In this document: one piece after another, positions 1-64,000 of the stretch | Numbering within the stretch: the first letter of the stretch is position 1 | Layout: every line of letters starts with the position of its first letter | From: Bacteroidales bacterium | GTDB taxonomy: Bacteria; Bacteroidota; Bacteroidia; Bacteroidales; Bacteroidaceae | DNA length: 64,000 nt | NCBI GenBank assembly: GCA_012517855.1 | Contig: JAAYUD010000068.1 | Coordinates: 1-64,000 of the forward strand | Direction: 5' to 3' | Notes under the pieces: generated by a model | What the model was told of the DNA's origin: nothing | Databases searched by the model: none | Seen by the model: the letters and a program-made list of their open reading frames with translations, nothing else | Translations under genes and position numbers: made by a program

Positions 1-1192
1 TATTGTGGCGGGCGCGGTCCTTTTGCATATTGGCGCACATTTTTTCATAGAGTTTCTGCCTATTGACAGCTTCACCCATATCAATAAAATCCACTACTAT
101 AATACCTCCCATATCTCTCAATCGAAGTTGGCGAGCCAATTCGTCGGCAGCACCAAGATTCACTTCAATAGCATTGGCTTCTTGTCCGTTGGCATTTTTT
201 GTCCGATTGCCGCTATTTACATCGACCACATGGAGAGCCTCCGTACTTTCAATAATCAGATAGGCACCGTTCTTATATGATACCGTCTTACCAAACGAAG
301 ATTTGAGCTGCTTGGTAATATTAAAATTATCAAAAATAGGTAGTTGCCCTTTATACAGTTTAACAATATCCACCTTTTCGGGTGCTATCAATGCGACATA
401 ATTTTTAATCTCATGATATTCAGCTTCTTGATTGACATAAATATTTTCAAACGAAGCATTGAATAAATCGCGAAGCATAGCAACGGCCCTACTGTTCTCC
501 TCATAAATCAGAGAAGGAAATTTAGTGGCTTTCTGAATCTTTACAACTGTATCTTCCCAATGTTTTAACAGAACTTTAAGTTCACTATCCAATTCCGCAA
601 CCCGTTTACCTTCGGCAACCGTTCTGACAATCACTCCGAAATGTTTCGGTTTGATGCTCATCAATAATTGCTTGAGACGTACACGTTCTTGCGATGATTT
701 AATTTTTTGCGATACCGACACCTTGTCATTAAAAGGAATAAGAACAAGATAACGTCCAGCGAATGATATTTCGGAAGTCAAGCGAGGTCCCTTTGTAGAG
801 ATAGGCTCCTTGACTATTTGCACCATTACTTCTTGTCCCACCTTGAGCGTTCCGGCTATGGTGCCTTCCTTTTCAAGTTCGGGAAGTATGGTTGCTTTCG
901 AAATAGAATTCAATTTTTTCTTATCGCTTAAAGTCTGTTTGACGAACTTCTCGAGAGAATTAAACTGAGCTCCTAGGTCCAAATAATGAAGAAAAGCATC
1001 TTTCTCATAGCCGACGTCCACGAAACATGCGTTCAAGCCCGGCATCAATTTTTTGACGCGTCCTAAATACATGTTACCTACCAAAAAAGAAGCGTTTTGT
1101 TTTTCGTTTTGATATTCTACCAAGCTCTTGTCTTCGAGAAGAGCAAGTGACACTTCTTTGGGCTGTACATCTACTACTAATTCACTTGTCAC
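1..1192 (-). CDS. rng: Ribonuclease G/E family endoribonuclease (3' part cut by window edge)
   Basis: Reading leftward from a GTG at 1192 gives about 397 open codons running off the window edge. The N-terminal part carries an S1-like RNA-binding segment (GNMYLGRV, then FVDVGYEKDAFL). The catalytic core shows both metal-binding Asp motifs of RNase E/G, VVDVNSG and VVDFIDM. RNase G cuts single-stranded RNA and matures rRNA and mRNA ends. No ATG fits the family start, so GTG is chosen; the first internal ATG (GNMYLG) would remove the beginning of the S1-like segment. It lies upstream of, and reads away from, the small mS38-like gene and HU on the same strand, a common Bacteroidetes grouping. The end of the protein is not visible. 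Confidence 0.9.
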   Translation of the reverse strand, partial: MTSELVVDVQPKEVSLALLEDKSLVEYQNEKQNASFLVGNMYLGRVKKLMPGLNACFVDVGYEKDAFLHYLDLGAQFNSLEKFVKQTLSDKKKLNSISKATILPELEKEGTIAGTLKVGQEVMVQIVKEPISTKGPRLTSEISFAGRYLVLIPFNDKVSVSQKIKSSQERVRLKQLLMSIKPKHFGVIVRTVAEGKRVAELDSELKVLLKHWEDTVVKIQKATKFPSLIYEENSRAVAMLRDLFNASFENIYVNQEAEYHEIKNYVALIAPEKVDIVKLYKGQLPIFDNFNITKQLKSSFGKTVSYKNGAYLIIESTEALHVVDVNSGNRTKNANGQEANAIEVNLGAADELARQLRLRDMGGIIVVDFIDMGEAVNRQKLYEKMCANMQKDRARHN

Positions 1193-1288
1193 AATGTTTT
1201 TCTTTGTTATTTACATTACAAATATAAAAAACAAACTCAAAAGACAGAGCTTTCAAGTTTGTTATAAGGCTTTGACAACACACCTTGT

Positions 1289-1381
1289 CTATTTACGAGA
1301 CTTATGTCTGTTCAATCTTAGTCTTTTTTTACGCTTATGCGTAGACATCTTGTGTCTCTTTTTCTTCTTACCACTTGGCAT
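1289..1381 (-). CDS. 30-aa basic mS38/AURKAIP1-COX24-like ribosomal-type protein
   Basis: The 30-codon frame starts with ATG (MPSGKKKKRHKMSTHKR) and ends with HKSRK-stop. More than half of the residues are Lys, Arg or His. The KKKRHKMxxHKRKKRLRxxRHK pattern is that of the AURKAIP1/COX24 domain family, whose mitochondrial member is the small-subunit ribosomal protein mS38. In Bacteroidetes such mini-proteins occur between rng and HU, as here. It probably sits on the 30S subunit as an rRNA-clamping peptide. The frame is too short for usual ORF cut-offs and is easily missed. Family assignment is from sequence pattern; ribosome binding is inferred. Confidence 0.85.
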   Translation of the reverse strand: MPSGKKKKRHKMSTHKRKKRLRLNRHKSRK

Positions 1382-1423
1382 AATTAAAAAAAATTTATAA
1401 TTTGATAAAACAATTACAATAAT

Positions 1424-1699
1424 TTACTCTTTAACCGAAATAGTGAAAGTTTTAGCCGGTTTAAATACCGGAATATTATGCTCCGGAATAATGATCGTGG
1501 TATTTTTAGAAATGTTACGAGCAGTCTTCTGAGCTCTTTTCTTTACGATAAAGCTACCGAAACCACGCAAGTAAACATTTTCGTTTTTTGCCAAGGATTC
1601 CTTAACGACTTCCATATACGATTCAACAACTTCCAACACGGATGTTTTCTCAATTCCTGTCTTTTTCGCGATCTCGCTGACGATATCTGCTTTTGTCAT
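1424..1699 (-). CDS. HU family DNA-binding protein
   Basis: This 91-aa protein has the full HU/IHF layout: an N-terminal helical dimerisation part (MTKADIVSEIAKKTG), the conserved VYLRGFGSFIVKKRA strand, RNISKNTTIIIPEHNIPVFKPAK in the DNA-binding arm and a short C-terminal helix. The arm carries IPEHNIP in place of the usual IPAxxxP. HU bends and compacts DNA as a homodimer. It is divergent from mutY. A -7 box on its own strand (TATATTTG, 1766-1759) lies about 60 bases upstream of the ATG. Confidence 0.95.
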   Translation of the reverse strand: MTKADIVSEIAKKTGIEKTSVLEVVESYMEVVKESLAKNENVYLRGFGSFIVKKRAQKTARNISKNTTIIIPEHNIPVFKPAKTFTISVKE

Positions 1700-1758
1700 A
1701 GTTCTTTTAATATATAAATTATTTATTCCCTATTTTTATTCACTGTTATTTCGGACTG

Positions 1759-1766
1759 CAAATATA
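1759..1766 (-). promoter_or_regulatory. -7 promoter box for HU
   Basis: TATATTTG on the minus strand matches the Bacteroidetes -7 consensus TAnnTTTG. At the expected -33 distance there is only a TTTT run, so the upstream half is weak. Confidence 0.5.
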
Positions 1767-1849
1767 TGAACTTTCGGGCTTTATTAAAAATTTATTTCGC
1801 TTTAATTTCAAAAAAAATAACATCAACCAAGGGATTGAGTAATATTTTC

Positions 1850-1857
1850 TATCTTTG
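1850..1857 (+). promoter_or_regulatory. -7 promoter box for mutY
   Basis: TATCTTTG, 32 bases before the mutY ATG, fits TAnnTTTG. No TTTG is found 19-21 bases further upstream, so only half of the promoter is supported. Confidence 0.45.
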
Positions 1858-1889
1858 TCGTCTATATTCAGTTTAAAAAGCAATAATCA

Positions 1890-2942
1890 ATGTCTGTCTT
1901 TTCCGAAATATTACACAATTGGTATACCACAAACGCTCGTGATTTACCATGGCGCAGAACGTCCGACCCTTATTTTATATGGCTCTCCGAAATTATTCTT
2001 CAACAGACTCGTGTCGATCAAGGTTTGGACTACTATTTACGCTTCGTGAATCGCTTTCCCGATATACGTTCGCTTGCCCAGGCCAATGAAGACGAAGTGC
2101 TACACTACTGGCAGGGATTGGGATATTATTCAAGAGCGCGAAATCTGCACGAAGCGGCAAAAAGCATGAATGGCTGCTTTCCTACTATATATAATAAGGT
2201 GTTAGAGCTGAAAGGTGTCGGTCCATACACAGCAGCGGCTATCTGTTCCATTGCCTACGGAATGCCATACGCGGTAGTCGATGGAAATGTATATAGAGTT
2301 CTCTCCCGATATTTCGACATAAAAACGCCTATCGACTCTACTGAAGGTAAAAGGGAGTTTGCCGAATGGGCGCAGTCATTGCTCGACAAAGATCATCCCG
2401 GCGAATACAACCAAGCCATCATGGATTTCGGTGCCATTCAATGTACTCCAGCTATGCCCAGGTGTCACGATTGCCCGCTATCAAACTCCTGTTTGGCACT
2501 TGCTAAAAACAAAGTGAATCAATTGCCGGTCAAAAATCACAAGACAAAGACTTCCGCCCGTTATTTCAATTACCTGTTGATACGTACCTCGAAGACGCTT
2601 TGGCTACACAAACGCACCGACAAAGATATATGGCACAATCTTTACGAACTCCCACTAATAGAAACGCCCCAGCAGTTGGACGCTTTACAACTTTTGGAGG
2701 ATGAAAGCTTTCACTTATTGACAACAGCTATTGGCAGTCAGGTGCAATTATCCCATATCGAAAAGGTAAAACATGTATTGAGCCATCGAATTATTTATGC
2801 AGACTTTTACTTATTAGAAATTAAGGAAACAACGATCCAACTTCCTGTCCATTATTTTCCTATCCCGATTGCAGAATGGAGAAACTATGCGATGCCTCAA
2901 TTAGTCTATCGGTTTTTAGAGAAAAATGCAGTACCCAAATAG
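1890..2942 (+). CDS. mutY: A/G-specific adenine DNA glycosylase MutY
   Basis: MutY removes adenine mispaired with 8-oxoguanine. The 350-aa protein shows the catalytic Glu region (SEIILQQTRVDQ), the helix-hairpin-helix (LKGVGPYTAAAI), the catalytic Asp (YAVVDGNVYRVLSRYF) and a complete [4Fe-4S] loop with Cys spacing C-x6-C-x2-C-x5-C (CTPAMPRCHDCPLSNSC). A NUDIX-like domain that reads 8-oxoG follows in the C-terminal third (YLLIRTSKTLWLHKRTDKDIW onward). Length and order are normal for the family. It is transcribed divergently from HU. In many Bacteroidetes mutY is directly followed by ssb and gldE; here an Rrf2/NmrA pair and a pRiA4b-type gene are inserted between them. Confidence 0.96.
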   Translation: MSVFSEILHNWYTTNARDLPWRRTSDPYFIWLSEIILQQTRVDQGLDYYLRFVNRFPDIRSLAQANEDEVLHYWQGLGYYSRARNLHEAAKSMNGCFPTIYNKVLELKGVGPYTAAAICSIAYGMPYAVVDGNVYRVLSRYFDIKTPIDSTEGKREFAEWAQSLLDKDHPGEYNQAIMDFGAIQCTPAMPRCHDCPLSNSCLALAKNKVNQLPVKNHKTKTSARYFNYLLIRTSKTLWLHKRTDKDIWHNLYELPLIETPQQLDALQLLEDESFHLLTTAIGSQVQLSHIEKVKHVLSHRIIYADFYLLEIKETTIQLPVHYFPIPIAEWRNYAMPQLVYRFLEKNAVPK

Positions 2943-3114
2943 CATTCTCCCTTTTCATGTTTCGTATAGTTCGCCCTATTCTTTATAATGAGCATCGATA
3001 TCGGTCAATTTACTTAAAATGGCCTATCGAAAAGCCGCTCAGTTACACTCTGACACAATAGCCATTTAATTGAAAAACAACAATGTAGTAAACGGAATAT
3101 AAAACAATAAAAAT

Positions 3115-3159
3115 AAATGTAATAAGTTTTGTTACATTTAAATATAGATTGTATATTTG
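3115..3159 (+). promoter_or_regulatory. Promoter with overlapping inverted repeat, Rrf2 gene
   Basis: TTTG (3128-3131), 20 bases, then TATATTTG (3152-3159) is a near-perfect Bacteroidetes promoter. An inverted repeat AAATGTAA (3115-3122) / TTACATTT (3132-3139) overlaps the -33 element. That is where a repressor such as the Rrf2 protein encoded downstream could bind. The -7 box ends only 8 bases before the ATG at 3168, so the message should be nearly leaderless. Confidence 0.65.
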
Positions 3160-3167
3160 CCCCTGTT

Positions 3168-3578
3168 ATGAGTAATACAAGATTTGCAACAGCGATACAC
3201 ATACTCACCTTACTGACAGTAAGTCCGGGAGAGTATCTTAGCTCCGAATGGATAGCAAGTAGCATCGGAATCAATCCCGTTATAGTGAGAAAAGAACTGA
3301 GTATGCTACACGAGGCAAAGCTTGTTTTTACCCGCAAAGGGAAAGATGGCGGATCGACGTTGAACAAGCCCGCAACGGAGATCTTTCTGGCAGATATTTA
3401 CATCGCCGTAAAGAATTCCGAAGTATTGGGTAAAAAGAACCAATGTCCCAATCCATTATGTCCGATAGGAAAAAGGATCAATGAGAAACTGGAAAACTTA
3501 TTTTCAGAGACAGACAGAGTTGTTATCAATTTTCTAAAAGACAAGACATTGGCTGAATTTGCGAGTCAATTCCATTAA
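3168..3578 (+). CDS. Rrf2 family transcriptional regulator (YwnA-like)
   Basis: This is a 136-aa winged-helix protein from ATG 3168. A start 13 codons upstream is open but would lie inside the promoter. MSNTRFATAIHILTLL is the usual Rrf2 N-terminus. The recognition-helix region is SIGINPVIVRKELSMLHEAKLV, followed by the wing GKDGGSTLNKPA. Cysteines occur in a cluster (QCPNPLCPIGKRI), but not as the three-Cys [2Fe-2S] pattern of IscR/NsrR, so it resembles the YwnA/CymR side of the family. The next gene is an NAD(P)-binding oxidoreductase, the usual partner and likely target of such regulators in redox or electrophile response. Autoregulation through the overlapping inverted repeat upstream is inferred. 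Confidence 0.88.
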   Translation: MSNTRFATAIHILTLLTVSPGEYLSSEWIASSIGINPVIVRKELSMLHEAKLVFTRKGKDGGSTLNKPATEIFLADIYIAVKNSEVLGKKNQCPNPLCPIGKRINEKLENLFSETDRVVINFLKDKTLAEFASQFH

Positions 3579-3682
3579 CACCCTTTTCGGAGAATATTAA
3601 AGACAGAGATGAAGACAAGAGCTCATCCGAATTCAGGAAACTCGAATGAGAAATATTAAACAGTTACAATTAAAATTAAAAC

Positions 3683-4534
3683 ATGATGAAAATTGGAATT
3701 ACAGGCGCTACCGGACAACTAGGTCGTTTAGTAGTACAAAAACTAAAAGAAAAAACAAATGCAAATAATCTAACCGCATTGGTAAGAACACCAGAAAAAG
3801 CTGTCGACATGAATATTGCAAGTCGAGTATTTGATTACAACAAACCCGAGACATTAGCCGAATCGTTAAAAGGCATAGACTACCTTTTACTCATTTCGAG
3901 CAACGAAGTAGGTCAACGCAAGCGCCAGCACGAAAGTGTCATCAAAGCAGCTCAACAAGCCGGCGTAAAATGGATAATCTATACCAGTCTTCTCCATGCA
4001 GATACATCAAGCCTGAACCTCGCCGCAGAGCATGTAGCTACAGAGCAAGCTCTCGCCAAATCGGGCATTACATTCACATTGTTACGCAACGGATGGTATA
4101 CCGAAAACTATACGGCATCCGTTCCAAGTGCAGTTAAGGCAGGTGCTTTAGTAGGTAGCGCAGGCAACGGAAAAATTTCATCTGCTGCAAGAGCCGACTA
4201 TGCAGAAGCGGCAGCCATTGTGTTGACCACTCCGAATAATGAAGGGAAAACATACGAATTGTCCGGCGACGAATCATTTACGCTAACCGATCTGGCTGCC
4301 GAAATATCACGGCAAACAGGAAAAACGATTCCTTACAACGATCTTTCGGAAGATAAATATGCAGCAGTTCTCATGGGCGCAGGCCTTCCCACACCTTTGG
4401 CAAAAGCCCTTGCTAGCTGGGATGTCAGTGCTTCTAAAGGCGATCTTTACGACGATAGTCACGTACTCTCAAAATTGATAGGACATGCCACTACTCCTCT
4501 ATCGGTAGTAGTAAAGAAAGCATTGAACGCTTAA
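3683..4534 (+). CDS. NmrA/SDR-type NAD(P)H:quinone oxidoreductase (YtfG/QorB-like)
   Basis: The 283-aa protein opens with a Rossmann GxxGxxG loop (GITGATGQLGRLVVQKL). It continues with the NmrA-type pattern LLISSNEVGQRKRQHESVIKAA and WIIYTSLLHAD, and shows no YxxxK catalytic pair at the classical SDR position. This is the layout of E. coli YtfG (QOR2), which reduces quinones with NADPH. Start is ATG 3683 or the adjacent ATG 3686. It lies 104 bases after the Rrf2 regulator on the same strand and is probably controlled by it. The substrate is not visible from sequence. Confidence 0.88.
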   Translation: MMKIGITGATGQLGRLVVQKLKEKTNANNLTALVRTPEKAVDMNIASRVFDYNKPETLAESLKGIDYLLLISSNEVGQRKRQHESVIKAAQQAGVKWIIYTSLLHADTSSLNLAAEHVATEQALAKSGITFTLLRNGWYTENYTASVPSAVKAGALVGSAGNGKISSAARADYAEAAAIVLTTPNNEGKTYELSGDESFTLTDLAAEISRQTGKTIPYNDLSEDKYAAVLMGAGLPTPLAKALASWDVSASKGDLYDDSHVLSKLIGHATTPLSVVVKKALNA

Positions 4535-4543
4535 CTCCTCATT

Positions 4544-4579
4544 TTATCATTAACCATCTATTCGGGTGGTTAATGATAA
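4544..4579. terminator. Bidirectional hairpin terminator
   Basis: TTATCATTAACCA (4544-4556) pairs perfectly with TGGTTAATGATAA (4567-4579) around a 10-base loop. It sits between the convergent NmrA gene (+) and the pRiA4b-type gene (-). Confidence 0.75.
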
Positions 4580-4601
4580 TAGATCCTACAGACGATCTCA
4601 A

Positions 4602-5195
4602 TCAAGACAGACAATCTTGTACAGCAAGCCCCGTTTTATTCTTATCAAATAGATATGGATCAAAATCTTCACCGAGCCAATCTTTAAGCTCTTTGTATCT
4701 TTCCGAGCGTTTGTGTTTTGTAGCTTCCACCACACCCTGATAGCCAAATATTCCACCACAATCTTCGGGTGGGCAAGCATTTTCTCCAGCTATCAATTTT
4801 GGTTGATGGCTTTCATCTTCTGTATATGATCGATGCTCCAACAAGGTTATTGTATGAAACCACGAATCACCAAAATCATATTCATACTTTAGCTGTTCAC
4901 CCTTTTTAGCCAACAATTCCGATAAGTGAATTTTTTCATAAGCCAACATATCCACGTTGCACATACCAAAATTCATATTTTCTTTCACGCTGTCTTTCGA
5001 CATATAATAAACTTTGCCCTTCATAAATTGGTGCAAGTGTTCATTCCACCAACCCATTGCCGTTTGAATCACTTGATGCAATTCCGGCAACAAAATATCC
5101 GAAGGGACCTCTACGGTTCTCCATACATCTACACAGCAATTATCCAGCCTTATTTCAAGTAGATAACATTCATTACATATTATTGTCTTAGCCAT
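4602..5195 (-). CDS. Plasmid pRiA4b ORF-3 family protein
   Basis: From the ATG at 5195 the product is 197 aa (MAKTIICNECYLLEIRLDN). It has the family hallmarks: LDNCCVDVWRTVEVPSD, LHQVIQTAMGWWNEHLHQF, YEYDFGDSWFHTITLLE and CPPEDCGGIFGYQ. The family is widespread on plasmids and chromosomes and its biochemical role is unknown. The frame is open for 30 more codons upstream, but a -7 box (TATCTTTG, minus strand, 5235-5228) lies inside that extension, so 5195 is preferred. Orientation is opposite to its neighbours, and it separates mutY from ssb. Confidence 0.85.
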   Translation of the reverse strand: MAKTIICNECYLLEIRLDNCCVDVWRTVEVPSDILLPELHQVIQTAMGWWNEHLHQFMKGKVYYMSKDSVKENMNFGMCNVDMLAYEKIHLSELLAKKGEQLKYEYDFGDSWFHTITLLEHRSYTEDESHQPKLIAGENACPPEDCGGIFGYQGVVEATKHKRSERYKELKDWLGEDFDPYLFDKNKTGLAVQDCLS

Positions 5196-5399
5196 ATAAA
5201 AAAATATAAGTTTCCGATTCCTAGCCTCAAAGATAAAAAGAATATAGCTAAAAAAGTATATATTCATTCTCTTTTTTATTTGCATTTTTGCTTAAGCACA
5301 AAAATCGGTTTTCAAAAGTCTTTTTAAGCCTGTATACAGACTAGCATTTGCAACAGACCAAGCTTAAACAAAATATAAACGGAAGAAATAAAAAAATAA

Positions 5400-5431
5400 T
5401 TTGCATAGCGTCCGATTTCTATTTAAATTTG
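5400..5431 (+). promoter_or_regulatory. ssb promoter
   Basis: TTTG (5400-5403), 20 bases, then TAAATTTG (5424-5431) gives a full match to the Bacteroidetes consensus. It starts the ssb-gldE-transferase operon. Confidence 0.75.
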
Positions 5432-5459
5432 CAGGAACAAACTTATTAATGTTATTAAA

Positions 5460-5831
5460 ATGTCTGTCAACAAAGTCATCTTATTAGGAAACGTAGGGAA
5501 AGACCCCGAAGTGAAATATTTCGATAGCGGTCAGGCTGTCGCCACTTTTTCTATAGCCACCACCGAGCGTGGATATACTCTTCCCAATGGGACACAAGTT
5601 CCTGAGCGAACCGATTGGCACAACATTGTTGCTTCCAACCGAATAGCTCAAGTTATAGATAAATATGTCCACAAGGGAGACAAACTTTATATCGAAGGCA
5701 AACTTCGTACTCGGTCATATAACGACAAATCGGGAGCCCAACGATACATCACGGAAGTTTATGTAGAAAACCTCGAGATGTTGACTCCGAAAAATTCATC
5801 AACGCCGGAAAGTAGCTCTGCTTCTCTCTGA
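5460..5831 (+). CDS. ssb: Single-stranded DNA-binding protein
   Basis: This is a 123-aa OB-fold SSB: NKVILLGNVGKDPEVKYFDSG, ATFSIATTERGY, ERTDWHNIVASNR, YVHKGDKLYIEGKLRTRSY. It coats single-stranded DNA in replication and repair. The protein stops shortly after the OB fold with NSSTPESSSASL. The acidic, Phe-ended tip (DDxPF type) that binds partner proteins in most SSBs is missing, and no frame after the stop restores it. The first gene of an operon with gldE (26 bases downstream). A second, full-length SSB elsewhere in the genome is likely. Confidence 0.95.
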   Translation: MSVNKVILLGNVGKDPEVKYFDSGQAVATFSIATTERGYTLPNGTQVPERTDWHNIVASNRIAQVIDKYVHKGDKLYIEGKLRTRSYNDKSGAQRYITEVYVENLEMLTPKNSSTPESSSASL

Positions 5832-5857
5832 CCATTGTTTAACTAATTCTTTTATTT

Positions 5858-7237
5858 TTGGATTCAGACGTATATTTATACTTTATAGGGGCAAATATTT
5901 TCAGTTCAACAACGATTACGCCCCCTACCACATCCGCTTTAGTAGCAATTGTGTTAGTAGGTATCCTATTGTTTGTTTCGGCTTTTGCTTCGGCATCCGA
6001 AATTGCTTTTTTTTCACTGTCGCCCACCGACTTGAACAAAATAGAATCGAGCGAATCGCTCTCAGATAAACGCATCACCTCACTTCTGGCAGACAAAGAG
6101 CAATTACTCACCACGGTGCTTATCACCAACAATCTAGTCAACGTCACGATCATCATGCTCTGCAACTACTTTTTCGGCACCTGTATTCATTTCACATCGC
6201 CTATTGTAGAATTCATCATGCTGACGATCATCCTTACTTTTGTACTCCTACTTTTCGGCGAAATCATGCCCAAAATATTTTCTGCACAAAAGTCGCTCGC
6301 TTTCTGCCGCTTTGCGGCTCCTACCATCACGCTCTTACGCTCTTTCTTTCGTCCGGTATCATATGCCATGATACACTCCACCACTTTCATCAACAAATAT
6401 TTCGCACAGAAAAGTCAAAAATACAACATTTCCGTCAACGAGTTGTCACATGCATTGGAGCTGACCGACAAAGAGGAAATATCAGTCGAGAACAATCTCC
6501 TTGAAGGCATTATACGTTTCGGCGGAGAAGCTGCCAAAGACATTATGATACCACGCATGGATGTCGTGACTCTCAACGTTCATGCAACATTCTCAGAAGT
6601 GCTCACCTGCATCAAAGAGAACATCTATTCCAGAATTCCAGTCTATATCGATTCGCTAGACAATATAAAAGGCATACTCTATATCAAAGATTTGCTTCCT
6701 CATCTGACAAAAAATGACAACTTCCGTTGGCAATCGCTCATCCGCCCCGCCTATTTTGTTCCAGAGACCAAAATGATTGACGAACTGCTGCGCGAATTCC
6801 AAGCCAACCGCGTTCATATTGCCATTGTAGTCGATGAGTTTGGTGGCACTTCGGGCATCGTTACCATGGAAGATGTCATCGAAGAAATTGTCGGAGAGAT
6901 ACACGACGAATACGACGACGATGAAAATAACTTTATCGAAATAAACGACCATACGTGGATATTCGAAGCCAAAACGTTGCTTACCGATTTCTATAAGGAA
7001 ACTAACCTTGAAGAAGACTTTTTCCAAGAGGTAGAAGGCGATGCCGATACCATTGCCGGCCTGTTGCTCGAACTGAAAGGAGAATTTCCTGCGCTTCACG
7101 AGAAAGTAATCTATCGAAACTACGAATTCGAAGTGCTTGCTGTTGATAGCCGACGCATCAAAAAGGTCAAGTTCACCATCAAAGAGACAAACTCCGAAGC
7201 AAATAAGCGAAAAGAGACATCTGAAGAAGAGAAATAA
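5858..7237 (+). CDS. gldE: GldE / CNNM-CorC family membrane protein
   Basis: The 459-aa protein has a DUF21 transmembrane domain (about residues 25-170, starting at ALVAIVLVGILLFVSAFASASEIAFFSL), then a pair of CBS domains (about 215-345: AKDIMIPRMDVVTL, RIPVYIDSLDNIKGILYIKDL, FGGTSGIVTMEDVIEEIVGEI) and a CorC_HlyC C-terminal domain. This is the layout of GldE, linked to gliding/T9SS lipoproteins in Bacteroidetes, and of CNNM metal transporters. The start is a TTG at 5858. The N-terminus MDSDVYLYFIG fits the family, and the next ATG is deep inside the membrane domain. Its stop is 5 bases from the following transferase gene. Confidence 0.9.
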   Translation: MDSDVYLYFIGANIFSSTTITPPTTSALVAIVLVGILLFVSAFASASEIAFFSLSPTDLNKIESSESLSDKRITSLLADKEQLLTTVLITNNLVNVTIIMLCNYFFGTCIHFTSPIVEFIMLTIILTFVLLLFGEIMPKIFSAQKSLAFCRFAAPTITLLRSFFRPVSYAMIHSTTFINKYFAQKSQKYNISVNELSHALELTDKEEISVENNLLEGIIRFGGEAAKDIMIPRMDVVTLNVHATFSEVLTCIKENIYSRIPVYIDSLDNIKGILYIKDLLPHLTKNDNFRWQSLIRPAYFVPETKMIDELLREFQANRVHIAIVVDEFGGTSGIVTMEDVIEEIVGEIHDEYDDDENNFIEINDHTWIFEAKTLLTDFYKETNLEEDFFQEVEGDADTIAGLLLELKGEFPALHEKVIYRNYEFEVLAVDSRRIKKVKFTIKETNSEANKRKETSEEEK

Positions 7238-7242
7238 CAATC

Positions 7243-7878
7243 ATGCCCATACTTCAACAACACCAAATAGATACAGTCCAATGGGCCGTATGGCAAATCA
7301 GTGAAAGCGAGGCGCAACTTCGGCTGTTATTCCCCTTTTCGCAAACCGAAGAAGACCAACTCCAACAATTCACAGCTCCTCATCGCCGGCTGGAATGGCT
7401 TGCCGTACGAGCACTTCTATATACCCTGTCAGGCAAACACTTGAAAATAGATTACAACGTGAATGGCAAGCCCTACATAGCCGACGGTTCCTACCACATC
7501 AGCATTTCACACACCAAGGGTTATGCGGCCGTTATTCTGAGCCCGGATGCCGAAGTAGGCATCGATATCGAACAATACGGCAAGCGAGTAGAAAAAGTCA
7601 CAAGTCATTATCTGCGACCGGACGAAAAACCTGCCATATATCAAGGAGACCAAATATGGTCGCTTCTTTTGCATTGGTCTGCCAAAGAAACCATATACAA
7701 ATGCCTTAATCTACTCGAAGTAGATCTCATCAAACACCTGCGTATCTTTCCTTTTCAAGTCCAAACGGAAGGCGTTTTTCGCGCTGTCGAATACCGCACT
7801 CCGCAACAGCACGAATACAATATTCATTATCGCCTACACTCGGACTTTGTTCTTACCTATACATGGATTGAAAAATAA
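7243..7878 (+). CDS. 4'-phosphopantetheinyl transferase (Sfp-like)
   Basis: The 211-aa enzyme transfers phosphopantetheine from CoA to carrier proteins. Both diagnostic motifs are present: VGIDIEQYGKRVEKV (Mg-binding GIDIE) and LHWSAKETIYKCL (W-S-x-K-E-x-x-x-K). The N-terminal RRLEWLAVRALL and NGKPYIADGSYHISISHTKGYA segments are also typical of the Sfp fold. It is the third gene of the ssb-gldE operon. Which carrier protein it serves is not visible. Its stop is followed within 5 bases by a dispersed repeat. Confidence 0.92.
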   Translation: MPILQQHQIDTVQWAVWQISESEAQLRLLFPFSQTEEDQLQQFTAPHRRLEWLAVRALLYTLSGKHLKIDYNVNGKPYIADGSYHISISHTKGYAAVILSPDAEVGIDIEQYGKRVEKVTSHYLRPDEKPAIYQGDQIWSLLLHWSAKETIYKCLNLLEVDLIKHLRIFPFQVQTEGVFRAVEYRTPQQHEYNIHYRLHSDFVLTYTWIEK

Positions 7879-7882
7879 AGAA

Positions 7883-7968
7883 TGCACCCCCATTGACGCA
7901 ATAAGTCAGTGAACAATAATATTTTATTTCCAACTCGTTTTTCAGAACGTATTTCGAAATGAATATTC
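7883..7968 (+). repeat. Dispersed inverted repeat, copy 1
   Basis: About 86 bases that match, as reverse complement, the stretch 10328-10414 at roughly 85% identity by eye. Shared blocks include CCCCATTGACGCAA, TGAACAATAA, TCCAACTCGTTTTTC and GAACGTATTTCGA. This copy begins 5 bases after the transferase stop. Confidence 0.85.
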
Positions 7969-8177
7969 GCCGACATTCTGATACTATTTTAGCCATCCCG
8001 AGAAGACACCCATAAACGCACTATGAATCAACTATATACGTATCATTAACAACAAGACGATTCATCATTCACCTTCCTTAATATATTATAAAAAGACAGG
8101 CAGTTACTTTGAATATGTCCGATAAATCGTGACATTTGTATTCAATTGCACATTAAAACTATAAATAAACTACAAAG
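7969..8177 (+). promoter_or_regulatory. panE upstream region with likely promoter
   Basis: TTTG (8108-8111), 19 bases, then GACATTTG (8131-8138) resembles the promoter consensus except for the first base of the -7 box. No gene is seen between the repeat and panE. Confidence 0.4.
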
Positions 8178-9101
8178 ATGTCACTAAAATACGGAATTAT
8201 AGGAACAGGTGCCATAGGCGGATACTATGGAGCCAAATTAAGTAAATTCGGTCACGAAGTCCACTTTCTATTTCACAAAGACTACGAGTTCGTAAAGGCC
8301 AACGGACTTCAGATCGATTCCGTTGACGGTAGTTTTCACTTGTCCAATGTAGCGGCATACCACCATACCACAGATATGCCTCAATGCGATGTCGTATTGG
8401 TTTGCCTCAAATCCATCAACAACGGTCTGTTGAAAGAAATACTGCCCCCGTTATTGCACCCAAACACATTAGTCATTCTGATAGAAAACGGTATAGGACT
8501 CGAAGCCGACTTACAAGAGCAGTTCCCTACCCTCCGTATCGCTGCGGGACTCGCTTTTATCTGCTCCGGAAAATTCAATCCGGGCGTCATTACGCACCAA
8601 TCTCTAGGCAGACTGGTAATAGCACCCTATTCTTGTCAAGACTCTGCCCTGCTGAAACAGATCGTAGACGACTTCAATACAGCGGGCATAGAAGCTACAT
8701 GCAGCGACTATGCAATAGCCCGGTGGAAAAAGGCAGTATGGAATATCCCGTTCAACGGACTGACAGTAGTGCTCAATACCACGACAGACTTGCTGCTGAG
8801 CAACAAAGCCACCGAGTCGCTTATCAAAAGCATGATGATAGAAGTCATCAGAACGGCCAACAGCATCGGGCTAGAACAACCCCTCAGAGAGTCGTTTGCC
8901 GACACCATGATAGCCGTCACTAAAACCATGCCGCCCTATTCGCCCAGCATGAAACTCGATTTCGATTATCATCGCCCGATGGAGGTATACTACCTCTATT
9001 CACGCCCTGTCATCGAAGCCGAGAAACACAATTTGGACATGCCTCTGACACGCATGCTCGAAAAACAATTAACCTTTATCGACTCTTTACGATCCGAATG
9101 A
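8178..9101 (+). CDS. panE: 2-dehydropantoate 2-reductase family (ketopantoate reductase)
   Basis: The 307-aa protein starts with the NADP-binding loop IIGTGAIGGYYGAKL and has the PanE C-terminal signature region (ARWKKAVWNIPFNGLTVVLNTT, where the Lys fits the catalytic position) and PPYSPSMKLDFDYHRPMEV (SSMxxDxxxxRxxE-like, binding the substrate). It reduces 2-dehydropantoate to pantoate in coenzyme A synthesis. Several Bacteroidetes have paralogs of this family, so the exact substrate is not certain. It converges on the HU-like gene with only 12 bases between stops. Both genes lie inside the pair of inverted repeats. Confidence 0.88.
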   Translation: MSLKYGIIGTGAIGGYYGAKLSKFGHEVHFLFHKDYEFVKANGLQIDSVDGSFHLSNVAAYHHTTDMPQCDVVLVCLKSINNGLLKEILPPLLHPNTLVILIENGIGLEADLQEQFPTLRIAAGLAFICSGKFNPGVITHQSLGRLVIAPYSCQDSALLKQIVDDFNTAGIEATCSDYAIARWKKAVWNIPFNGLTVVLNTTTDLLLSNKATESLIKSMMIEVIRTANSIGLEQPLRESFADTMIAVTKTMPPYSPSMKLDFDYHRPMEVYYLYSRPVIEAEKHNLDMPLTRMLEKQLTFIDSLRSE

Positions 9102-9113
9102 CAGCAGGTGGGT

Positions 9114-9737
9114 CTATTTCAACTTCCATTCCGCATCTTTTGCCAACACATACACCGAAGAAGTGGTGCCGCCCATACGGCGGAAGATGGGAAACGGGCC
9201 TTTACAAAACTTTTGTAACCGCCTGTAGGCTGTAGCTCTGGTTAATTTCATCAACAGCCGAAATTCCTTTGCCGTAATGCAATCGTTATCTTCAAAGTGC
9301 TGACGCAATTTCAATTTCATTTCCGCATCCGACAGATCGGATGAGATATTATAGGCTTGCGAACGTTCGAAAGTCGTGTTCTCCAGCACCTTATTCATCA
9401 GTTCCACATCCGGTTCAAAATGAATGGTCTTCACCTTTACCTGTTTACTGTTCAATTCACCAGGCTCGTCCACTCCCGGTGCAGCAATACCGATACTGAA
9501 ATAACCGATTCCGGCAATATGTACACTGGTACCCTCCGAAAGCTTAGCGGTGAGCACATACGACAATCCCTCTGCCACACCCTTCACATCACCTTCTGTG
9601 GGAGACGAAGCATGATTTATCATTTCGCACACCTCTTCAAACGACATGCGTTGTGGGTTAGATACTCGTACATGATAGCGTTTCTGTCCGTTTTTGCGAC
9701 TTGGATTGTCGTAAAGGCCATACCTGACTGTTCCCAT
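9114..9737 (-). CDS. HU-like DNA-binding protein with C-terminal extension
   Basis: This 207-aa protein carries an HU-like fold in its first ~125 residues (YHVRVSNPQRMSFEEVCEMI, LTAKLSEGTSVHIAGIGYFSIGI). An unusual extension of about 80 residues follows, with a helical segment (CITAKEFRLLMKLTRATAYRRLQKF) that looks like a winged or homeodomain-like DNA-reading element. Such long HU-like proteins are common in Bacteroidales, often several per genome, and their targets are unknown. The mRNA should begin near 9872 (see promoter 9879-9910), leaving a leader of about 135 bases that contains the 22-bp palindrome array. The protein may bind that array, or the array may control its translation; both are inference. 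Confidence 0.8.
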   Translation of the reverse strand: MGTVRYGLYDNPSRKNGQKRYHVRVSNPQRMSFEEVCEMINHASSPTEGDVKGVAEGLSYVLTAKLSEGTSVHIAGIGYFSIGIAAPGVDEPGELNSKQVKVKTIHFEPDVELMNKVLENTTFERSQAYNISSDLSDAEMKLKLRQHFEDNDCITAKEFRLLMKLTRATAYRRLQKFCKGPFPIFRRMGGTTSSVYVLAKDAEWKLK

Positions 9738-9778
9738 AGCATTGATTGTTAAGTTGTTAATAAAAAGTTTCCAAAAGA

Positions 9779-9864
9779 TGTCTCACACGTGTGCGACACT
9801 TGTCTCACAGCTGTGATACAGGTGTCGCACAACCGTGATATAAGTGTCTCACAGCTGTGAGACG
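9779..9864. repeat. Palindrome array A: four units, 22-bp period
   Basis: Palindrome centres fall at 9788.5, 9810.5, 9832.5 and 9854.5, exactly 22 bp apart. Units read TGTCTCACACGTGTGCGACA, TGTCTCACAGCTGTGATACA, a looser third copy with core CACAACCGTG, and the perfect GTCTCACAGCTGTGAGAC. The two halves of the array are also inverted copies of each other. It lies in the predicted leader of the HU-like gene. Confidence 0.9.
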
Positions 9865-9878
9865 CTAACTACATACTA

Positions 9879-9910
9879 CAAAGATAACTCTTTTTCAGTT
9901 AATATACAAA
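9879..9910 (-). promoter_or_regulatory. Promoter of the HU-like gene
   Basis: On the minus strand TTTG (9910-9907), 20 bases, then TATCTTTG (9886-9879) matches the Bacteroidetes consensus at all fixed positions. It places transcription start upstream of array A. Confidence 0.7.
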
Positions 9911-10101
9911 CGTTACTTCGGTCCCATTATACCGCTATTAATTTGCATTAAATAATAAAAATAACAACTGGCGAACAGCATACGAACCGCCTATTAAACA
10001 ATCCATCAAGATGAATAAATTGAAAACAGAAGAAAGTGCAAAAAACGAGCACAAGTTAAAAAGAATCATGCAACAATAGGACAACTTTTTCAAAGATAGT
10101 T

Positions 10102-10329
10102 ATGAAGTCCATTTCAATATATTGTCCAGTCGGACTGGAAGGAAACAACGACCATCTACAGCTCTCCATATCACAACTGTATGAAACACTGCGTAGAAAA
10201 AGTCCTTCAACCATGCGCGATATCAAAGTAGCAGCCTTCGTCGAACACCTCGCGATGCTGGATGTGCCCAAATTCCGTACCACTGCAGGTTTCGTATATA
10301 TGGTTAAAAAAGTATCAGAATATCGATGA
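10102..10329 (+). CDS. Small protein of unknown function (75 aa), possibly a gene remnant
   Basis: I do not recognise this family. The frame uses codons like its neighbours and reads as a plausible small globular protein (STMRDIKVAAFVEHLAMLDVP, TTAGFVYMVKKVSEYR). A short frame just upstream (10010-10078, MNKLKTEESAKNEHKLKRI) ends in a stop in another register. The pair could be a broken longer gene or an unrelated upstream peptide. Its stop codon falls inside the second copy of the dispersed repeat. An overlapping minus-strand frame looks less protein-like. Weak call. Confidence 0.35.
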   Translation: MKSISIYCPVGLEGNNDHLQLSISQLYETLRRKSPSTMRDIKVAAFVEHLAMLDVPKFRTTAGFVYMVKKVSEYR

Positions 10330-10414
10330 ATGTTCACCTCGAAATACGTTCCGAAAAACGAGTTGGATATAAGCGCTTATTGTTCAGCGATTTGTTGCGT
10401 CAATGGGGTGTGCA
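10328..10414 (-). repeat. Dispersed inverted repeat, copy 2
   Basis: Reverse complement of 7883-7968. This copy contains a perfect 12-bp palindrome ATAAGCGCTTAT (10369-10380), where copy 1 has a weaker AT-only version. It overlaps the last codons of the small frame at 10102-10329. Confidence 0.85.
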
Positions 10415-10833
10415 CACATAAAAAAAAGATTCATAATAGAAGCAGCATTGTTTATTGCTATTCGTTATAAGAACGAAATTATATTTAAATATTCAGTCAA
10501 ACGAAGAAATTATCCAAGTTATTGTAATAACTTGCACCCGAAACAATTAAGTTTGTATTGAAATTTTTATTTAGCAATATTTTCCCCTCATCTTTTTTTT
10601 CGGGGTTTTTCTTCGCCATAATTAATAGAATTCAGCTTTTTTTGTTGGCATTATTAAGGTTCGCACGTCATTACAGATACATCATGCGAATCCAATTTAT
10701 GTGTTTGTACGTAATAATTATCACATGGGCAAAAAGCCCGACTTCTTCATGTGCTTTTTATTGCAGCTATTTAAGTAGAAAAAAAGATTGCGATAGAACG
10801 CAATCATACAACTTTATGACATTATAGTATAAA
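10415..10833. other. Intergenic region with short inverted repeats
   Basis: No convincing gene. A near-perfect palindrome CAAGTTATT-GT-AATAACTTG lies at 10515-10534, and TTCGTT/AACGAA arms occur near 10460. A GGGC-A5-GCCC hairpin with outer CACATG/CATGTG arms lies near 10725-10755. These could be operator or leader elements for the flavoprotein gene at 10834, but nothing ties them to a known regulator. Confidence 0.35.
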
Positions 10834-11940
10834 ATGAAAAATTTATCTATCGGAGATTTAAAAATACGAATCCCCATCATTCAAGGTGGAATGGGCGTAG
10901 GTATCTCCTTATCCGGCTTAGCCTCGGCCGTTGCAAACGAAGGAGGTGTTGGTGTGATTTCATGTGCCGGCCTAGGGCTTTTGTATAATAATTTATCAAC
11001 AAATTTTAGAGAAGCATGCATTTTAGGACTCAAAGAAGAACTGAAAACGGCTCGTGAAAAGATAAAAGAAACACAACAAAAAGCTAAAGGCATCATAGGA
11101 GTTAATATTATGGTCGCTATGTCAAACTTTGCCGATATGGTGAAAACGTCCATATCAGAAAAAGTTGATATCATTTTCAGTGGAGCCGGACTTCCGCTCA
11201 ATCTGCCGGAATTTCTGGAGAAAGGAAGTAAAACGAAACTTGTACCTATTGTTTCATCAGCTCGTGCACTAGGAATTATTTGCGAAAGATGGCATAGCCT
11301 GTACAATTACCTTCCGGATGCTGTAGTAGTCGAAGGGCCAAAGGCAGGAGGACATCTGGGCTACAAAGAAAATCAAATCTTCGACGAACACTATTCGTTG
11401 GAAGAAATTTTGCCCCAAGTTGTAAGCGAAACCGCTATCTACGAAGAGAAGTACCATAAAAAGATTCCTGTCATTGCAGCGGGCGGCATCTATACCGGAT
11501 CTGACATATGCAAGATGATGGAATTGGGCGCTTCTGGAGTGCAATTGGGCACCCGGTTCGTCACGACAGACGAATGTGATGCTTCTATGGAATTCAAACA
11601 ACAATACCTGGATGCAAAAGAAGAAGATATTGAGATAATCAAAAGCCCCGTTGGTATGCCCGGCCGTGCAATCAGTGGTTTCTTTTTAAGCCAAGTGAAA
11701 GAAGGCATCAAACAACCCAAATATTGCCCTTTCCATTGCATAAAAACCTGTGACATATCCAAGAGTCCGTATTGTATTATGCTGGCTCTTTATAATGCCT
11801 TTAAAGGAAACTTTAAAAACGGATTTGCTTTTGCCGGTGCGAATGCTTATCGTAGCAGCCGAATAATGAGTGTAAAAAATACGATTTCCGAATTGATGAA
11901 TGAATGGAAAGAGAAAGAACTTTCTCTTAAGAAGAAATAA
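10834..11940 (+). CDS. Nitronate monooxygenase / FabK-like FMN oxidoreductase
   Basis: A 368-aa TIM-barrel flavoprotein of the 2-nitropropane dioxygenase/FabK superfamily. Motifs: IIQGGMGVGISLSGLASAVA near the N-terminus, VVVEGPKAGGHLGY carrying the conserved His region, and VIAAGGIYTGSDI with GASGVQLGTRFV for FMN phosphate binding. Members either oxidise nitronates or reduce enoyl-ACP, and sequence alone does not decide. The C-terminal part adds a four-Cys cluster (CPFHCIKTCDISKSPYC) absent from classic FabK, typical of a subgroup in anaerobes; it may hold a metal or Fe-S site. It stands alone, followed by a double hairpin terminator. Confidence 0.85.
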   Translation: MKNLSIGDLKIRIPIIQGGMGVGISLSGLASAVANEGGVGVISCAGLGLLYNNLSTNFREACILGLKEELKTAREKIKETQQKAKGIIGVNIMVAMSNFADMVKTSISEKVDIIFSGAGLPLNLPEFLEKGSKTKLVPIVSSARALGIICERWHSLYNYLPDAVVVEGPKAGGHLGYKENQIFDEHYSLEEILPQVVSETAIYEEKYHKKIPVIAAGGIYTGSDICKMMELGASGVQLGTRFVTTDECDASMEFKQQYLDAKEEDIEIIKSPVGMPGRAISGFFLSQVKEGIKQPKYCPFHCIKTCDISKSPYCIMLALYNAFKGNFKNGFAFAGANAYRSSRIMSVKNTISELMNEWKEKELSLKKK

Positions 11941-12014
11941 TGTGATATAAATTGCAATGTAATATCACAAAAAGACAGAGGGTTGCACTTATCGCATGAC
12001 GATAGGTGCAACCC
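11941..12014. terminator. Two tandem hairpins, bidirectional terminator
   Basis: TGTGATAT (11941-11948) pairs with ATATCACA (11962-11969). GGGTTGCACTTATCG (11980-11994) pairs with CGATAGGTGCAACCC (12000-12014) around a 5-base loop, with one G-T wobble. They lie between convergent genes. Confidence 0.75.
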
Positions 12015-12071
12015 TATATCGTTTTAGAACAATTGCATAATAAAATATTGTACAACAAAAGAAGACTCGGA

Positions 12072-13100
12072 TTAGTTGACTTCTTTTATTAAATAAATGA
12101 TAGTAGGTAAATGGTCGCTATAACCATTGAGCCATACTCCACCCGCATAAGTACGCTTGGGATATCCTTTATAATTGCCCTCAGTCTGTATCATATAGTC
12201 ACTGCGAAAGACTTCGTTCTTTAAAAATTTAAGGGTAGAACGATCGTCACCTAATAAACTACCATTAACAACTATCTGATCGAAAAGATTCCAATGACCT
12301 TTGTATTCCAACGTTCCAATGCCTTTAGAACGGAGCGTGTTCCACCATGGATTGTATAAATCGAATGGAGACTTCACCTCCTTCTGCTCACGACGAGCTC
12401 CCAGCTCTGTTTTCATACTGGCATCATCAGGGTCATCGTTCATATCGCCCATAATAATAATCTTCATCATCGGATTGATTGTCATTAATGAGTCTTTAAC
12501 ACTCTTAACCTGGAGTCCAGCCGATTCACGAAAGGGAGAACCGGAAAAACGAGATGGCCAATGATTGACTATTACAGCAAGATCCTCGCCGGCAAGTTTG
12601 CCTCTGACCACCAGAAAACCACGAGTTTTGAAAGCAGTATCACTAGTAGCATAAGGCACCAGACGCTTTGTGTCAACTTGAAAGAAACGAGAATTGTAGA
12701 TCACGGCACAATCCACACCACGACGATCGGGGCCTTCAATATGTACAAACTGGAAATTGCGCGAAGCCAATGCCTTCTGATGTACTAAATCGTCGAGTAC
12801 ATGGTCGTTCTCTACTTCAGAAACTCCGAGGATAGACAATCCCAAAGGCAACATATCTGTAGACATCTCTGATATAACTTGGCTCATATTGCTTAACTTG
12901 GCATGATATTTCTCTTCAGTCCACTTCATTGCACCGTCGGGCAAATATTCGTAATCGTTCTTGCCCTCATCATGATGAGTATCAAAAAGATTTTCCAAAT
13001 TATAAAACCCTACACTATAAACAGCATATTTTTTAGTCTGCGCCAAAGCGACAGATAAGAACAGCACAAACAAACAAAATGATAAAAATAATCTTTTCAT
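12072..13100 (-). CDS. Secreted endonuclease/exonuclease/phosphatase family protein
   Basis: The product from ATG 13100 is 342 aa with a signal peptide (MKRLFLSFCLFVLFLSVALA, cleavage after ALA). The EEP fold is shown by FYNLENLFD (metal-binding N/E), LGVSEVEND, VNHWPSR, IIMGDMNDDPDD and YSDHLPTIIYL (catalytic D-H). Such proteins hydrolyse phosphodiesters, in nucleic acids or lipids, outside the cytoplasm. An upstream in-frame ATG at 13151 would bury the signal peptide 17 residues in and is not used. It is divergent from the Dna2-like helicase. The substrate is unknown. Confidence 0.88.
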   Translation of the reverse strand: MKRLFLSFCLFVLFLSVALAQTKKYAVYSVGFYNLENLFDTHHDEGKNDYEYLPDGAMKWTEEKYHAKLSNMSQVISEMSTDMLPLGLSILGVSEVENDHVLDDLVHQKALASRNFQFVHIEGPDRRGVDCAVIYNSRFFQVDTKRLVPYATSDTAFKTRGFLVVRGKLAGEDLAVIVNHWPSRFSGSPFRESAGLQVKSVKDSLMTINPMMKIIIMGDMNDDPDDASMKTELGARREQKEVKSPFDLYNPWWNTLRSKGIGTLEYKGHWNLFDQIVVNGSLLGDDRSTLKFLKNEVFRSDYMIQTEGNYKGYPKRTYAGGVWLNGYSDHLPTIIYLIKEVN

Positions 13101-13310
13101 ATCTCTTATTGTTATAATAGGTAACACCTGAAACCAACTTCCAGACATCAAAAATATATTTTATTTTCGCCATATTTAAATTAAGAGTAACAAATTTTGA
13201 TTATTTTTGCATTACAATACATAAATACGAAGAACTATAGCAGACCTTTCCTTTTTGAAGAACTTAAATACCGACAATAAAAAGTAGTTATTAAAGGAAT
13301 CGGGTGAAAG

Positions 13311-16300
13311 ATGAATAGAATGGAACAATATAGCACTAAACCATATATTACAGCCCAATCTTTATTTGAAGATATATTGACATGCCATGAGAATGAGAGT
13401 ATGTCCATCAAAGAAAAGTATGAAGCAATGTACATCGACTTTCTAATGATGTTGAAAGAAAAGACAAAAGAAAGTAATATAGTATTCTCAGGTCCGTTCC
13501 CACGTATGACCTATTTATTTAAAAAGCATCAGATTCCCGAGCAAATTTATACCCATATCAATGGATTCAGAATTCGTGGCAGAGAAAACAGGTCAAAAGA
13601 TCAAACTGAACTAAAAGAAGCCTACAAATATGATCTAAAAGCATTGACGGAATTTATCTCAACCGTATATGGGGAAGAACCTAAAAATAAACTTAAACAA
13701 ATACTGCGGTTCCCGTATAAAACGTTTGAACGAAAAAAAACATTAGTAAGAAATATACGAATCGCTGTGGAAAATTGGAGCGAACAATATATATATGGTA
13801 GAAATGCTGTCAACGGAGGACCAGACATTATTAAAATAGATTATACCACAAAAGACATAAATGGAAACAATTTTGAATATTTCAAAGATATACTTTCTAT
13901 AAACTGCCAAATAAATGTAGTAGACCCACGTTTTGAAAACGGAATATACTATCCTGAACTGATGATTTATGAACCGGACTATCTGATAGACATTAGTTCG
14001 ATAGCCGCTTGTTTCACGGAATACGGTAATTCGGCAACTAATTATCTAATCAATAAAATAAAACCGGCAGTAATATCTACCCCTATTCTACTCGGTAATT
14101 TTGCGGGACAGCTTCTAGACGAATTGATCAATAATAAAGCACCGCATTCTATCAAATATTCAGAGAGTGTAAAAAAATTCTTTAAAAATCATGCTTTAGA
14201 TCTGGCTACGTGCGACAATATAAACGGTGATTTTCATATAAAGGCCAAACAACAATTAGAAAACCTGACAAACCTTATTTCAAAAACATTTAAAGAAGTT
14301 GATCATTTGCAATCCAATGAACTCGTCCTAGAGCCGTCTTTCTTATGCGAGAGACTTGGCATACAAGGGCGTATGGATTTGTTACAAACGGACTATCGAA
14401 TATTAATGGAGCAGAAGTCCGGACAACGGAACTTCAAAACCGGCAAACACAAAGAGGCACACTATGTACAAATGCTACTATACCAAGCCATACTACATTA
14501 TAATTATGGACTGAAGAATGAACAAATAACCAGTTTTTTACTCTATTCGAAATATCCTGACGGACTAATAGAAGAAGGTCCTGCCCCTAGACTACTCTTT
14601 GAAGCTTTGAAAATACGAAACGAAATAGTTAAGAACGAATTATCATATGTAAATGAAAAGCAGGTTAAAAAGATTTTTGAACTATTGACTCCTGAATATT
14701 TAAATATCCAGCATAGAGATGATAAATTATGGAAAGAATATCAACAACCACAGCTAAAAGAACTACTTGATTCTTATCATCAGGCTACTAAACTAGAAAA
14801 AGCATACTTTGAACGTCTTTTTTCTTTCGTGGAAAGAGAAAATATTTTGTCGAAAGTAGGCAGTTCGAATAACGAACGCGATGGTTTTTCTAGAATATGG
14901 AATGCAACTCTGGAAGAAAAGAAACAAACAGGTGACATTTACTACAATTTATTTATTCTAGAAAAAAAATGTACCCAACAAGATAGCGGATACGATGAAA
15001 TAACATTTCAGATACCAAAAGCGGAAGAGTGTTTTATATCAAACTTTCGAATAGGAGATGTCGTCATAATCTACCCTTACATTGAACGACAAGAGCCTAA
15101 TGCATTGCAAACAATGGTATTAAGAGGAAGTGTAAAAGAAATTCGAGACGAACGGATTGTCATCAAATTAAGAGCGCCCCAACGAAACGAGCAACTATTC
15201 AATAAAGATGAGAGATGGAAATGGAGTATTGAACATGATTTTATAGAATCATCGTATGGATCACTTTATAAATCTCTTTATTCTTTTTTTAGCGCTCGAA
15301 AAGAACGAAGAGAGCTACTACTCAATCAAAGACAAGCAAAATACGACAAATGCAAAACGTTGAACGGCGAGTATGGTACTTTTAATGAATTAGTACTTCG
15401 GGCAAAACAAGCACATGATTACTTTCTACTCATAGGACCACCGGGAACCGGTAAAACGTCTTTTGGACTAGTCAATATATTGGTCGAAGCCCTTACAGAT
15501 GCTGACACATCGATTTTATTAGCGTCATTTACTAATAGAGCAGTTGATGAGATTTGCGGTAAATTGGTTTGTCACAAAATACCTTTTATCCGTATAGGTT
15601 CCGAACTTTCGTGCGACCCAGCATACAGACAATATCTGTTATATAACAAAACAAAAGAATGCTCCGATGTGAATACTATCAAACAACTATTACATCGTAC
15701 ACGCGTTTTCGTAGGGACGACCTCCGCATTGACTGCAAAACTAAACATATTTAATGTAAAACATTTCGATTTAGCGATTATTGACGAGGCCTCTCAGATA
15801 TTGGAACCGCAACTACTTGGACTAATTTGTGCACAGTATAAAGAACGTAGTGCTATAGAAAAATTTATATTTATAGGTGATCATAAACAACTGCCTGCTA
15901 TAGTACAACAATCGGCAACAGAATCAGAAGTTGAAGAAGAGATATTAAGAAATATAGGGCTGACTAATTGCCGTGAATCTCTATTTGAAAGACTCATCAA
16001 GTTACAAAAAGGCAACCCCAGCATGAGTTATATGTTAACCAAACAAGGAAGAATGCATCCGGATGTAGCACAATTCTCAAATGAATCGTTCTATGAAAGT
16101 AAGCTGTGCCCAATACCACTCGAACATCAACGAAGAGAGCTGGATTATCCGATATATGACAAAAATAATAAAATAGAACGTATGATAGCTACCCAAAGAG
16201 TGTGTTTCATCGCTTCTAAAGCATGCACTACCCCATCCGTAAAAATCAACATACCTGAAGCTGAAAAAGTTGCTGAAATCATATACACCATTTGGCAACT

Positions 16301-16697
16301 CTATGTTAAATGTGGCAAAATCTTCGATGCAAATAGAACAATAGGTGTTATCGTGCCCTACCGTAATCAGATATCAACAATTCATAAAGAACTGAATAAG
16401 TATAGTATCGACGAACTACAAAACATTACAATAGATACAGTGGAGCGTTATCAAGGCAGCGAACGGGATATTATTATTTACGATTTCACCATCCACAAAT
16501 ATTATCAGCTAGACTTTCTAACGAATAATTCCATTTTTGAAAGCGGCAATCTGGTAGATCGAAAACTAAATGTAGCCCTAACTAGAGCCCGTGAACAACT
16601 TTTTTTGATAGGCAATCCAGATATTCTAAAAGGAAACGGAATATTTCGACATCTAATAGAGTATACTCAAAAAATAAAAGGATATATGCTATTTTAA
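13311..16697 (+). CDS. Dna2-like PD-(D/E)XK nuclease / superfamily 1 helicase
   Basis: A 1128-aa protein. Around residues 350-395 there is a Cas4/Dna2-type nuclease core: GRMDLL (Asp), LMEQKSG (Glu-x-Lys) and YVQMLLYQ (QxxxY-like). The C-terminal half is an SF1B helicase: Walker A LLIGPPGTGKTS (about residue 707), motif II LAIIDEAS (about 823), motif III FIGDHKQLPA, motif V TVERYQGSERDIIIYDF and motif VI LNVALTRAREQLFL (about 1086). The four-Cys iron-sulfur pattern of Cas4/Dna2 is not apparent. Expected role: 5' flap or end processing at replication forks or breaks, or defence. It stands alone between divergent and gapped neighbours, with no toxin, methylase or second defence gene next to it. 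Confidence 0.85.
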   Translation: MNRMEQYSTKPYITAQSLFEDILTCHENESMSIKEKYEAMYIDFLMMLKEKTKESNIVFSGPFPRMTYLFKKHQIPEQIYTHINGFRIRGRENRSKDQTELKEAYKYDLKALTEFISTVYGEEPKNKLKQILRFPYKTFERKKTLVRNIRIAVENWSEQYIYGRNAVNGGPDIIKIDYTTKDINGNNFEYFKDILSINCQINVVDPRFENGIYYPELMIYEPDYLIDISSIAACFTEYGNSATNYLINKIKPAVISTPILLGNFAGQLLDELINNKAPHSIKYSESVKKFFKNHALDLATCDNINGDFHIKAKQQLENLTNLISKTFKEVDHLQSNELVLEPSFLCERLGIQGRMDLLQTDYRILMEQKSGQRNFKTGKHKEAHYVQMLLYQAILHYNYGLKNEQITSFLLYSKYPDGLIEEGPAPRLLFEALKIRNEIVKNELSYVNEKQVKKIFELLTPEYLNIQHRDDKLWKEYQQPQLKELLDSYHQATKLEKAYFERLFSFVERENILSKVGSSNNERDGFSRIWNATLEEKKQTGDIYYNLFILEKKCTQQDSGYDEITFQIPKAEECFISNFRIGDVVIIYPYIERQEPNALQTMVLRGSVKEIRDERIVIKLRAPQRNEQLFNKDERWKWSIEHDFIESSYGSLYKSLYSFFSARKERRELLLNQRQAKYDKCKTLNGEYGTFNELVLRAKQAHDYFLLIGPPGTGKTSFGLVNILVEALTDADTSILLASFTNRAVDEICGKLVCHKIPFIRIGSELSCDPAYRQYLLYNKTKECSDVNTIKQLLHRTRVFVGTTSALTAKLNIFNVKHFDLAIIDEASQILEPQLLGLICAQYKERSAIEKFIFIGDHKQLPAIVQQSATESEVEEEILRNIGLTNCRESLFERLIKLQKGNPSMSYMLTKQGRMHPDVAQFSNESFYESKLCPIPLEHQRRELDYPIYDKNNKIERMIATQRVCFIASKACTTPSVKINIPEAEKVAEIIYTIWQLYVKCGKIFDANRTIGVIVPYRNQISTIHKELNKYSIDELQNITIDTVERYQGSERDIIIYDFTIHKYYQLDFLTNNSIFESGNLVDRKLNVALTRAREQLFLIGNPDILKGNGIFRHLIEYTQKIKGYMLF

Positions 16698-17058
16698 TCG
16701 GTTTTTAACACAACAATTATTTCATACAAAAAAACATTTTTTTTCTAACCTTCATGAATGGATGAAATATTTTCATTCATGAAAAGAAAAAGCCATTATT
16801 GAAGATTGAACACTATAACATGCACTTTAGATACTTTTTTTGCATCATAAACATAACTAGCAAAAAATATATTTATATACATTAAAAGAATAATATATTT
16901 TTATCATCCTGAATAAATGCAAAAAGCCTTTTGATTAAGCTCTGTACGAATCTAGATATAAAGATAAAGAATCTTGAAAGCATAGTTGTTATGCTACTTT
17001 TTTTTATTAATTTTGCCCTGAGTTTACAATAATAATTATATATAAAAGAAAAAGACTT
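16698..17058 (+). promoter_or_regulatory. Regulatory gap upstream of the export operon
   Basis: No gene here. An inverted repeat TTCATGAATG (16751-16760) / CATTCATGAA (16774-16783) lies downstream of the helicase stop. A promoter GTTG (16985-16988), 19 bases, TAATTTTG (17008-17015) precedes the wza-like ATG by about 43 bases. Confidence 0.55.
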
Positions 17059-17859
17059 ATGAAAATAAAGTTGAATATCTTGCTCATTACATTAGCATGC
17101 ATCGCTTTTACCTCGTGTCAATCTTATAAGACTATACCCTATTTACAAGGACTAGACAGCCTTAATTTGACCCAAGCCCAGGCTTTGCCTCGCGAAGCAC
17201 GAGTAATGCCACAAGATTTGGTAAGTATCATCGTATCATGTTCCAATCCAGAACTAGCTGTTCCATTCAATTTGAGTGTACAAACGGCTGTCAATGTTGC
17301 ACAACAAAACCAGTACACTACATCGCAACCAGTAATACAACAATATTTAGTTGATAGTGAGGGCAACATTGATTTTCCTATATTAGGTCATTTACATATA
17401 GGTGGAATGACCAGAACAGAAGTACAAGATTTGGTAAAATCAAAACTTAAACCATATATTAAAGAAGAACCAATTGTAACTGTCAGATTAGCAAATTTCC
17501 GAATATCTGTCATTGGTGAAGTAACAGATCCAGGTACATATAATATTACGAATGAAAAAGTGAATATATTTGAGGCATTGGCTCTAGCAAAAGATATGAC
17601 TGTTTATGGACGCCGTGAAAATGTACATGTGATTCGAGAAAACGCTAAAGGACATAAAGAAGTGGCAACACTGGATCTAAGTAAAGCAAACATATTACAA
17701 TCTCCTTACTACTATCTACAACAAAACGATATCGTATATGTAACACCCAATAAAGCTAAGGCAACAACAGCCGATATTACTTCAAGTACCACAATATGGT
17801 TTTCTATCGTCGGTTCTTTAATGTCTTTAGCCAGTATAATGATCGCATTATTTAGATAA
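17059..17859 (+). CDS. Wza-like polysaccharide export lipoprotein
   Basis: A 266-aa outer-membrane lipoprotein. The lipobox AFTSC follows a short hydrophobic leader (MKIKLNILLITLACIAF). The Poly_export domain covers roughly residues 45-130 (VMPQDLVSIIVS, YLVDSEGNIDFPILGHLHIGGMT) and an SLBB domain follows (ISVIGEVTDPGTYNI). A hydrophobic C-terminal segment is present (TIWFSIVGSLMSLASIMIALF). It forms the secretion channel for capsule or exopolysaccharide together with the Wzc-like protein that starts 10 bases downstream. No flippase, polymerase or glycosyltransferase is in the window. Confidence 0.92.
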   Translation: MKIKLNILLITLACIAFTSCQSYKTIPYLQGLDSLNLTQAQALPREARVMPQDLVSIIVSCSNPELAVPFNLSVQTAVNVAQQNQYTTSQPVIQQYLVDSEGNIDFPILGHLHIGGMTRTEVQDLVKSKLKPYIKEEPIVTVRLANFRISVIGEVTDPGTYNITNEKVNIFEALALAKDMTVYGRRENVHVIRENAKGHKEVATLDLSKANILQSPYYYLQQNDIVYVTPNKAKATTADITSSTTIWFSIVGSLMSLASIMIALFR

Positions 17860-17868
17860 AACACAAAG

Positions 17869-20346
17869 ATGATGAACGAAGAAATTAAAAATAACAATTC
17901 GAACGATACGAATCCGGAATATAACGAAGAGAACTTTGATTGGAAAGCATTGCTATTTAAATGTTTTTTACACTGGCCATGGTTTTTAGGATCAATTGTA
18001 ATATGTATTATTTGTGCATGGATGTATTTACATTTCGCCACTCCAATTTACAAAACAACAGCTTCGGTATTAATCAAAGAAGAAGATAAAAAAAATAGTA
18101 AAAGCATGAACGGCCTATCAGATCTTACTCAATTAGGCATTTTTTCTTCTACTCAAAGTTTTGATAACGAGGTCGAAATTTTACGTTCAAAAAACCTAGT
18201 CAGAAATGTCATAGAAGAATTAAATTTAAATACGACTTACTTTCAAAAAAGAGGATTAAAATCGGTAGAATTATATAATGACAGTCTTTTCGAGGTCATA
18301 CTGCCAGCGATTAAATCCGAGAGATTAGGAGAAGAGGTAAAATTCAAAACAATATATTATCCAAACGGCTCTATGGACGTAGAAGGATTAATAGGTAAAA
18401 AGAAATATAACAAACATTTTACCCGTCTACCAGGTTTAATGCCTACTGAAGTCGGAACTTTCTGTTTTCAACGAGCGAAAGCAACCAAATTTTTTACAGA
18501 AAATCAAGAAATTGAAATAAATGTTCAAAACCCTATACAAATAGCAGAAGTTTATAGTAATAAATTAGATGTAGCTCCTAGTTCAAAAACAACAACTATT
18601 GCATTACTAACATTTAATGACAGCCAAAAAGAAAGAGCTGCAAACTTTATCAACAAATTAGTCGAAGTTTATAATAACAACGCTAATTTAGATAAAAATG
18701 AAATAGCTGAAAAAACTCGTCAATTTATTGATGAACGAATCAAAATTATTAATGATGATTTATTCAATACCGAAAAAGATTTAGAAAACTTTAAGCGCCA
18801 GGCAGGATTAACGGATTTAAAAAGTGATGCAGAGTTAGTTATCAAAGAAAATTCGGAATACAATAAAATGCAAGCTGAAAATGCAACACAACTGAATATC
18901 ATACGATATCTGAGAAAAGCTATCTCAGGGAAAAGCTATACGGTCCTTCCTACTCAAATAGGTATTACTGATCAAGCTCTGGCAATACAGATTGATGCAT
19001 ATAATAAATTAGTTATTGATCGTAATCGCCTATTAAAAAATTCAACAATAAATAACCCTGTTATTGCTAACCAAGATTTAACCATCAAAGCGACACAAGA
19101 AGCAATACGTGCGACATTACATAGCATTGAACAAGGACTGACAATTACCCAAAGAGGCATTAATGCCCAAGCGGGAAAATACAATGAGAAAATTAGCAAA
19201 GCCCCTACTCAGGAACGGCAATTTCTAAGCATTTCGCGCCAACAGGAAATTAAATCGCAACTATATCTAATGTTATTGCAAAAACGTGAACAGAACTCTA
19301 TAGAACTAGCATCTACAGCAAATAACGCTAAAATTATTGATGCAGCTCTTGCGGACGATTTGCCCATTTCCCCTAAACGCAGTATCATCTATTTGGTAGC
19401 ATTGGTTATCGGTGTAGCATTACCCATTGGATGTCTCTACATAAACGACCTAATAAGATTTAGAATTGAAGGCCATGAAGATGTAGAAAAACTTACTAAA
19501 TGTCCTATTATTGGCGATATTGCATTGACTGACGAATCTGAGCGACAAGGAAGTATAGCGGTAAGAGAGAATGTAAATAATTTGATGGCAGAAACATTTA
19601 GAAGTATTCGTACCAACTTAAAATTCATGTTGGGTGACAATAAAAAAGTAATCATGGTTACGTCTACGACCAGTGGTGAAGGAAAGACATTCACTTCAAC
19701 CAACTTAGCTATCAGTTTTTCTCTCTTAGGTAAAAGTGTTGTACTTGTAGGATTAGATATACGCAAACCCGGTCTTAACAAAGTATTCAAAATACATCAT
19801 TTTGAAATAGGCTTAACTCAATTTTTAGCACACCCGAATTCAACCGACTTAATGTCATTAGTAAAGCCGTCAAATGTTGCTGAACGACTAGATATACTGC
19901 CAAGTGGAACCATTCCCCCAAATCCGACAGAGTTGATAGATAGCCCCGCGCTCCAGAAAGCAATCACCATTTTAAAAGAAAAATATGATTATGTCATTCT
20001 AGACACAGCACCTATCGGACTAGTTTCTGATACACAACTCATTGGAAAAGTAGCAGACTTGGCGATCTATGTATGTCGTGCAGATTATACCCCCAGAGCA
20101 GATTTCATGCTTATAGAAGAGTTGAGAAAACAAAAAAGATTGCCTAACTTATGTTGCATTATTAACGGCGTGGACTTTACACAAAGAAAATATGGTTATT
20201 ATTACGGCTATGGCAAAAAGTATGGATACGGAGGATATGGTAAACACTATGGTTATGGATATGGGTATGATAAAACTAGTAAGAATGAAAAATTGACTGA
20301 AAGACACACCAATGGCAATAAAGATCATACTAAAATAACTGAATAA
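17869..20346 (+). CDS. Wzc-like polysaccharide co-polymerase / BY-kinase
   Basis: An 825-aa inner-membrane protein. The Wzz domain has a first membrane segment near residues 35-55 (WPWFLGSIVICIICAWMYL) and a second near 505-525 (IIYLVALVIGVALPIGCLY), with long coiled-coil stretches between. The cytoplasmic BY-kinase carries Walker A STTSGEGKTFTSTNLA, Walker A' VLVGLDIRKPGLNKVF and Walker B YVILDTAPIGLVSD. The tail is a tyrosine/glycine cluster (KYGYYYGYGKKYGYGG and so on), the autophosphorylation site that controls chain length. It uses ATG 17869 or 17872. It is cotranscribed with the Wza-like gene. A hairpin separates it from fkp. Confidence 0.94.
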   Translation: MMNEEIKNNNSNDTNPEYNEENFDWKALLFKCFLHWPWFLGSIVICIICAWMYLHFATPIYKTTASVLIKEEDKKNSKSMNGLSDLTQLGIFSSTQSFDNEVEILRSKNLVRNVIEELNLNTTYFQKRGLKSVELYNDSLFEVILPAIKSERLGEEVKFKTIYYPNGSMDVEGLIGKKKYNKHFTRLPGLMPTEVGTFCFQRAKATKFFTENQEIEINVQNPIQIAEVYSNKLDVAPSSKTTTIALLTFNDSQKERAANFINKLVEVYNNNANLDKNEIAEKTRQFIDERIKIINDDLFNTEKDLENFKRQAGLTDLKSDAELVIKENSEYNKMQAENATQLNIIRYLRKAISGKSYTVLPTQIGITDQALAIQIDAYNKLVIDRNRLLKNSTINNPVIANQDLTIKATQEAIRATLHSIEQGLTITQRGINAQAGKYNEKISKAPTQERQFLSISRQQEIKSQLYLMLLQKREQNSIELASTANNAKIIDAALADDLPISPKRSIIYLVALVIGVALPIGCLYINDLIRFRIEGHEDVEKLTKCPIIGDIALTDESERQGSIAVRENVNNLMAETFRSIRTNLKFMLGDNKKVIMVTSTTSGEGKTFTSTNLAISFSLLGKSVVLVGLDIRKPGLNKVFKIHHFEIGLTQFLAHPNSTDLMSLVKPSNVAERLDILPSGTIPPNPTELIDSPALQKAITILKEKYDYVILDTAPIGLVSDTQLIGKVADLAIYVCRADYTPRADFMLIEELRKQKRLPNLCCIINGVDFTQRKYGYYYGYGKKYGYGGYGKHYGYGYGYDKTSKNEKLTERHTNGNKDHTKITE

Positions 20347-20368
20347 TTTTTTTCTTTTCGAAAATTAG

Positions 20369-20421
20369 TAATGTGCTAAAAGTCGAAGTTTATAAAGCCA
20401 TATACGACTATTGGCACATTA
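20369..20421. other. Intercistronic hairpin before fkp
   Basis: TAATGTGC (20369-20376) pairs with GCACATTA (20414-20421), with an inner GTCG/CGAC pair. There is no U-tract, so it may be a processing or attenuation element rather than a terminator. Confidence 0.4.
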
Positions 20422-20478
20422 TTAATTATAAAAAATGAGATATAGATGTAACAAAATAAACGAATAAAGACAAACACG

Positions 20479-23331
20479 TTGAAAACACTGTTATCACTAC
20501 CACCAAATTTAGTGGAAAGTTTTCATCAATTAGAGAAAGTAAACATAGATCAATATTTTTGTACATCTGATCCGATAGGTTCCAAACTAGGCTCTGGTGG
20601 AGGAACAACATGGCTACTTGCCGCTTGCAAAAAACAGGAAAACGATACAAGATCTCTTAGTGAATGGCTTAGCAAAGAAAAGAGAATTTTACTCCATGCA
20701 GGTGGACAAAGCCGAAGATTACCTGCTTATGCCCCCTCAGGGAAGATACTAACACCAATCCCTGTTTTTGATTGGGAAAGAGGACAACGATTAAAACAAA
20801 ATTTACTATCGTTACAGTTACCTCTTTATGAAGAAATACTAGAGAAAGCACCTACCAAAATTCATACCCTAATAGCTAGTGGCGATGTATACATAAGGAC
20901 GGAGAAATCGCTACAAGAGATTCCTGAAGCTGATATCATTTGTTATGGTTTATGGACCAATCCGTCATTGGCTACCAACCATGGCGTATTTGTGATGAAA
21001 CGCTCCAACTCTGAAGAGCTGGATTATATGCTACAGAAGCCGAATCTCGAAACACTGGAAACGCTCTCGAAAACGCACCTTTATTTGATGGATATAGGCA
21101 TATGGCTACTCAGTGACAGAGCTATGGAAGTTTTAATAAGCCATTCATATTTAAATGATTCTAAAGAGATTAGCTATTATGACATGTACTCTGAATATGG
21201 ATTATCATTAGGCAAACATCCCCAAATAACCGATAAAGAATTGAACAAACTATCAGTGGCCATTCTCCCACTACAAGGAGGAGAATTTTACCATTATGGT
21301 ACTAGCAAAGAACTATTATCTTCGACACTAACTATCCAAAATAAAGAATTCGATCAACGAAAAATAATGCATCACAAAGTAAAGCCTAACCCAGCGATCT
21401 TTGTACAAAATGCTGTTACAGATTTCTCTTTCTCCAATAAGAATGAAAATATTTGGATAGAAAACAGCTATATAGGTAAAAACTGGAAACTCGGTTCTTC
21501 TCAAATCATCACCTGTGTTCCTCCCAATAACTGGAATTTATCATTACCGGATAATATCTGTATAGATGTTGTTCCTATTAATGAAAAATATTTTGCCGCT
21601 CGCCCATATGGATTCTTCGATATATTTAAAGGTTCTGTATCAAGCGAAAAGACGATCTACCTAAACAAATCTATAACTACTTGGTTAAAAGAACGTGACC
21701 TAAAGATAGAAGAACTTAAAGGAGACATTTCGGATATTCAATCGACAAGATTATTTCCCATTACCGAATCAATTGAAGAACTAGGACTATTATTCAAATG
21801 GATGATCTCTGAGCCACAATTAGAAAAAGGCAAAGAGCTATGGATAAAGTCTAAAAAGCTTTCTGCAGACGAACTATCCAATCATGCGAACCTTACAAGA
21901 CTATATGCTCAGCGAGAATCATATAGAAAAGAGAACTGGACCGGATTGGCAAGAAATTACGAGAAAAGCGTGTTTTATCAACTTGATTTGGTTGATGCAG
22001 CACAGGAATATAACGGTTTAAAACTTCCTATCCCAGAAATCTTAGATGAAAGTGCATCTCTTATGACAAAGATACACAATCGAATGCTTCGGTCGTATAT
22101 TTATCAATTGAGAGGGGACAAAACGGCAATAAAAGAGCAAGAAACAGCTTTCAGTTTGCTACGCGACGGACTTATGGGTGAATTATCGGGCAAAGACAGT
22201 ACTCCGCATCTGAATGTATATTCGGACCAGATTGTTTGGGGCAGATGTCCCGTGAGGATTGATGTAGCTGGCGGTTGGACAGATACACCACCCTATTCGC
22301 TCTACGTAGGAGGAAATGTAGTCAATTTTGCCATCGAACTCAATGGACAACCTCCATTGCAAGTTTATATAAAACCAACATCTTCAAAGCATATTTTATT
22401 GCGCTCCATAGACATGGGAGCAACAGAGATTGTTTCGACTTATGAAGAGTTAATGGATTATAAGAAAGTAGGATCACCGTTTTCGATTCCGAAAGCCGCT
22501 TTAGTATTAACTGGCTTTTCTCCATTAGTCTCTTTCAAAAAATATAAAACGCTCGAAGAGCAACTTAAAGAATTCGGAGCAGGTCTCGAAGTGACATTGC
22601 TAGCTGCAATACCTACCGGTTCAGGACTTGGAACAAGTTCTATATTGGCATCTACAGTACTTGGCGCACTTAATGACTTTTGCGGCTTAGAATGGGATAA
22701 AAATGAAATATGTAAACGCACGTTAGCATTGGAACAATTGCTTACTACTGGCGGAGGCTGGCAGGATCAATATGGAGGAGTACTTCAAGGCGTTAAGTTC
22801 TTGCAATCGGATTCGGGATTCAATCAAAGCCCATTGGCACGTTGGTTGCCAACAGATTTATTCACATCCCCCGAATATAGAGATTGTCATTTACTATATT
22901 ATACAGGTATAACTCGGACAGCAAAAAACATTTTAGCAGAGATAGTCCGTTCTATGTTTCTAAATTCCAATTTTCACTTAAGGCTGCTCAGTGAGATGAA
23001 ACGTCATGCAATCTCCATGAATGAGGCTATCCTTAAAAATGATTTTGCAGAGTACGGTAAATTGGTATACCAAACATGGCAACAAAACAAACTGCTTGAT
23101 CGCGGAACAAATCCCCCTGCTATAGAAGCTCTCATCAATCAAATAAAAGATTATTGCTTGGGATACAAATTACCTGGAGCAGGTGGAGGAGGCTATTTAT
23201 ACATGGTCGCTAAAGATCCACAAGCGGCCCAATACATCAAGAAAATATTATCAGAACATGCTCCAAACAAACGTGCCCGATTTGTAAATATGACACTATC
23301 CAACAAAGGATTCCAAGTGTCGAGAAGTTGA
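20479..23331 (+). CDS. fkp: Bifunctional L-fucokinase / GDP-L-fucose pyrophosphorylase
   Basis: This 950-aa enzyme salvages free L-fucose: kinase to fucose-1-phosphate, then transfer to GDP-fucose. The N-terminal pyrophosphorylase shows LLHAGGQSRRLPAYAPSGKI. The C-terminal GHMP kinase shows WGRCPVRIDVAGGWTDTPPY, the ATP loop AIPTGSGLGTSSILA and the third motif LPGAGGGGYLYMV. Length equals that of the Bacteroides fragilis Fkp. The start must be TTG: reading upstream in frame reaches a stop within ten codons with no ATG, and LLSLPPNLVESFH aligns with the family N-terminus. The permease gene starts 7 bases after its stop. GDP-fucose feeds fucosylation of capsule and surface glycoproteins. Confidence 0.96.
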   Translation: MKTLLSLPPNLVESFHQLEKVNIDQYFCTSDPIGSKLGSGGGTTWLLAACKKQENDTRSLSEWLSKEKRILLHAGGQSRRLPAYAPSGKILTPIPVFDWERGQRLKQNLLSLQLPLYEEILEKAPTKIHTLIASGDVYIRTEKSLQEIPEADIICYGLWTNPSLATNHGVFVMKRSNSEELDYMLQKPNLETLETLSKTHLYLMDIGIWLLSDRAMEVLISHSYLNDSKEISYYDMYSEYGLSLGKHPQITDKELNKLSVAILPLQGGEFYHYGTSKELLSSTLTIQNKEFDQRKIMHHKVKPNPAIFVQNAVTDFSFSNKNENIWIENSYIGKNWKLGSSQIITCVPPNNWNLSLPDNICIDVVPINEKYFAARPYGFFDIFKGSVSSEKTIYLNKSITTWLKERDLKIEELKGDISDIQSTRLFPITESIEELGLLFKWMISEPQLEKGKELWIKSKKLSADELSNHANLTRLYAQRESYRKENWTGLARNYEKSVFYQLDLVDAAQEYNGLKLPIPEILDESASLMTKIHNRMLRSYIYQLRGDKTAIKEQETAFSLLRDGLMGELSGKDSTPHLNVYSDQIVWGRCPVRIDVAGGWTDTPPYSLYVGGNVVNFAIELNGQPPLQVYIKPTSSKHILLRSIDMGATEIVSTYEELMDYKKVGSPFSIPKAALVLTGFSPLVSFKKYKTLEEQLKEFGAGLEVTLLAAIPTGSGLGTSSILASTVLGALNDFCGLEWDKNEICKRTLALEQLLTTGGGWQDQYGGVLQGVKFLQSDSGFNQSPLARWLPTDLFTSPEYRDCHLLYYTGITRTAKNILAEIVRSMFLNSNFHLRLLSEMKRHAISMNEAILKNDFAEYGKLVYQTWQQNKLLDRGTNPPAIEALINQIKDYCLGYKLPGAGGGGYLYMVAKDPQAAQYIKKILSEHAPNKRARFVNMTLSNKGFQVSRS

Positions 23332-23338
23332 TACAACC

Positions 23339-24559
23339 ATGAAAATAGTAAAAACAAAAAACGGACGTTCTTACCTATATCCTTTCATATTAGTGACGTC
23401 ACTATTTTTTTTGTGGGGATTCGCCCATAGTATTTTGGATGTACTGAATAAAGACTTTCAGATAGTCTTTCAAATGACTAAGGCTAAATCGGCTCTAGTC
23501 CAAATGATGGTATATGGTGGATACTTCCTTATGGCTTTGCCTGCAGGATATATAACAAAAAAAATGGGCTACCGCAAAGGCGTCATTATAGGACTACAGC
23601 TTTATGCTTTCGGAGCCTTTCTATTTATACCCGGTTGCAAATTGGAATCTTTTCCTTTTTTCCTCCTATGCTTGTTCATTATAGGGTGCGGGCTTACATG
23701 CTTGGAAACGGCAGCAAATCCATATATTACAGTTTTAGGAGACCCTAAATACGGTTCAAGCCGATTAAACTTTGCTCAAGCATTCAATGGATTCGGCTGG
23801 ATATGTGGCCCACTGGCAGGTAGCCTTATCATTCTATCCGATTCCAAGAACATAGACAATCTAGCAATTCCATATATGGGAATCGGTATTGCGGTATTGG
23901 TAGTAGCCATTCTCTTTGTGTGCGTAAAGCTCCCTGAAATAAAAGAGGATGAAAAAGATGAAGAAGAAGGGATCTCAATGGACCACATGAATAACTGTTT
24001 ATGGCAACATCCACACTTCTTATTTGGTTTATTGGCCTTATTTTTATATGTAGCAGCCCAAACAGGTATTAACAGTTTCTTCATCAACTACGCTACTGAA
24101 TCGACCATTTCTTTCAGCCCGAAAGAAGCTGGATTGTTACTCTCATTTGGCGGTATGGGACTGTTCATGATGGGGCGTTTCCTTGGCAGTTGGCTGTTGA
24201 GTTTAATCAAAGCCTCTACTTTACTTTTTATTTTTTCCATTGGAGCATTAATCTGCATGGCACTGGTAATCATAAATGTCGGATGGGTTTCACTCATTGC
24301 ACTTTTCATCTGTTATCTTTTCGAATCGATCATGTTCCCTACCATTTTCTCTATGTCCATCAGAGACTTGGGTACACATACTAAACAAGCATCGTCTTTC
24401 CTCATCATGTCTATTGTCGGAGGAGCCATAGCCCCATGGTTAATGGGACTGCTAGGAGAACATTCTATTAACATCGGATTTATTATCCCGCTTCTTTGCT
24501 TTATTATTATTTCTATTTATGCCTACAAATATCCCAAATTAATAGAAAAAATACAATAA
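23339..24559 (+). CDS. fucP: L-fucose:H+ symporter (MFS)
   Basis: A 406-aa major facilitator protein with about 12 hydrophobic segments and a charged central loop (KLPEIKEDEKDEEEG). The FucP family pattern is visible near the N-terminus (LVTSLFFLWGFAHSILDVLNKDFQ) and in GCGLTCLETAANPYITVLG. It lies 7 bases after fkp, which fits uptake of fucose for direct conversion to GDP-fucose. No fucose isomerase, fuculose kinase or aldolase is adjacent, so the uptake here appears tied to glycan building rather than to catabolism. Confidence 0.93.
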   Translation: MKIVKTKNGRSYLYPFILVTSLFFLWGFAHSILDVLNKDFQIVFQMTKAKSALVQMMVYGGYFLMALPAGYITKKMGYRKGVIIGLQLYAFGAFLFIPGCKLESFPFFLLCLFIIGCGLTCLETAANPYITVLGDPKYGSSRLNFAQAFNGFGWICGPLAGSLIILSDSKNIDNLAIPYMGIGIAVLVVAILFVCVKLPEIKEDEKDEEEGISMDHMNNCLWQHPHFLFGLLALFLYVAAQTGINSFFINYATESTISFSPKEAGLLLSFGGMGLFMMGRFLGSWLLSLIKASTLLFIFSIGALICMALVIINVGWVSLIALFICYLFESIMFPTIFSMSIRDLGTHTKQASSFLIMSIVGGAIAPWLMGLLGEHSINIGFIIPLLCFIIISIYAYKYPKLIEKIQ

Positions 24560-24588
24560 ATAGCCTGCTATATGTGCAAAGTTTTTAC

Positions 24589-24596
24589 TACATTTG
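24589..24596 (+). promoter_or_regulatory. -7 promoter box for gmd
   Basis: TACATTTG fits TAnnTTTG, 23 bases before the gmd ATG. No -33 element is found at the right distance. Confidence 0.4.
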
Positions 24597-24619
24597 CATC
24601 AACTTATTAAAGAATAAAC

Positions 24620-25723
24620 ATGAAAAAGAAAATTGCATTAATCACAGGTATTACCGGACAAGACGGTTCATTCCTTGCAGAATTTCTATTAAATAAAGAT
24701 TACGAAGTACACGGCACACTTCGCCGTTCATCGTCTTTCAATACGGGAAGAATAGAGCATCTTTATCTCGATGAATGGGTACGCGACATGAAAAGAAACC
24801 GTCAGGTAAACCTACATTATGCAGATATGACGGATTCAAGTTCTCTTATCCGTTTGATTCAAGAAATACAACCCGATGAAATCTATAATCTTGCTGCTCA
24901 AAGTCACGTTAAAGTAAGCTTTGATGTCCCCGAATACACTGCTGAGACGGATGCTACCGGTACGCTTCGCCTGCTTGAAGCTGTTAAGATGTTAGGTCTT
25001 GCCGAAAAGACACGTATCTATCAAGCTTCCACTTCCGAACTCTTCGGCCTGGTACAAGAAATACCTCAAAAAGAGACAACGCCATTTTATCCACGTTCAC
25101 CATACGGTGTGGCCAAACTATACGGCTATTGGATCGTAAAAAACTACCGCGAAAGTTACCGTATGTTCGCCGTTAACGGCATCCTTTTCAACCATGAAAG
25201 TGAACGTCGGGGCGAGACTTTTGTTACCCGCAAGATAACATTAGCCGTAGCTCGTATCGCACTTGGCTATCAAGATAAACTGTACTTAGGAAATTTAGAT
25301 TCCCTAAGAGATTGGGGTTATGCCAAAGATTATGTAGAGTGTATGTGGCTGATGCTACAACACAATAAACCGGAAGACTTCGTTATTGCGACAGGCGAAA
25401 ATCATTCTGTTCGCGAATTCACAACTCTTGCTTTCAAAGAAGCAGGTATTGAACTTCGTTGGGAAGGGCAAGGCGTTGATGAAAGAGGTATTGATACAAA
25501 AACAGATAAAATACTGGTCGAAGTAGACAAAAAATATTTCCGCCCCTCTGAAGTAGAGCAATTGCTTGGCGACCCTAGCAAAGCAAAAGAAGTATTGGGC
25601 TGGAATCCGCAAACGACTTCTTTTCCCGAATTAGTGAAAATAATGGTTGAACACGACTTAAAATTTGCAAAGAAGCTCCATTTGAAAGCAGAATTGGACA
25701 AACAAGACGGAACATTTATGTAA
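24620..25723 (+). CDS. gmd: GDP-mannose 4,6-dehydratase
   Basis: A 367-aa extended SDR. It has the nucleotide loop [47 protein letters not shown], the catalytic Thr/Glu stretch STSELFG and the YxxxK pair [23 protein letters not shown] binds GDP-mannose. It makes GDP-4-keto-6-deoxymannose, the first step of de novo GDP-L-fucose. It is followed by fcl with 8 bases between. Length and motif order are normal. Confidence 0.96.
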
Positions 25724-25731
25724 AAGAAAGA

Positions 25732-26856
25732 ATGGAAAAGAATTCAAAGGTTTATGTCGCCGGGCATCACGGATTGGTGGGGAGTGCTATCTGGAAAATA
25801 CTCGAAAGCAAAGGGTATACCAACTTAGTGGGTCGTACCCACCAAGAATTGGATTTGCTTGACAGCATAGCAGTCAAACATTTTTTTGATGAAGAACAAC
25901 CCGAATACGTTATTCTAGCTGCCGCTTTTGTGGGAGGTATCATGGCAAATAGTATTTATCGTGCAGATTTTATCTACCGTAACCTACAAATCCAACAGAA
26001 TGTTATCGGAGAGAGCTTTCGTCACGATGTAAAAAAGTTACTATTTTTGGGAAGTACGTGCATTTATCCAAAAAATGCTCCACAACCGATGAAAGAAGAT
26101 GCATTACTCACTTCTCCACTCGAATATACAAATGAACCGTACGCTATTGCCAAAATAGCAGGACTCAAAATGTGCGAGAGTTTTAATATGGAATACGGCA
26201 CCAATTACATTGCTGTGATGCCTACCAATCTCTATGGACAGAATGACAATTTCGATTTGGTAACCAGCCATGTTATGCCGGCCATGATTCGAAAGATGAT
26301 TCTTGCCGATGCTCTACACCGTGACGATTGGAAACTTATTCGCAAGGATCTCAATAAACTTCCGGTAAAAGAGATTAATGGAAGCTCTTCTAAAGAGGCA
26401 ATAACAGATATGTTGAAACATTATGGCATATTCTGCGACAAGTTGGTGCTATGGGGAACGGGCAAACCGCTTCGCGAATTTTTGTGGAGCGAAGAGATGG
26501 CAGATGCTTCCGTATATGTGCTCGAACATGTAGACTACGAGGATCTGAATGGATTGCCGAACGACATGCAAGGTAAGACAACGTTGCAGCTCCATGAAGA
26601 AAAATACCCGATACCAGAAGTTCGCAATTGCCACATCAATGTGGGCACAGGAAAAGAACTGACCATTGCCGAACTGGCAGAACTTATCAAAAAGACGATC
26701 GGGTATGAAGGCTCGGTCGAATGGGATAATACCAAACCGGATGGAACAATGCGCAAATTGATTGACGTATCCAAACTTCATCATTTAGGTTGGCATCACA
26801 AAATAGAAATAAATGAAGGTGTACAAAAGTTGGTAGACTGGTATCGAAAGAACTAA
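25732..26856 (+). CDS. fcl: GDP-L-fucose synthase
   Basis: A 374-aa SDR epimerase/reductase: VAGHHGLVGSAIW, the LGSTCIYP stretch with the catalytic Ser/Cys, and YAIAKIAGLKM with the YxxxK pair. It carries an insertion near residues 190-235 (DDWKLIRKDLNKLPVKEIN region) absent from the E. coli enzyme (about 320 aa) but seen in Bacteroidales versions. It converts the gmd product to GDP-L-fucose with NADPH. Together with fkp and fucP, the operon region offers both routes to the same sugar nucleotide. A strong hairpin terminator follows. Confidence 0.96.
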   Translation: MEKNSKVYVAGHHGLVGSAIWKILESKGYTNLVGRTHQELDLLDSIAVKHFFDEEQPEYVILAAAFVGGIMANSIYRADFIYRNLQIQQNVIGESFRHDVKKLLFLGSTCIYPKNAPQPMKEDALLTSPLEYTNEPYAIAKIAGLKMCESFNMEYGTNYIAVMPTNLYGQNDNFDLVTSHVMPAMIRKMILADALHRDDWKLIRKDLNKLPVKEINGSSSKEAITDMLKHYGIFCDKLVLWGTGKPLREFLWSEEMADASVYVLEHVDYEDLNGLPNDMQGKTTLQLHEEKYPIPEVRNCHINVGTGKELTIAELAELIKKTIGYEGSVEWDNTKPDGTMRKLIDVSKLHHLGWHHKIEINEGVQKLVDWYRKN

Positions 26857-26875
26857 AATATTTTCAAACGATGAT

Positions 26876-26901
26876 AAAAGTGTGTTTAGCAACACACTTT
26901 T
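26876..26901 (+). terminator. Terminator after fcl
   Basis: AAAAGTGTGTT-TAGC-AACACACTTTT is a perfect 11-bp stem with a 4-base loop, followed by a T-rich run. Confidence 0.85.
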
Positions 26902-26928
26902 ATTGTTTTATATCTGCCCTAAATATTG

Positions 26929-26936
26929 TATTTTTG
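26929..26936 (+). promoter_or_regulatory. -7 promoter box for the C1 peptidase
   Basis: TATTTTTG lies 27 bases before the ATG and fits TAnnTTTG. The -33 half is not clear. Confidence 0.4.
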
Positions 26937-26963
26937 TAACGAAATCCATTAAATAATCAAATA

Positions 26964-28361
26964 ATGATGAAACGAACTCTTTTACTTAGCTTGGTTTTGA
27001 TAACTCTTGGATCCCCCTTAGCATTTGGACAAAAAACTATTGACGAGGCAATCCTTAACCAAATTAAGAAGTCATACAAGAACGATGTAACAGACAAAGC
27101 TATTCGCAATGCGATAGGCAACTGTGACCTGAAATCTTTGGCAACAAACGAAGATAATCAGAATACTATTGACACGCATTTCTCTATCGAACTGGACTCT
27201 AAAGGAATAACAGACCAAAAACAATCCGGAAGATGCTGGTTGTTCAGCGGACTGAATACAATGCGAGCCAAAGTCATTGCCAAATATCATCCGGATAGTT
27301 TCGAATTCTCTCAAATCTATCTTTCTTTCTATGATTTATTAGAGAAATCGAATATATTCTTAGAGCGAATTATCGAAACGAGCAAAAAGCCGATGGACGA
27401 TAAAACAGTAGATTGGCTTTTTCACAATGTGATTAACGATGGCGGGAACTTCACCGGTGTAGCCGATTTGATAGCAAAATACGGCGCGGTGCCCCGCGAA
27501 GCAATGCACGAAACAAAGAGTAGCAACAATACTTCCCAAATGAGTCGGATATTGGAACTTAAGCTCCGCGAATTTGCACTCCAACTACGTGAAGCCTCAA
27601 CAAAAGGAACCGGCATTTCACAACTGGAAAAACAAAAAGTCGAAATGCTCGAAACGATCTATCGAATACTTGTTCTGAACTTGGGAGTACCTCCCACAGA
27701 CTTTGCCTATACAATGAGAGATAGCAAAGGCAATATAATAGACAGCGGAATTTATACACCAAAATCTTTTCGCGATAAATACATCGATAAAGATACTTAT
27801 AACGACTATCTGATGATAATGAACGACCCAACCCGCCCCTATTATAAGAATTATCAAATAGACTATGACCGACAAGTTTTTGAAGGGAAAGATTGGACAT
27901 ACGTAAACCTTCCTATGGAAGATATTAAAGAAATGGCAATAGCTTCATTGAAAGATAGTACAATGATGTATTTTTCTTGCGATGTAGGCAAAGATCTCGA
28001 TTCCAAACGTGGCCTTCTCGATACGAACAATTACGACTATGCATCATTGCTAGGCACAACATTCAATATGGACAAGGCACAACGTATTCAAAGTCTTGCC
28101 AGCGGTTCCACACATGCCATGTGCCTTATGGCCGTAGACCTTAACAAAGAGGGGAAACCGACAAAATGGATGGTAGAGAACAGTTGGGGAGCCGACAGTG
28201 GATACAAAGGACATCTCATAATGACCGATCGTTGGTTGGATGAATACATGTTTCGTTTAGTCGTTAAACGCAAATATGCAACAGCAAAGGCTCTCGAGAT
28301 AAACAAGCAGAAACCGATTAAACTGCCTAGTTGGGATCCAATGTTCAAACAAGAAGAATAA
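26964..28361 (+). CDS. Secreted C1B (bleomycin hydrolase-type) cysteine peptidase
   Basis: A 465-aa protein with a signal peptide (MKRTLLLSLVLITLGSPLAFG). The papain-like triad is complete: Cys in DQKQSGRCWLFSGLN, His in GSTHAMCLMAVD and Asn in WMVENSWGADSGYKG. The order and the GRCWLFS motif place it in family C1B with aminopeptidase C/bleomycin hydrolase, which trims peptides as a hexameric barrel. Cytosolic members lack a leader, so this one probably acts in the periplasm. It starts at ATG 26964 or 26967. It stands alone and faces the DMT-type gene across palindrome array B. Confidence 0.93.
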   Translation: MMKRTLLLSLVLITLGSPLAFGQKTIDEAILNQIKKSYKNDVTDKAIRNAIGNCDLKSLATNEDNQNTIDTHFSIELDSKGITDQKQSGRCWLFSGLNTMRAKVIAKYHPDSFEFSQIYLSFYDLLEKSNIFLERIIETSKKPMDDKTVDWLFHNVINDGGNFTGVADLIAKYGAVPREAMHETKSSNNTSQMSRILELKLREFALQLREASTKGTGISQLEKQKVEMLETIYRILVLNLGVPPTDFAYTMRDSKGNIIDSGIYTPKSFRDKYIDKDTYNDYLMIMNDPTRPYYKNYQIDYDRQVFEGKDWTYVNLPMEDIKEMAIASLKDSTMMYFSCDVGKDLDSKRGLLDTNNYDYASLLGTTFNMDKAQRIQSLASGSTHAMCLMAVDLNKEGKPTKWMVENSWGADSGYKGHLIMTDRWLDEYMFRLVVKRKYATAKALEINKQKPIKLPSWDPMFKQEE

Positions 28362-28428
28362 TAAAAGTTGGATTATCATATTCTTAAAATCGGAATATAA
28401 GAAAAAAAGTATTCATCCTTATATCGCT

Positions 28429-28510
28429 TGCGACTCACGCCCGTGAGTCGGAAAAAACATAAGTACGAAATTTGCGACTCACGGGCGTGAGTCGCAAGTT
28501 TCGTACTTAT
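28429..28510. repeat. Palindrome array B: two units 44 bp apart, second within a 52-bp hairpin
   Basis: Unit 1 is CGACTCACG-CC-CGTGAGTCG (28431-28450, centre 28440.5). Unit 2 is CGACTCACG-GG-CGTGAGTCG (28475-28494, centre 28484.5). Unit 2 extends outward, with one mismatch, to arms of 26 bases covering 28459-28510 (ATAAGTACGAAA on the left, TTTCGTACTTAT on the right). It lies between convergent genes and may end transcription from both sides. Confidence 0.9.
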
Positions 28511-28539
28511 CTAATATTTATGAGCTCTACAACAAAAGT

Positions 28540-28908
28540 CTATTTCATAAATGCAAAATACACAGCCATGATCAAACAAAAACAAGCAGCTAAATGATTC
28601 CAATGAAAAGATTGATTGCCAAACACAAAAGAAGTGATACCGGCAAACACAATCAATGTAATACACTCTTGCAATACTTTTAATTGAACTAAAGAATAAG
28701 GGCCACCATTACCTATATAGCCCATCCTATTGGCAGGTATAGAAAAACAATATTCAATAAAAGCAATGCCCCATGACATCAAAATAATCAAAATAAGCGG
28801 CCAATGTGTCGTTATTTTCATTTCTTGTAACTTAAGATGACCATACCATGCAAAAGTCATAAACGCATTCGAAACCACCAATAATAAAATAGTATATAAA
28901 GACTTCAT
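28540..28908 (-). CDS. DMT-superfamily membrane protein (DUF486)
   Basis: A 122-aa protein with four hydrophobic segments (SLYTILLLVVSNAFMTFAW, WPLILIILMSWGIAFIEYC, LQECITLIVFAGITSFVFG, AACFCLIMAVYFAF). The conserved FIEYCFSIPANRMGYIGNG stretch is the DUF486 signature. Size and topology resemble EmrE-type small multidrug transporters, but function and substrate of DUF486 are unknown. Single gene, convergent with the C1 peptidase. Confidence 0.88.
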   Translation of the reverse strand: MKSLYTILLLVVSNAFMTFAWYGHLKLQEMKITTHWPLILIILMSWGIAFIEYCFSIPANRMGYIGNGGPYSLVQLKVLQECITLIVFAGITSFVFGNQSFHWNHLAACFCLIMAVYFAFMK

Positions 28909-28993
28909 ATCATCATTCTTTAAAAAAGCCCGGCAAAGATAGTAAATTCAAACGCTATAAAACAAATAAAGAGGCACCATAAAAACACGCTAA

Positions 28994-29025
28994 TAAAAAG
29001 AGAATCATGCTAAGCACGATTCTCT
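28994..29025 (-). terminator. Terminator after the NagB-LmbE gene
   Basis: On the minus strand AGAGAATCGTGC-TTA-GCATGATTCTCT forms a 12-bp stem with one mismatch, followed by TTTTT (28998-28994). Confidence 0.8.
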
Positions 29026-29093
29026 CCAATCTTAAAATATACATTCTATAAATAATAGAATTCGTTTTATTCAATAATAAAAGGACTCTTACA

Positions 29094-31085
29094 CTACAAT
29101 GGCATATACTGAACGAATGCTTCCATTGCCTCATAAGAAGCCAAACCTAACTGATCATAGATGGCTGCGGTATTGCGATTGCGATCTTCACTACGCTGCC
29201 AGAACAAACGCTCGTCATTGCCCAAGAATGGAGCACTTTCCATCTGAGACTGATGCTTAAGAATACTATTACGCTTAGCACGAAGCTCCTCAGGACTCAA
29301 TGGAACAGCCATTTCGATATTCTCAATTTCCCATTCGGCCCATGCACCACGATACATCCAAATACGACAATCTTTCAGCCACTCGGCTTTAGCTTCTTTT
29401 TCCAAATCGATAGCAGCAAGTACGGCATTGGTACAAACTTTGTGCGTTCCATGTGGATCGGCCAAATCGCCGGCAATAAAAATCTCTTGTGGTTTAAGGG
29501 CCTGCAACAATTCGAGTACAATTTTCACATCAGCTTCCCCTATCGGATTCTTTTCAATACGTCCTGTCTCATAAAAAGGCAAATCAAGGAAATGAACACG
29601 AGAAAGCGGAATCTTGTTATATGTACATGCAGTACGAGCCTCGCCACGGCGAATAAGACCTTTAAAAGTCAAAATGTCTCGTGTATCGATATCACCATCT
29701 TTCTTTTTGTCCAAGAATTTACGAATTTCAGCATATTTATCTGTGATAACTTTATCTGCACTATTATTAAACAACTGATTGAAGCCATTAATGAAATGCA
29801 GAAAACGAATAACTTCTTCATCACCGACAGCAATATTACCCGAAGTTTCATAAGCCAAATGTACTTCATGCTTTTGTTCTACCAAACGGCGGATAGTGCC
29901 ACCCATAGAAATAACATCATCATCCGGATGTGGAGAAAATACGATAATACGTTTGGGATATGGTTTAGCGCGTTCTGGACGATATGTATCATCAGCATTG
30001 GGTTTACCACCAGGCCAACCGGTAATGGTATGTTGCAGATCGTTGAATATTTTAATATTTACGTTATAGGCCGAACCGAATTTAGCCAACAGTTCACTTA
30101 GTCCATTTTCATTGTAATCGCGATTCGTAAGTTTAAGAATGGGTTTGCCAGTAAGTTGACACAGCCAAACAATGGCACTACGAATCAGCTTGTCATCCCA
30201 ATCACATGAAGTAACCAACCAAGGACGGCGTATACGCGTCAAATCATTAGCGGCAGAAAGATCAAGTACGACATGAGCATTATTGTGAGACTGCAAGTAA
30301 GAAGCCGGTATAGAATCATTCATTTCTCCTTCGACACAGCGTTGTACCATTGCGGATTTTTCTTCTCCCCATGCCAAAAGATAAATCTTTTTAGCTGCAA
30401 GGATGGTAGAAACCCCCATTGTAATGGAACTGATAGGAGTATTCTCTATTTTACCAAATATTTTAGTTGCTTCATTACGAGAATCATTATCAAGCAAAAT
30501 AAGCCGAGTGGTTGAATTGATACGAGAACCCGGCTCATTGAATGCAATATTTCCCACACGACCGATACCTAAAAGAGCTATATCAATACCGCCGAAACTT
30601 TCAATGCGTTGTTCGTAAAGGCGGCAAGATTCATATATATCAGTCTGTGCAATCGTTCCTTTCGGCGAGAATATATTCTGTTTGTCTATGTCCACGCGAT
30701 CGAGAAACATTTCTTTTAAAGAGTTCAAGTTGCTATTAACAGCATCGGCATTCAAAGGGTAATATTCGTACATATTAAATACGATCACATTACTGAAGCT
30801 CAAGCCCTCTTTCTGGTGCATCCGCACCAATTCGGCATACAAATTGCGCGGTGAGTTTCCACCGGGTAAAGCCATAACACAAAAGCGTCCTTCTTTCTGT
30901 TTGTTACGAATGGTCTGTGCTATTTCGAGCGCTACGTGTTGTGTTCCTTCCTCTATAGATGCATAAATATCTGTAGGGATCTTTTCCAATCGGGTCAATA
31001 CCGATTTCTCAAAAGCATTCTCCGGTCTGTAATACTTGGGCGAGACATTTCTAAGAGTGATTTGAGAAGTAAGGTTTGTTTTCAT
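29094..31085 (-). CDS. NagB-like / LmbE deacetylase fusion (glucosamine-6-P deaminase-like protein)
   Basis: From ATG 31085 (MKTNLTSQITLRN) the product is 663 aa, the length of the Bacteroides glucosamine-6-phosphate deaminase-like proteins. A start 14 codons upstream is open but leader-like. Residues about 35-290 have the NagB fold (MALPGGNSPRNLYAELV, GNIAFNEPGSRI). The catalytic residues of E. coli NagB are replaced: Asp72 by Tyr106 (FNMYEYY), Asp141 by Val177 and His143 by Asn179 (GIGRVGNIAFNEP). Residues about 380-660 form an LmbE/PIG-L zinc deacetylase with intact ligands PHPDDD (385-390) and DPHGTH (543-548). The likely activity is therefore deacetylation of an amino-sugar compound, with the NagB part binding a sugar phosphate. 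It is often labelled nagB, but deaminase activity is doubtful. Confidence 0.9.
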   Translation of the reverse strand: MKTNLTSQITLRNVSPKYYRPENAFEKSVLTRLEKIPTDIYASIEEGTQHVALEIAQTIRNKQKEGRFCVMALPGGNSPRNLYAELVRMHQKEGLSFSNVIVFNMYEYYPLNADAVNSNLNSLKEMFLDRVDIDKQNIFSPKGTIAQTDIYESCRLYEQRIESFGGIDIALLGIGRVGNIAFNEPGSRINSTTRLILLDNDSRNEATKIFGKIENTPISSITMGVSTILAAKKIYLLAWGEEKSAMVQRCVEGEMNDSIPASYLQSHNNAHVVLDLSAANDLTRIRRPWLVTSCDWDDKLIRSAIVWLCQLTGKPILKLTNRDYNENGLSELLAKFGSAYNVNIKIFNDLQHTITGWPGGKPNADDTYRPERAKPYPKRIIVFSPHPDDDVISMGGTIRRLVEQKHEVHLAYETSGNIAVGDEEVIRFLHFINGFNQLFNNSADKVITDKYAEIRKFLDKKKDGDIDTRDILTFKGLIRRGEARTACTYNKIPLSRVHFLDLPFYETGRIEKNPIGEADVKIVLELLQALKPQEIFIAGDLADPHGTHKVCTNAVLAAIDLEKEAKAEWLKDCRIWMYRGAWAEWEIENIEMAVPLSPEELRAKRNSILKHQSQMESAPFLGNDERLFWQRSEDRNRNTAAIYDQLGLASYEAMEAFVQYMPL

Positions 31086-31166
31086 TACAGTAGATATATT
31101 TATATTTATAAAATAAATTCTTTTCAATAAAAAAATTTGTTATTTCTCCTATTTTGTCATGCAAAG

Positions 31167-31198
31167 TTAGTTATTACGAAATTAAAAAACTATTTTTG
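31167..31198 (+). promoter_or_regulatory. Promoter of the Golvesin/amidase-like gene
   Basis: TTAG (31167-31170), 20 bases, TATTTTTG (31191-31198) is close to consensus and 21 bases before the ATG at 31219. Confidence 0.5.
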
Positions 31199-31218
31199 CA
31201 ACTAAAATAGTGTTATAT

Positions 31219-34155
31219 ATGAGTAGAAAATTATTTATTATATGTATTATTTCCTTAATTTATACTTCAATCTGGGCACAGCAACAAGATTCTGTTATAA
31301 GCTCAAGACTTCAGACCTATTTTTCTCAATACAAAAAGACTTTTGTCACACCCAAACTATCTTCTTTCAACATAGATTATGACAATCGTACCATCAATAT
31401 CTATGCATCAGAAGCTTTTGGATACCAGCCATTCCGGCCAAATAGTGTAGATAGCATCTATTCAGATATTAAAGCCTTATTACCAGGACCGGTCAGATAC
31501 TTTAAAATAACGCTCTATACAGACAAAAGAACAATAGAAGAATTAATACCCAATTATTACCGTAAAAAGCAAAAGAAAGATAATGAACGCCTAGAAGCGG
31601 ATCTAACATCAAACATCAATCCTTGGGTAAGTAATTTATCGCTGCCCTATAAAGTAACCAGAGGACTACAAGATCGGCATATTGGCTTATGGCAAAGTCA
31701 CGGTAAATATTATGCCGGAACAGCGGGATGGGTTTGGCAACGTCCACGTTTATTTTGCACTACAGAAGATTTGTTTTCACAATCTTTTATCACCCCCTAT
31801 TTAATACCGATGCTCGAACATGCTGGCGCCATCGTTTTCACTCCCAGAGAAAGGGATACTCAGACAAACGAAGTCATAGTCGACAACGACTCTCCACAAA
31901 ACAGTTCACCTTATATCGAGAACAACACCTCACGACATCAATGGCAACGCGCTGAAGGAACAGGTTTCGCTGATCGTAAAAAGACATACGAAAATGGTGA
32001 AAATCCTTTTGCTATGGGTTCTTCAAGATATATTGAAACAACTCACAAAGCTAATCGAGCATCTGCAGAGTGGACACCTAACATACCCGAATCAGGGAAA
32101 TATGCCGTATATGTATCCTACAAAACCCTCACAAATAGCATAAGCGATGCCCGATATACCGTATATCACAAAGGTGAAGCCACCACATTCAGGGTAAATC
32201 AGCAAATAGGGGGCGGAACATGGGTATACCTCGGAACATTCGATTTTGATAAAGGGACTTCAGAATACGACAAAGTAGTTCTGACCAACGAAAGCGATGA
32301 AAATGGTGTAGTGACTGCCGATGCAGTGCGCTTCGGTGGAGGTATGGGTAACATTTCGCGTGGAGGTAGCACAAGTGGACTACCTCGATACTTGGAAGGA
32401 GCCCGCTACTATGCACAATGGGCGGGAATGCCCGAAAAGGTATACAACGGAAATAAAGGGACAAACGATTATAAAGACGACATCAACACTCGCGGCCTTA
32501 TGATCAATTACCTATCCGGCGGATCGATCTTTAATCCACAAGATAATGGACTGAAGGTTCCTATTGAACTATCGATGGCCTTTCATACTGATGCAGGATA
32601 CGATGCAAACAATTTTATAGGTACACTCGGCATCTATACCACCGATACTAATAACGAAAAGCTCAATGCCGGTACAAGCCGCTATGCATCACGAGATCTT
32701 TGCGATATTGTCATTAGCGAAATACAGCAAGCACTAAACAGTGATTTCGGGATCAATTGGCAACGTAGAGCAATGTGGAATAGAAATTATAGTGAATCCA
32801 GAGTTCCCGTTGTTCCATCAACTATCATCGAGATGCTCTCGCACCAGAACTTTAAAGATATGCAATTAGCACAAGATCCCAATTTCAAGTTCTCAATGGC
32901 AAGAGCTATATATAAAGGTATATTACGGTTTATCACTTCACAACACAAAGAAAGTTATGAAGTGCAACCACTACCCATCAGTCATTTTTCGATCCGTTAT
33001 GGAACTAAAAAAAATACGTTGACTCTCTCTTGGAGAGGAGTAGAAGACCCGCTTGAATCTACAGCGTCCCCTCGCAGCTATATCATATACCAACGAGAAG
33101 ATTCTGCCAGTTTTGATAATGGCACTCCAGTAGTTCAAACATCTTATACACTAAAAGTAAAACCGGGAAAGATTTATTCTTTCTATGTCACAGCCGTAAA
33201 TCGAGGTGGAGAAAGTTTTCCTTCACAAACATTATCGGCCATGAGGCTGAAGAGAGAAAAGGGACGGGTACTAATCGTTAATGGCTTCGACAGACTGAGC
33301 GCACCTTATGTTGTAGAGAATCCGGATTCTTTAGGATTCGATATTAATAGAGATCCAGGCGTAGCCTATGGCAGTAATATATCTTTATGCGGAAAACAAA
33401 TCGTATTCAATCGCTGGGCTGGAGGACGTGAAGGTTCCGGAAGTTTAGGCTATAGTACCGAAGAACTAGAAGGAAAAATCATTGCAGGCAATACTTTCGA
33501 CTATCCATACATTCACGGTACAGCCATCCAAGCCGCCGGTCGATGGGGATTCGTTTCTTGCAGTCGAGAGGCATTCGATGAATATATTGGAGAAGATGAA
33601 CCGCTTATCAAACCGAGTCACATCAAACAACTATCAGCATACCGCTGTATTGATATACTGATGGGATTACAAAAGTACGATAAATACGGACTCAAAAAAT
33701 ATAAAACTTTTGATGATCGCATGCAACGCATTTTACGTAGTTACTGTATGGCAGGAGGCAACCTTTTTGTCAGTGGATCGTATATTGGAAGCGATATGAC
33801 AAACGATTCGTCTGATAAAGCTTTTTGCCGCAACATCCTAAAGTACACATACGATTCATCTCTAACAGATGGCAAAGACCGCTCGTCCGCATCTGGAAAT
33901 AAAATGTGCTGCCATTTCTCACGCAAGCCAAACAAAGGGCAATATGCCGTAACGAGTCCAGAAATACTAATACCCCAAGACATTGCAATCCCCATCTTAA
34001 AATACGATAGAAACAACGGAACAGCCGCCATCTTTTATGAAGGCAACCGCTATCGTTCTTGCATCATGGGCTTTCCTTTCGAAAGCATATTAGAAAAGTC
34101 GACACGTAACTCATTGATGAATATGCTACTTAGAACATTTGAGAATAAACATTAA
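31219..34155 (+). CDS. Secreted Golvesin-domain / N-acetylmuramoyl-L-alanine amidase-like protein
   Basis: A 978-aa exported protein with signal peptide MSRKLFIICIISLIYTSIWA. A GTG three codons upstream is less likely than ATG 31219. In order it shows an N-terminal region of unknown fold with HIGLWQSHGKYY, and a Golvesin/xanthan-lyase-type beta domain at about 265-375 (SAEWTPNIPESGKYAVYVSY, ADAVRFGGGMG). Amidase_3-like elements follow (LSMAFHTDAGYD, WNRNYSESRVPVVPSTIIEML), then a fibronectin-III domain at about 590-675 and a C-terminal Rossmann-like part (GRVLIVNGFDRLSAPYV). The HxD and Glu motifs suggest a zinc amidase acting on peptidoglycan. Such proteins are often annotated xanthan lyase by transfer. 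It is divergent from the NagB-LmbE gene. Confidence 0.8.
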   Translation: MSRKLFIICIISLIYTSIWAQQQDSVISSRLQTYFSQYKKTFVTPKLSSFNIDYDNRTINIYASEAFGYQPFRPNSVDSIYSDIKALLPGPVRYFKITLYTDKRTIEELIPNYYRKKQKKDNERLEADLTSNINPWVSNLSLPYKVTRGLQDRHIGLWQSHGKYYAGTAGWVWQRPRLFCTTEDLFSQSFITPYLIPMLEHAGAIVFTPRERDTQTNEVIVDNDSPQNSSPYIENNTSRHQWQRAEGTGFADRKKTYENGENPFAMGSSRYIETTHKANRASAEWTPNIPESGKYAVYVSYKTLTNSISDARYTVYHKGEATTFRVNQQIGGGTWVYLGTFDFDKGTSEYDKVVLTNESDENGVVTADAVRFGGGMGNISRGGSTSGLPRYLEGARYYAQWAGMPEKVYNGNKGTNDYKDDINTRGLMINYLSGGSIFNPQDNGLKVPIELSMAFHTDAGYDANNFIGTLGIYTTDTNNEKLNAGTSRYASRDLCDIVISEIQQALNSDFGINWQRRAMWNRNYSESRVPVVPSTIIEMLSHQNFKDMQLAQDPNFKFSMARAIYKGILRFITSQHKESYEVQPLPISHFSIRYGTKKNTLTLSWRGVEDPLESTASPRSYIIYQREDSASFDNGTPVVQTSYTLKVKPGKIYSFYVTAVNRGGESFPSQTLSAMRLKREKGRVLIVNGFDRLSAPYVVENPDSLGFDINRDPGVAYGSNISLCGKQIVFNRWAGGREGSGSLGYSTEELEGKIIAGNTFDYPYIHGTAIQAAGRWGFVSCSREAFDEYIGEDEPLIKPSHIKQLSAYRCIDILMGLQKYDKYGLKKYKTFDDRMQRILRSYCMAGGNLFVSGSYIGSDMTNDSSDKAFCRNILKYTYDSSLTDGKDRSSASGNKMCCHFSRKPNKGQYAVTSPEILIPQDIAIPILKYDRNNGTAAIFYEGNRYRSCIMGFPFESILEKSTRNSLMNMLLRTFENKH

Positions 34156-34241
34156 AAATAAAGGCAATAGTATAGAAGCAGAAAATTTCCAAAAAAAATA
34201 TATTTTTTCGACAAAAGCAGAACAATATTCGAATTTAATTC

Positions 34242-34249
34242 TATCTTTG
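34242..34249 (+). promoter_or_regulatory. -7 promoter box for the unknown gene/ygiQ pair
   Basis: TATCTTTG lies 19 bases before the ATG at 34269. There is no clear -33 element. Confidence 0.4.
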
Positions 34250-34268
34250 CTTTAAAATAAAATAAACG

Positions 34269-34607
34269 ATGTACAATATAATATCAAATTTAAGCGGCAC
34301 TCGCTCCATTGAAATATCGGACGAGAACCTAAAGACTATCGAAAAGTATGCCCTCTTCCGGTATCTGATAGATAGTAACGGTATCGTGGACGAATCCGTT
34401 CTCGATAAATTGAAACTCAATATCCGTTCTATCATCGCTGCGGATACAGAAAATTGTAAAGACTTGTTGGACCTTTGCATCGACGTGATATACAACAAAA
34501 ACATGAAAGCGTTCGGATTAAATGAATTAATAAAATTGTATTTAGCATGGGTGGAACAAAAATCCGATGCTATCGACGTATACGACTGCTGTTCCAATCC
34601 ATCCTAA
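34269..34607 (+). CDS. Conserved-looking protein of unknown function (112 aa)
   Basis: I do not recognise this family. The product is mostly alpha-helical by composition, without signal peptide or membrane segment. It has regularly spaced acidic and Leu/Ile residues (SIEISDENLKTIEKYALFRYL, IIAADTENCKDLLDLCIDV) and a Cys-Cys pair near the end (VYDCCSNPS). Its stop is one base before the ATG of the YgiQ-type radical SAM gene, so the two are cotranscribed and probably coupled in translation. That pairing, not the sequence, is the only hint to its role. Confidence 0.75.
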   Translation: MYNIISNLSGTRSIEISDENLKTIEKYALFRYLIDSNGIVDESVLDKLKLNIRSIIAADTENCKDLLDLCIDVIYNKNMKAFGLNELIKLYLAWVEQKSDAIDVYDCCSNPS

Positions 34608-34608
34608 A

Positions 34609-36432
34609 ATGAGCGATAAACTACTGACAGATTGGCTTCCCACAACAAAAAAAGAAATAGAATTAAGAGGATGGAGCCAACCGGATGTTATACTTTTTAG
34701 CGGCGACGCTTATGTAGATCACCCATCATTCGGTGGAGCAGTCATTGGACGCATACTTGAAGCAGAAGGCTTAAAAGTTGCTATCGTACCCCAGCCTAAT
34801 TGGCGCGATGATTTACGCGATTTTAAAAAGCTTGGCAAACCTCGTTTATTTTTCGGGATCAGTGCCGGATGTATGGACTCAATGGTCAATAAGTATACTG
34901 CCAACAAAAGATTGCGCAGTGAGGATGCTTATACTCCTGATGGCCGACCGGACATGCGACCGGAATATCCGTCAGTAGTATATACCACTATTCTAAAAAA
35001 ACTTTTCCCTGACGTTCCTGTTATATTGGGAGGCATAGAAGCTAGCATGCGCCGCCTTACTCATTACGATTATTGGCAAGATGCAGTACGCAAATCTGTA
35101 CTCTGCGAAAGCGGTGCTGATTTACTCATCTACGGTATGGGAGAAAAGCCTATTGTTGAACTGGCACAACAGATGAATAAACATCCGGAGGATGGAATAC
35201 CTCACGATATACCACAAACAGCCTATTTGATAAATGCCGAAGAGTTTCACCGAAACGAAGACGATATTATCCTCTTTTCTCACGAAGAGTGTTTAAAGGA
35301 TAAGAAGAAAGAGGCAGCCAATTTTCGTCACATAGAAGAAGAAAGCAACCGCTATGCAGCAGACCGTATTACGCAGCAAGTCGGTAAAGATATTGTCGTT
35401 GTCAATCCACCATATCCACCTATGACGACTCAAGAGCTGGATCATTCATTTGATCTGCCTTATACTTTTCTTCCACACCCCAAGTACAAAGGAAAGAGAA
35501 TACCTGCTTATGACATGATAAAATTCTCTGTAAACATTCACCGTGGATGTTTTGGAGGATGTGCCTTTTGCACGATTTCTGCCCATCAAGGTAAATTCAT
35601 TGTAAACAGAAGCAAAGAAAGTATTCTGCGCGAAATAAAACATATTTCACAACTACCCGACTTCAAAGGTAATCTAAGCGATTTGGGCGGACCATCAGCC
35701 AATATGTATAAGATGGGAGGAAAAAACAAAGACATTTGCAAAAAGTGCAAACGTCCATCGTGCATCAACCCGCAAATATGCCCCAATTTAAATACGGACC
35801 ACCGCCCGCTGATTGACATATACCATACAGTGGATGCGTTGCCTTATATTCGTCATTTCTATATTGGGAGTGGCATCAGGTATGACCTATTACTTCGTCG
35901 CACTGGCGATTTAGAGACGGATAAAGCGACTCAACAATATACCAGAGAGCTGATAGAGAAACATGTAAGTGGTAGACTTAAAGTAGCTCCCGAGCATACA
36001 AGCGATCGAGTATTATCATTAATGAGAAAACCATCTTTCGAACAATTCAAACAATTCAAAGATATTTTCGATCGCGAAAACAAACGACTGAATATGCACC
36101 AACAACTCATTCCATATTTCATATCCAGTCATCCGGGATGCGAAGAAGAAGATATGGCCGAACTTGCAATTATTACCAAACGCCTCTTCTTCCATCTGGA
36201 ACAAGTGCAGGACTTCACTCCTACTCCCATGACAGTAGCTACTGAAATGTGGTACACGGGATTTAATCCCTATACACTCGAACCCGTATTCAGTGCCCGA
36301 AGCTCGCAACAAAAATTGGCACAACGTATGTTTTTCTTTTGGTATAAACCGGAAGAGCGCCAAAAAATCATACGTGAACTTCGAAGAATAGGAAGAAGCG
36401 ATCTTATTTCAAAGCTCTATTCAAAACAATAA
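34609..36432 (+). CDS. YgiQ family radical SAM protein
   Basis: A 607-aa protein from ATG 34609; the frame is open 14 codons further upstream, inside the preceding gene. The radical SAM Cys triad is CFGGCAFCTI (CxxxCxxC). The N-terminus WLPTTKKEIELRGW with DVILFSGDAYVDHPSFG is the YgiQ-type Rossmann/cobalamin-like part. A second Cys-rich patch CKKCKRPSCINPQICPN follows the SAM core. The family is broadly conserved but the reaction is unknown. No selenoprotein, tRNA-modification or maturase partner is adjacent. Confidence 0.92.
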   Translation: MSDKLLTDWLPTTKKEIELRGWSQPDVILFSGDAYVDHPSFGGAVIGRILEAEGLKVAIVPQPNWRDDLRDFKKLGKPRLFFGISAGCMDSMVNKYTANKRLRSEDAYTPDGRPDMRPEYPSVVYTTILKKLFPDVPVILGGIEASMRRLTHYDYWQDAVRKSVLCESGADLLIYGMGEKPIVELAQQMNKHPEDGIPHDIPQTAYLINAEEFHRNEDDIILFSHEECLKDKKKEAANFRHIEEESNRYAADRITQQVGKDIVVVNPPYPPMTTQELDHSFDLPYTFLPHPKYKGKRIPAYDMIKFSVNIHRGCFGGCAFCTISAHQGKFIVNRSKESILREIKHISQLPDFKGNLSDLGGPSANMYKMGGKNKDICKKCKRPSCINPQICPNLNTDHRPLIDIYHTVDALPYIRHFYIGSGIRYDLLLRRTGDLETDKATQQYTRELIEKHVSGRLKVAPEHTSDRVLSLMRKPSFEQFKQFKDIFDRENKRLNMHQQLIPYFISSHPGCEEEDMAELAIITKRLFFHLEQVQDFTPTPMTVATEMWYTGFNPYTLEPVFSARSSQQKLAQRMFFFWYKPEERQKIIRELRRIGRSDLISKLYSKQ

Positions 36433-36544
36433 CTTACTAACACTCTACTAAAAAATAATAGAGTACGATACAAATATCGAAAATTATTTGCTAATACCCG
36501 ATATATAAATTATATTTGAAACCAGAAAAAGTAATCCCGCTTTT

Positions 36545-36592
36545 ATGTCAATATCATAGGCCAAAGACAAGCAGATATTATGATCTTGACAT
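36545..36592 (+). promoter_or_regulatory. Long inverted repeat upstream of doxX-like gene
   Basis: ATGTCAATATCATA (36545-36558) pairs with TATGATCTTGACAT (36579-36592), a 14-base arm with one mismatch around a 20-base loop. It is 58 bases before the ATG at 36651. It could be an operator or a terminator for the gene upstream, since AAAATAAAAA follows. Confidence 0.45.
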
Positions 36593-36650
36593 AAAATAAA
36601 AAGGCAGCCAACAGCTACCAAGTATTATTAACCAATTAAAAAGTAAGCTT

Positions 36651-37055
36651 ATGATGAAATTTTTATTCCCCGGTATTCAAGATAATAAAAAATTATCGGC
36701 AGTACTACTCGTACTCCGCATGCTCTTTGGTCTATTTTTAGCATATCATGGACTTACCAAAATGCTACATTTCGGCACCTTGTCTACTCAATTTCCAGAT
36801 CCACTGGGCATCGGAACAAGTTTGTCATTGTCCATGGCTATTTTCGGAGAGCTTTTCTGTTCATTAGCATTTATCTTCGGCTTTCTATTCCGTCTATCTA
36901 CTATCCCCATCATATTTACGATGATTGTAGCTTATTATGTAAGTAGAGACGAATTAGCTCTGGTTTATCTCATCTCCTTTATAATTGTTTATATAGCAGG
37001 ACCGGGAAAATATGCATTGGACACACTCATAGCCAACTATTTTTCAAAGAGATAA
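36651..37055 (+). CDS. DoxX family membrane protein
   Basis: A 134-aa protein with four membrane segments. The family pattern is VLRMLFGLFLAYHGLTKMLHFG near the N-terminus and AIFGELFCSLAFIFGFLFRLSTIPIIFTMIVAYY in the middle. DoxX relatives sit in redox-linked membrane complexes (thiosulfate:quinone oxidoreductase subunit, oxidative-stress complexes), but most members are uncharacterised. Start is ATG 36651 or 36654. It converges on the aldo/keto reductase across a shared 16-bp hairpin. Confidence 0.9.
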   Translation: MMKFLFPGIQDNKKLSAVLLVLRMLFGLFLAYHGLTKMLHFGTLSTQFPDPLGIGTSLSLSMAIFGELFCSLAFIFGFLFRLSTIPIIFTMIVAYYVSRDELALVYLISFIIVYIAGPGKYALDTLIANYFSKR

Positions 37056-37070
37056 GAAACATATTAAAAC

Positions 37071-37109
37071 AATAATCGGCTGCTTAATAAAACTAAGCAG
37101 CCGATTATT
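37071..37109. terminator. Bidirectional terminator
   Basis: AATAATCGGCTGCTTA (37071-37086) pairs perfectly with TAAGCAGCCGATTATT (37094-37109) around 7 bases, between the convergent doxX-like and reductase genes. Confidence 0.9.
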
Positions 37110-37132
37110 CTTTATTTGAGTATCTATTAATA

Positions 37133-38536
37133 TCAGACTAATACTTTCTTCATTTCTCCCATCATATTCGAAAGTCTCTTCATTTGCGTAGGTATCTGTA
37201 TATGTTGCGGACAATGAGATAAACAATTACCACACTCGGCACAATTTAAGGCTTGTTTTTTTTCAGGTACACTACGATTATACCCGTCTAGGAAAATACG
37301 TACTTGCTGTTTGTAATTCGGCGATAGCGGATCAGTAGGTAAAGTTCCATCATTGACACATTTATTGTAATATGCAAAATTAGCAGGAATATCCAAACCG
37401 AAAGGACATGGCATACAATAATGACAACCGGTGCACGGTATCATAGGATAACTACTATAAATTTTTGCTACGTTTTCAAGCAACGACAGTTCGGACGATG
37501 TGCATGGATCGAGGGGAGAATAAATATGTAGGTTATCTTGCAAATGTTCCATATAAGTCATACCACTCAAGACTGTCAATACATTAGGTAATGAGCCCGC
37601 ATAACGAAATGCCCAAGAAGCAATGCTATCATTTGGACGTTGTGCTTTCAATCTACTGCCTAAATGTTCATTGATCTTAGCTAATCTTCCTCCGAGTAAC
37701 GGTTCCATAATAATTGCTTGAATACCTCTTTTCTCAAGTTCGTTATAAAGATATTCGGCATCAGTATTGCGGGGATTCATCTGTTTGGCATACTTCCAAT
37801 CCACATAATTGAGTTCTATTTGAACAAAATCCCATTTAATATCCTGCTTCAACAGATAATCGAAAACTTCCACATCTCCATGATAAGAAAACCCAAGATT
37901 GCGGATATGCCCTTCTTTTCGTTCATTCAACAGAAAATCCAGAAGACCATTATTAATGAAACGCGCTTTAAAGCTATCCATACCTCCCATACCAATAGCG
38001 TGTAACAGATAATAGTCAATGTAATCTACCTGCAATCTTCTCTTTGATGCATTGTACATAGCCAGCGATGCCTCCTTACTTTGGTCTTGTGGCGCAAAGT
38101 TGGACATCTTCGTAGCAATACAATATTTGTTTCGCGGATACTTATGAATAGCAATGCCAAGTGCTGTTTCAGATGCACCATCACCATAGGCAGGAGCCGT
38201 ATCATAGTAGTTCACTCCATGAGCCATCGCATAATCAACAAGCTGATTTACCTTTTCCTGATCTATTTGATCAGTGCCCTTTTTAGTAGGCCAACGCATA
38301 CAACCATATCCCAAAAGAGATACTTTATCACCGGTATGGCGGTTGATACGATAAGTTAAGCTTCCGGTCCAATCATCGACAGACCGTGGGCTTTTGCCAT
38401 TCAACTTATCATCTTCATCCATTGTTGTGAAGCTGAGCAATGAACCGGCAGCCGAAAGAGTTGCAGCTGTAGTCAAAGCTCCTAAGCCAAGCTTTTTTAA
38501 AAAGATCCTACGATCAATCATCTTCCTTTTAGACAT
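37133..38536 (-). CDS. Tat-signal aldo/keto reductase with two [4Fe-4S] clusters
   Basis: A 467-aa protein. The N-terminus carries a twin-arginine-type leader (DRRIFLKKLGLGALTTAATLSAAG), which suggests export in folded form. An aldo/keto reductase barrel follows (SLLGYGCMRWPT, NYYDTAPAYGDGASE with the Asp/Tyr catalytic pair, DYYLLHAIG, LGFSYHG). The C-terminal ferredoxin domain has two clusters: CTGCHYCMPCPFGLDIP and CAECGNCLSHCPQHIQIP. This fused family is common in anaerobes; electron donor and substrate are unknown. An exported AKR is odd because NADPH is cytosolic, so it may take electrons through its Fe-S clusters. It is divergent from the hdr-flx operon, with about 1 kb between. Confidence 0.9.
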   Translation of the reverse strand: MSKRKMIDRRIFLKKLGLGALTTAATLSAAGSLLSFTTMDEDDKLNGKSPRSVDDWTGSLTYRINRHTGDKVSLLGYGCMRWPTKKGTDQIDQEKVNQLVDYAMAHGVNYYDTAPAYGDGASETALGIAIHKYPRNKYCIATKMSNFAPQDQSKEASLAMYNASKRRLQVDYIDYYLLHAIGMGGMDSFKARFINNGLLDFLLNERKEGHIRNLGFSYHGDVEVFDYLLKQDIKWDFVQIELNYVDWKYAKQMNPRNTDAEYLYNELEKRGIQAIIMEPLLGGRLAKINEHLGSRLKAQRPNDSIASWAFRYAGSLPNVLTVLSGMTYMEHLQDNLHIYSPLDPCTSSELSLLENVAKIYSSYPMIPCTGCHYCMPCPFGLDIPANFAYYNKCVNDGTLPTDPLSPNYKQQVRIFLDGYNRSVPEKKQALNCAECGNCLSHCPQHIQIPTQMKRLSNMMGEMKKVLV

Positions 38537-39104
38537 ATTTATACGAATTTATCTATTATTGCTTACAAAAATAGAATTTTTATATTAATAATCAGTATAT
38601 ATACCAATAAAATATTTGTAATGATTGACCTAAATGATATTCATTTAGACTACACAAACATGATGTGAATATGCACTAATACTTGTGTTCGGGATAAGAG
38701 CTCAACACTCCAAACAATGTCACTTTTATCATCAACATTTGCTCTCGTCAGACAAAAGTATTCCGACTAGTGTTTCGCAAAAAAAAGTTTCAAAACTCTA
38801 TCCGTCATATTATCTTATTGGTTATGAACGACATATACAGATACGGTTTGTTTATGGGACCTAAGGAAGGTATTATCTTGCTTATTGTTAGAGTCTTATG
38901 AAACGTGGCTCGCCCACGTCGTATATCAACCGATTAAATTACTACTCGGTATCTGTGTTGTGTGCACCGTGCAGAAACTCCCTTGCTTACTGCTCATACG
39001 TGGAAATAGTACGGTTCTTCTTCTCTGCAAGAAGATGCTTTGTACACATCTTATTGAAACATGGATCTCCTATTTAAAGTCTTTTTGTTGACTCATTCAG
39101 GTTT

Positions 39105-39196
39105 TGTCGTTCCACATATGTGATTCGATCAACTCACATATGTGAGTCGATCGTTCCATATATGTGAGTTGATCGAATCACATATGTGGAACGACA
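39105..39196. repeat. Palindrome array C: four units, 22-bp period, inside a 92-bp inverted repeat
   Basis: The core CACATATGTG (CATATATGTG in unit 3) recurs with centres at 39117.5, 39139.5, 39161.5 and 39183.5, exactly 22 bp apart. The whole block is a giant palindrome about 39150.5: 37 bases of perfect arm (39105-39141 against 39160-39196) begin with TGTCGTTCCACATATG and include GATCAACTCACATAT. Confidence 0.93.
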
Positions 39197-39445
39197 TTCT
39201 TCTCAGAACAAAACATAAAATCGTTCTGATATGAACCAATTTTCATCAGTATGCTTCACAAACTTCGCCTTTCTAAAAACGATCACGGGATTCATTGATT
39301 CTAAGCAAAAAGATATTTATCGACTGTTCATACCGATAAACATAGAAGCCTCAAAGCCCTTACAGACCAATGGATAGCACCAAAAGCGCTATAAGCAAGT
39401 GAGATTATTTAATTATTTTTCTCTATTTATTATAAATAAAAGAAT

Positions 39446-39453
39446 TATATTTG
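39446..39453 (+). promoter_or_regulatory. -7 promoter box for the hdr-flx operon
   Basis: TATATTTG, about 82 bases before the hdrC ATG. A clear TTTG is not found at the right -33 spacing. Confidence 0.4.
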
Positions 39454-39535
39454 TGGCAGAATAACAATTTCATATAATAAAGGGGTTGTGTAACTGATTA
39501 AAATATACCATGAAATCTATTTATCTATAATATAT

Positions 39536-40087
39536 ATGACAACGAATCATGCAATTACTTCTCGTATTCAACAGGCGACTGAAGTCGATGTCGATTTGTG
39601 TTATCAATGTGGCAAATGCACCGCAGGTTGTGTACTTGCCGACGATATGGAATTCCCTTCATCGTATCTCATCCGACTGTTACAAACGAATAAAGAAGAA
39701 AATTATAGCAAAGTACTAAAGTCCAACACAATATGGTTGTGCTTGAACTGCGAAAATTGTATCGGCAGATGTCCTAAAGAAGTGGATATTCCACGACTAA
39801 TGGATTATCTAAGAACCGAATCCATTAAAAGGAAATGTGTCTCACCTAAAGCAAAACCAATTTTGTCTTTTCATAAGTCTTTTTTGAATAGCATACGTTA
39901 TACGGGTAAGTTGAATGAAATCAATCTTATCGCCGAGTTCAAACTTCGTACCATGCGTCTATGGCAAGATGTGAAGTTGGTGCCCTCAATGCTTATCAAA
40001 GGAAAGCTCAAATTTCTACCCGAAACGGTAAAAAATAGAAAAAACATTATTCGCATTTTTAATAGAACTATCAAAAACACCAAATAA
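39536..40087 (+). CDS. hdrC: Heterodisulfide reductase subunit C
   Basis: A 183-aa iron-sulfur protein with two [4Fe-4S] motifs, CYQCGKCTAGC and CLNCENCIGRCPKEVDIP, in the HdrC arrangement. HdrC passes electrons from HdrA to the disulfide-reducing HdrB. It is the first gene of a seven-gene operon. The next start is only 9 bases after its stop. The C-terminal half lacks membrane segments, so this is the soluble HdrABC type rather than HdrDE. Confidence 0.92.
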   Translation: MTTNHAITSRIQQATEVDVDLCYQCGKCTAGCVLADDMEFPSSYLIRLLQTNKEENYSKVLKSNTIWLCLNCENCIGRCPKEVDIPRLMDYLRTESIKRKCVSPKAKPILSFHKSFLNSIRYTGKLNEINLIAEFKLRTMRLWQDVKLVPSMLIKGKLKFLPETVKNRKNIIRIFNRTIKNTK

Positions 40088-40096
40088 TAGTACTGT

Positions 40097-40942
40097 ATGA
40101 AATTAGGTTTTTATCCGGGATGCTCATTGCAAGGAACATCTCGAGAATATAACGAATCGGTAAAAGCATTGGCTCCATTTTTTGATATAGAACTGATAGA
40201 TATTGAAGATTGGAATTGTTGCGGTGCCACTGCTGCCCATTCCGTTAATAAAGATTTGTCATTGGCTCTTCCGACCCGAATACTGGCTCTAGCAGAAAAA
40301 CAGGGAATGAAAGAAATAGTTGTGCCTTGTGCATCATGCTTTAATCGTTTGTCGGTGACACAATATGAACTGGCAGAAGACAAAGAACTCAAGAAAAAAA
40401 TAACAGATACGATTGATATGCCATACGAGGGAACTGTTAAGATACTCAACGTGGTACAATTTATCGATCAATATATAAAAGATAAGCTTACTGAAAAAAT
40501 AGTAAAGCCTTTCAATTATAAAGTAGCCTGCTACTATGGATGTCTGTTAGTACGGCCTCACAAAATATTAAAATTCGACAGAGTAGAAGACCCTACTTCT
40601 ATGGACGAATTGATGAAGATGATTGGTTCAACTCCCATTGAATGGGGATTCAAAACAGAATGTTGCGGAGCCGGATTGTCGGTATCTCGTACTGATTTGG
40701 TAGCAAAGCTATCTGGCAATATTGTCAAAGATGCTGCTGATCGTGGAGCCGAAAGTATTATTGTAGCTTGCCCCATGTGTCATTCCAATTTGGATATGCG
40801 TCGTCCCGAGATTAATAAATATTTAAAAGAAGATGTGACGGTTCCAGTAATCTACCTTACCCAAGCTATTGGATTAGCTGTTGGAGCTGACCCCTCCAAA
40901 CTAGGTTTGCAACGTCACTTCGTTAAAGTAACTACCCTCTAA
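40097..40942 (+). CDS. hdrB: Heterodisulfide reductase subunit B
   Basis: A 281-aa protein with two intact CCG domains: CSLQG...NCCGATAAH...VVPCASC and CYYGC...ECCGAGLS...VACPMCH. In archaeal HdrB these cysteines hold two noncubane [4Fe-4S] clusters that split the heterodisulfide CoM-S-S-CoB. The methanogenic substrate is not expected in this organism, so another protein or small-molecule disulfide must be the target. In sulfate reducers this is DsrC, and no dsrC gene is in the window. It is placed between hdrC and hdrA. Confidence 0.95.
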   Translation: MKLGFYPGCSLQGTSREYNESVKALAPFFDIELIDIEDWNCCGATAAHSVNKDLSLALPTRILALAEKQGMKEIVVPCASCFNRLSVTQYELAEDKELKKKITDTIDMPYEGTVKILNVVQFIDQYIKDKLTEKIVKPFNYKVACYYGCLLVRPHKILKFDRVEDPTSMDELMKMIGSTPIEWGFKTECCGAGLSVSRTDLVAKLSGNIVKDAADRGAESIIVACPMCHSNLDMRRPEINKYLKEDVTVPVIYLTQAIGLAVGADPSKLGLQRHFVKVTTL

Positions 40943-40957
40943 AAAAGCATAACGAAC

Positions 40958-42961
40958 ATGTCAAGAATAGGAGTTTTTATTTGTCATTGCGGTGAAAATA
41001 TCAGTGCAACGGTAGACTGTGAACGTGTGGCACAAGAGGCCGGTAGATTGGAAGGCGTAGAATTTGCGACCGATTATAAATACATGTGTTCCGACCCAGG
41101 ACAAACGCTGATAAAGAACGCTATCAAAGAACACCATCTCGATGGAGTTGTAGTAGGCTCATGCTCTCCACGTATGCACGAAGCCACTTTCCGCAAGACT
41201 TGTGCTGAGGCAGGACTTAATCCGTATATGTGCGAAATAGCCAACCTCAGAGAGCATGTATCTTGGGTACATGAAAAGGGAGAAGCGACAACCCGCAAAG
41301 CAATCCAAATTGTAACGGGATTAATCTCGAAAGTACAACGCAACAAACCACTTAATACAATTAAAGTACCTGTTACAAAGTGTGCGTTGGTCATCGGAGG
41401 AGGTATTGCAGGCATTCAAACAGCACTCGATATAGCCAATTGTGGACAGAAAGTCATCATGATAGAAAAAAGTCCTTCTATTGGCGGACACATGTCACAG
41501 TTATCAGAAACATTTCCCACTCTCGACTGTTCGCAGTGTATCCTTACACCCCGAATGGTAGAAGTGGCGCAACATCCCAATATTACCTTATACACTTATG
41601 CCGAACTCGATAAGTTGGAAGGCTTCGTAGGCAATTTCAAAGCGACTATCAGGCTGAAGGCAAAAAGTATAGACTATTCCAAATGTACAGGTTGCGGACT
41701 TTGTACAACAAAATGTCCCAACAAAAAGATACCGAGCGAATTCAATGAAGGATTGGGCATGCGCACTGCCATATATGTACCTTTCCCTCAAGCTGTACCC
41801 AATAAGCCGGTGATAGATAAGGAACATTGTTTGTACTATCAAAAAGGTAAATGCAAGATTTGTTCTAAATCTTGCCCTACCGGAGCAATAGAGTACGACA
41901 AGCCGGATGAATTTATGACGATAGAAGTTGGTGCTGTAGTTGTAACTACAGGATTCAATGTATTGAAAACAGACTTTTTCCCTGAGTATGGCTATGGCAA
42001 ATACAAAGATGTTATCACAGGATTACAATTTGAACGCCTTGCTTCGGCTTCCTGGCCTACTCTTGGCGAAATACGCCGCCCTTCGGATGGGAAGATTCCT
42101 CAAAAGGTCGTATTTATAGCATGCTGTGGCTCACGCGACCCGGCCAAAGGTATTCCCTATTGCTCAAAGATCTGTTGTATGTACACAGCCAAGCATGCCA
42201 TGCTCTATCAGCATAAAGTGCATGGTGGAGATTCAACCGTATTCTATATGGATATCCGTGCCGGTGGCAAAAACTACGAAGAGTTTGTTCGACGTGCCAT
42301 TGAAGAAGACCACGTAAACTATGTACGTGGACGTGTGGCTCGAGTGTATGAAAAAGATGGAAAGCTTATTGTAAAAGGTGTAGACACATTGCTTGGAGCC
42401 GAACCTGTAGAAATAGAAGCAGATATGGTAGTCCTTGCCACAGCAGGCGTTGCCAGCAAGGGAGCCGAAGAACTAGCTCAGAAAATGCATATTTCATACG
42501 ACCCGTATCATTTCTTTGCCGAAGCACATCCCAAACTGAAACCGGTAGAAACAAACACAGCCGGTATATTCCTTGCCGGCGCTTGTCAAGCTCCTAAGGA
42601 CATTCCGGAAACGGTAGCTGCCGCTTCGGGTGCCGCGGTAAAAGTAGTATCACTGCTCTCGCAAGAAAACTTAGTGAGAGAGCCGATCGTAGCGGTTGTC
42701 AACCGTTGTGCCCCTCCCCTATTCAGTACATGCGTAGGATGTTTCATGTGCGAAACGATATGCCCATACCATGCCATTGAGCATGAAGAAATAAAAGACA
42801 GAAAGACAGGGGCAGTTATCAAAACCATTGCCAAAATCAATCCGGGACTTTGTCAAGGTTGCGGCACTTGTGTATCATTCTGCCGCTCCAAGTCCATAGA
42901 CCTCGAAGGATACACCAACGAAGAAATGTATACCGAAGTAATGGCACTGTTGAATCATTAA
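40958..42961 (+). CDS. hdrA: Heterodisulfide reductase subunit A (flavin-bifurcating)
   Basis: A 667-aa flavoprotein. It has an N-terminal Fe-S part (VFICHCGENIS), a thioredoxin-reductase-like FAD domain (CALVIGGGIAGIQTALDIA, MIEKSPSIGGHMSQLSETFPTLDC) and four further cluster motifs: CTGCGLCTTKCPN, CKICSKSCPTGAIEY, CVGCFMCETICPY and CQGCGTCVSFC. HdrA FAD is the site of flavin-based electron bifurcation in the Hdr complexes. The full set of cluster motifs is present, and no truncation is seen. It starts 15 bases after hdrB and is followed by the MvhD-like gene. Confidence 0.95.
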   Translation: MSRIGVFICHCGENISATVDCERVAQEAGRLEGVEFATDYKYMCSDPGQTLIKNAIKEHHLDGVVVGSCSPRMHEATFRKTCAEAGLNPYMCEIANLREHVSWVHEKGEATTRKAIQIVTGLISKVQRNKPLNTIKVPVTKCALVIGGGIAGIQTALDIANCGQKVIMIEKSPSIGGHMSQLSETFPTLDCSQCILTPRMVEVAQHPNITLYTYAELDKLEGFVGNFKATIRLKAKSIDYSKCTGCGLCTTKCPNKKIPSEFNEGLGMRTAIYVPFPQAVPNKPVIDKEHCLYYQKGKCKICSKSCPTGAIEYDKPDEFMTIEVGAVVVTTGFNVLKTDFFPEYGYGKYKDVITGLQFERLASASWPTLGEIRRPSDGKIPQKVVFIACCGSRDPAKGIPYCSKICCMYTAKHAMLYQHKVHGGDSTVFYMDIRAGGKNYEEFVRRAIEEDHVNYVRGRVARVYEKDGKLIVKGVDTLLGAEPVEIEADMVVLATAGVASKGAEELAQKMHISYDPYHFFAEAHPKLKPVETNTAGIFLAGACQAPKDIPETVAAASGAAVKVVSLLSQENLVREPIVAVVNRCAPPLFSTCVGCFMCETICPYHAIEHEEIKDRKTGAVIKTIAKINPGLCQGCGTCVSFCRSKSIDLEGYTNEEMYTEVMALLNH

Positions 42962-42970
42962 TCAGAAAGT

Positions 42971-43438
42971 ATGATGGAAGAATCTAATAATAATTTTGAA
43001 CCGCGTATCATTGCTTTTGTATGCAACTGGTGTACTTATGCGGGAGCCGATTTAACGGGAACGAGCCGCATAAAGTATGCGACGAACGTAGAAATAGTAC
43101 GTTTCCCATGTACCGGCCGAATAGACTTCATGTTGCTCCTGAAAGCTTTTGCCGGTGGAGCCGACGGTATTATCGTATCCGGCTGTCACCCTAACGACTG
43201 CCATTACACAAGTGGTAATTTTCATGCCCGACGCCGTTGGATTGTATTTCGCAATATACTCAATTTCTTAGGCATTGATGTACAACGTATTCGCTTCTCT
43301 TGGGTATCTGCAGCAGAGGGTGCCAAATGGGCGGACATAGTGAATGATACGGTAAAAGAGATTAGAGAATTAGGTCCGTATACGGAATACAAAAAAGTAG
43401 CGAACTATTTAGATGAGGAGGCCGATAGTCATGAATAA
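42971..43438 (+). CDS. flxD: MvhD/FlxD-like [2Fe-2S] electron-transfer subunit
   Basis: A 155-aa protein of the hydrogenase iron-sulfur (MvhD) family: IIAFVCNWCTYAGAD, VRFPCTGRID and VSGCHPNDCHYTSGN hold the five conserved cysteines. MvhD bridges a donor module to HdrA. Because no hydrogenase large subunit follows and FAD/NAD genes do, this is FlxD of the NADH-linked type. It uses ATG 42971 or 42974. Its last 8 bases overlap the start of the next gene (ATG 43431), indicating translational coupling. Confidence 0.92.
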   Translation: MMEESNNNFEPRIIAFVCNWCTYAGADLTGTSRIKYATNVEIVRFPCTGRIDFMLLLKAFAGGADGIIVSGCHPNDCHYTSGNFHARRRWIVFRNILNFLGIDVQRIRFSWVSAAEGAKWADIVNDTVKEIRELGPYTEYKKVANYLDEEADSHE

Positions 43439-44216
43439 ATTACAAGAAAGAGCAACCGATCTTCTTAAAGGAGGCACCGTTAAACTCATCATCGGATTCG
43501 AGCAAGGCAATAATAAGATACGTCCTTTTTTCTGCGAAAAACCCGAAGATGCAGAGAAACTGATATATAGTGACGACTGTAGTACCAATAATGCTGTCTA
43601 TCTGACCAAAAAAGAGTTGATCGGTGACAACAAAATTGCCATTATTGCAACATATAAAGAGATAGCAAGTATCATACAACTAAACAAAGAAAATCAAATA
43701 AAGAAAGAGAACCTCATGGTGCTAACCGTCGACAAAGACGGAGACGTAACAGAACTTACTTCTTTTGAAGAGATGGAAAAGTTTTGCGAAGAGAACACCC
43801 CTGCACCAGATCCCGTTGTGGCGGCTCTGATAGAGAAAATTGACAAAATGAACCGTGAAGAACGATGGGCCTATTGGAAATCCGAATTAGACAAATGCAT
43901 TCGTTGCTATGCTTGTAGAGCAGCGTGCCCATTGTGTTATTGCAACCGCTGCATCAGCGAGGTGAATTGTCCTCAATGGCTAGATCCTTGGAAATCGACG
44001 TTGAGCAATATCGAATGGCAAATCAATAGGGTGATGCATATGTCGGGACGTTGCACAGGTTGTGGCGCTTGCGCCAAAGCCTGCCCGCTAGACTTACCGA
44101 TAGGGATTCTTACAAAAAAGATGTCGACAGATATCAAAGAAATGTTGGGAGAAGGAGAAGGCGGCAATGTACTGTCTACTTTCAATCCGAACGATAAAGA
44201 GAACTTTATTCATTGA
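43431..44216 (+). CDS. 4Fe-4S dicluster subunit of the Flx module (FlxC-like)
   Basis: A 261-aa protein. The N-terminal half has no cysteine motif (KLQERATDLLKGGTVKLIIGF). The C-terminal half carries a Cys-rich block CIRCYACRAACPLCYCNRC and a second cluster CTGCGACAKACPLDLPIG. This layout is related to F420 hydrogenase/formate dehydrogenase beta-type proteins and to FlxC of Desulfovibrio. It should pass electrons between the NADH module and the FlxD-HdrA side. Naming against FlxB is tentative. ATG 43431 lies inside the previous gene's end; the frame is open six codons further upstream. Confidence 0.8.
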   Translation: MNKLQERATDLLKGGTVKLIIGFEQGNNKIRPFFCEKPEDAEKLIYSDDCSTNNAVYLTKKELIGDNKIAIIATYKEIASIIQLNKENQIKKENLMVLTVDKDGDVTELTSFEEMEKFCEENTPAPDPVVAALIEKIDKMNREERWAYWKSELDKCIRCYACRAACPLCYCNRCISEVNCPQWLDPWKSTLSNIEWQINRVMHMSGRCTGCGACAKACPLDLPIGILTKKMSTDIKEMLGEGEGGNVLSTFNPNDKENFIH

Positions 44217-44224
44217 TAGAGGTT

Positions 44225-45247
44225 ATGGAAAAATATATTATCAAAACAGAACAGATAGATGCATGGCTAAAACGAATCATTGAATCTGTACCCCGTGTCT
44301 TAGCACCTGTATCATCGGGAACAAAAACGGAATTCAGAAGAATAAAATCTCCCGAAGAAGTGAACAATAAGAGTCTCACAACTACCGTTTCAGCCAAAGC
44401 AGCCGCTTTCCCTCCTGTAGAGACTTTGTTTAAATATCAAAAAGACGGAAAAGATACAACATTAACAGAAGATTCTTTTGACAAATACCCAGAAACCGTT
44501 CTGTGGCATGCCCGTTCATGCGATGCAATGGGCTTCTCACCTCTTTCAGCCATTTTTGATTGGGACTACAAAGACAACATCTACGATGAACGACGCAACA
44601 AACTAACAATCGTTACTTTTGCCTGTAACCAAAGCGATGAATGTTGTTTCTGCACTTCGGTTGGTGGCGGTCCGGGCAATGTAGAAGGTAGTGATATACA
44701 ATTGACCATGTTGAACGCTACCGATACTTTGGTAGAAGTAATGACAGAAAAAGGTCAAAAACTAGTGGCGCTATTACCCGATATTTTCCAACCGCTATCA
44801 GAAGAGGTTGATAAAGAAGCTGTATTAGCTAAAATACCTGTTCAATTTACCAAAGAAGAAATCAAAGAACATGTATCGAATGCTTTCGATAGTCCCGTAT
44901 GGAAACGCCAGTCGGCACGCTGCCTTGGTTGCGGTGCGTGTGCATTCGTATGTCCAACATGTGCTTGTTTTGATATTCAGGAAGATGCCCATGGTAATCA
45001 CGGCAGACGTTTACGCTGTTGGGATGCTTGCGGATTTTCGCTGTTCACCCAGCATACATCGGGCTATAATCCTCGCCCTACCCAAGCCACCCGCTGGAGG
45101 CAACGAATTCTACACAAATTTTCTTATATGCCCGAACGGCTGGGCGTATATGGCTGTACCGGCTGTGGCCGTTGTTCAAGAGCTTGTCCTGTCGATATGA
45201 ATTTACAAGAACATTTAATCTCTATAGCCAACTCAAATCATGAATGA
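44225..45247 (+). CDS. 4Fe-4S subunit of the Flx module (FlxB-like; AsrA-related)
   Basis: A 340-aa protein from ATG 44225 (MEKYIIKTEQIDAWL); a TTG four codons upstream overlaps the previous gene and is not needed. It has the anaerobic sulfite reductase subunit A layout. The N-terminal half includes HARSCDAMGFSPL and FACNQSDECCFCTSVGGGPG. The C-terminal ferredoxin has two clusters, CLGCGACAFVCPTCACFD and CTGCGRCSRACPVDMNL. It is expected to pair with the FAD/NAD subunit encoded next, whose ATG overlaps its last 8 bases. Confidence 0.85.
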   Translation: MEKYIIKTEQIDAWLKRIIESVPRVLAPVSSGTKTEFRRIKSPEEVNNKSLTTTVSAKAAAFPPVETLFKYQKDGKDTTLTEDSFDKYPETVLWHARSCDAMGFSPLSAIFDWDYKDNIYDERRNKLTIVTFACNQSDECCFCTSVGGGPGNVEGSDIQLTMLNATDTLVEVMTEKGQKLVALLPDIFQPLSEEVDKEAVLAKIPVQFTKEEIKEHVSNAFDSPVWKRQSARCLGCGACAFVCPTCACFDIQEDAHGNHGRRLRCWDACGFSLFTQHTSGYNPRPTQATRWRQRILHKFSYMPERLGVYGCTGCGRCSRACPVDMNLQEHLISIANSNHE

Positions 45248-46076
45248 GAATATTTATTTACCACATATTATGGTAATTGATAAAATTACCGTTGAAGCCC
45301 CTGGCGTAAAGACTTTCCGCCTTAAATTTCAAAATGAAGAAGAAGGTAAAGCCTTTCAATTCCGAGCAGGAAACTTCGCCGAATATTCAGCTTTCGGCGA
45401 AGGAGAGTCTACCTTTTGCATCGCTTCTGCTCCGACAAGAAAAGAGTACGTAGAATGTACTTTTCGCCATGCCGGACGTGTGACTTCCGGCCTTAACCGC
45501 CTTGAAGAAGGTCAGACAATGGGATTTCGTGGTCCATTCGGCAATTCATTTCCGATTGAAGAATGGAAAGGTAAAAATATACTTTTCGTAGCCGGAGGTA
45601 TTGCACTTCCCCCTATGCGTTGCGTCATTGACAATGTACTCGACTTGCGAGATCAGTTCGGCGATGTGACTATTGTTTATGGAGCCAAATCTGTGGCAGA
45701 CCTTGTATACAAAGAAGAACTAGCTGAATGGAACCAACGCTCGGATGTCAAACTTGTAACCACAGTCGATCCCGGTGGTGAGACACCCGATTGGAAAGGA
45801 GAAGTAGGTTTTGTCCCTAATGTTTTGGATAGTGTTGCCCCCAATAGCGACAATACCGTAGCGGTTGTATGCGGCCCTCCTATTATGATAAAATTCACAT
45901 TCCCCGTACTCGAGAAACATGGGTTTAAAGATGAGAATATTTACACGACACTCGAAAATAGAATGAAGTGTGGCGTAGGAAAGTGCGGCCGCTGCAATGT
46001 TGGCAAAATGTATGTTTGCAAAGATGGTCCAGTTTTCTCTAAAGTGCAACTCAACGATATGGCACCCGAATTCTAA
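45240..46076 (+). CDS. flxA: FAD/NAD(P)-binding oxidoreductase FlxA (AsrB-like)
   Basis: A 278-aa ferredoxin-NADP reductase-type protein. It has an FAD domain (CIASAPTRKEYVECTFRHAGRVTSGL), an NAD domain (LFVAGGIALPPMRCVIDN, VVCGPPIMIKF) and a C-terminal four-Cys [2Fe-2S] loop (MKCGVGKCGRCNVGKMYVCKDGP). It should oxidise NADH and feed the Flx-Hdr chain, or run in reverse. It is the last gene of the operon, followed by a strong terminator. Confidence 0.92.
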   Translation: MNENIYLPHIMVIDKITVEAPGVKTFRLKFQNEEEGKAFQFRAGNFAEYSAFGEGESTFCIASAPTRKEYVECTFRHAGRVTSGLNRLEEGQTMGFRGPFGNSFPIEEWKGKNILFVAGGIALPPMRCVIDNVLDLRDQFGDVTIVYGAKSVADLVYKEELAEWNQRSDVKLVTTVDPGGETPDWKGEVGFVPNVLDSVAPNSDNTVAVVCGPPIMIKFTFPVLEKHGFKDENIYTTLENRMKCGVGKCGRCNVGKMYVCKDGPVFSKVQLNDMAPEF

Positions 46077-46094
46077 TATCATAGAAAGCTATGT

Positions 46095-46139
46095 AAAAAC
46101 AAAACGAGGTGCGATATTGTCGTACCTCGTTTTGTTTTT
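46095..46139. terminator. Strong terminator of the hdr-flx operon
   Basis: AACAAAACGAGGT-GCGA-TATTG-TCG-TACCTCGTTTTGTT forms a stem of about 18 bp with one mismatch, followed by TTTTA. It starts 19 bases after flxA. Confidence 0.92.
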
Positions 46140-46263
46140 ACATTCCTAGTAACATATCATTGAGCTAAAAATAAGACAATTTGTAAAGAACTATTCAAAA
46201 GACAGTTTATCAAATTCGAGAGATATTGTTAATGTAAGTACAGGTTCTTTCTTAGTACAAAAA

Positions 46264-46387
46264 AACAGACGTATGTCGCAGCCATAACTAACGGAAGTTA
46301 CTGCGGTAACTAACGGATGTTGTCATGATAACTAACGTTAGTTTCTTCTGCGAGATACGTTAGTTATCGCTGCGACATACGTCAGAT
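46264..46387. repeat. Palindrome array D: six units, 22-bp period, inside a larger inverted repeat
   Basis: Palindrome centres lie at 46270.5, 46292.5, 46314.5, 46336.5, 46358.5 and 46380.5, all 22 bp apart. Inner units have core TAACTAACGTTAGTT or degenerate forms. The outer ends GACGTATGTCGCAGC and GCTGCGACATACGTC are perfect inverted copies, and with one mismatch the arm runs on through ATAACTAACG (26 of 27 bases). It lies between the hdr-flx terminator and the 3' end of the sigma gene. Confidence 0.9.
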
Positions 46388-46512
46388 TCTTCCAGATGCC
46401 AAAACAAGTACGAAATCAGAGAAATCATATAATTTCAAATACCCATACGAGAAGTAAAAAAAAGAGAGAATGATAGAATGTACAAACAAACTCCTTATAG
46501 ATAAAAGACATA

Positions 46513-47094
46513 CTACAGATGACAAAACAAGACCAACAAAAGAGTATAATTACCTATTTCTTTTCTAACTATTTTGAGAGCAGCAGAAAGTTGATTTCTT
46601 ACCGATTGATCGGAAATTGAAAGCGAAGCTGCTATTTCGGATATAGAAATATTCTCTTCTTTATTCATTTCGAATATCTGCCGCTGGCGAGGTGCCAATT
46701 TCTCTTTCGCACTTTTAAGTTTTTCGAGAAATTTATCAAAATCGATATGTTCTTCTGTATGAGGCTCAGTCGACAGATTTTCGTTATTACAATAATCCAT
46801 GTAATCTTCCATCAACGGATGTTCCAGTTTGCATCGCCACTCTTTTAATATGAGATGATACGATATAGTAAACAAATATGATTTAAATGAATATCCGGTA
46901 CGAAGATTCTCCCGATTGGTCCATATTTTCACAAAACTCTCCTGAACAATATCTTGCGTCACGTCTTCTGACTTTACAAGCGAAAAAACAAATCGATAAA
47001 GTTGGGAAACCCATCTATTATAAAGTTGAGAGAAACTTTCGTAGGCCCCACCTCTAACTCCCTCTATCAATATTTTTTCATCTATATTATTCAT
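46513..47094 (-). CDS. ECF RNA polymerase sigma factor (Bacteroidetes type)
   Basis: A 193-aa sigma-70 family protein. Region 2 is seen in LYNRWVSQLYRFVFSLVKSEDVTQDIVQESFVKIW. Region 4 with its helix-turn-helix is in LAPRQRQIFEMNKEENISISEIAASLSISDQSVRNQLSAALKIVR. It matches sigma factors paired with FecR anti-sigmas and SusC transporters carrying a signalling domain. The only FecR gene in the window is at 61.4-62.6 kb, at the far end of the protease operon on the same strand. Usually sigma comes directly before fecR; here it lies after the operon, past a terminator, and is probably its own unit. Cognate pairing is inferred. Confidence 0.9.
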   Translation of the reverse strand: MNNIDEKILIEGVRGGAYESFSQLYNRWVSQLYRFVFSLVKSEDVTQDIVQESFVKIWTNRENLRTGYSFKSYLFTISYHLILKEWRCKLEHPLMEDYMDYCNNENLSTEPHTEEHIDFDKFLEKLKSAKEKLAPRQRQIFEMNKEENISISEIAASLSISDQSVRNQLSAALKIVRKEIGNYTLLLVLFCHL

Positions 47095-47381
47095 TTATCT
47101 GCATTCACATCTACAAATTTATATATTTTTTCATTGCAGTCCCGTAAAAACAGAAAAGAATTGCCAAAAAAGGACAATATCTTATATCGCAATACACGAT
47201 CAATTAGAAAGATACGCTCCCGTTATTTACAGTATAAACCTCTCCCTTTCACTACAGATATATAATTAGAAAAGCAATAACAAATAGAAGAGTCTAAAAT
47301 ATGGGACATAACAAAACAAAAAAAAGAGGCCGTTATCACAACGACCTCCTCCGTTTAAATTAAGAGAGAGAAATATTCAAT
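47095..47381 (-). terminator. Sigma gene upstream gap with strong terminator of the protease operon
   Basis: On the minus strand GAGGTCGTT-GTGAT-AACGGCCTC (47348-47326) is followed by eight Ts (47325-47318), a classic intrinsic terminator for the S9 peptidase gene. The remaining ~220 bases before the sigma gene presumably hold its promoter; I see no consensus box. Confidence 0.85.
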
Positions 47382-50300
47382 TTATTGATTTACCAAATAT
47401 TGAGTAAAATAATCACGTTTTTTCTTTTCGAAATACGATTGATAAGCGGGATCATAATGATGAGATTGCCCAGGCAACACCAACATATCAAAATTTTTAT
47501 TATCCAGAATCAACTCATTCACGAGACGTAAAGTTTGGGCTGGATGCACATTTTCATCAGACTCTCCTGTCACCAGTAGCAATTTTCCTTTCAAATTCTT
47601 AGCCAGTTCTAGATTTGTCTTTACAGTGAAATGATTATCTTCCCCTATTCCTTGATAGGTTTCGCCCCAGGTTCTATTATAAATCGTATTATCGTGATTG
47701 CCCGAAGAAGCGACTCCTACTTTATAAAAATCAGGGTAAGTACACATAGCACTTACAGCCATTGCAGCCCCACCCGAATGTCCAAAAATACCTACTCGAT
47801 TAATGTCTATGAAAGGATATTTCTTAGCAAGCTGCTCCAAGCCACACTTATCGTCGGCAAGAGCATAATCTCTGAGATTTCCATAACAATAGGTAGCATA
47901 TTTTTTATCGCGATATGGAGAACCGCCTCTGTGTCCCATGCACACAACGATAATACCTCTTTGCGCCAATGCCGTATTGTTGTAGCGATCAAATACGGTA
48001 AAGTCCGTCCATACAGTTTCGGTAAACGGACCGGGATAAACTTGAGATACGATAGGATACTTCTTATTAGGGTCAAAATCATACGGTTTCCACATAATAC
48101 CATAAAGATCTGTGACACCGTCTGCCGCTTTTACAGTAAACTGTTCGGGATATTTCCAACCATAAGTTAGAAGTTTCGACACATCAATATGTTCTATCGT
48201 TGAAAGCAGTTTCCCATCGGTAGAGCGTACGGAAACCTGAGGGACTGTATCAATCCTGGAAAAGTTGTCTACAAAGAGATCCGTAGACGAACTCATAAAT
48301 ACGTTATGGGTGGCATTTTCGGGAGTGAGACACTTCAAATGCTTTCCATTAAAATCAACCCCATAAAGAAAAGCATAATTCGGATTAATTCCTTTCTCAC
48401 GTCCATAACCATATAGATACAAACGGTGTTTTTGATTATCGACTTTCAGAATACACCCAGTTGTCCATGCGCCGGAAGTGACAGGATTAAGTAACTTTCC
48501 CGTAGCGGAATAGTGATAAATGTGTCCCCATCCGGTACGATCGGACCACACAAAAATATCATTCCCCCTATTTTCTACTTGGATCCGAAAAAGCTCTTTA
48601 TTTAAATAAGGTTTACTTATTTCATTAATAATTATTTTTATCTCGCCACTAACTGCGTCGGCCGTACAAAGTTCAGCTTCATCACGAGTACGTTTCGATC
48701 TTAAAAAATAGACCTTGTCCGCTACATCATTCACTTTCAATATTTCCAATTGTTGCCAACGCCATTTACTTACATTTACCTTAACGATCGAACCTTTTTG
48801 AACATCGCCTACGAACAACTCTTGCATCGCAACAATACTATCTCCCGGTAATTCGTATTTATAAGTAGACACTACCGGTCCAGGATATCCCATTGAATGC
48901 AGTACGGAGAATGTTCTGACGTTGCGTGAATCATTACGAACAATATAATAGCGATTGGCTGAAAGCCATACCAGATCAGCTAACACATACTCATAATCTT
49001 TATCTCCATCAAAAGTTAATTGTTTGCGCTGATGGGTAGACATATCTTCCTGCCATAAATTATAATTCTCGACCGTTATTTTATATTTTGAATCGGGGGA
49101 CATCCCGTATTCCACCATAGGATATTGCTTTGGAGATGATGGGAGCAAAACACGAGAAGAATCATTGTATATATATATTTTATTCTTTATTGAAACCTTT
49201 GCTAATAAGCTTTCCCTATCAAATTCTGGGCTATAAGTAACCTGTGGATCAAATTCTTCATTAGGATATATTGTCTGTGCCAAGCTATCTACTACATGTT
49301 CATTGTATAATTCATATTTTCCCTTTCGAACGTCGTAAGCATAATAATGAGTTTTATCATTACCATCTTCGAAACAATACCAAAACATTTTTTTTGTAGG
49401 ATGAAAAAAAGGAACAATAGTAATAGAGCCGATCTTAGTCTCTAAATTAGGTACATCGTATTTTTCACCCTCATAAGCTTCTTCTGGTTTTAAGAGAGAT
49501 TTTAGATAATTGTACAAATTCGATTTTTTACCACTGCGAACTATTTTTATGGCCAGCTCGTGTAACAGTGCGCTATTATATGGCAATATACTATCAAGAG
49601 CTCCAAATAAAATATGCTGGTTCTCTGGATCAAAGTCCGGAACTTTTTCACACAATAGCTGACGTGCAGTAACAGTATCTTTCAAACATAAAGCCTTACA
49701 AATATCCATCATTGTAAGATAATCCTGCTGATAAGGCATGGTCGGAATACTTGTCATGCGCTGAGCATAATAGTCGAAATCGGCAGGATCTGGTTTAAAA
49801 TCCATAAAATACCAACCTCTGAGAACACTTTCTGTAATATCGCGATATAGTGCTCCTATTTGATTATAAACCGTATTTTCGCCAATAGACTTCAAAAAAT
49901 CCGACCAATGTTCCAATAGATAATTAGAATCAAAGGCTTTAGCTCCTATTAAATAACGGTCGCTATAAAGAAACCAATTTTCGGGTAACGAGCGCCGCTC
50001 CACAGCCAATTTCTCGATATACTGTTTTGCTAAATCCTTTGCATCTTTCAGTTCGAACACTTTTATCTTTTGCTTAATATACTCTTGCATAAAGGCATCA
50101 GTATATTTTCCCGAAGCATACATTTTATTCATAGCCAACAAGTAGTTCTTAGGATCCATGCCACTCCTAATTTGTGCCATAAATTTATCGGCTGGTTGCC
50201 CGCCTACAAATTTATATATTTCCTTGCCGGCGCCATCGAGCAACAAAAAAGTTGGATAGACACCCACTTTATAAACAGTTGCATATTTTTTCCCGTCTTC

Positions 50301-50585
50301 CGAAAGCATATCGAGTTTAAGGCTCACAAATGTTTTATTAAAGAAATCGGCCACGCTGTCTGTCTTAAATACAGTAGCAGACATTACTTTGCATGGACCA
50401 CAGAAGTCGGTATAACAATCGACAAACAATATTTTATTTTGTGCCGTCGCCTTTTTCAGTGCTTCTTGTAAAGTGGTATGTTCAAAAGCGATTTCACGAT
50501 GTTGAGCCTTTAAAGAGCAGCATAACGATAGAAGAAGAGCACACAACAGAAAGTAACGACTCTTTATTTTCCTCATTTCTCTCAT
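47382..50585 (-). CDS. Thioredoxin domain - S9 prolyl oligopeptidase fusion, exported
   Basis: A 1067-aa protein with signal peptide (KSRYFLLCALLLSLCCSLKA). Residues about 30-150 form a thioredoxin fold with active site DFCGPCKVM and the cis-Pro stretch VGVYPTFLLLD. A linker of about 200 residues and a DPP-IV-type beta-propeller follow. The C-terminal alpha/beta-hydrolase has Ser in IFGHSGGAAM, Asp in TGESDENVHP and His in PGQSHHYD. The S9 part should release dipeptides or cut after Pro. The thioredoxin part could reduce disulfides in substrates or in the operon's other products. Start is 50585 or the Met three codons later. It is the last gene before the operon terminator. Confidence 0.9.
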   Translation of the reverse strand: MREMRKIKSRYFLLCALLLSLCCSLKAQHREIAFEHTTLQEALKKATAQNKILFVDCYTDFCGPCKVMSATVFKTDSVADFFNKTFVSLKLDMLSEDGKKYATVYKVGVYPTFLLLDGAGKEIYKFVGGQPADKFMAQIRSGMDPKNYLLAMNKMYASGKYTDAFMQEYIKQKIKVFELKDAKDLAKQYIEKLAVERRSLPENWFLYSDRYLIGAKAFDSNYLLEHWSDFLKSIGENTVYNQIGALYRDITESVLRGWYFMDFKPDPADFDYYAQRMTSIPTMPYQQDYLTMMDICKALCLKDTVTARQLLCEKVPDFDPENQHILFGALDSILPYNSALLHELAIKIVRSGKKSNLYNYLKSLLKPEEAYEGEKYDVPNLETKIGSITIVPFFHPTKKMFWYCFEDGNDKTHYYAYDVRKGKYELYNEHVVDSLAQTIYPNEEFDPQVTYSPEFDRESLLAKVSIKNKIYIYNDSSRVLLPSSPKQYPMVEYGMSPDSKYKITVENYNLWQEDMSTHQRKQLTFDGDKDYEYVLADLVWLSANRYYIVRNDSRNVRTFSVLHSMGYPGPVVSTYKYELPGDSIVAMQELFVGDVQKGSIVKVNVSKWRWQQLEILKVNDVADKVYFLRSKRTRDEAELCTADAVSGEIKIIINEISKPYLNKELFRIQVENRGNDIFVWSDRTGWGHIYHYSATGKLLNPVTSGAWTTGCILKVDNQKHRLYLYGYGREKGINPNYAFLYGVDFNGKHLKCLTPENATHNVFMSSSTDLFVDNFSRIDTVPQVSVRSTDGKLLSTIEHIDVSKLLTYGWKYPEQFTVKAADGVTDLYGIMWKPYDFDPNKKYPIVSQVYPGPFTETVWTDFTVFDRYNNTALAQRGIIVVCMGHRGGSPYRDKKYATYCYGNLRDYALADDKCGLEQLAKKYPFIDINRVGIFGHSGGAAMAVSAMCTYPDFYKVGVASSGNHDNTIYNRTWGETYQGIGEDNHFTVKTNLELAKNLKGKLLLVTGESDENVHPAQTLRLVNELILDNKNFDMLVLPGQSHHYDPAYQSYFEKKKRDYFTQYLVNQ

Positions 50586-50589
50586 ATTC

Positions 50590-52920
50590 TTATTTATTAA
50601 AATACTCCTTATTCATCCTTATCACCATCATAGCATAGCAGGCTCTTGTTTTCTCGTCGGTATGAGTTTTACTTAAATTGATTATTTTATTGGCCGTTTC
50701 TATAAAATAATTATGAAGTACTGTAATAGCTTCGTTAGATAATCCTCCGGACAAATTGTTGCTTGCTACCGCAGATGCCAAATAAGTAATGAAGGTCGAT
50801 TGTAGAGCTTGTTTATATGAAGATACAGGCTTGGTATTGCTGAAATTTTCGAAAAAAACTCTATCCAAATAAGCGAACAAATCTTTTGTAGTAAAAGCAT
50901 TACTACCTGATTGATTCTCACTATCAATTAATATCTGAATCACATCTTTATCTATGTAATGTTTGTAAAGAGCTACAGCCAATCCCATCATCATATCGTT
51001 GAAATCATATCCCGTAGCCTGCTTAAGCTCTTTTTTCATCACCCACTGCGGTGCATTAGTGTATATCTGATTTTCCAGAAACTGCAAAGCCTCGACTTGC
51101 TGGTTACGTGGCACATAGGTTGTAGATATTTCATTAACTCCTTGAATAATGGGATGATTCATACGTCCCCCGACCAATGAATTTATCTGAGTAAGATAAG
51201 ACTGATAAAGGACTAACGACCTCATTGTAAGATCTGCCACAGTACTCCACATATTTTGATCGGCAGGCAGACGATTGACACGGTTATTCAATTCGACATA
51301 TACTTTTTTGATATTATCAATACCAGAAATGGCAGATTCCATGATATTATTCGACAAACATCCATTCTGTGTATACGGACTCAATTTATCTTCTGCCGTA
51401 TAAAAAGAAGATTTCAGAGATGGAATAGAAGCTCCGTTTCCATAAGCGTATTTAATAGCATCCCAATCGTATGTAGACACGCGTGGGAATAAATTTGCAG
51501 GAGCGATACCGTCTTGGGGACGAGCAATAAAATTAAAAGTCACTCCCCCTGTTATTGACGCCGTGATTCCATTTTGCTGAAGCCAACTATTAGAACGCAA
51601 TTGTTCGGGGCTAAATACTGTATAACCCGATTTATTTGATTTCATCCCCAATACTTCACCAAATGCCGAAGCAATCTGTGCAGTAAACACATCCTTACGT
51701 ACTTCTAAGCTATGAATATCCGAAAGAATACGATTATCGACATTACCACATTGCAAAAAATAAGTGGACAATTGATCATCGGCAACAGCATCAACTATGT
51801 TGATACGAGCTGCAAGAATCTCACCAGAAACAGGATCGTATATTTTACTCGAATGTATTCCAGAAAAAGAATATCCCCAGCGAAAAAGGATATGACGATA
51901 ACACAAAGAAGCGTCGCTATCGTCGGAGCTAAAGCGGAACACATCCTTCCAACCTGCTTTAAGAAAAGCACCTTCCCATTGCTTTACAGCCTTTTGAATA
52001 CATTCTACAAAAGGCTTTGGAGTAATCGGGTCGACATAAATACAGATTTGTTCTTCTGGACGAATGCTCAGCCCCTTACGTTGACGATTCAGATTATTTT
52101 TCGAAGCACTAAGCAACCAGCGTAAAATATATTCTTTCTGACGAGCCAGGTATTGCTTGGTATCATATTCGGTACGGCTTATGGTCTCGAAACCAAAAGC
52201 TGGTTGTGCCTCTTTCATTGTGAGCCTATGCTCTGATAATTGTTGAAAGACGAACTCTAACCCAAAAGTATAGGCCATATCAGCTTTCCTTCCATCAGGA
52301 GGAATTACAACATTGTCTATCTGACTACGCGTAACCTGAAATGCGACTCCTTGCGGTATCATACGTACACCATCGATACTCGATAAAGAAGGATCGGGAT
52401 GTGATAAACTGCTATTAGAACTAACACTGAACAACCCATTTGCCATATCCAAATCCTTGGTTATCTCTATAATATACGATCCAGAAGGGCCCATAGTAAC
52501 CAAGGAATAAGAACTTTCGATGGGGCGCATATTCGATTTGATGATTGAACTCATCATGCATAGATCAGTAGAATCGGAAGATACATCCATTGCATAATGA
52601 CGCATCAGATACAGGCTATTCCCTTTACCTTTCGAAAAACTTATCACCCCACTGGCATCAGACACATATCCCGAAGGCCCTTTGACGACTTGCGCTGTAA
52701 TCAATATATCTTTATCCAAACCGTTCTTAGGTATTTCTAAGAAATATTTATTATCCAATTTATAAACCGTATAAAATCCTTTATATACTACCATTCCTTT
52801 TTGAGAAGAAAAACGAGTATAGGTTGTAGAGAGGCTATCCCCTTTAGTGTTTCTAGCTCCTGTAGGAAGAGACAAGAGAAGTGAAACAAATAACAATACT
52901 AATATGTGCGTTGATTTCAT
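50590..52920 (-). CDS. Zinc metalloprotease paralog with lost active site (pseudo-enzyme)
   Basis: A 776-aa exported protein from ATG 52920 (MKSTHILVLLFVSLLLSLP leader). The domain order matches the DUF5117/zincin/DUF5118 proteins and its upstream neighbour: GYVSDASGVISFSKGKGNS, CIYVDPITPKPFVECIQKAVKQWE, IYDPVSGEILAARI and IAPANLFPRVSTYDWDAIKYAYG. The zinc site is gone. Where the neighbour has HEVGHTLGLRHN (from residue 428), this protein has SAFGEVLGMKSN (from residue 426), so both His ligands and the catalytic Glu are replaced. The frame is intact along its full length, so it is not simply decaying. It may be a substrate-binding or regulatory partner of the active paralog. Confidence 0.87.
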   Translation of the reverse strand: MKSTHILVLLFVSLLLSLPTGARNTKGDSLSTTYTRFSSQKGMVVYKGFYTVYKLDNKYFLEIPKNGLDKDILITAQVVKGPSGYVSDASGVISFSKGKGNSLYLMRHYAMDVSSDSTDLCMMSSIIKSNMRPIESSYSLVTMGPSGSYIIEITKDLDMANGLFSVSSNSSLSHPDPSLSSIDGVRMIPQGVAFQVTRSQIDNVVIPPDGRKADMAYTFGLEFVFQQLSEHRLTMKEAQPAFGFETISRTEYDTKQYLARQKEYILRWLLSASKNNLNRQRKGLSIRPEEQICIYVDPITPKPFVECIQKAVKQWEGAFLKAGWKDVFRFSSDDSDASLCYRHILFRWGYSFSGIHSSKIYDPVSGEILAARINIVDAVADDQLSTYFLQCGNVDNRILSDIHSLEVRKDVFTAQIASAFGEVLGMKSNKSGYTVFSPEQLRSNSWLQQNGITASITGGVTFNFIARPQDGIAPANLFPRVSTYDWDAIKYAYGNGASIPSLKSSFYTAEDKLSPYTQNGCLSNNIMESAISGIDNIKKVYVELNNRVNRLPADQNMWSTVADLTMRSLVLYQSYLTQINSLVGGRMNHPIIQGVNEISTTYVPRNQQVEALQFLENQIYTNAPQWVMKKELKQATGYDFNDMMMGLAVALYKHYIDKDVIQILIDSENQSGSNAFTTKDLFAYLDRVFFENFSNTKPVSSYKQALQSTFITYLASAVASNNLSGGLSNEAITVLHNYFIETANKIINLSKTHTDEKTRACYAMMVIRMNKEYFNK

Positions 52921-52930
52921 TTGTGCGAAA

Positions 52931-55336
52931 TTAATTATTATCAATTAAAGATTTATTCTTTTCATTTTCCCATAGGGTAATAAAACGGTAAAGTGATTTA
53001 TAGTGGATGGAAGTAAGTTCATCTTTTACTGTATGACTCGCATCCATAGCTCTTTTTTTAATACGTGACATGATACTCCTATATACTAATGACACCCCAT
53101 TAGAGAGATTGACTTGATTTTCCGTATTAATAACAAGTTGTTCTACATAAGCTTTCTGAATAGCTTTTTGATAAAGAGACAAAGGCTGCTGTATACTAAC
53201 ATTACCAAATGCATAAGAATAAATCTTATTGGCAAATTCTTCGAAAGAGAAAGCATTCGGATCAAGTTGCTTTTCTTGTAATAAAGCAGAGTACTTTACC
53301 ACTATCTTTCCCATATTAAAAGCCATTGGTTCAAATATATCGGTATTGACAAAATTTGTCTTGTTCACTATTTTTTTAGGAAATAGCCAATTCTGATCAC
53401 GGAAAAAATATTTATCCAGAAAATCAAGAGCAGCTTCTTGTTTATCGCGCGGAACAGGCTTGTATACAATTAACGATTCATCTCTTTCCGGTTTATCGGC
53501 ATAATGTCCCGCAATGATACAAAGTACATGCCCCATATAATTCTGATACTGATTCAGAACGGATAGATAACGTTTGCGCAAAACAAAAAAGTCCGAATCA
53601 TTTTTAGGATTCCATTCTTCCAGATGACTCATAATGCGCTTTAGATTTTCCATACCATACGTATTGGCCTTTACATCATCGTCACTACTGTCTTCGGATT
53701 GTACCCTCGGATCTCCCAGTGTCGATTCTTCTAAATAAAGTACACGGCGATCTTTGCGCTTCTCGTCTACCCAACGGCGTAAACTATCGGTTTGCTGCAC
53801 AATAGTCATATCGTCAGGCAAAAATCGATAGCCCCATTCAATGGCAAAATTATCGTATGCACCGATACGAGGCAGAAGATCGGCAGGAGCAAGTTTATCT
53901 CCAGGCTGAGCAATGTAATTATATCTTTGATAATCCATTATTGATGTTCCCAATCCATTTTTTCGAATAAATTCGGCACAACGAAGGCTATCTGTAGGAT
54001 AAGCCGTACTGCCTACAAAGTTGTGTCGTAAGCCCAAGGTATGCCCTACTTCATGAGTTAACACGGTAGCGACCAATTCGCCCATCAAGTCTTGCGGAAG
54101 AGGGTATTCGTGTGCGCGTTTGTCCACAGTGCTACACATGACAAAATACCAACGCTGCAATAAACTTAGTACGGAGTGATAGAGAGCAATATGCGAAGCC
54201 ATGATTTCACCCGAGCGAGGATCAACAATCATCGGTCCATAAGCATTGGGAATAGGCGATGCTTTGTAAGATACTAATGAATAACGTGCATCTCCTTCGC
54301 TATACAATGAATCGGCAGGAGCCAATTCGGCATGTATAGCATTTTTAAAACCGGCTTTTTCGAAAGCCGGTTGCCATTTATTTACAGCTTTAATTAAATA
54401 TGGAACTAGAAAAGAAGGGGTAGCACGATCAATATAGAAAACAATTGGCTTGGCCGGTTCAACCAACTCTCCACGTTTATATCGTTCCATATCTTCGGGT
54501 TTGGGTTCCAAACGCCAATGAGCTGCTATAGGAGTACGCACTTGCAACTGATCTTTGTTAAGTGGAATACCATTGAGGGAATAAGCAAAATATCCTACAC
54601 GCTCGTCGGTTATTCGGGGCAACATTGGCTTTAAGGGCAAGAGCAACCAAGAGGCGCTTATTTCCCAGCGCGAACTTGGATAGTCGCTTTTAGTATCTTG
54701 AAGTTGATAACTCCGATATGACTGGAAATTAACATTCGTAGGAAAAGACTGTACACTGATAATATCTGTTTGATCGGATCGATAACCACCCAGCTTCAAG
54801 TCGTCGGTAACTCCGCGTAAAGAAAATAGTTGACTATCGCTATTCATTTCTTCAGTAATATCTATCAACGACGAAGTTGCCGATGTAGCTATAATAGGAA
54901 GTGATAATAAGACGGAAGGAATATCCTTCTTAAAATAAGACGAATACATATAAGTACTGTCGGTCTGATATGCGATTTGTGGAGTTACAATTTCTATTTT
55001 ATTCCCTTTTTTCAGCATTCGAATCATTGTATCAAAGACTGAATCTCCCCCATATCCGAAACGCATTCCCGGTTTTCGTTCTTTTCGTGCCGATCCCTTT
55101 AAAATAGTAATAGTAACCAAGATGTCACGCTGAAGCTTGTCGTCAGGAACTTCCATATAGTATTTTCCATCTTGTTGATAGATATTGACAAAGCCTGCGG
55201 ATTTGTATGAAGAACTTTTTATAAAAGAACTAATCGCTTCTGTTTTGCTAGTGGATAGCGTATCAAAAGAATTGTTGGTTGCTTGAATATGCTGCGCATA
55301 AAAAGCGCAGCATAAAAATATCCATATATATCGCAT
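52931..55336 (-). CDS. Exported zinc-dependent metalloprotease (DUF5117/DUF5118 type)
   Basis: An 801-aa protein with leader MRYIWIFLCCAFYAQHIQA. The zincin motif is complete: HEVGHTLGLRHN at residues 428-439 (HExxHxxGxxH-like). SIMDYQRYNYIAQPGDKLAPADLLPRIGAYD downstream supplies the Met-turn (IMDY). An N-terminal DUF5118-like segment (VPDDKLQRDILVTITILKGSA) and RATPSFLVPYLIKAVNKWQPAFEKAGF precede it. It probably cleaves proteins in the periplasm or at the outer membrane for uptake through the neighbouring SusC/SusD pair. It starts 2 bases after the lipoprotein stop; the pseudo-enzyme paralog follows. Confidence 0.93.
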   Translation of the reverse strand: MRYIWIFLCCAFYAQHIQATNNSFDTLSTSKTEAISSFIKSSSYKSAGFVNIYQQDGKYYMEVPDDKLQRDILVTITILKGSARKERKPGMRFGYGGDSVFDTMIRMLKKGNKIEIVTPQIAYQTDSTYMYSSYFKKDIPSVLLSLPIIATSATSSLIDITEEMNSDSQLFSLRGVTDDLKLGGYRSDQTDIISVQSFPTNVNFQSYRSYQLQDTKSDYPSSRWEISASWLLLPLKPMLPRITDERVGYFAYSLNGIPLNKDQLQVRTPIAAHWRLEPKPEDMERYKRGELVEPAKPIVFYIDRATPSFLVPYLIKAVNKWQPAFEKAGFKNAIHAELAPADSLYSEGDARYSLVSYKASPIPNAYGPMIVDPRSGEIMASHIALYHSVLSLLQRWYFVMCSTVDKRAHEYPLPQDLMGELVATVLTHEVGHTLGLRHNFVGSTAYPTDSLRCAEFIRKNGLGTSIMDYQRYNYIAQPGDKLAPADLLPRIGAYDNFAIEWGYRFLPDDMTIVQQTDSLRRWVDEKRKDRRVLYLEESTLGDPRVQSEDSSDDDVKANTYGMENLKRIMSHLEEWNPKNDSDFFVLRKRYLSVLNQYQNYMGHVLCIIAGHYADKPERDESLIVYKPVPRDKQEAALDFLDKYFFRDQNWLFPKKIVNKTNFVNTDIFEPMAFNMGKIVVKYSALLQEKQLDPNAFSFEEFANKIYSYAFGNVSIQQPLSLYQKAIQKAYVEQLVINTENQVNLSNGVSLVYRSIMSRIKKRAMDASHTVKDELTSIHYKSLYRFITLWENEKNKSLIDNN

Positions 55337-55338
55337 GT

Positions 55339-56304
55339 TTAGTTATTTAAATTATTCCCGATTTGTTGCAAATCAATATTACATTTTTGAATGTAATAAT
55401 TGCGTACCATGTTATATCGTTTTTTCAGAAGCCCATTGGTATCTTTGGCCGGACTCAAAATTCCCTCCCAAGAAGCTTCAGAGGTATCCCAATCGATAAT
55501 ATTCGTTGGGACAGTATTGAGAAATGTTTCAGAGTGACATATCATCATGAGCATGAAATAGCCCCAATCTCGAATAGGTGTAGCAGTAGAACTCGGGCCC
55601 AAGGCACCTAAAGCCCATAGTTTACTATTTGAATCTAGATTTGTAACACTTGTATAGTTAACAGCACTACTGAATTCAGCTGGCATAGCAACCGCTCCTC
55701 TATCCACAATGTTCTGAATAAATACTCTATTCCATTTATCTTTAAGCTTCCGTTTGTCGTCGGCAGTCAACTGGGCGCTTGTCGTTCCATCGCCATAGCC
55801 CACACATATATTATAATAATTATACCATGCTCCGATCTTAAATCCAATATATGATGCAGGCCATGTAGACCAGTCCTCAGCGATGGAATCGACTTCTGCA
55901 CAGAGCAATATTTTGGCAGGTAAATTTGCCTTCAAAAACGCATCGTTATAAGAATCGAACCAGAGTTCTTTGATCAGCGAAAGCTGCTGCTTGACGTAAG
56001 CGGGATCGGTAGGAAGGACAGAAAATCCGCCCATCCCTGACTTTACACCAATTATTCCATTTTGCCATCCGGATGGCGTCCAATAAGCCTCCTTGTTTTG
56101 AAATTTATATAGAATATAGACACCATATTTATTGTAATAATCGACAATTGTTTGATCGTAGTCACTATTTCCTTGTGGTAATTTATAAGCTAACGCATCG
56201 CCTGATGGGGTCAACGCATCTTCCGAATAACCACAAGCCGACATTGCACAGAGCAATATAATAATTGCCGCGCAATAGTTTATTTTGTTGTATATCGTTT
56301 TCAT
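55339..56304 (-). CDS. Surface lipoprotein resembling Peptidase_Mx1 (putative zinc-binding metallopeptidase), site degenerate
   Basis: A 321-aa lipoprotein: lipobox at AMSAC (Cys24). The overall pattern (YDQTIVDYYNKYGVYILYKF, LPAKILLCAEVDSI, a late AMPAEF and a helical tail) resembles the putative zinc-binding metallopeptidase lipoproteins that occupy this place after SusD in Bacteroidetes. Those have HExxH just before the xP-x-E/F segment. Here the corresponding place reads QNIVD (residues 197-201), so the zinc ligands appear lost. It could instead act as a peptide-binding SusE-like surface protein. Family assignment by eye, moderate. It sits 10 bases after susD. Confidence 0.6.
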   Translation of the reverse strand: MKTIYNKINYCAAIIILLCAMSACGYSEDALTPSGDALAYKLPQGNSDYDQTIVDYYNKYGVYILYKFQNKEAYWTPSGWQNGIIGVKSGMGGFSVLPTDPAYVKQQLSLIKELWFDSYNDAFLKANLPAKILLCAEVDSIAEDWSTWPASYIGFKIGAWYNYYNICVGYGDGTTSAQLTADDKRKLKDKWNRVFIQNIVDRGAVAMPAEFSSAVNYTSVTNLDSNSKLWALGALGPSSTATPIRDWGYFMLMMICHSETFLNTVPTNIIDWDTSEASWEGILSPAKDTNGLLKKRYNMVRNYYIQKCNIDLQQIGNNLNN

Positions 56305-56314
56305 TGTTTAATCA

Positions 56315-57787
56315 TTATCTGGGGTTTTGAACTAATTTATTGTTTCTATCAATAGCATCGTAAGGTATAGGTAGAGCATATAACAAAGAATTTGACTCTA
56401 AAGTATAATTTTTACCATTGCCGTTAGCGTCAATATAATGGTGCGACACAGATAATCCCAAGCGTTTAATGTCAGACCAGCGGAATCCTTCTTCTAAACA
56501 TAGTTCACGTTGGCGTTCTTGCAAGCAAAAAGCCAACAAGGCATCCGGATCAGTAATATTAATATCGGTATAAGTTTGACTATCATATCGGGACCTGCGC
56601 AAAGTATTCAAATCGTTTAATGCCTTAGTGCATTTAGCCTGATCACCATCTATTTTATATTGCCGGATTAATGCCTCGGCACGATTCAAATAAACTTCGG
56701 CCATTCGGATACCGGAATCACCATAATTGTAAAATGAAGCACCTACTTTATAGGTATAGAAAGTTCCTCCGCTGAAAAAAGAAGCTAATCTCAAATCGTT
56801 GGCATCGTATAAATTTTTCAGCGCATTAGATGTCACATACGGCGGGGTTTCTCCACTTGCAGCAAGAGTTTGTATGTAGTAAGTACCATTACTATAACTA
56901 GGAGATCCATAAGCCCAAACAACTTCCGGGCTGATATCAATATTATAAACACCTTCGCTTCCAAATTGTGATTTAAAAGAGGCAAAGTTCGTGAGAGATG
57001 GCCCTTGTGCCATAGCCAAGTCGGCATATTTCACCACGTTTGCCATATCTTCCGTACGCCCCATATAAAGATAAAGTCTAGAAAGTAGAATATTTGCAGC
57101 CAACTGATCTACACGGAACGGAGAATCGGCTTTATAATTATCCTTCAACAAAGAGGCCGATTCCAATAGATCTTTTTCAATCTGAGCATACGTCGCACGC
57201 AGCGTCGTTCTGGAAGGAAATTTATCAGAAACGTCCATAACCAGTTGTAATGAAAGCCCCATAGCCGTATCGGGATTAATATTTTTCCCATTATATGGCT
57301 GGCAATATATCATGGCTAATTTGAGATAATAAAAAGCACGAAGAAAAAGTACTTGCCCCAGAAGAGCATTTTTTTCGGTATCCGTGCCCGAGACTTTGGG
57401 CAAATAATCTTTCACCACATTGCAACCCATAATTTTCTCATAGATTAATTTCCAAGAATTGCTCTCATCCGGAATAAGATTTATGGCATCGAACATTGTT
57501 GGATCAAACGTAAAGATAGGCGTACCAGCTTTGTGTTGAGGTGCATAAGTAGCGTCTAACATACCATTGCATTGTATTTCGTCGGTAAGCAAGTTAAGAT
57601 ATGTACTTGAAGTAAACAGATAAGGATACGCTTCTTTATACATCATCGCTTTAATATCGGCAACCGAAGAAGGTTTAATTTCATCTTGACTCGACTCGTC
57701 AAAGAAATGGGCACATGAAGTCAAGAACAACAAGAACGATATCATGAGCCCCAACAAGAATCGATATTGATATTTATTTTTTTTCAT
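56315..57787 (-). CDS. SusD/RagB family nutrient-binding lipoprotein
   Basis: A 490-aa outer-membrane lipoprotein from ATG 57787 (MKKNKYQYRFLLGLMISFLL, lipobox LTSC). An upstream extension of 31 codons would overlap susC and hide the leader. SusD features are the TPR-like helices (LFLRAFYYLKLAMIYCQPYNG, ILLSRLYLYMGRTEDMANVV) and the C-terminal RMAEVYLNRAEALIRQY and QERQRELCLEEGFRWSDIKRLG. RagB/SusD proteins cap the SusC barrel and bind the ligand. The protease-rich operon points to peptides rather than glycans. Confidence 0.94.
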   Translation of the reverse strand: MKKNKYQYRFLLGLMISFLLFLTSCAHFFDESSQDEIKPSSVADIKAMMYKEAYPYLFTSSTYLNLLTDEIQCNGMLDATYAPQHKAGTPIFTFDPTMFDAINLIPDESNSWKLIYEKIMGCNVVKDYLPKVSGTDTEKNALLGQVLFLRAFYYLKLAMIYCQPYNGKNINPDTAMGLSLQLVMDVSDKFPSRTTLRATYAQIEKDLLESASLLKDNYKADSPFRVDQLAANILLSRLYLYMGRTEDMANVVKYADLAMAQGPSLTNFASFKSQFGSEGVYNIDISPEVVWAYGSPSYSNGTYYIQTLAASGETPPYVTSNALKNLYDANDLRLASFFSGGTFYTYKVGASFYNYGDSGIRMAEVYLNRAEALIRQYKIDGDQAKCTKALNDLNTLRRSRYDSQTYTDINITDPDALLAFCLQERQRELCLEEGFRWSDIKRLGLSVSHHYIDANGNGKNYTLESNSLLYALPIPYDAIDRNNKLVQNPR

Positions 57788-57800
57788 TTCTGTTTTTACT

Positions 57801-60800
57801 TTAGAATGATACACTAAGATTGAACGAATATGACTTTGTTCGTGGTTGTTGACCTGAAGCCACTTCTGCATCTTGTCCACAGAAGTTTTTGCTAACTATC
57901 GAGAAAGGATTAGACATACTTGCCGATAGACTGAGGGATTGACATCTCAGCTTTCGAGCCAATTGAGTAGGAAAAGAATATGAAAGCGAAATGTTATTGC
58001 ACTTAAATGAAGAAGCACTAACCACACGAGCTGTAGAATAATTATACATGGCATATAGCGTAGCATAAGTACTACCATCAGGTAACTGAACAGAGTTTTT
58101 AATAACATCATAATCTGGCAATCCCGGGAAAACAGCATTGGTCATACCCGGTACCCAACGATAATTCATCTCTGCGGGAAGATTTACATACTCTGTTGGC
58201 AAGACAGACGAAGGATATGCTTCTCTCAAAAAACGTTTTCCACCAACTAGAAGATAGAAATTAGCAGAAAGAGTAAACATTTTGTAGCGGAAAGAAGTGG
58301 ATAAGCCACCTGTAAAATCAGGATCAAGCTTACCTACATATTGCATATAAGCAGTCGGGTCGCTTTTAGGATCACTCTTACCATCGGTTGCTAAATCAAT
58401 AATAGGATAACCGTTTGTTTGATCAATTCCCTTAGACCTAAAAGCCCATAAAGAATTAGTAGCATACCCTGCTTTATAAAAACTACCACTCGCAGCTGTT
58501 TTCCAAGAAAGATTCTGGGTGTTGACAGCTGTTACTTTATTGAAATTTTTCGAAGTATTTAGCGACATACTCCAAATAAAGTCTTTAGAACGGACAGGAG
58601 TAAAAGCGACAGAGAGGTCATAACCGCTGTTAGTCATACTACCACCATTGACAGGCATATTCTCGATACCATATTCGCGTGGCAAGAGCAAACTTGTAAT
58701 CATGTCTTTACCTTTCTTAATATAATAGTCAAAGGAAAGACTGATCCTATTTTTAAATATGCCCATATCGATACCATAATTTTGAGAAATAGTTTTCTCC
58801 CATCTTAAATTTTCATAAGGCAATTGGCTTATATTCAACAGATAATCTCCAGTATTGACATCGACAGCACCGGCAGAAACATCAGCAGTAGGAATTTTCA
58901 ATATCAACGTAGAGCTGTAATTACTAGCCATATTGCGTTGATAACCAAAACTACCACGGATGCTGACATCTGAGAATATCTGTTGTCGAGAGAACCATTT
59001 TTCGTTTGCCATATTCCAACGCAAACCACCGGCCCATGCGGGATTAAAGTTTTCATTGGTGCTGCGTCCAAAACGATTGGATGCATCAAAACGGACACTC
59101 ATGTTAGCTACATATCGATTGTCATAAGCATAATTGAGTGTAAAATAAGTTCCCATCGAATTAGTTTTCCGGTCTATAATAGTAGGAAGCGGTGCATCCT
59201 TAAGTAAAAGATTTTCAGAAGTATAATTATAGGCAGTAATCGTGAGAGGAACTTGAGCAAACGACTTTCCTCTATCACGCATGTAGCCATATAGAGTTGC
59301 AGTATTGCCGGTATAGTGGGTGCTCGAAGCTTCTATACCAAGCATCATAGTGAGTGCGTGTACCTTATTAAAGACATGATCGTACGAAATCGAATTACGC
59401 CAATTCCAAGTACTGGAACGTGTGTTGTTTGTAAGATACTCTCCCCCAACCGGTAAACGAGACGAACGATAAGCCGCATCAGTCGGCTTGGCCGTTCCAA
59501 ACTCGAACATTCTGATTGCAGTAATTAATGCAGAGTGCTCCGTCGCATAAGACTCTCCACTTTGTGAAGATACACTTAGACTAAACAAACTTTGAAATTT
59601 TAATGAGCTAGTAAAATCATAGTTCAAATTCACACTTGAATTTACAGACAGTGCTTTATTTTGCAATCCTGTTTGATTGCGTTCATTAATAATATTAAAT
59701 AAAAAATTGGCATAATTCTGATTTTCATAGTATGATAGACTTCCATCATCGTTATATGCAGAAATAGCCCTATTTGTTGTAGAAGCATAGCTATATGGAT
59801 CTATTTGAAAGAAACCGTTAGTAGTAGAATATGAGCCTGATAAATGGGTTGATAAATGAAATTTCTCAGAAAAATCAAGATTCATGCCCACACTACTATT
59901 GTATGATTCGGATTCGTTGCCAATAGCCGTACCTTTAGTAGAGTTGTATCCCAATGATGAATAAAACCGTGCCTTTTCACTTCCACCAGAAAAGCTAAGA
60001 GCATGATTGTGACTAATTGGATTGCGAAACAACAGTTTGAACCAGTCTGTATTAACAGTTTCCATCCTGGATACCAATGCTTTAAATTGATCCGCAGTGA
60101 TTTGCTTATTGAGATACTGATTCAGAGCACCGGCATAACCGATGTTATTATTCGACCAACTGGCAGAAAGTCCGCGTTGAAATATTTCTTTTGATACAGC
60201 GACACGTTCTTTCGAATTCATGAGTTGAAGTTTATTGTATGAAACCCGCTCTCCGATATCCAGGCCACCAGAATATGTTACAGACATCGAACCGACTTTG
60301 CCACGCTTTGTTTTAATAACAATAACACCATTCGCAGCACGGATGCCATAGATGGCTGTTGCAGATGCATCTTTCAGTACTGTTATACTAGCTATATCCT
60401 GTGGATTGAGCCATGAAATGGAATTTCCTACAAAGTTGCGAATGTAGTCGAAATTATCAGCAGTAATTTCCCCTACGGAATTGAATTTTTGAGCATCAAA
60501 AGGAAGAGGGTCTTCTTGAATGATTCCGTCTACAACCCATACAGGTTCTTGACTACCAGTCAAAGTAGACGTACCGCGCACACGAGTCTTTTGACGTACA
60601 CCAACCAAACCACTTGTATTGGTCACAACAACACCGGCTAATTTGCCTTGCAACGATTGTTCCAATGTATTCACACCATTCAAATATAAATCTTCGGCTT
60701 TAATAACACTTACCGCACCAGCCACACGAGTCCTATCCAAATCTTGATAACCGGTAACAACGACCTCATCAATCTGAGTGTTATTGATAAGCGTTACATT

Positions 60801-61364
60801 CTTTTGCATATTCGCTTCTCCTGCTTTTATCACAACATATTGTGTTTTCATTCCTACATACGAAAAGCATACGGTACAAATATCTGTCGGGATATAAATA
60901 GTATAACGACCATCAACATCCGTAACAGTTCGATATAGAGAATTTCTTACTTGAATATTGGCACCCGGTAATACCCCTCCATCACTATCTTTTAAGATAC
61001 CGGTTAACTTACGTTTTTTTTGTGTATTCCTTTGTTGGGTTACGGTTACAATACGTCCTTCTATCTCGTAATTGCATCTAACATTTTGCATTACCTTATC
61101 CAGTAATTCTCTTACAGGTTCTTTCACCCCACGAACTGTAATGCGAGGCATTCCTTTGGCCTGGTCTGAATTGTATATAAAATTCAGTCCGGTTTGTTTC
61201 TTAACGACATCAAAGAATTCTTTTATAGTTACAGAATTCAGATTGACTGTCACTCTCATCTCATCTACTGTTTGTGCCGCCACTGCATGTGTCCCCGGAA
61301 TCGAGATCCATAAAGTTAGACAAACGAGCATAATAGTACGTTTCATTACTTTAAACTTAAACAT
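57801..61364 (-). CDS. SusC/RagA TonB-dependent transporter with STN signalling domain
   Basis: A 1187-aa protein with leader MKRTIMLVCLTLWISIPGTHA (Met7 of the open frame, or 61364). Order: an STN domain about 35-105 (VTIKEFFDVVKKQTGLNFIYN), a carboxypeptidase-regulatory domain about 118-200 (GVLPGANIQVRNSLYRTVTDVDGRYTI), the plug (LEQSLQGKLAGVVVTNTSG, DIASITVLKDASATAIYGIRAANGVIVIKTKRG) and a beta-barrel to the C-terminal Phe. The STN domain talks to FecR, so ligand uptake should switch on the sigma factor. fecR is 11 bases upstream and susD 13 bases downstream. Confidence 0.95.
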   Translation of the reverse strand: MFKFKVMKRTIMLVCLTLWISIPGTHAVAAQTVDEMRVTVNLNSVTIKEFFDVVKKQTGLNFIYNSDQAKGMPRITVRGVKEPVRELLDKVMQNVRCNYEIEGRIVTVTQQRNTQKKRKLTGILKDSDGGVLPGANIQVRNSLYRTVTDVDGRYTIYIPTDICTVCFSYVGMKTQYVVIKAGEANMQKNVTLINNTQIDEVVVTGYQDLDRTRVAGAVSVIKAEDLYLNGVNTLEQSLQGKLAGVVVTNTSGLVGVRQKTRVRGTSTLTGSQEPVWVVDGIIQEDPLPFDAQKFNSVGEITADNFDYIRNFVGNSISWLNPQDIASITVLKDASATAIYGIRAANGVIVIKTKRGKVGSMSVTYSGGLDIGERVSYNKLQLMNSKERVAVSKEIFQRGLSASWSNNNIGYAGALNQYLNKQITADQFKALVSRMETVNTDWFKLLFRNPISHNHALSFSGGSEKARFYSSLGYNSTKGTAIGNESESYNSSVGMNLDFSEKFHLSTHLSGSYSTTNGFFQIDPYSYASTTNRAISAYNDDGSLSYYENQNYANFLFNIINERNQTGLQNKALSVNSSVNLNYDFTSSLKFQSLFSLSVSSQSGESYATEHSALITAIRMFEFGTAKPTDAAYRSSRLPVGGEYLTNNTRSSTWNWRNSISYDHVFNKVHALTMMLGIEASSTHYTGNTATLYGYMRDRGKSFAQVPLTITAYNYTSENLLLKDAPLPTIIDRKTNSMGTYFTLNYAYDNRYVANMSVRFDASNRFGRSTNENFNPAWAGGLRWNMANEKWFSRQQIFSDVSIRGSFGYQRNMASNYSSTLILKIPTADVSAGAVDVNTGDYLLNISQLPYENLRWEKTISQNYGIDMGIFKNRISLSFDYYIKKGKDMITSLLLPREYGIENMPVNGGSMTNSGYDLSVAFTPVRSKDFIWSMSLNTSKNFNKVTAVNTQNLSWKTAASGSFYKAGYATNSLWAFRSKGIDQTNGYPIIDLATDGKSDPKSDPTAYMQYVGKLDPDFTGGLSTSFRYKMFTLSANFYLLVGGKRFLREAYPSSVLPTEYVNLPAEMNYRWVPGMTNAVFPGLPDYDVIKNSVQLPDGSTYATLYAMYNYSTARVVSASSFKCNNISLSYSFPTQLARKLRCQSLSLSASMSNPFSIVSKNFCGQDAEVASGQQPRTKSYSFNLSVSF

Positions 61365-61375
61365 CTCTTTTTCTT

Positions 61376-62551
61376 TTAGTCATTACTACTACTTTTCTTT
61401 ACTATAATTTTATTTTGGGTATTTTCTATTTCAAGTCCGGTGACATTTTTGATTGCTTTTAGAACCAACGAGATCGAGCTATAACGATCAATATCACCCG
61501 TATAGCACATTTGTTTTATATCGTTTGACATAAATATGATATTCTTACCATACCATCGAGCAATGGTTGTCATCAATTTTTCGAGAGGGCAATTATCAAA
61601 TATGAATCTGCCGCTATTCCATGCTATATAGATATCTACATCAACCTTATTAATTTGAACTTGTTGAGAAGCCGATTGCATAACAGCCATCTCTCCCGGC
61701 TTTATCTTGTATTCATTACCCTGACCGGTAATCACACTAATCGATCCCTCTACCAGTACCACTTTTGTTTTGCCTGATCCATCATTGGTATTCACATTAA
61801 ACGAAGTACCATATTCACGAACTGTACCATTGGGAGTCTCCACATAAAATGGCCGTTTACTATCTTTCGCCACATAAAAGTAAGCTTCGCCTTCTAGATA
61901 TACAGTACGTTTATCATCCGAAAAATGCACCGGATATTTCAATGTCGTACTATAATTTAGATGCACCCGAGTACCGTCATCTAATGTTACCCAATATTCA
62001 CTGTCACCTTGCGTCATCAGACGATTACTATTTTCTTCGGTTTTTGTTGTTTGAGAATTATCACTTACGACTTCGACTTTTTGCACTGTTTTATTAGCCG
62101 CCGATAGCGTTTGTAAATTCACTTTTTTGCCATTTGGTAATATGAGTGTTGCATGTTGCTTGCCCATATTTTGACTTCGAAGCATTGCAACCATCGTTTC
62201 ATGAGATATTTCCGGTCTATGCGTCACTTTATTATTTTTCAATAACCAAATACTTGCTCCGGCAATAACCAATAATAATACAGCCGCATATCTTAAAGTC
62301 TTGCGCCACATCAATTGATAAGAATCGTGATGAGTTTTATTGAATAATTTGCGTGCACGCTCTGCATCTATGGCAGCATACTGACGATACCTATTAGATA
62401 ATCCCGTTTCGTTCAACAGCTGGTCATAGTTTGTTTTATTCTCGGGTGAGCTATTTATCCACTCTTGAAACTGCTTGAGTTCATCATCACTGATCTGTCC
62501 TGTCAGCTTATCATGAATTATTTTATTTATGCTTCTTTTATATTTAGTCAT
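61376..62551 (-). CDS. FecR family anti-sigma factor
   Basis: A 391-aa protein: an N-terminal cytoplasmic sigma-binding part (DDELKQFQEWINSSPENKTNY), one membrane segment near residue 90-107 (YAAVLLLVIAGASIWLL) and the periplasmic FecR domain (YWVTLDDGTRVHLNYSTTLKYP, VYLEGEAYFYVAKDSKRPFYVET, YGTSFNVN). A C-terminal DUF4974/STN-like part ends in NKIIVKKSS. It holds its sigma factor until signalled by SusC. It starts the leftward operon; a 14-bp palindrome (TAGAAATATTTCTA, 62614-62627) lies 63 bases upstream. Confidence 0.93.
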   Translation of the reverse strand: MTKYKRSINKIIHDKLTGQISDDELKQFQEWINSSPENKTNYDQLLNETGLSNRYRQYAAIDAERARKLFNKTHHDSYQLMWRKTLRYAAVLLLVIAGASIWLLKNNKVTHRPEISHETMVAMLRSQNMGKQHATLILPNGKKVNLQTLSAANKTVQKVEVVSDNSQTTKTEENSNRLMTQGDSEYWVTLDDGTRVHLNYSTTLKYPVHFSDDKRTVYLEGEAYFYVAKDSKRPFYVETPNGTVREYGTSFNVNTNDGSGKTKVVLVEGSISVITGQGNEYKIKPGEMAVMQSASQQVQINKVDVDIYIAWNSGRFIFDNCPLEKLMTTIARWYGKNIIFMSNDIKQMCYTGDIDRYSSISLVLKAIKNVTGLEIENTQNKIIVKKSSSND

Positions 62552-62613
62552 ACCCTTTTAAAATTAGTTTATATAAAAGAAACGATTGAACGAAAAAAGT
62601 GAGGGACAAGAAA

Positions 62614-62674
62614 TAGAAATATTTCTAAAAAATCTTTTATTTAGTATATATGCGACATTAATTCGCATATATAC
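62614..62674. promoter_or_regulatory. Palindromes in the divergent fecR/czcD region
   Basis: TAGAAATATTTCTA (62614-62627) is a perfect 14-bp palindrome near fecR. GTATATATGCGA (62644-62655) and TCGCATATATAC (62663-62674) form perfect 12-bp arms around 7 bases. No gene runs into these hairpins, which argues for protein-binding sites rather than terminators. Confidence 0.5.
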
Positions 62675-62773
62675 CTAATTTAATATCAAAATAATAGATA
62701 TAACACACAATTAACGATATTAAAGTTTAGTAATACTTCGAGAGCATTACACTTTCTTACCAAAAGTGGAAAA

Positions 62774-62815
62774 CTTTGCAACTCAGTTGCAAAGAGATCT
62801 TTATAACTTTGCAAC
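62774..62815 (+). promoter_or_regulatory. Operator with three CTTTGCAAC half-sites and -7 box, czcD-like gene
   Basis: CTTTGCAAC (62774-62782) and GTTGCAAAG (62786-62794) form an inverted repeat with a 3-base gap. A third direct half-site CTTTGCAAC (62807-62815) overlaps the -7 box TAACTTTG (62804-62811). Binding by a dimeric metal-sensing repressor (Fur/Zur type is a guess) would block the promoter. Confidence 0.6.
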
Positions 62816-62837
62816 ATAAAAATTAATATATAAAGTT

Positions 62838-63758
62838 ATGGAAACATTGAAAAATACAGATCATCATCATGAACATGTACATCAAATAAATTCATTGAAC
62901 AATATATTTATCTTTTCGATTATCTTAAATCTATTGTTTGTGATTATAGAAGCGACAGTAGGATGGATGCAAGATTCGCTCAGTCTATTGTCTGATGCAG
63001 GGCACAATTTAAGTGACGTATTTTCACTATTACTCGTACTTATCACCTTTAGACTGGCAAAAGTACATCGTTCAAAACAATTTACTTATGGCTTAAAAAA
63101 GAGTTCTATTCTTATATCTCTTCTCAATGCAGTTATTTTACTTGCGGCTGTAGGCGCAATCATTATTGAAAGTATTCATAAATTCAACGAACCGACCATA
63201 GTAAATGGCACTGTCGTATCATGGACTGCCGGCATAGGCATCATCATTAATGGTGCAACAGTTTTGATGTTGATGAAAGGACAAAAAGGGGATTTGAATG
63301 TACGAGGTGCATTTTTGCACATGGCAGCAGATACCCTTGTTTCAATAGGCGTGGTGATATCCGGCATTATCATTACTTATACCGGATGGAATATAATCGA
63401 TCCGATTGTAAGCCTTCTTATTGCTCTCGTTATTCTTATCTCCACTTGGCAATTACTTTCAGAGAGTGTCAAATTATCATTGGATGGTACTCCTCAAGGC
63501 ATTAATCTAGACGAAATTAAAGCTATTATGAAAAGCTGTGCACATGTTGTAGACGTACACCACATACATATCTGGGCAATGAGTACAACAGAAAATGCAT
63601 TGACTGCCCATATCGTATTGGACGATATCAATCAGATTGAAAAGGCAAAAGACGAAATAAAGAAAGAATTAAAAGAAAATGGAATCGTTCATTCCACATT
63701 GGAAATGGAAACACAAATGTCTACATGTAGTGATATCGCGTGTGAAGAGATTAACTAA
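62838..63758 (+). CDS. Cation diffusion facilitator, CzcD-like zinc exporter
   Basis: A 306-aa CDF transporter with six membrane segments. The metal site is visible: LLSDAGHNLSDVFSLLLVL (HxxxD in TM2) and HMAADTLVSIGVVISGIIITYTGW (TM5 HxxxD). The N-terminus is His-rich (DHHHEHVHQ) and the cytoplasmic C-terminal domain has VDVHHIHIWAMSTTENALTAHI. It exports Zn(II), possibly Cd/Co, in exchange for protons. The CTTTGCAAC operator upstream suggests metal-dependent control. A late Cys pair (STCSDIACEE) may add a metal-sensing site. Confidence 0.93.
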   Translation: METLKNTDHHHEHVHQINSLNNIFIFSIILNLLFVIIEATVGWMQDSLSLLSDAGHNLSDVFSLLLVLITFRLAKVHRSKQFTYGLKKSSILISLLNAVILLAAVGAIIIESIHKFNEPTIVNGTVVSWTAGIGIIINGATVLMLMKGQKGDLNVRGAFLHMAADTLVSIGVVISGIIITYTGWNIIDPIVSLLIALVILISTWQLLSESVKLSLDGTPQGINLDEIKAIMKSCAHVVDVHHIHIWAMSTTENALTAHIVLDDINQIEKAKDEIKKELKENGIVHSTLEMETQMSTCSDIACEEIN

Positions 63759-63834
63759 TGAAAAGCGAAGATCAGGATAACTGAAAATTCATAACAAATT
63801 CATTTCTTTTAATAGACCTACAAAAGATTTACGT

Positions 63835-64000
63835 TTAGAAGCTTTGCCACTTCCGTATGACACCATTATATATTGACTCACAAAAAGTTAACCAAGCACC
63901 ATATACAACGCCAGCGGAAATAAGCTTCAAAATCGGCTTAAGAGCATATTGTAGAAACGTTATTTTCAGCGGACCTTTATTTAGAAACACTCTAAACGGT
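63835..64000 (-). CDS. C-terminal end of an unknown protein (cut by window edge)
   Basis: On the minus strand one frame is open from the window edge to a TAA at 63835-63837, giving 54 residues with a protein-like mix (LKITFLQYALKPILKLISAG, YGAWLTFCESIYNGVIRKW). The other two minus frames have stops within a few codons. Too short to assign; a hydrophobic/aromatic tail as in membrane-linked enzymes is possible. Confidence 0.45.
   Translation of the reverse strand, partial: PFRVFLNKGPLKITFLQYALKPILKLISAGVVYGAWLTFCESIYNGVIRKWQSF

What the first reader, a model, noticed from the sequence alone, without database searches (positions are those of the whole stretch)
9779..46387. A family of 22-bp-periodic palindrome arrays at four separate intergenic sites
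Seen directly: arrays at 9779-9864, 28429-28510, 39105-39196 and 46264-46387 consist of short palindromes whose centres are exactly 22 bp apart (44 bp in the second). Cores differ per site (CACAGCTGTG, CTCACG..CGTGAG, CACATATGTG, TAACTAACGTTAGTTA), yet all half-sites look like (A/T)CT(C/A)AC followed by the mirror. Three arrays are also nested in a larger inverted repeat, and the fourth has a unit inside a 52-bp hairpin. The strict period with freely changing sequence suggests selection on geometry or folded structure (about two DNA turns, or stacked RNA hairpins) and within-locus homogenisation. I know of no named element of this kind; novelty is inference.
Basis: partly seen in the sequence, partly recalled or inferred. 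Interest (0 to 1): 0.85.

Follow-up and report, generated by a model that had tools for sequence, protein, structure and literature searches.

The report
HU-HIG-linked dispersed 22-bp palindrome arrays
The evenly spaced palindromes are real; the same four-unit, 22-bp design sits in front of nearly every gene for one type of DNA-binding protein in gut Bacteroidales, each gene with its own array sequence, and copies of such arrays are scattered through the genome, pointing to an undescribed protein-and-repeat partnership.

Summary
Units sit exactly 22 bp apart (44 at site 2), which shuffled DNA does not reproduce. The four arrays are not free-standing: each belongs to a different dispersed repeat family of this genome (about 17, 37, 35 and at least 40 places). 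The geometry is shared across Bacteroidales genera while the sequence is not.

Array 1 lies 42 bp upstream of an HU-HIG gene (HU domain plus C-terminal winged helix). Of 26 HU-HIG loci read, 19 of 20 with the winged helix carry such an array upstream, each with its own sequence; 0 of 6 without it do. Site 3 is a shrunken copy of a divergent HU-HIG/array/VapE locus. Families 1, 2 and 3 each have a copy beside an HU-HIG gene; family 4 has no known partner. In three named species an HU-HIG-upstream array also has copies elsewhere in the same strain.

Best reading: the array is the binding platform of its own HU-HIG paralogue, and copies spread as non-autonomous repeats, working like REPIN-RAYT but without the Y1 transposase, which this genome lacks. 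Binding, mobility and function are inferred. RNA-structure selection is not supported.

The parts
9779..9864 (.). Array 1: four 22-bp palindromic units (CAC-N4-GTG cores), 42 bp upstream of the HU-HIG start codon
   Evidence: array at -123 to -42; 4 units at exactly 22 bp; family of 17 places
9114..9737 (-). HU-HIG gene (HU domain plus C-terminal winged helix), the likely partner protein of array 1
   Evidence: PF18291 E=5.2e-26; C-terminal HMM hit; model with HU-like part and helix-helix-helix-wing C-terminus
28427..28506 (.). Array 2: two CTCACG-N2-CGTGAG palindromes 44 bp apart, member of dispersed family 2 (about 37 places)
   Evidence: one family-2 copy adjoins an HU-HIG gene at C52:17983-18348
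39105..39196 (.). Array 3: four CACATATGTG units, 22 bp apart, a 92-bp near-perfect inverted repeat; family 3
38763..39104 (-). Left arm of the family-3 element: decayed 5' part of an HU-HIG gene (full HU-HIG readable in copy L080)
   Evidence: extent; tblastn of window HU-HIG to L080 E=7e-26, 36% identity
39197..39277 (+). Right arm of the family-3 element: decayed 5' part of a divergent VapE-like gene (readable for about 250 aa in copy L174)
   Evidence: extent; tblastn 41-42% identity, E about 1e-73 to annotated VapE/DUF3874 proteins
46259..46391 (.). Array 4: six 22-bp units between an A-run and a T-run, member of family 4 (at least 40 copies); no HU-HIG partner found

Best explanation
The 22-bp palindrome array is the DNA-binding platform of a cognate HU-HIG protein. 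SHOWN: HU-HIG genes with a C-terminal winged helix have about four palindromic units at 22 bp (sometimes 21) within about 300 bp upstream of the start codon; each gene has its own sequence; families 1, 2 and 3 of this genome each have a copy beside an HU-HIG gene; copies are scattered, mostly at gene ends. INFERRED: the winged helices of a dimer read the two half-sites (often CAC-N4-GTG), the HU part bends or clamps the DNA, and four dimers stack on one DNA face because units are two helical turns apart, so the gene controls its own promoter. The array, alone or as a shrunken HU-HIG/array/VapE locus (family 3), spreads as a non-autonomous repeat, and protein and array diverge together. The enzyme that moves it is unknown.
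For: HU-HIG upstream regions against 793 other upstream regions: lag-21/22 score p=4e-10; best lag is 21 or 22 in 20 of 26 against 18%. Of 20 wHTH-bearing HU-HIG loci 19 have an array, of 6 without wHTH 0 do, Fisher p=3e-5. Combs of 3 or more CAC-N4-GTG units at 22 bp: 10 of 26 HU-HIG regions against 11 of 792 background; 0 HU-HIG regions at 19, 20, 21, 23 or 24 bp. Own genome: HU-HIG matches adjoin arrays at C17, C66 (family 1), C52 (family 2), C44, C70 and C76 (family 3). Another genus: Parabacteroides L360. HU-HIG-upstream arrays have copies elsewhere in the same strain: 6 other contigs in P. distasonis, 6 in P. massiliensis, 2 in B. finegoldii, under no annotated gene where the record is annotated. 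An array-less HU-HIG upstream region has no other copy. Family-3 arms are HU-HIG and VapE, the divergent arrangement annotated in L370, L372 and L374.
Against: No binding data. Family 4, the most numerous, has no HU-HIG neighbour among those listed and no CAC-N4-GTG comb. Dispersed copies avoid divergent promoters (6 of 60), so they are not a conventional regulon. Two other HU-HIG arrays (L374, L375) show few or no distant copies. The structure model is weak (pTM 0.39; no PDB match below E=0.001). Tandem arrays of 21-22 bp that are not palindromic are also common in these genomes and need not involve HU-HIG.
Confidence: 0.7

Rival explanations
1. BrickBuilt-type elements: MITEs containing a minisatellite, moved by an ordinary IS transposase, with HU-HIG only a frequent neighbour.
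For: Family 3 has left arm, array and right arm like BrickBuilt's leader, 23-nt repeats and tail (PMC4596501). Copies are intergenic and dispersed.
Against: The arms of family 3 are HU-HIG and VapE coding remnants. Family 4 shows no target-site duplication. The tie to the wHTH form of HU-HIG across genera is too regular for hitchhiking.
Confidence: 0.12
2. The array is an iteron-like replication origin of a small mobile element whose genes are HU-HIG and the divergent VapE-like, primase/helicase-type protein; dispersed copies are integrated or decayed remnants.
For: Array lies between divergent HU-HIG and VapE/BT4734/DUF3874 genes in L370, L372, L374 and L377. Sequence changes while spacing stays, as in plasmid iterons (general knowledge). 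Some HU-HIG loci are in fecal phage-like contigs.
Against: Many HU-HIG-array pairs stand alone among housekeeping genes, such as rpsL or recA, and this window's pair has no VapE beside it. No excised or circular form was looked for.
Confidence: 0.15
3. The arrays act as RNA: bidirectional terminators or RNase III-type hairpins at gene ends.
For: Dispersed copies are enriched between convergent genes, 31 of 60 against about 23%. Family 4 is flanked by A- and T-runs. RNA folding z-scores run from -4 to -14.
Against: Pairing in family 4 is no better than shuffled controls. Arrays upstream of HU-HIG genes lie in promoter regions. Exact 22-bp spacing is not needed for a terminator.
Confidence: 0.08
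4. Neutral minisatellites: slippage in Bacteroidales favours periods of two helical turns, and palindromes arise by template switching.
For: Intergenic tandem arrays in general peak at 21-22 bp here.
Against: Does not explain the tie to wHTH HU-HIG genes, the CAC-N4-GTG comb at exactly 22 bp, or 30 family-4 copies without one indel.
Confidence: 0.06

Closest known systems
REPIN-RAYT (REP palindromes with a Y1 transposase)
   Same: Extragenic palindromes in many copies, several families per genome, each tied to a protein gene; spread without evident target duplications
   Different: Partner is an HU-fold/winged-helix protein without transposase domain; no Y1 transposase in this genome; units in arrays of four at fixed 22 bp
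BrickBuilt MITE of Porphyromonas gingivalis (PMC4596501)
   Same: Bacteroidales, intergenic, dispersed, 23-nt tandem repeats between leader and tail
   Different: P. gingivalis/gulae sequence, IS5-like terminal repeats, not reported as tied to HU-HIG in the parts read; here 22 bp, palindromic, arms derived from HU-HIG and VapE
Iteron origins and centromere arrays of plasmids
   Same: Helically phased repeats beside the gene of their binding protein, sequence differing between replicons
   Different: Chromosomal, dispersed in tens of copies; no origin or partition function tested
HU-HIG proteins (PF18291)
   Same: The partner protein is a member
   Different: I know of no report of upstream palindrome arrays; the best-ranked papers of a search for 'HU-HIG' did not hold the term

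Membership tests
HU-HIG protein family (PF18291) | Match above the curated cut-off | tested here: met
   91.6 bits against cut-off 26.2
REPIN-RAYT | Y1 (TnpA-REP) transposase in the genome | tested here: not met
   PF01797: no match in a 99.9% complete genome; control genomes ring
REPIN-RAYT | Dispersed extragenic palindromes linked to a protein gene | tested here: met
REPIN-RAYT | Tetranucleotide tag (GTAG or CGTC) at the palindrome foot | not tested
   not scored
BrickBuilt-type MITE | Leader and tail flanking tandem repeats | tested here: inconclusive
   Family 3 yes, but the arms are HU-HIG/VapE remnants; families 1, 2 and 4 no
BrickBuilt-type MITE | Target-site duplication | tested here: not met
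   Family 4: longest shared flank word 4.97 against 5.11 shuffled
BrickBuilt-type MITE | IS5-like terminal inverted repeats (GAGACCTTTGCA type) | not tested
   not searched for
Iteron origin | Helically phased repeats beside their binding-protein gene | tested here: inconclusive
   Phased repeats beside a DNA-binding-protein gene are there; that this protein binds them is not shown
Iteron origin | Supports replication | not testable with these tools
   needs experiment
Known structured RNA (Rfam) | Match at gathering threshold | tested here: not met
   No match in the window

The most novel reading that the evidence does not exclude
wHTH-type HU-HIG proteins and their 22-bp arrays are a broad class of coevolving protein-repeat pairs in Bacteroidales: each paralogue recognises its own array, and the arrays form dispersed sequence populations placed at gene ends that are either selfish or organise the nucleoid. 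It would be a REPIN-RAYT-like system built on a nucleoid-protein fold instead of a transposase.
Probability: 0.45. Interest if true: 0.9.

Novelty: categorically new. Interest (0 to 1): 0.8.

Why it matters
HU-HIG proteins are common in gut Bacteroidales and, as far as I know, their DNA targets have not been described. If the pairing holds, every wHTH-type HU-HIG gene carries its own predicted binding site next to it, so specificity and protein-DNA coevolution become directly testable, and a large class of so far unexplained intergenic repeats in gut Bacteroidales gets a candidate partner.

Tried and rejected
REPIN-RAYT membership: no Y1 transposase. Selection on RNA structure: no excess pairing in family 4. 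Target-site duplication in family 4: none. Matches to plasmids, phages or Rfam: none for the queries tried. A family-3 pattern in the named genome collection: none. Conventional regulon for dispersed copies: they avoid divergent promoters. HU-HIG as neighbour of every array in other genera: mostly ordinary genes flank them, which fits dispersal.

Full report
OBSERVATION. A scan over periods 12-44 that demands both tandem repetition and reverse-complement symmetry finds sites 1 to 3 in the window and 11 arrays in 400 kb sampled from the same genome; every one is 22 or 44 bp, and shuffled DNA gives none.

FAMILIES. Each site is one member of a dispersed family in this 3.64-Mb genome: family 1 at 17 places, family 2 at about 37, family 3 at about 35, several at contig ends, family 4 at 40 or more. 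Family 4 copies align over 134 columns with no gap, at unrelated sites and without target duplications. Segments are inverted between copies with ends at palindrome centres: 12-bp spacers in family 3 and the inner 66 bp in 8 of 30 family-4 copies (by eye). Copies of families 1, 2 and 4 lie outside genes, favour convergent gene ends (31 of 60 against 23% expected) and avoid divergent promoters (6 of 60 against 26%).

OTHER GENERA. The same scan finds 22-bp (a few 21-bp) palindrome arrays with unrelated sequence in other genera of the same family and in named Parabacteroides, Tannerellaceae and Bacteroides; none in 480 kb from other families of the order and none in 100 kb of E. coli. TRF shows that intergenic tandem arrays in general peak at 22 bp: 13 of 16 in own DNA, 24 of 59 in the same family, 28 of 98 in named Bacteroidales, 0 of 2 in other families. 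So the palindromic arrays are one part of a wider 21-22 bp class, and I do not claim the HU-HIG link for all of it.

THE PARTNER. Array 1 lies 42 bp upstream of an HU-HIG gene. Searching the genome for HU-HIG shows matches directly beside family-1 arrays (C17, C66), a family-2 array (C52) and family-3 arrays (C44, C70, C76) (with 12-14). The arms of family 3 are the 5' parts of an HU-HIG gene and of a divergent VapE-like gene. To test this elsewhere I fetched 20 HU-HIG loci from plasmid and phage records using the window protein as query. Reading their upstream regions showed an array of about four units at 22 or 21 bp in most of them, each with its own sequence. With six loci already held (26 in all), the lag-21/22 score exceeds that of 793 other upstream regions (p=4e-10). 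Of 20 proteins with a C-terminal winged helix 19 have an array; of 6 without it none has (p=3e-5). Ten of 26 regions carry at least three CAC-N4-GTG units at exactly 22 bp against 11 of 792 controls. This core is the one shared by sites 1 to 3.

DISPERSAL ELSEWHERE. HU-HIG-upstream arrays of P. distasonis, P. massiliensis and B. finegoldii recur in 6, 6 and 2 other contigs of the same strain; the upstream region of an array-less HU-HIG gene does not. Two further arrays showed few or no clear distant copies. One array of a Parabacteroides MAG (L334) is absent from the matching site in P. distasonis (L326), about 107 bp shorter.

MECHANISM. A dimer of winged-helix HU-HIG on each palindrome, four dimers in phase every two helical turns, fits the geometry, the symmetry and the wHTH dependence. 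It is inferred; the predicted model only shows an HU-like part followed by a winged-helix-like part with modest confidence. How copies move is unknown.

CAVEATS. HU-HIG loci were found with a wHTH-bearing query, so wHTH-less forms are few. Presence of an array was judged from the lag score and by reading the sequence. Not all 26 loci are independent: several come from one strain, though from different genes. Genes were called with a simple ORF caller. The 'plasmid' records used carry housekeeping genes (rpsL, recA) and look chromosomal. Places counted for palindromic queries can include both strands, so I count contigs. The paper library holds no subscription journals, so an earlier description cannot be excluded.

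Noticed in passing
39105-39196 and family-3 copies L076-L105: 12-bp spacers between palindromes are individually inverted between copies, and the first and last spacer flip together, so the whole array stays an inverted repeat.
   Followed up: partly
46259-46391 and family-4 copies L106-L135: In 8 of 30 copies the inner 66 bp is inverted with breakpoints at palindrome centres.
   Followed up: partly
L178:15298 (G000:C66, about 35.3 kb): A fifth 22-bp palindrome family (TTTGGTCACGACCATACATATG) in the same genome.
   Followed up: no
L380, L381, L382: HU-HIG genes without winged helix lack the array; L380 and L381 sit with DUF4248 and an amidase or glucosaminidase gene.
   Followed up: partly
right or left of several family-4 copies, e.g. 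L109, L119, L120: A second shared module (GTTGTCGTATGTTAGTTTTTTCGGTGACGTCCTTA) adjoins some family-4 copies.
   Followed up: no
window 1433-1738: HU/IHF-like reading frame with internal stops, apparently a pseudogene or frameshifted copy.
   Followed up: no
L334:20460-20527 against L326: An array present in one Parabacteroides and missing at the matching site in another.
   Followed up: partly
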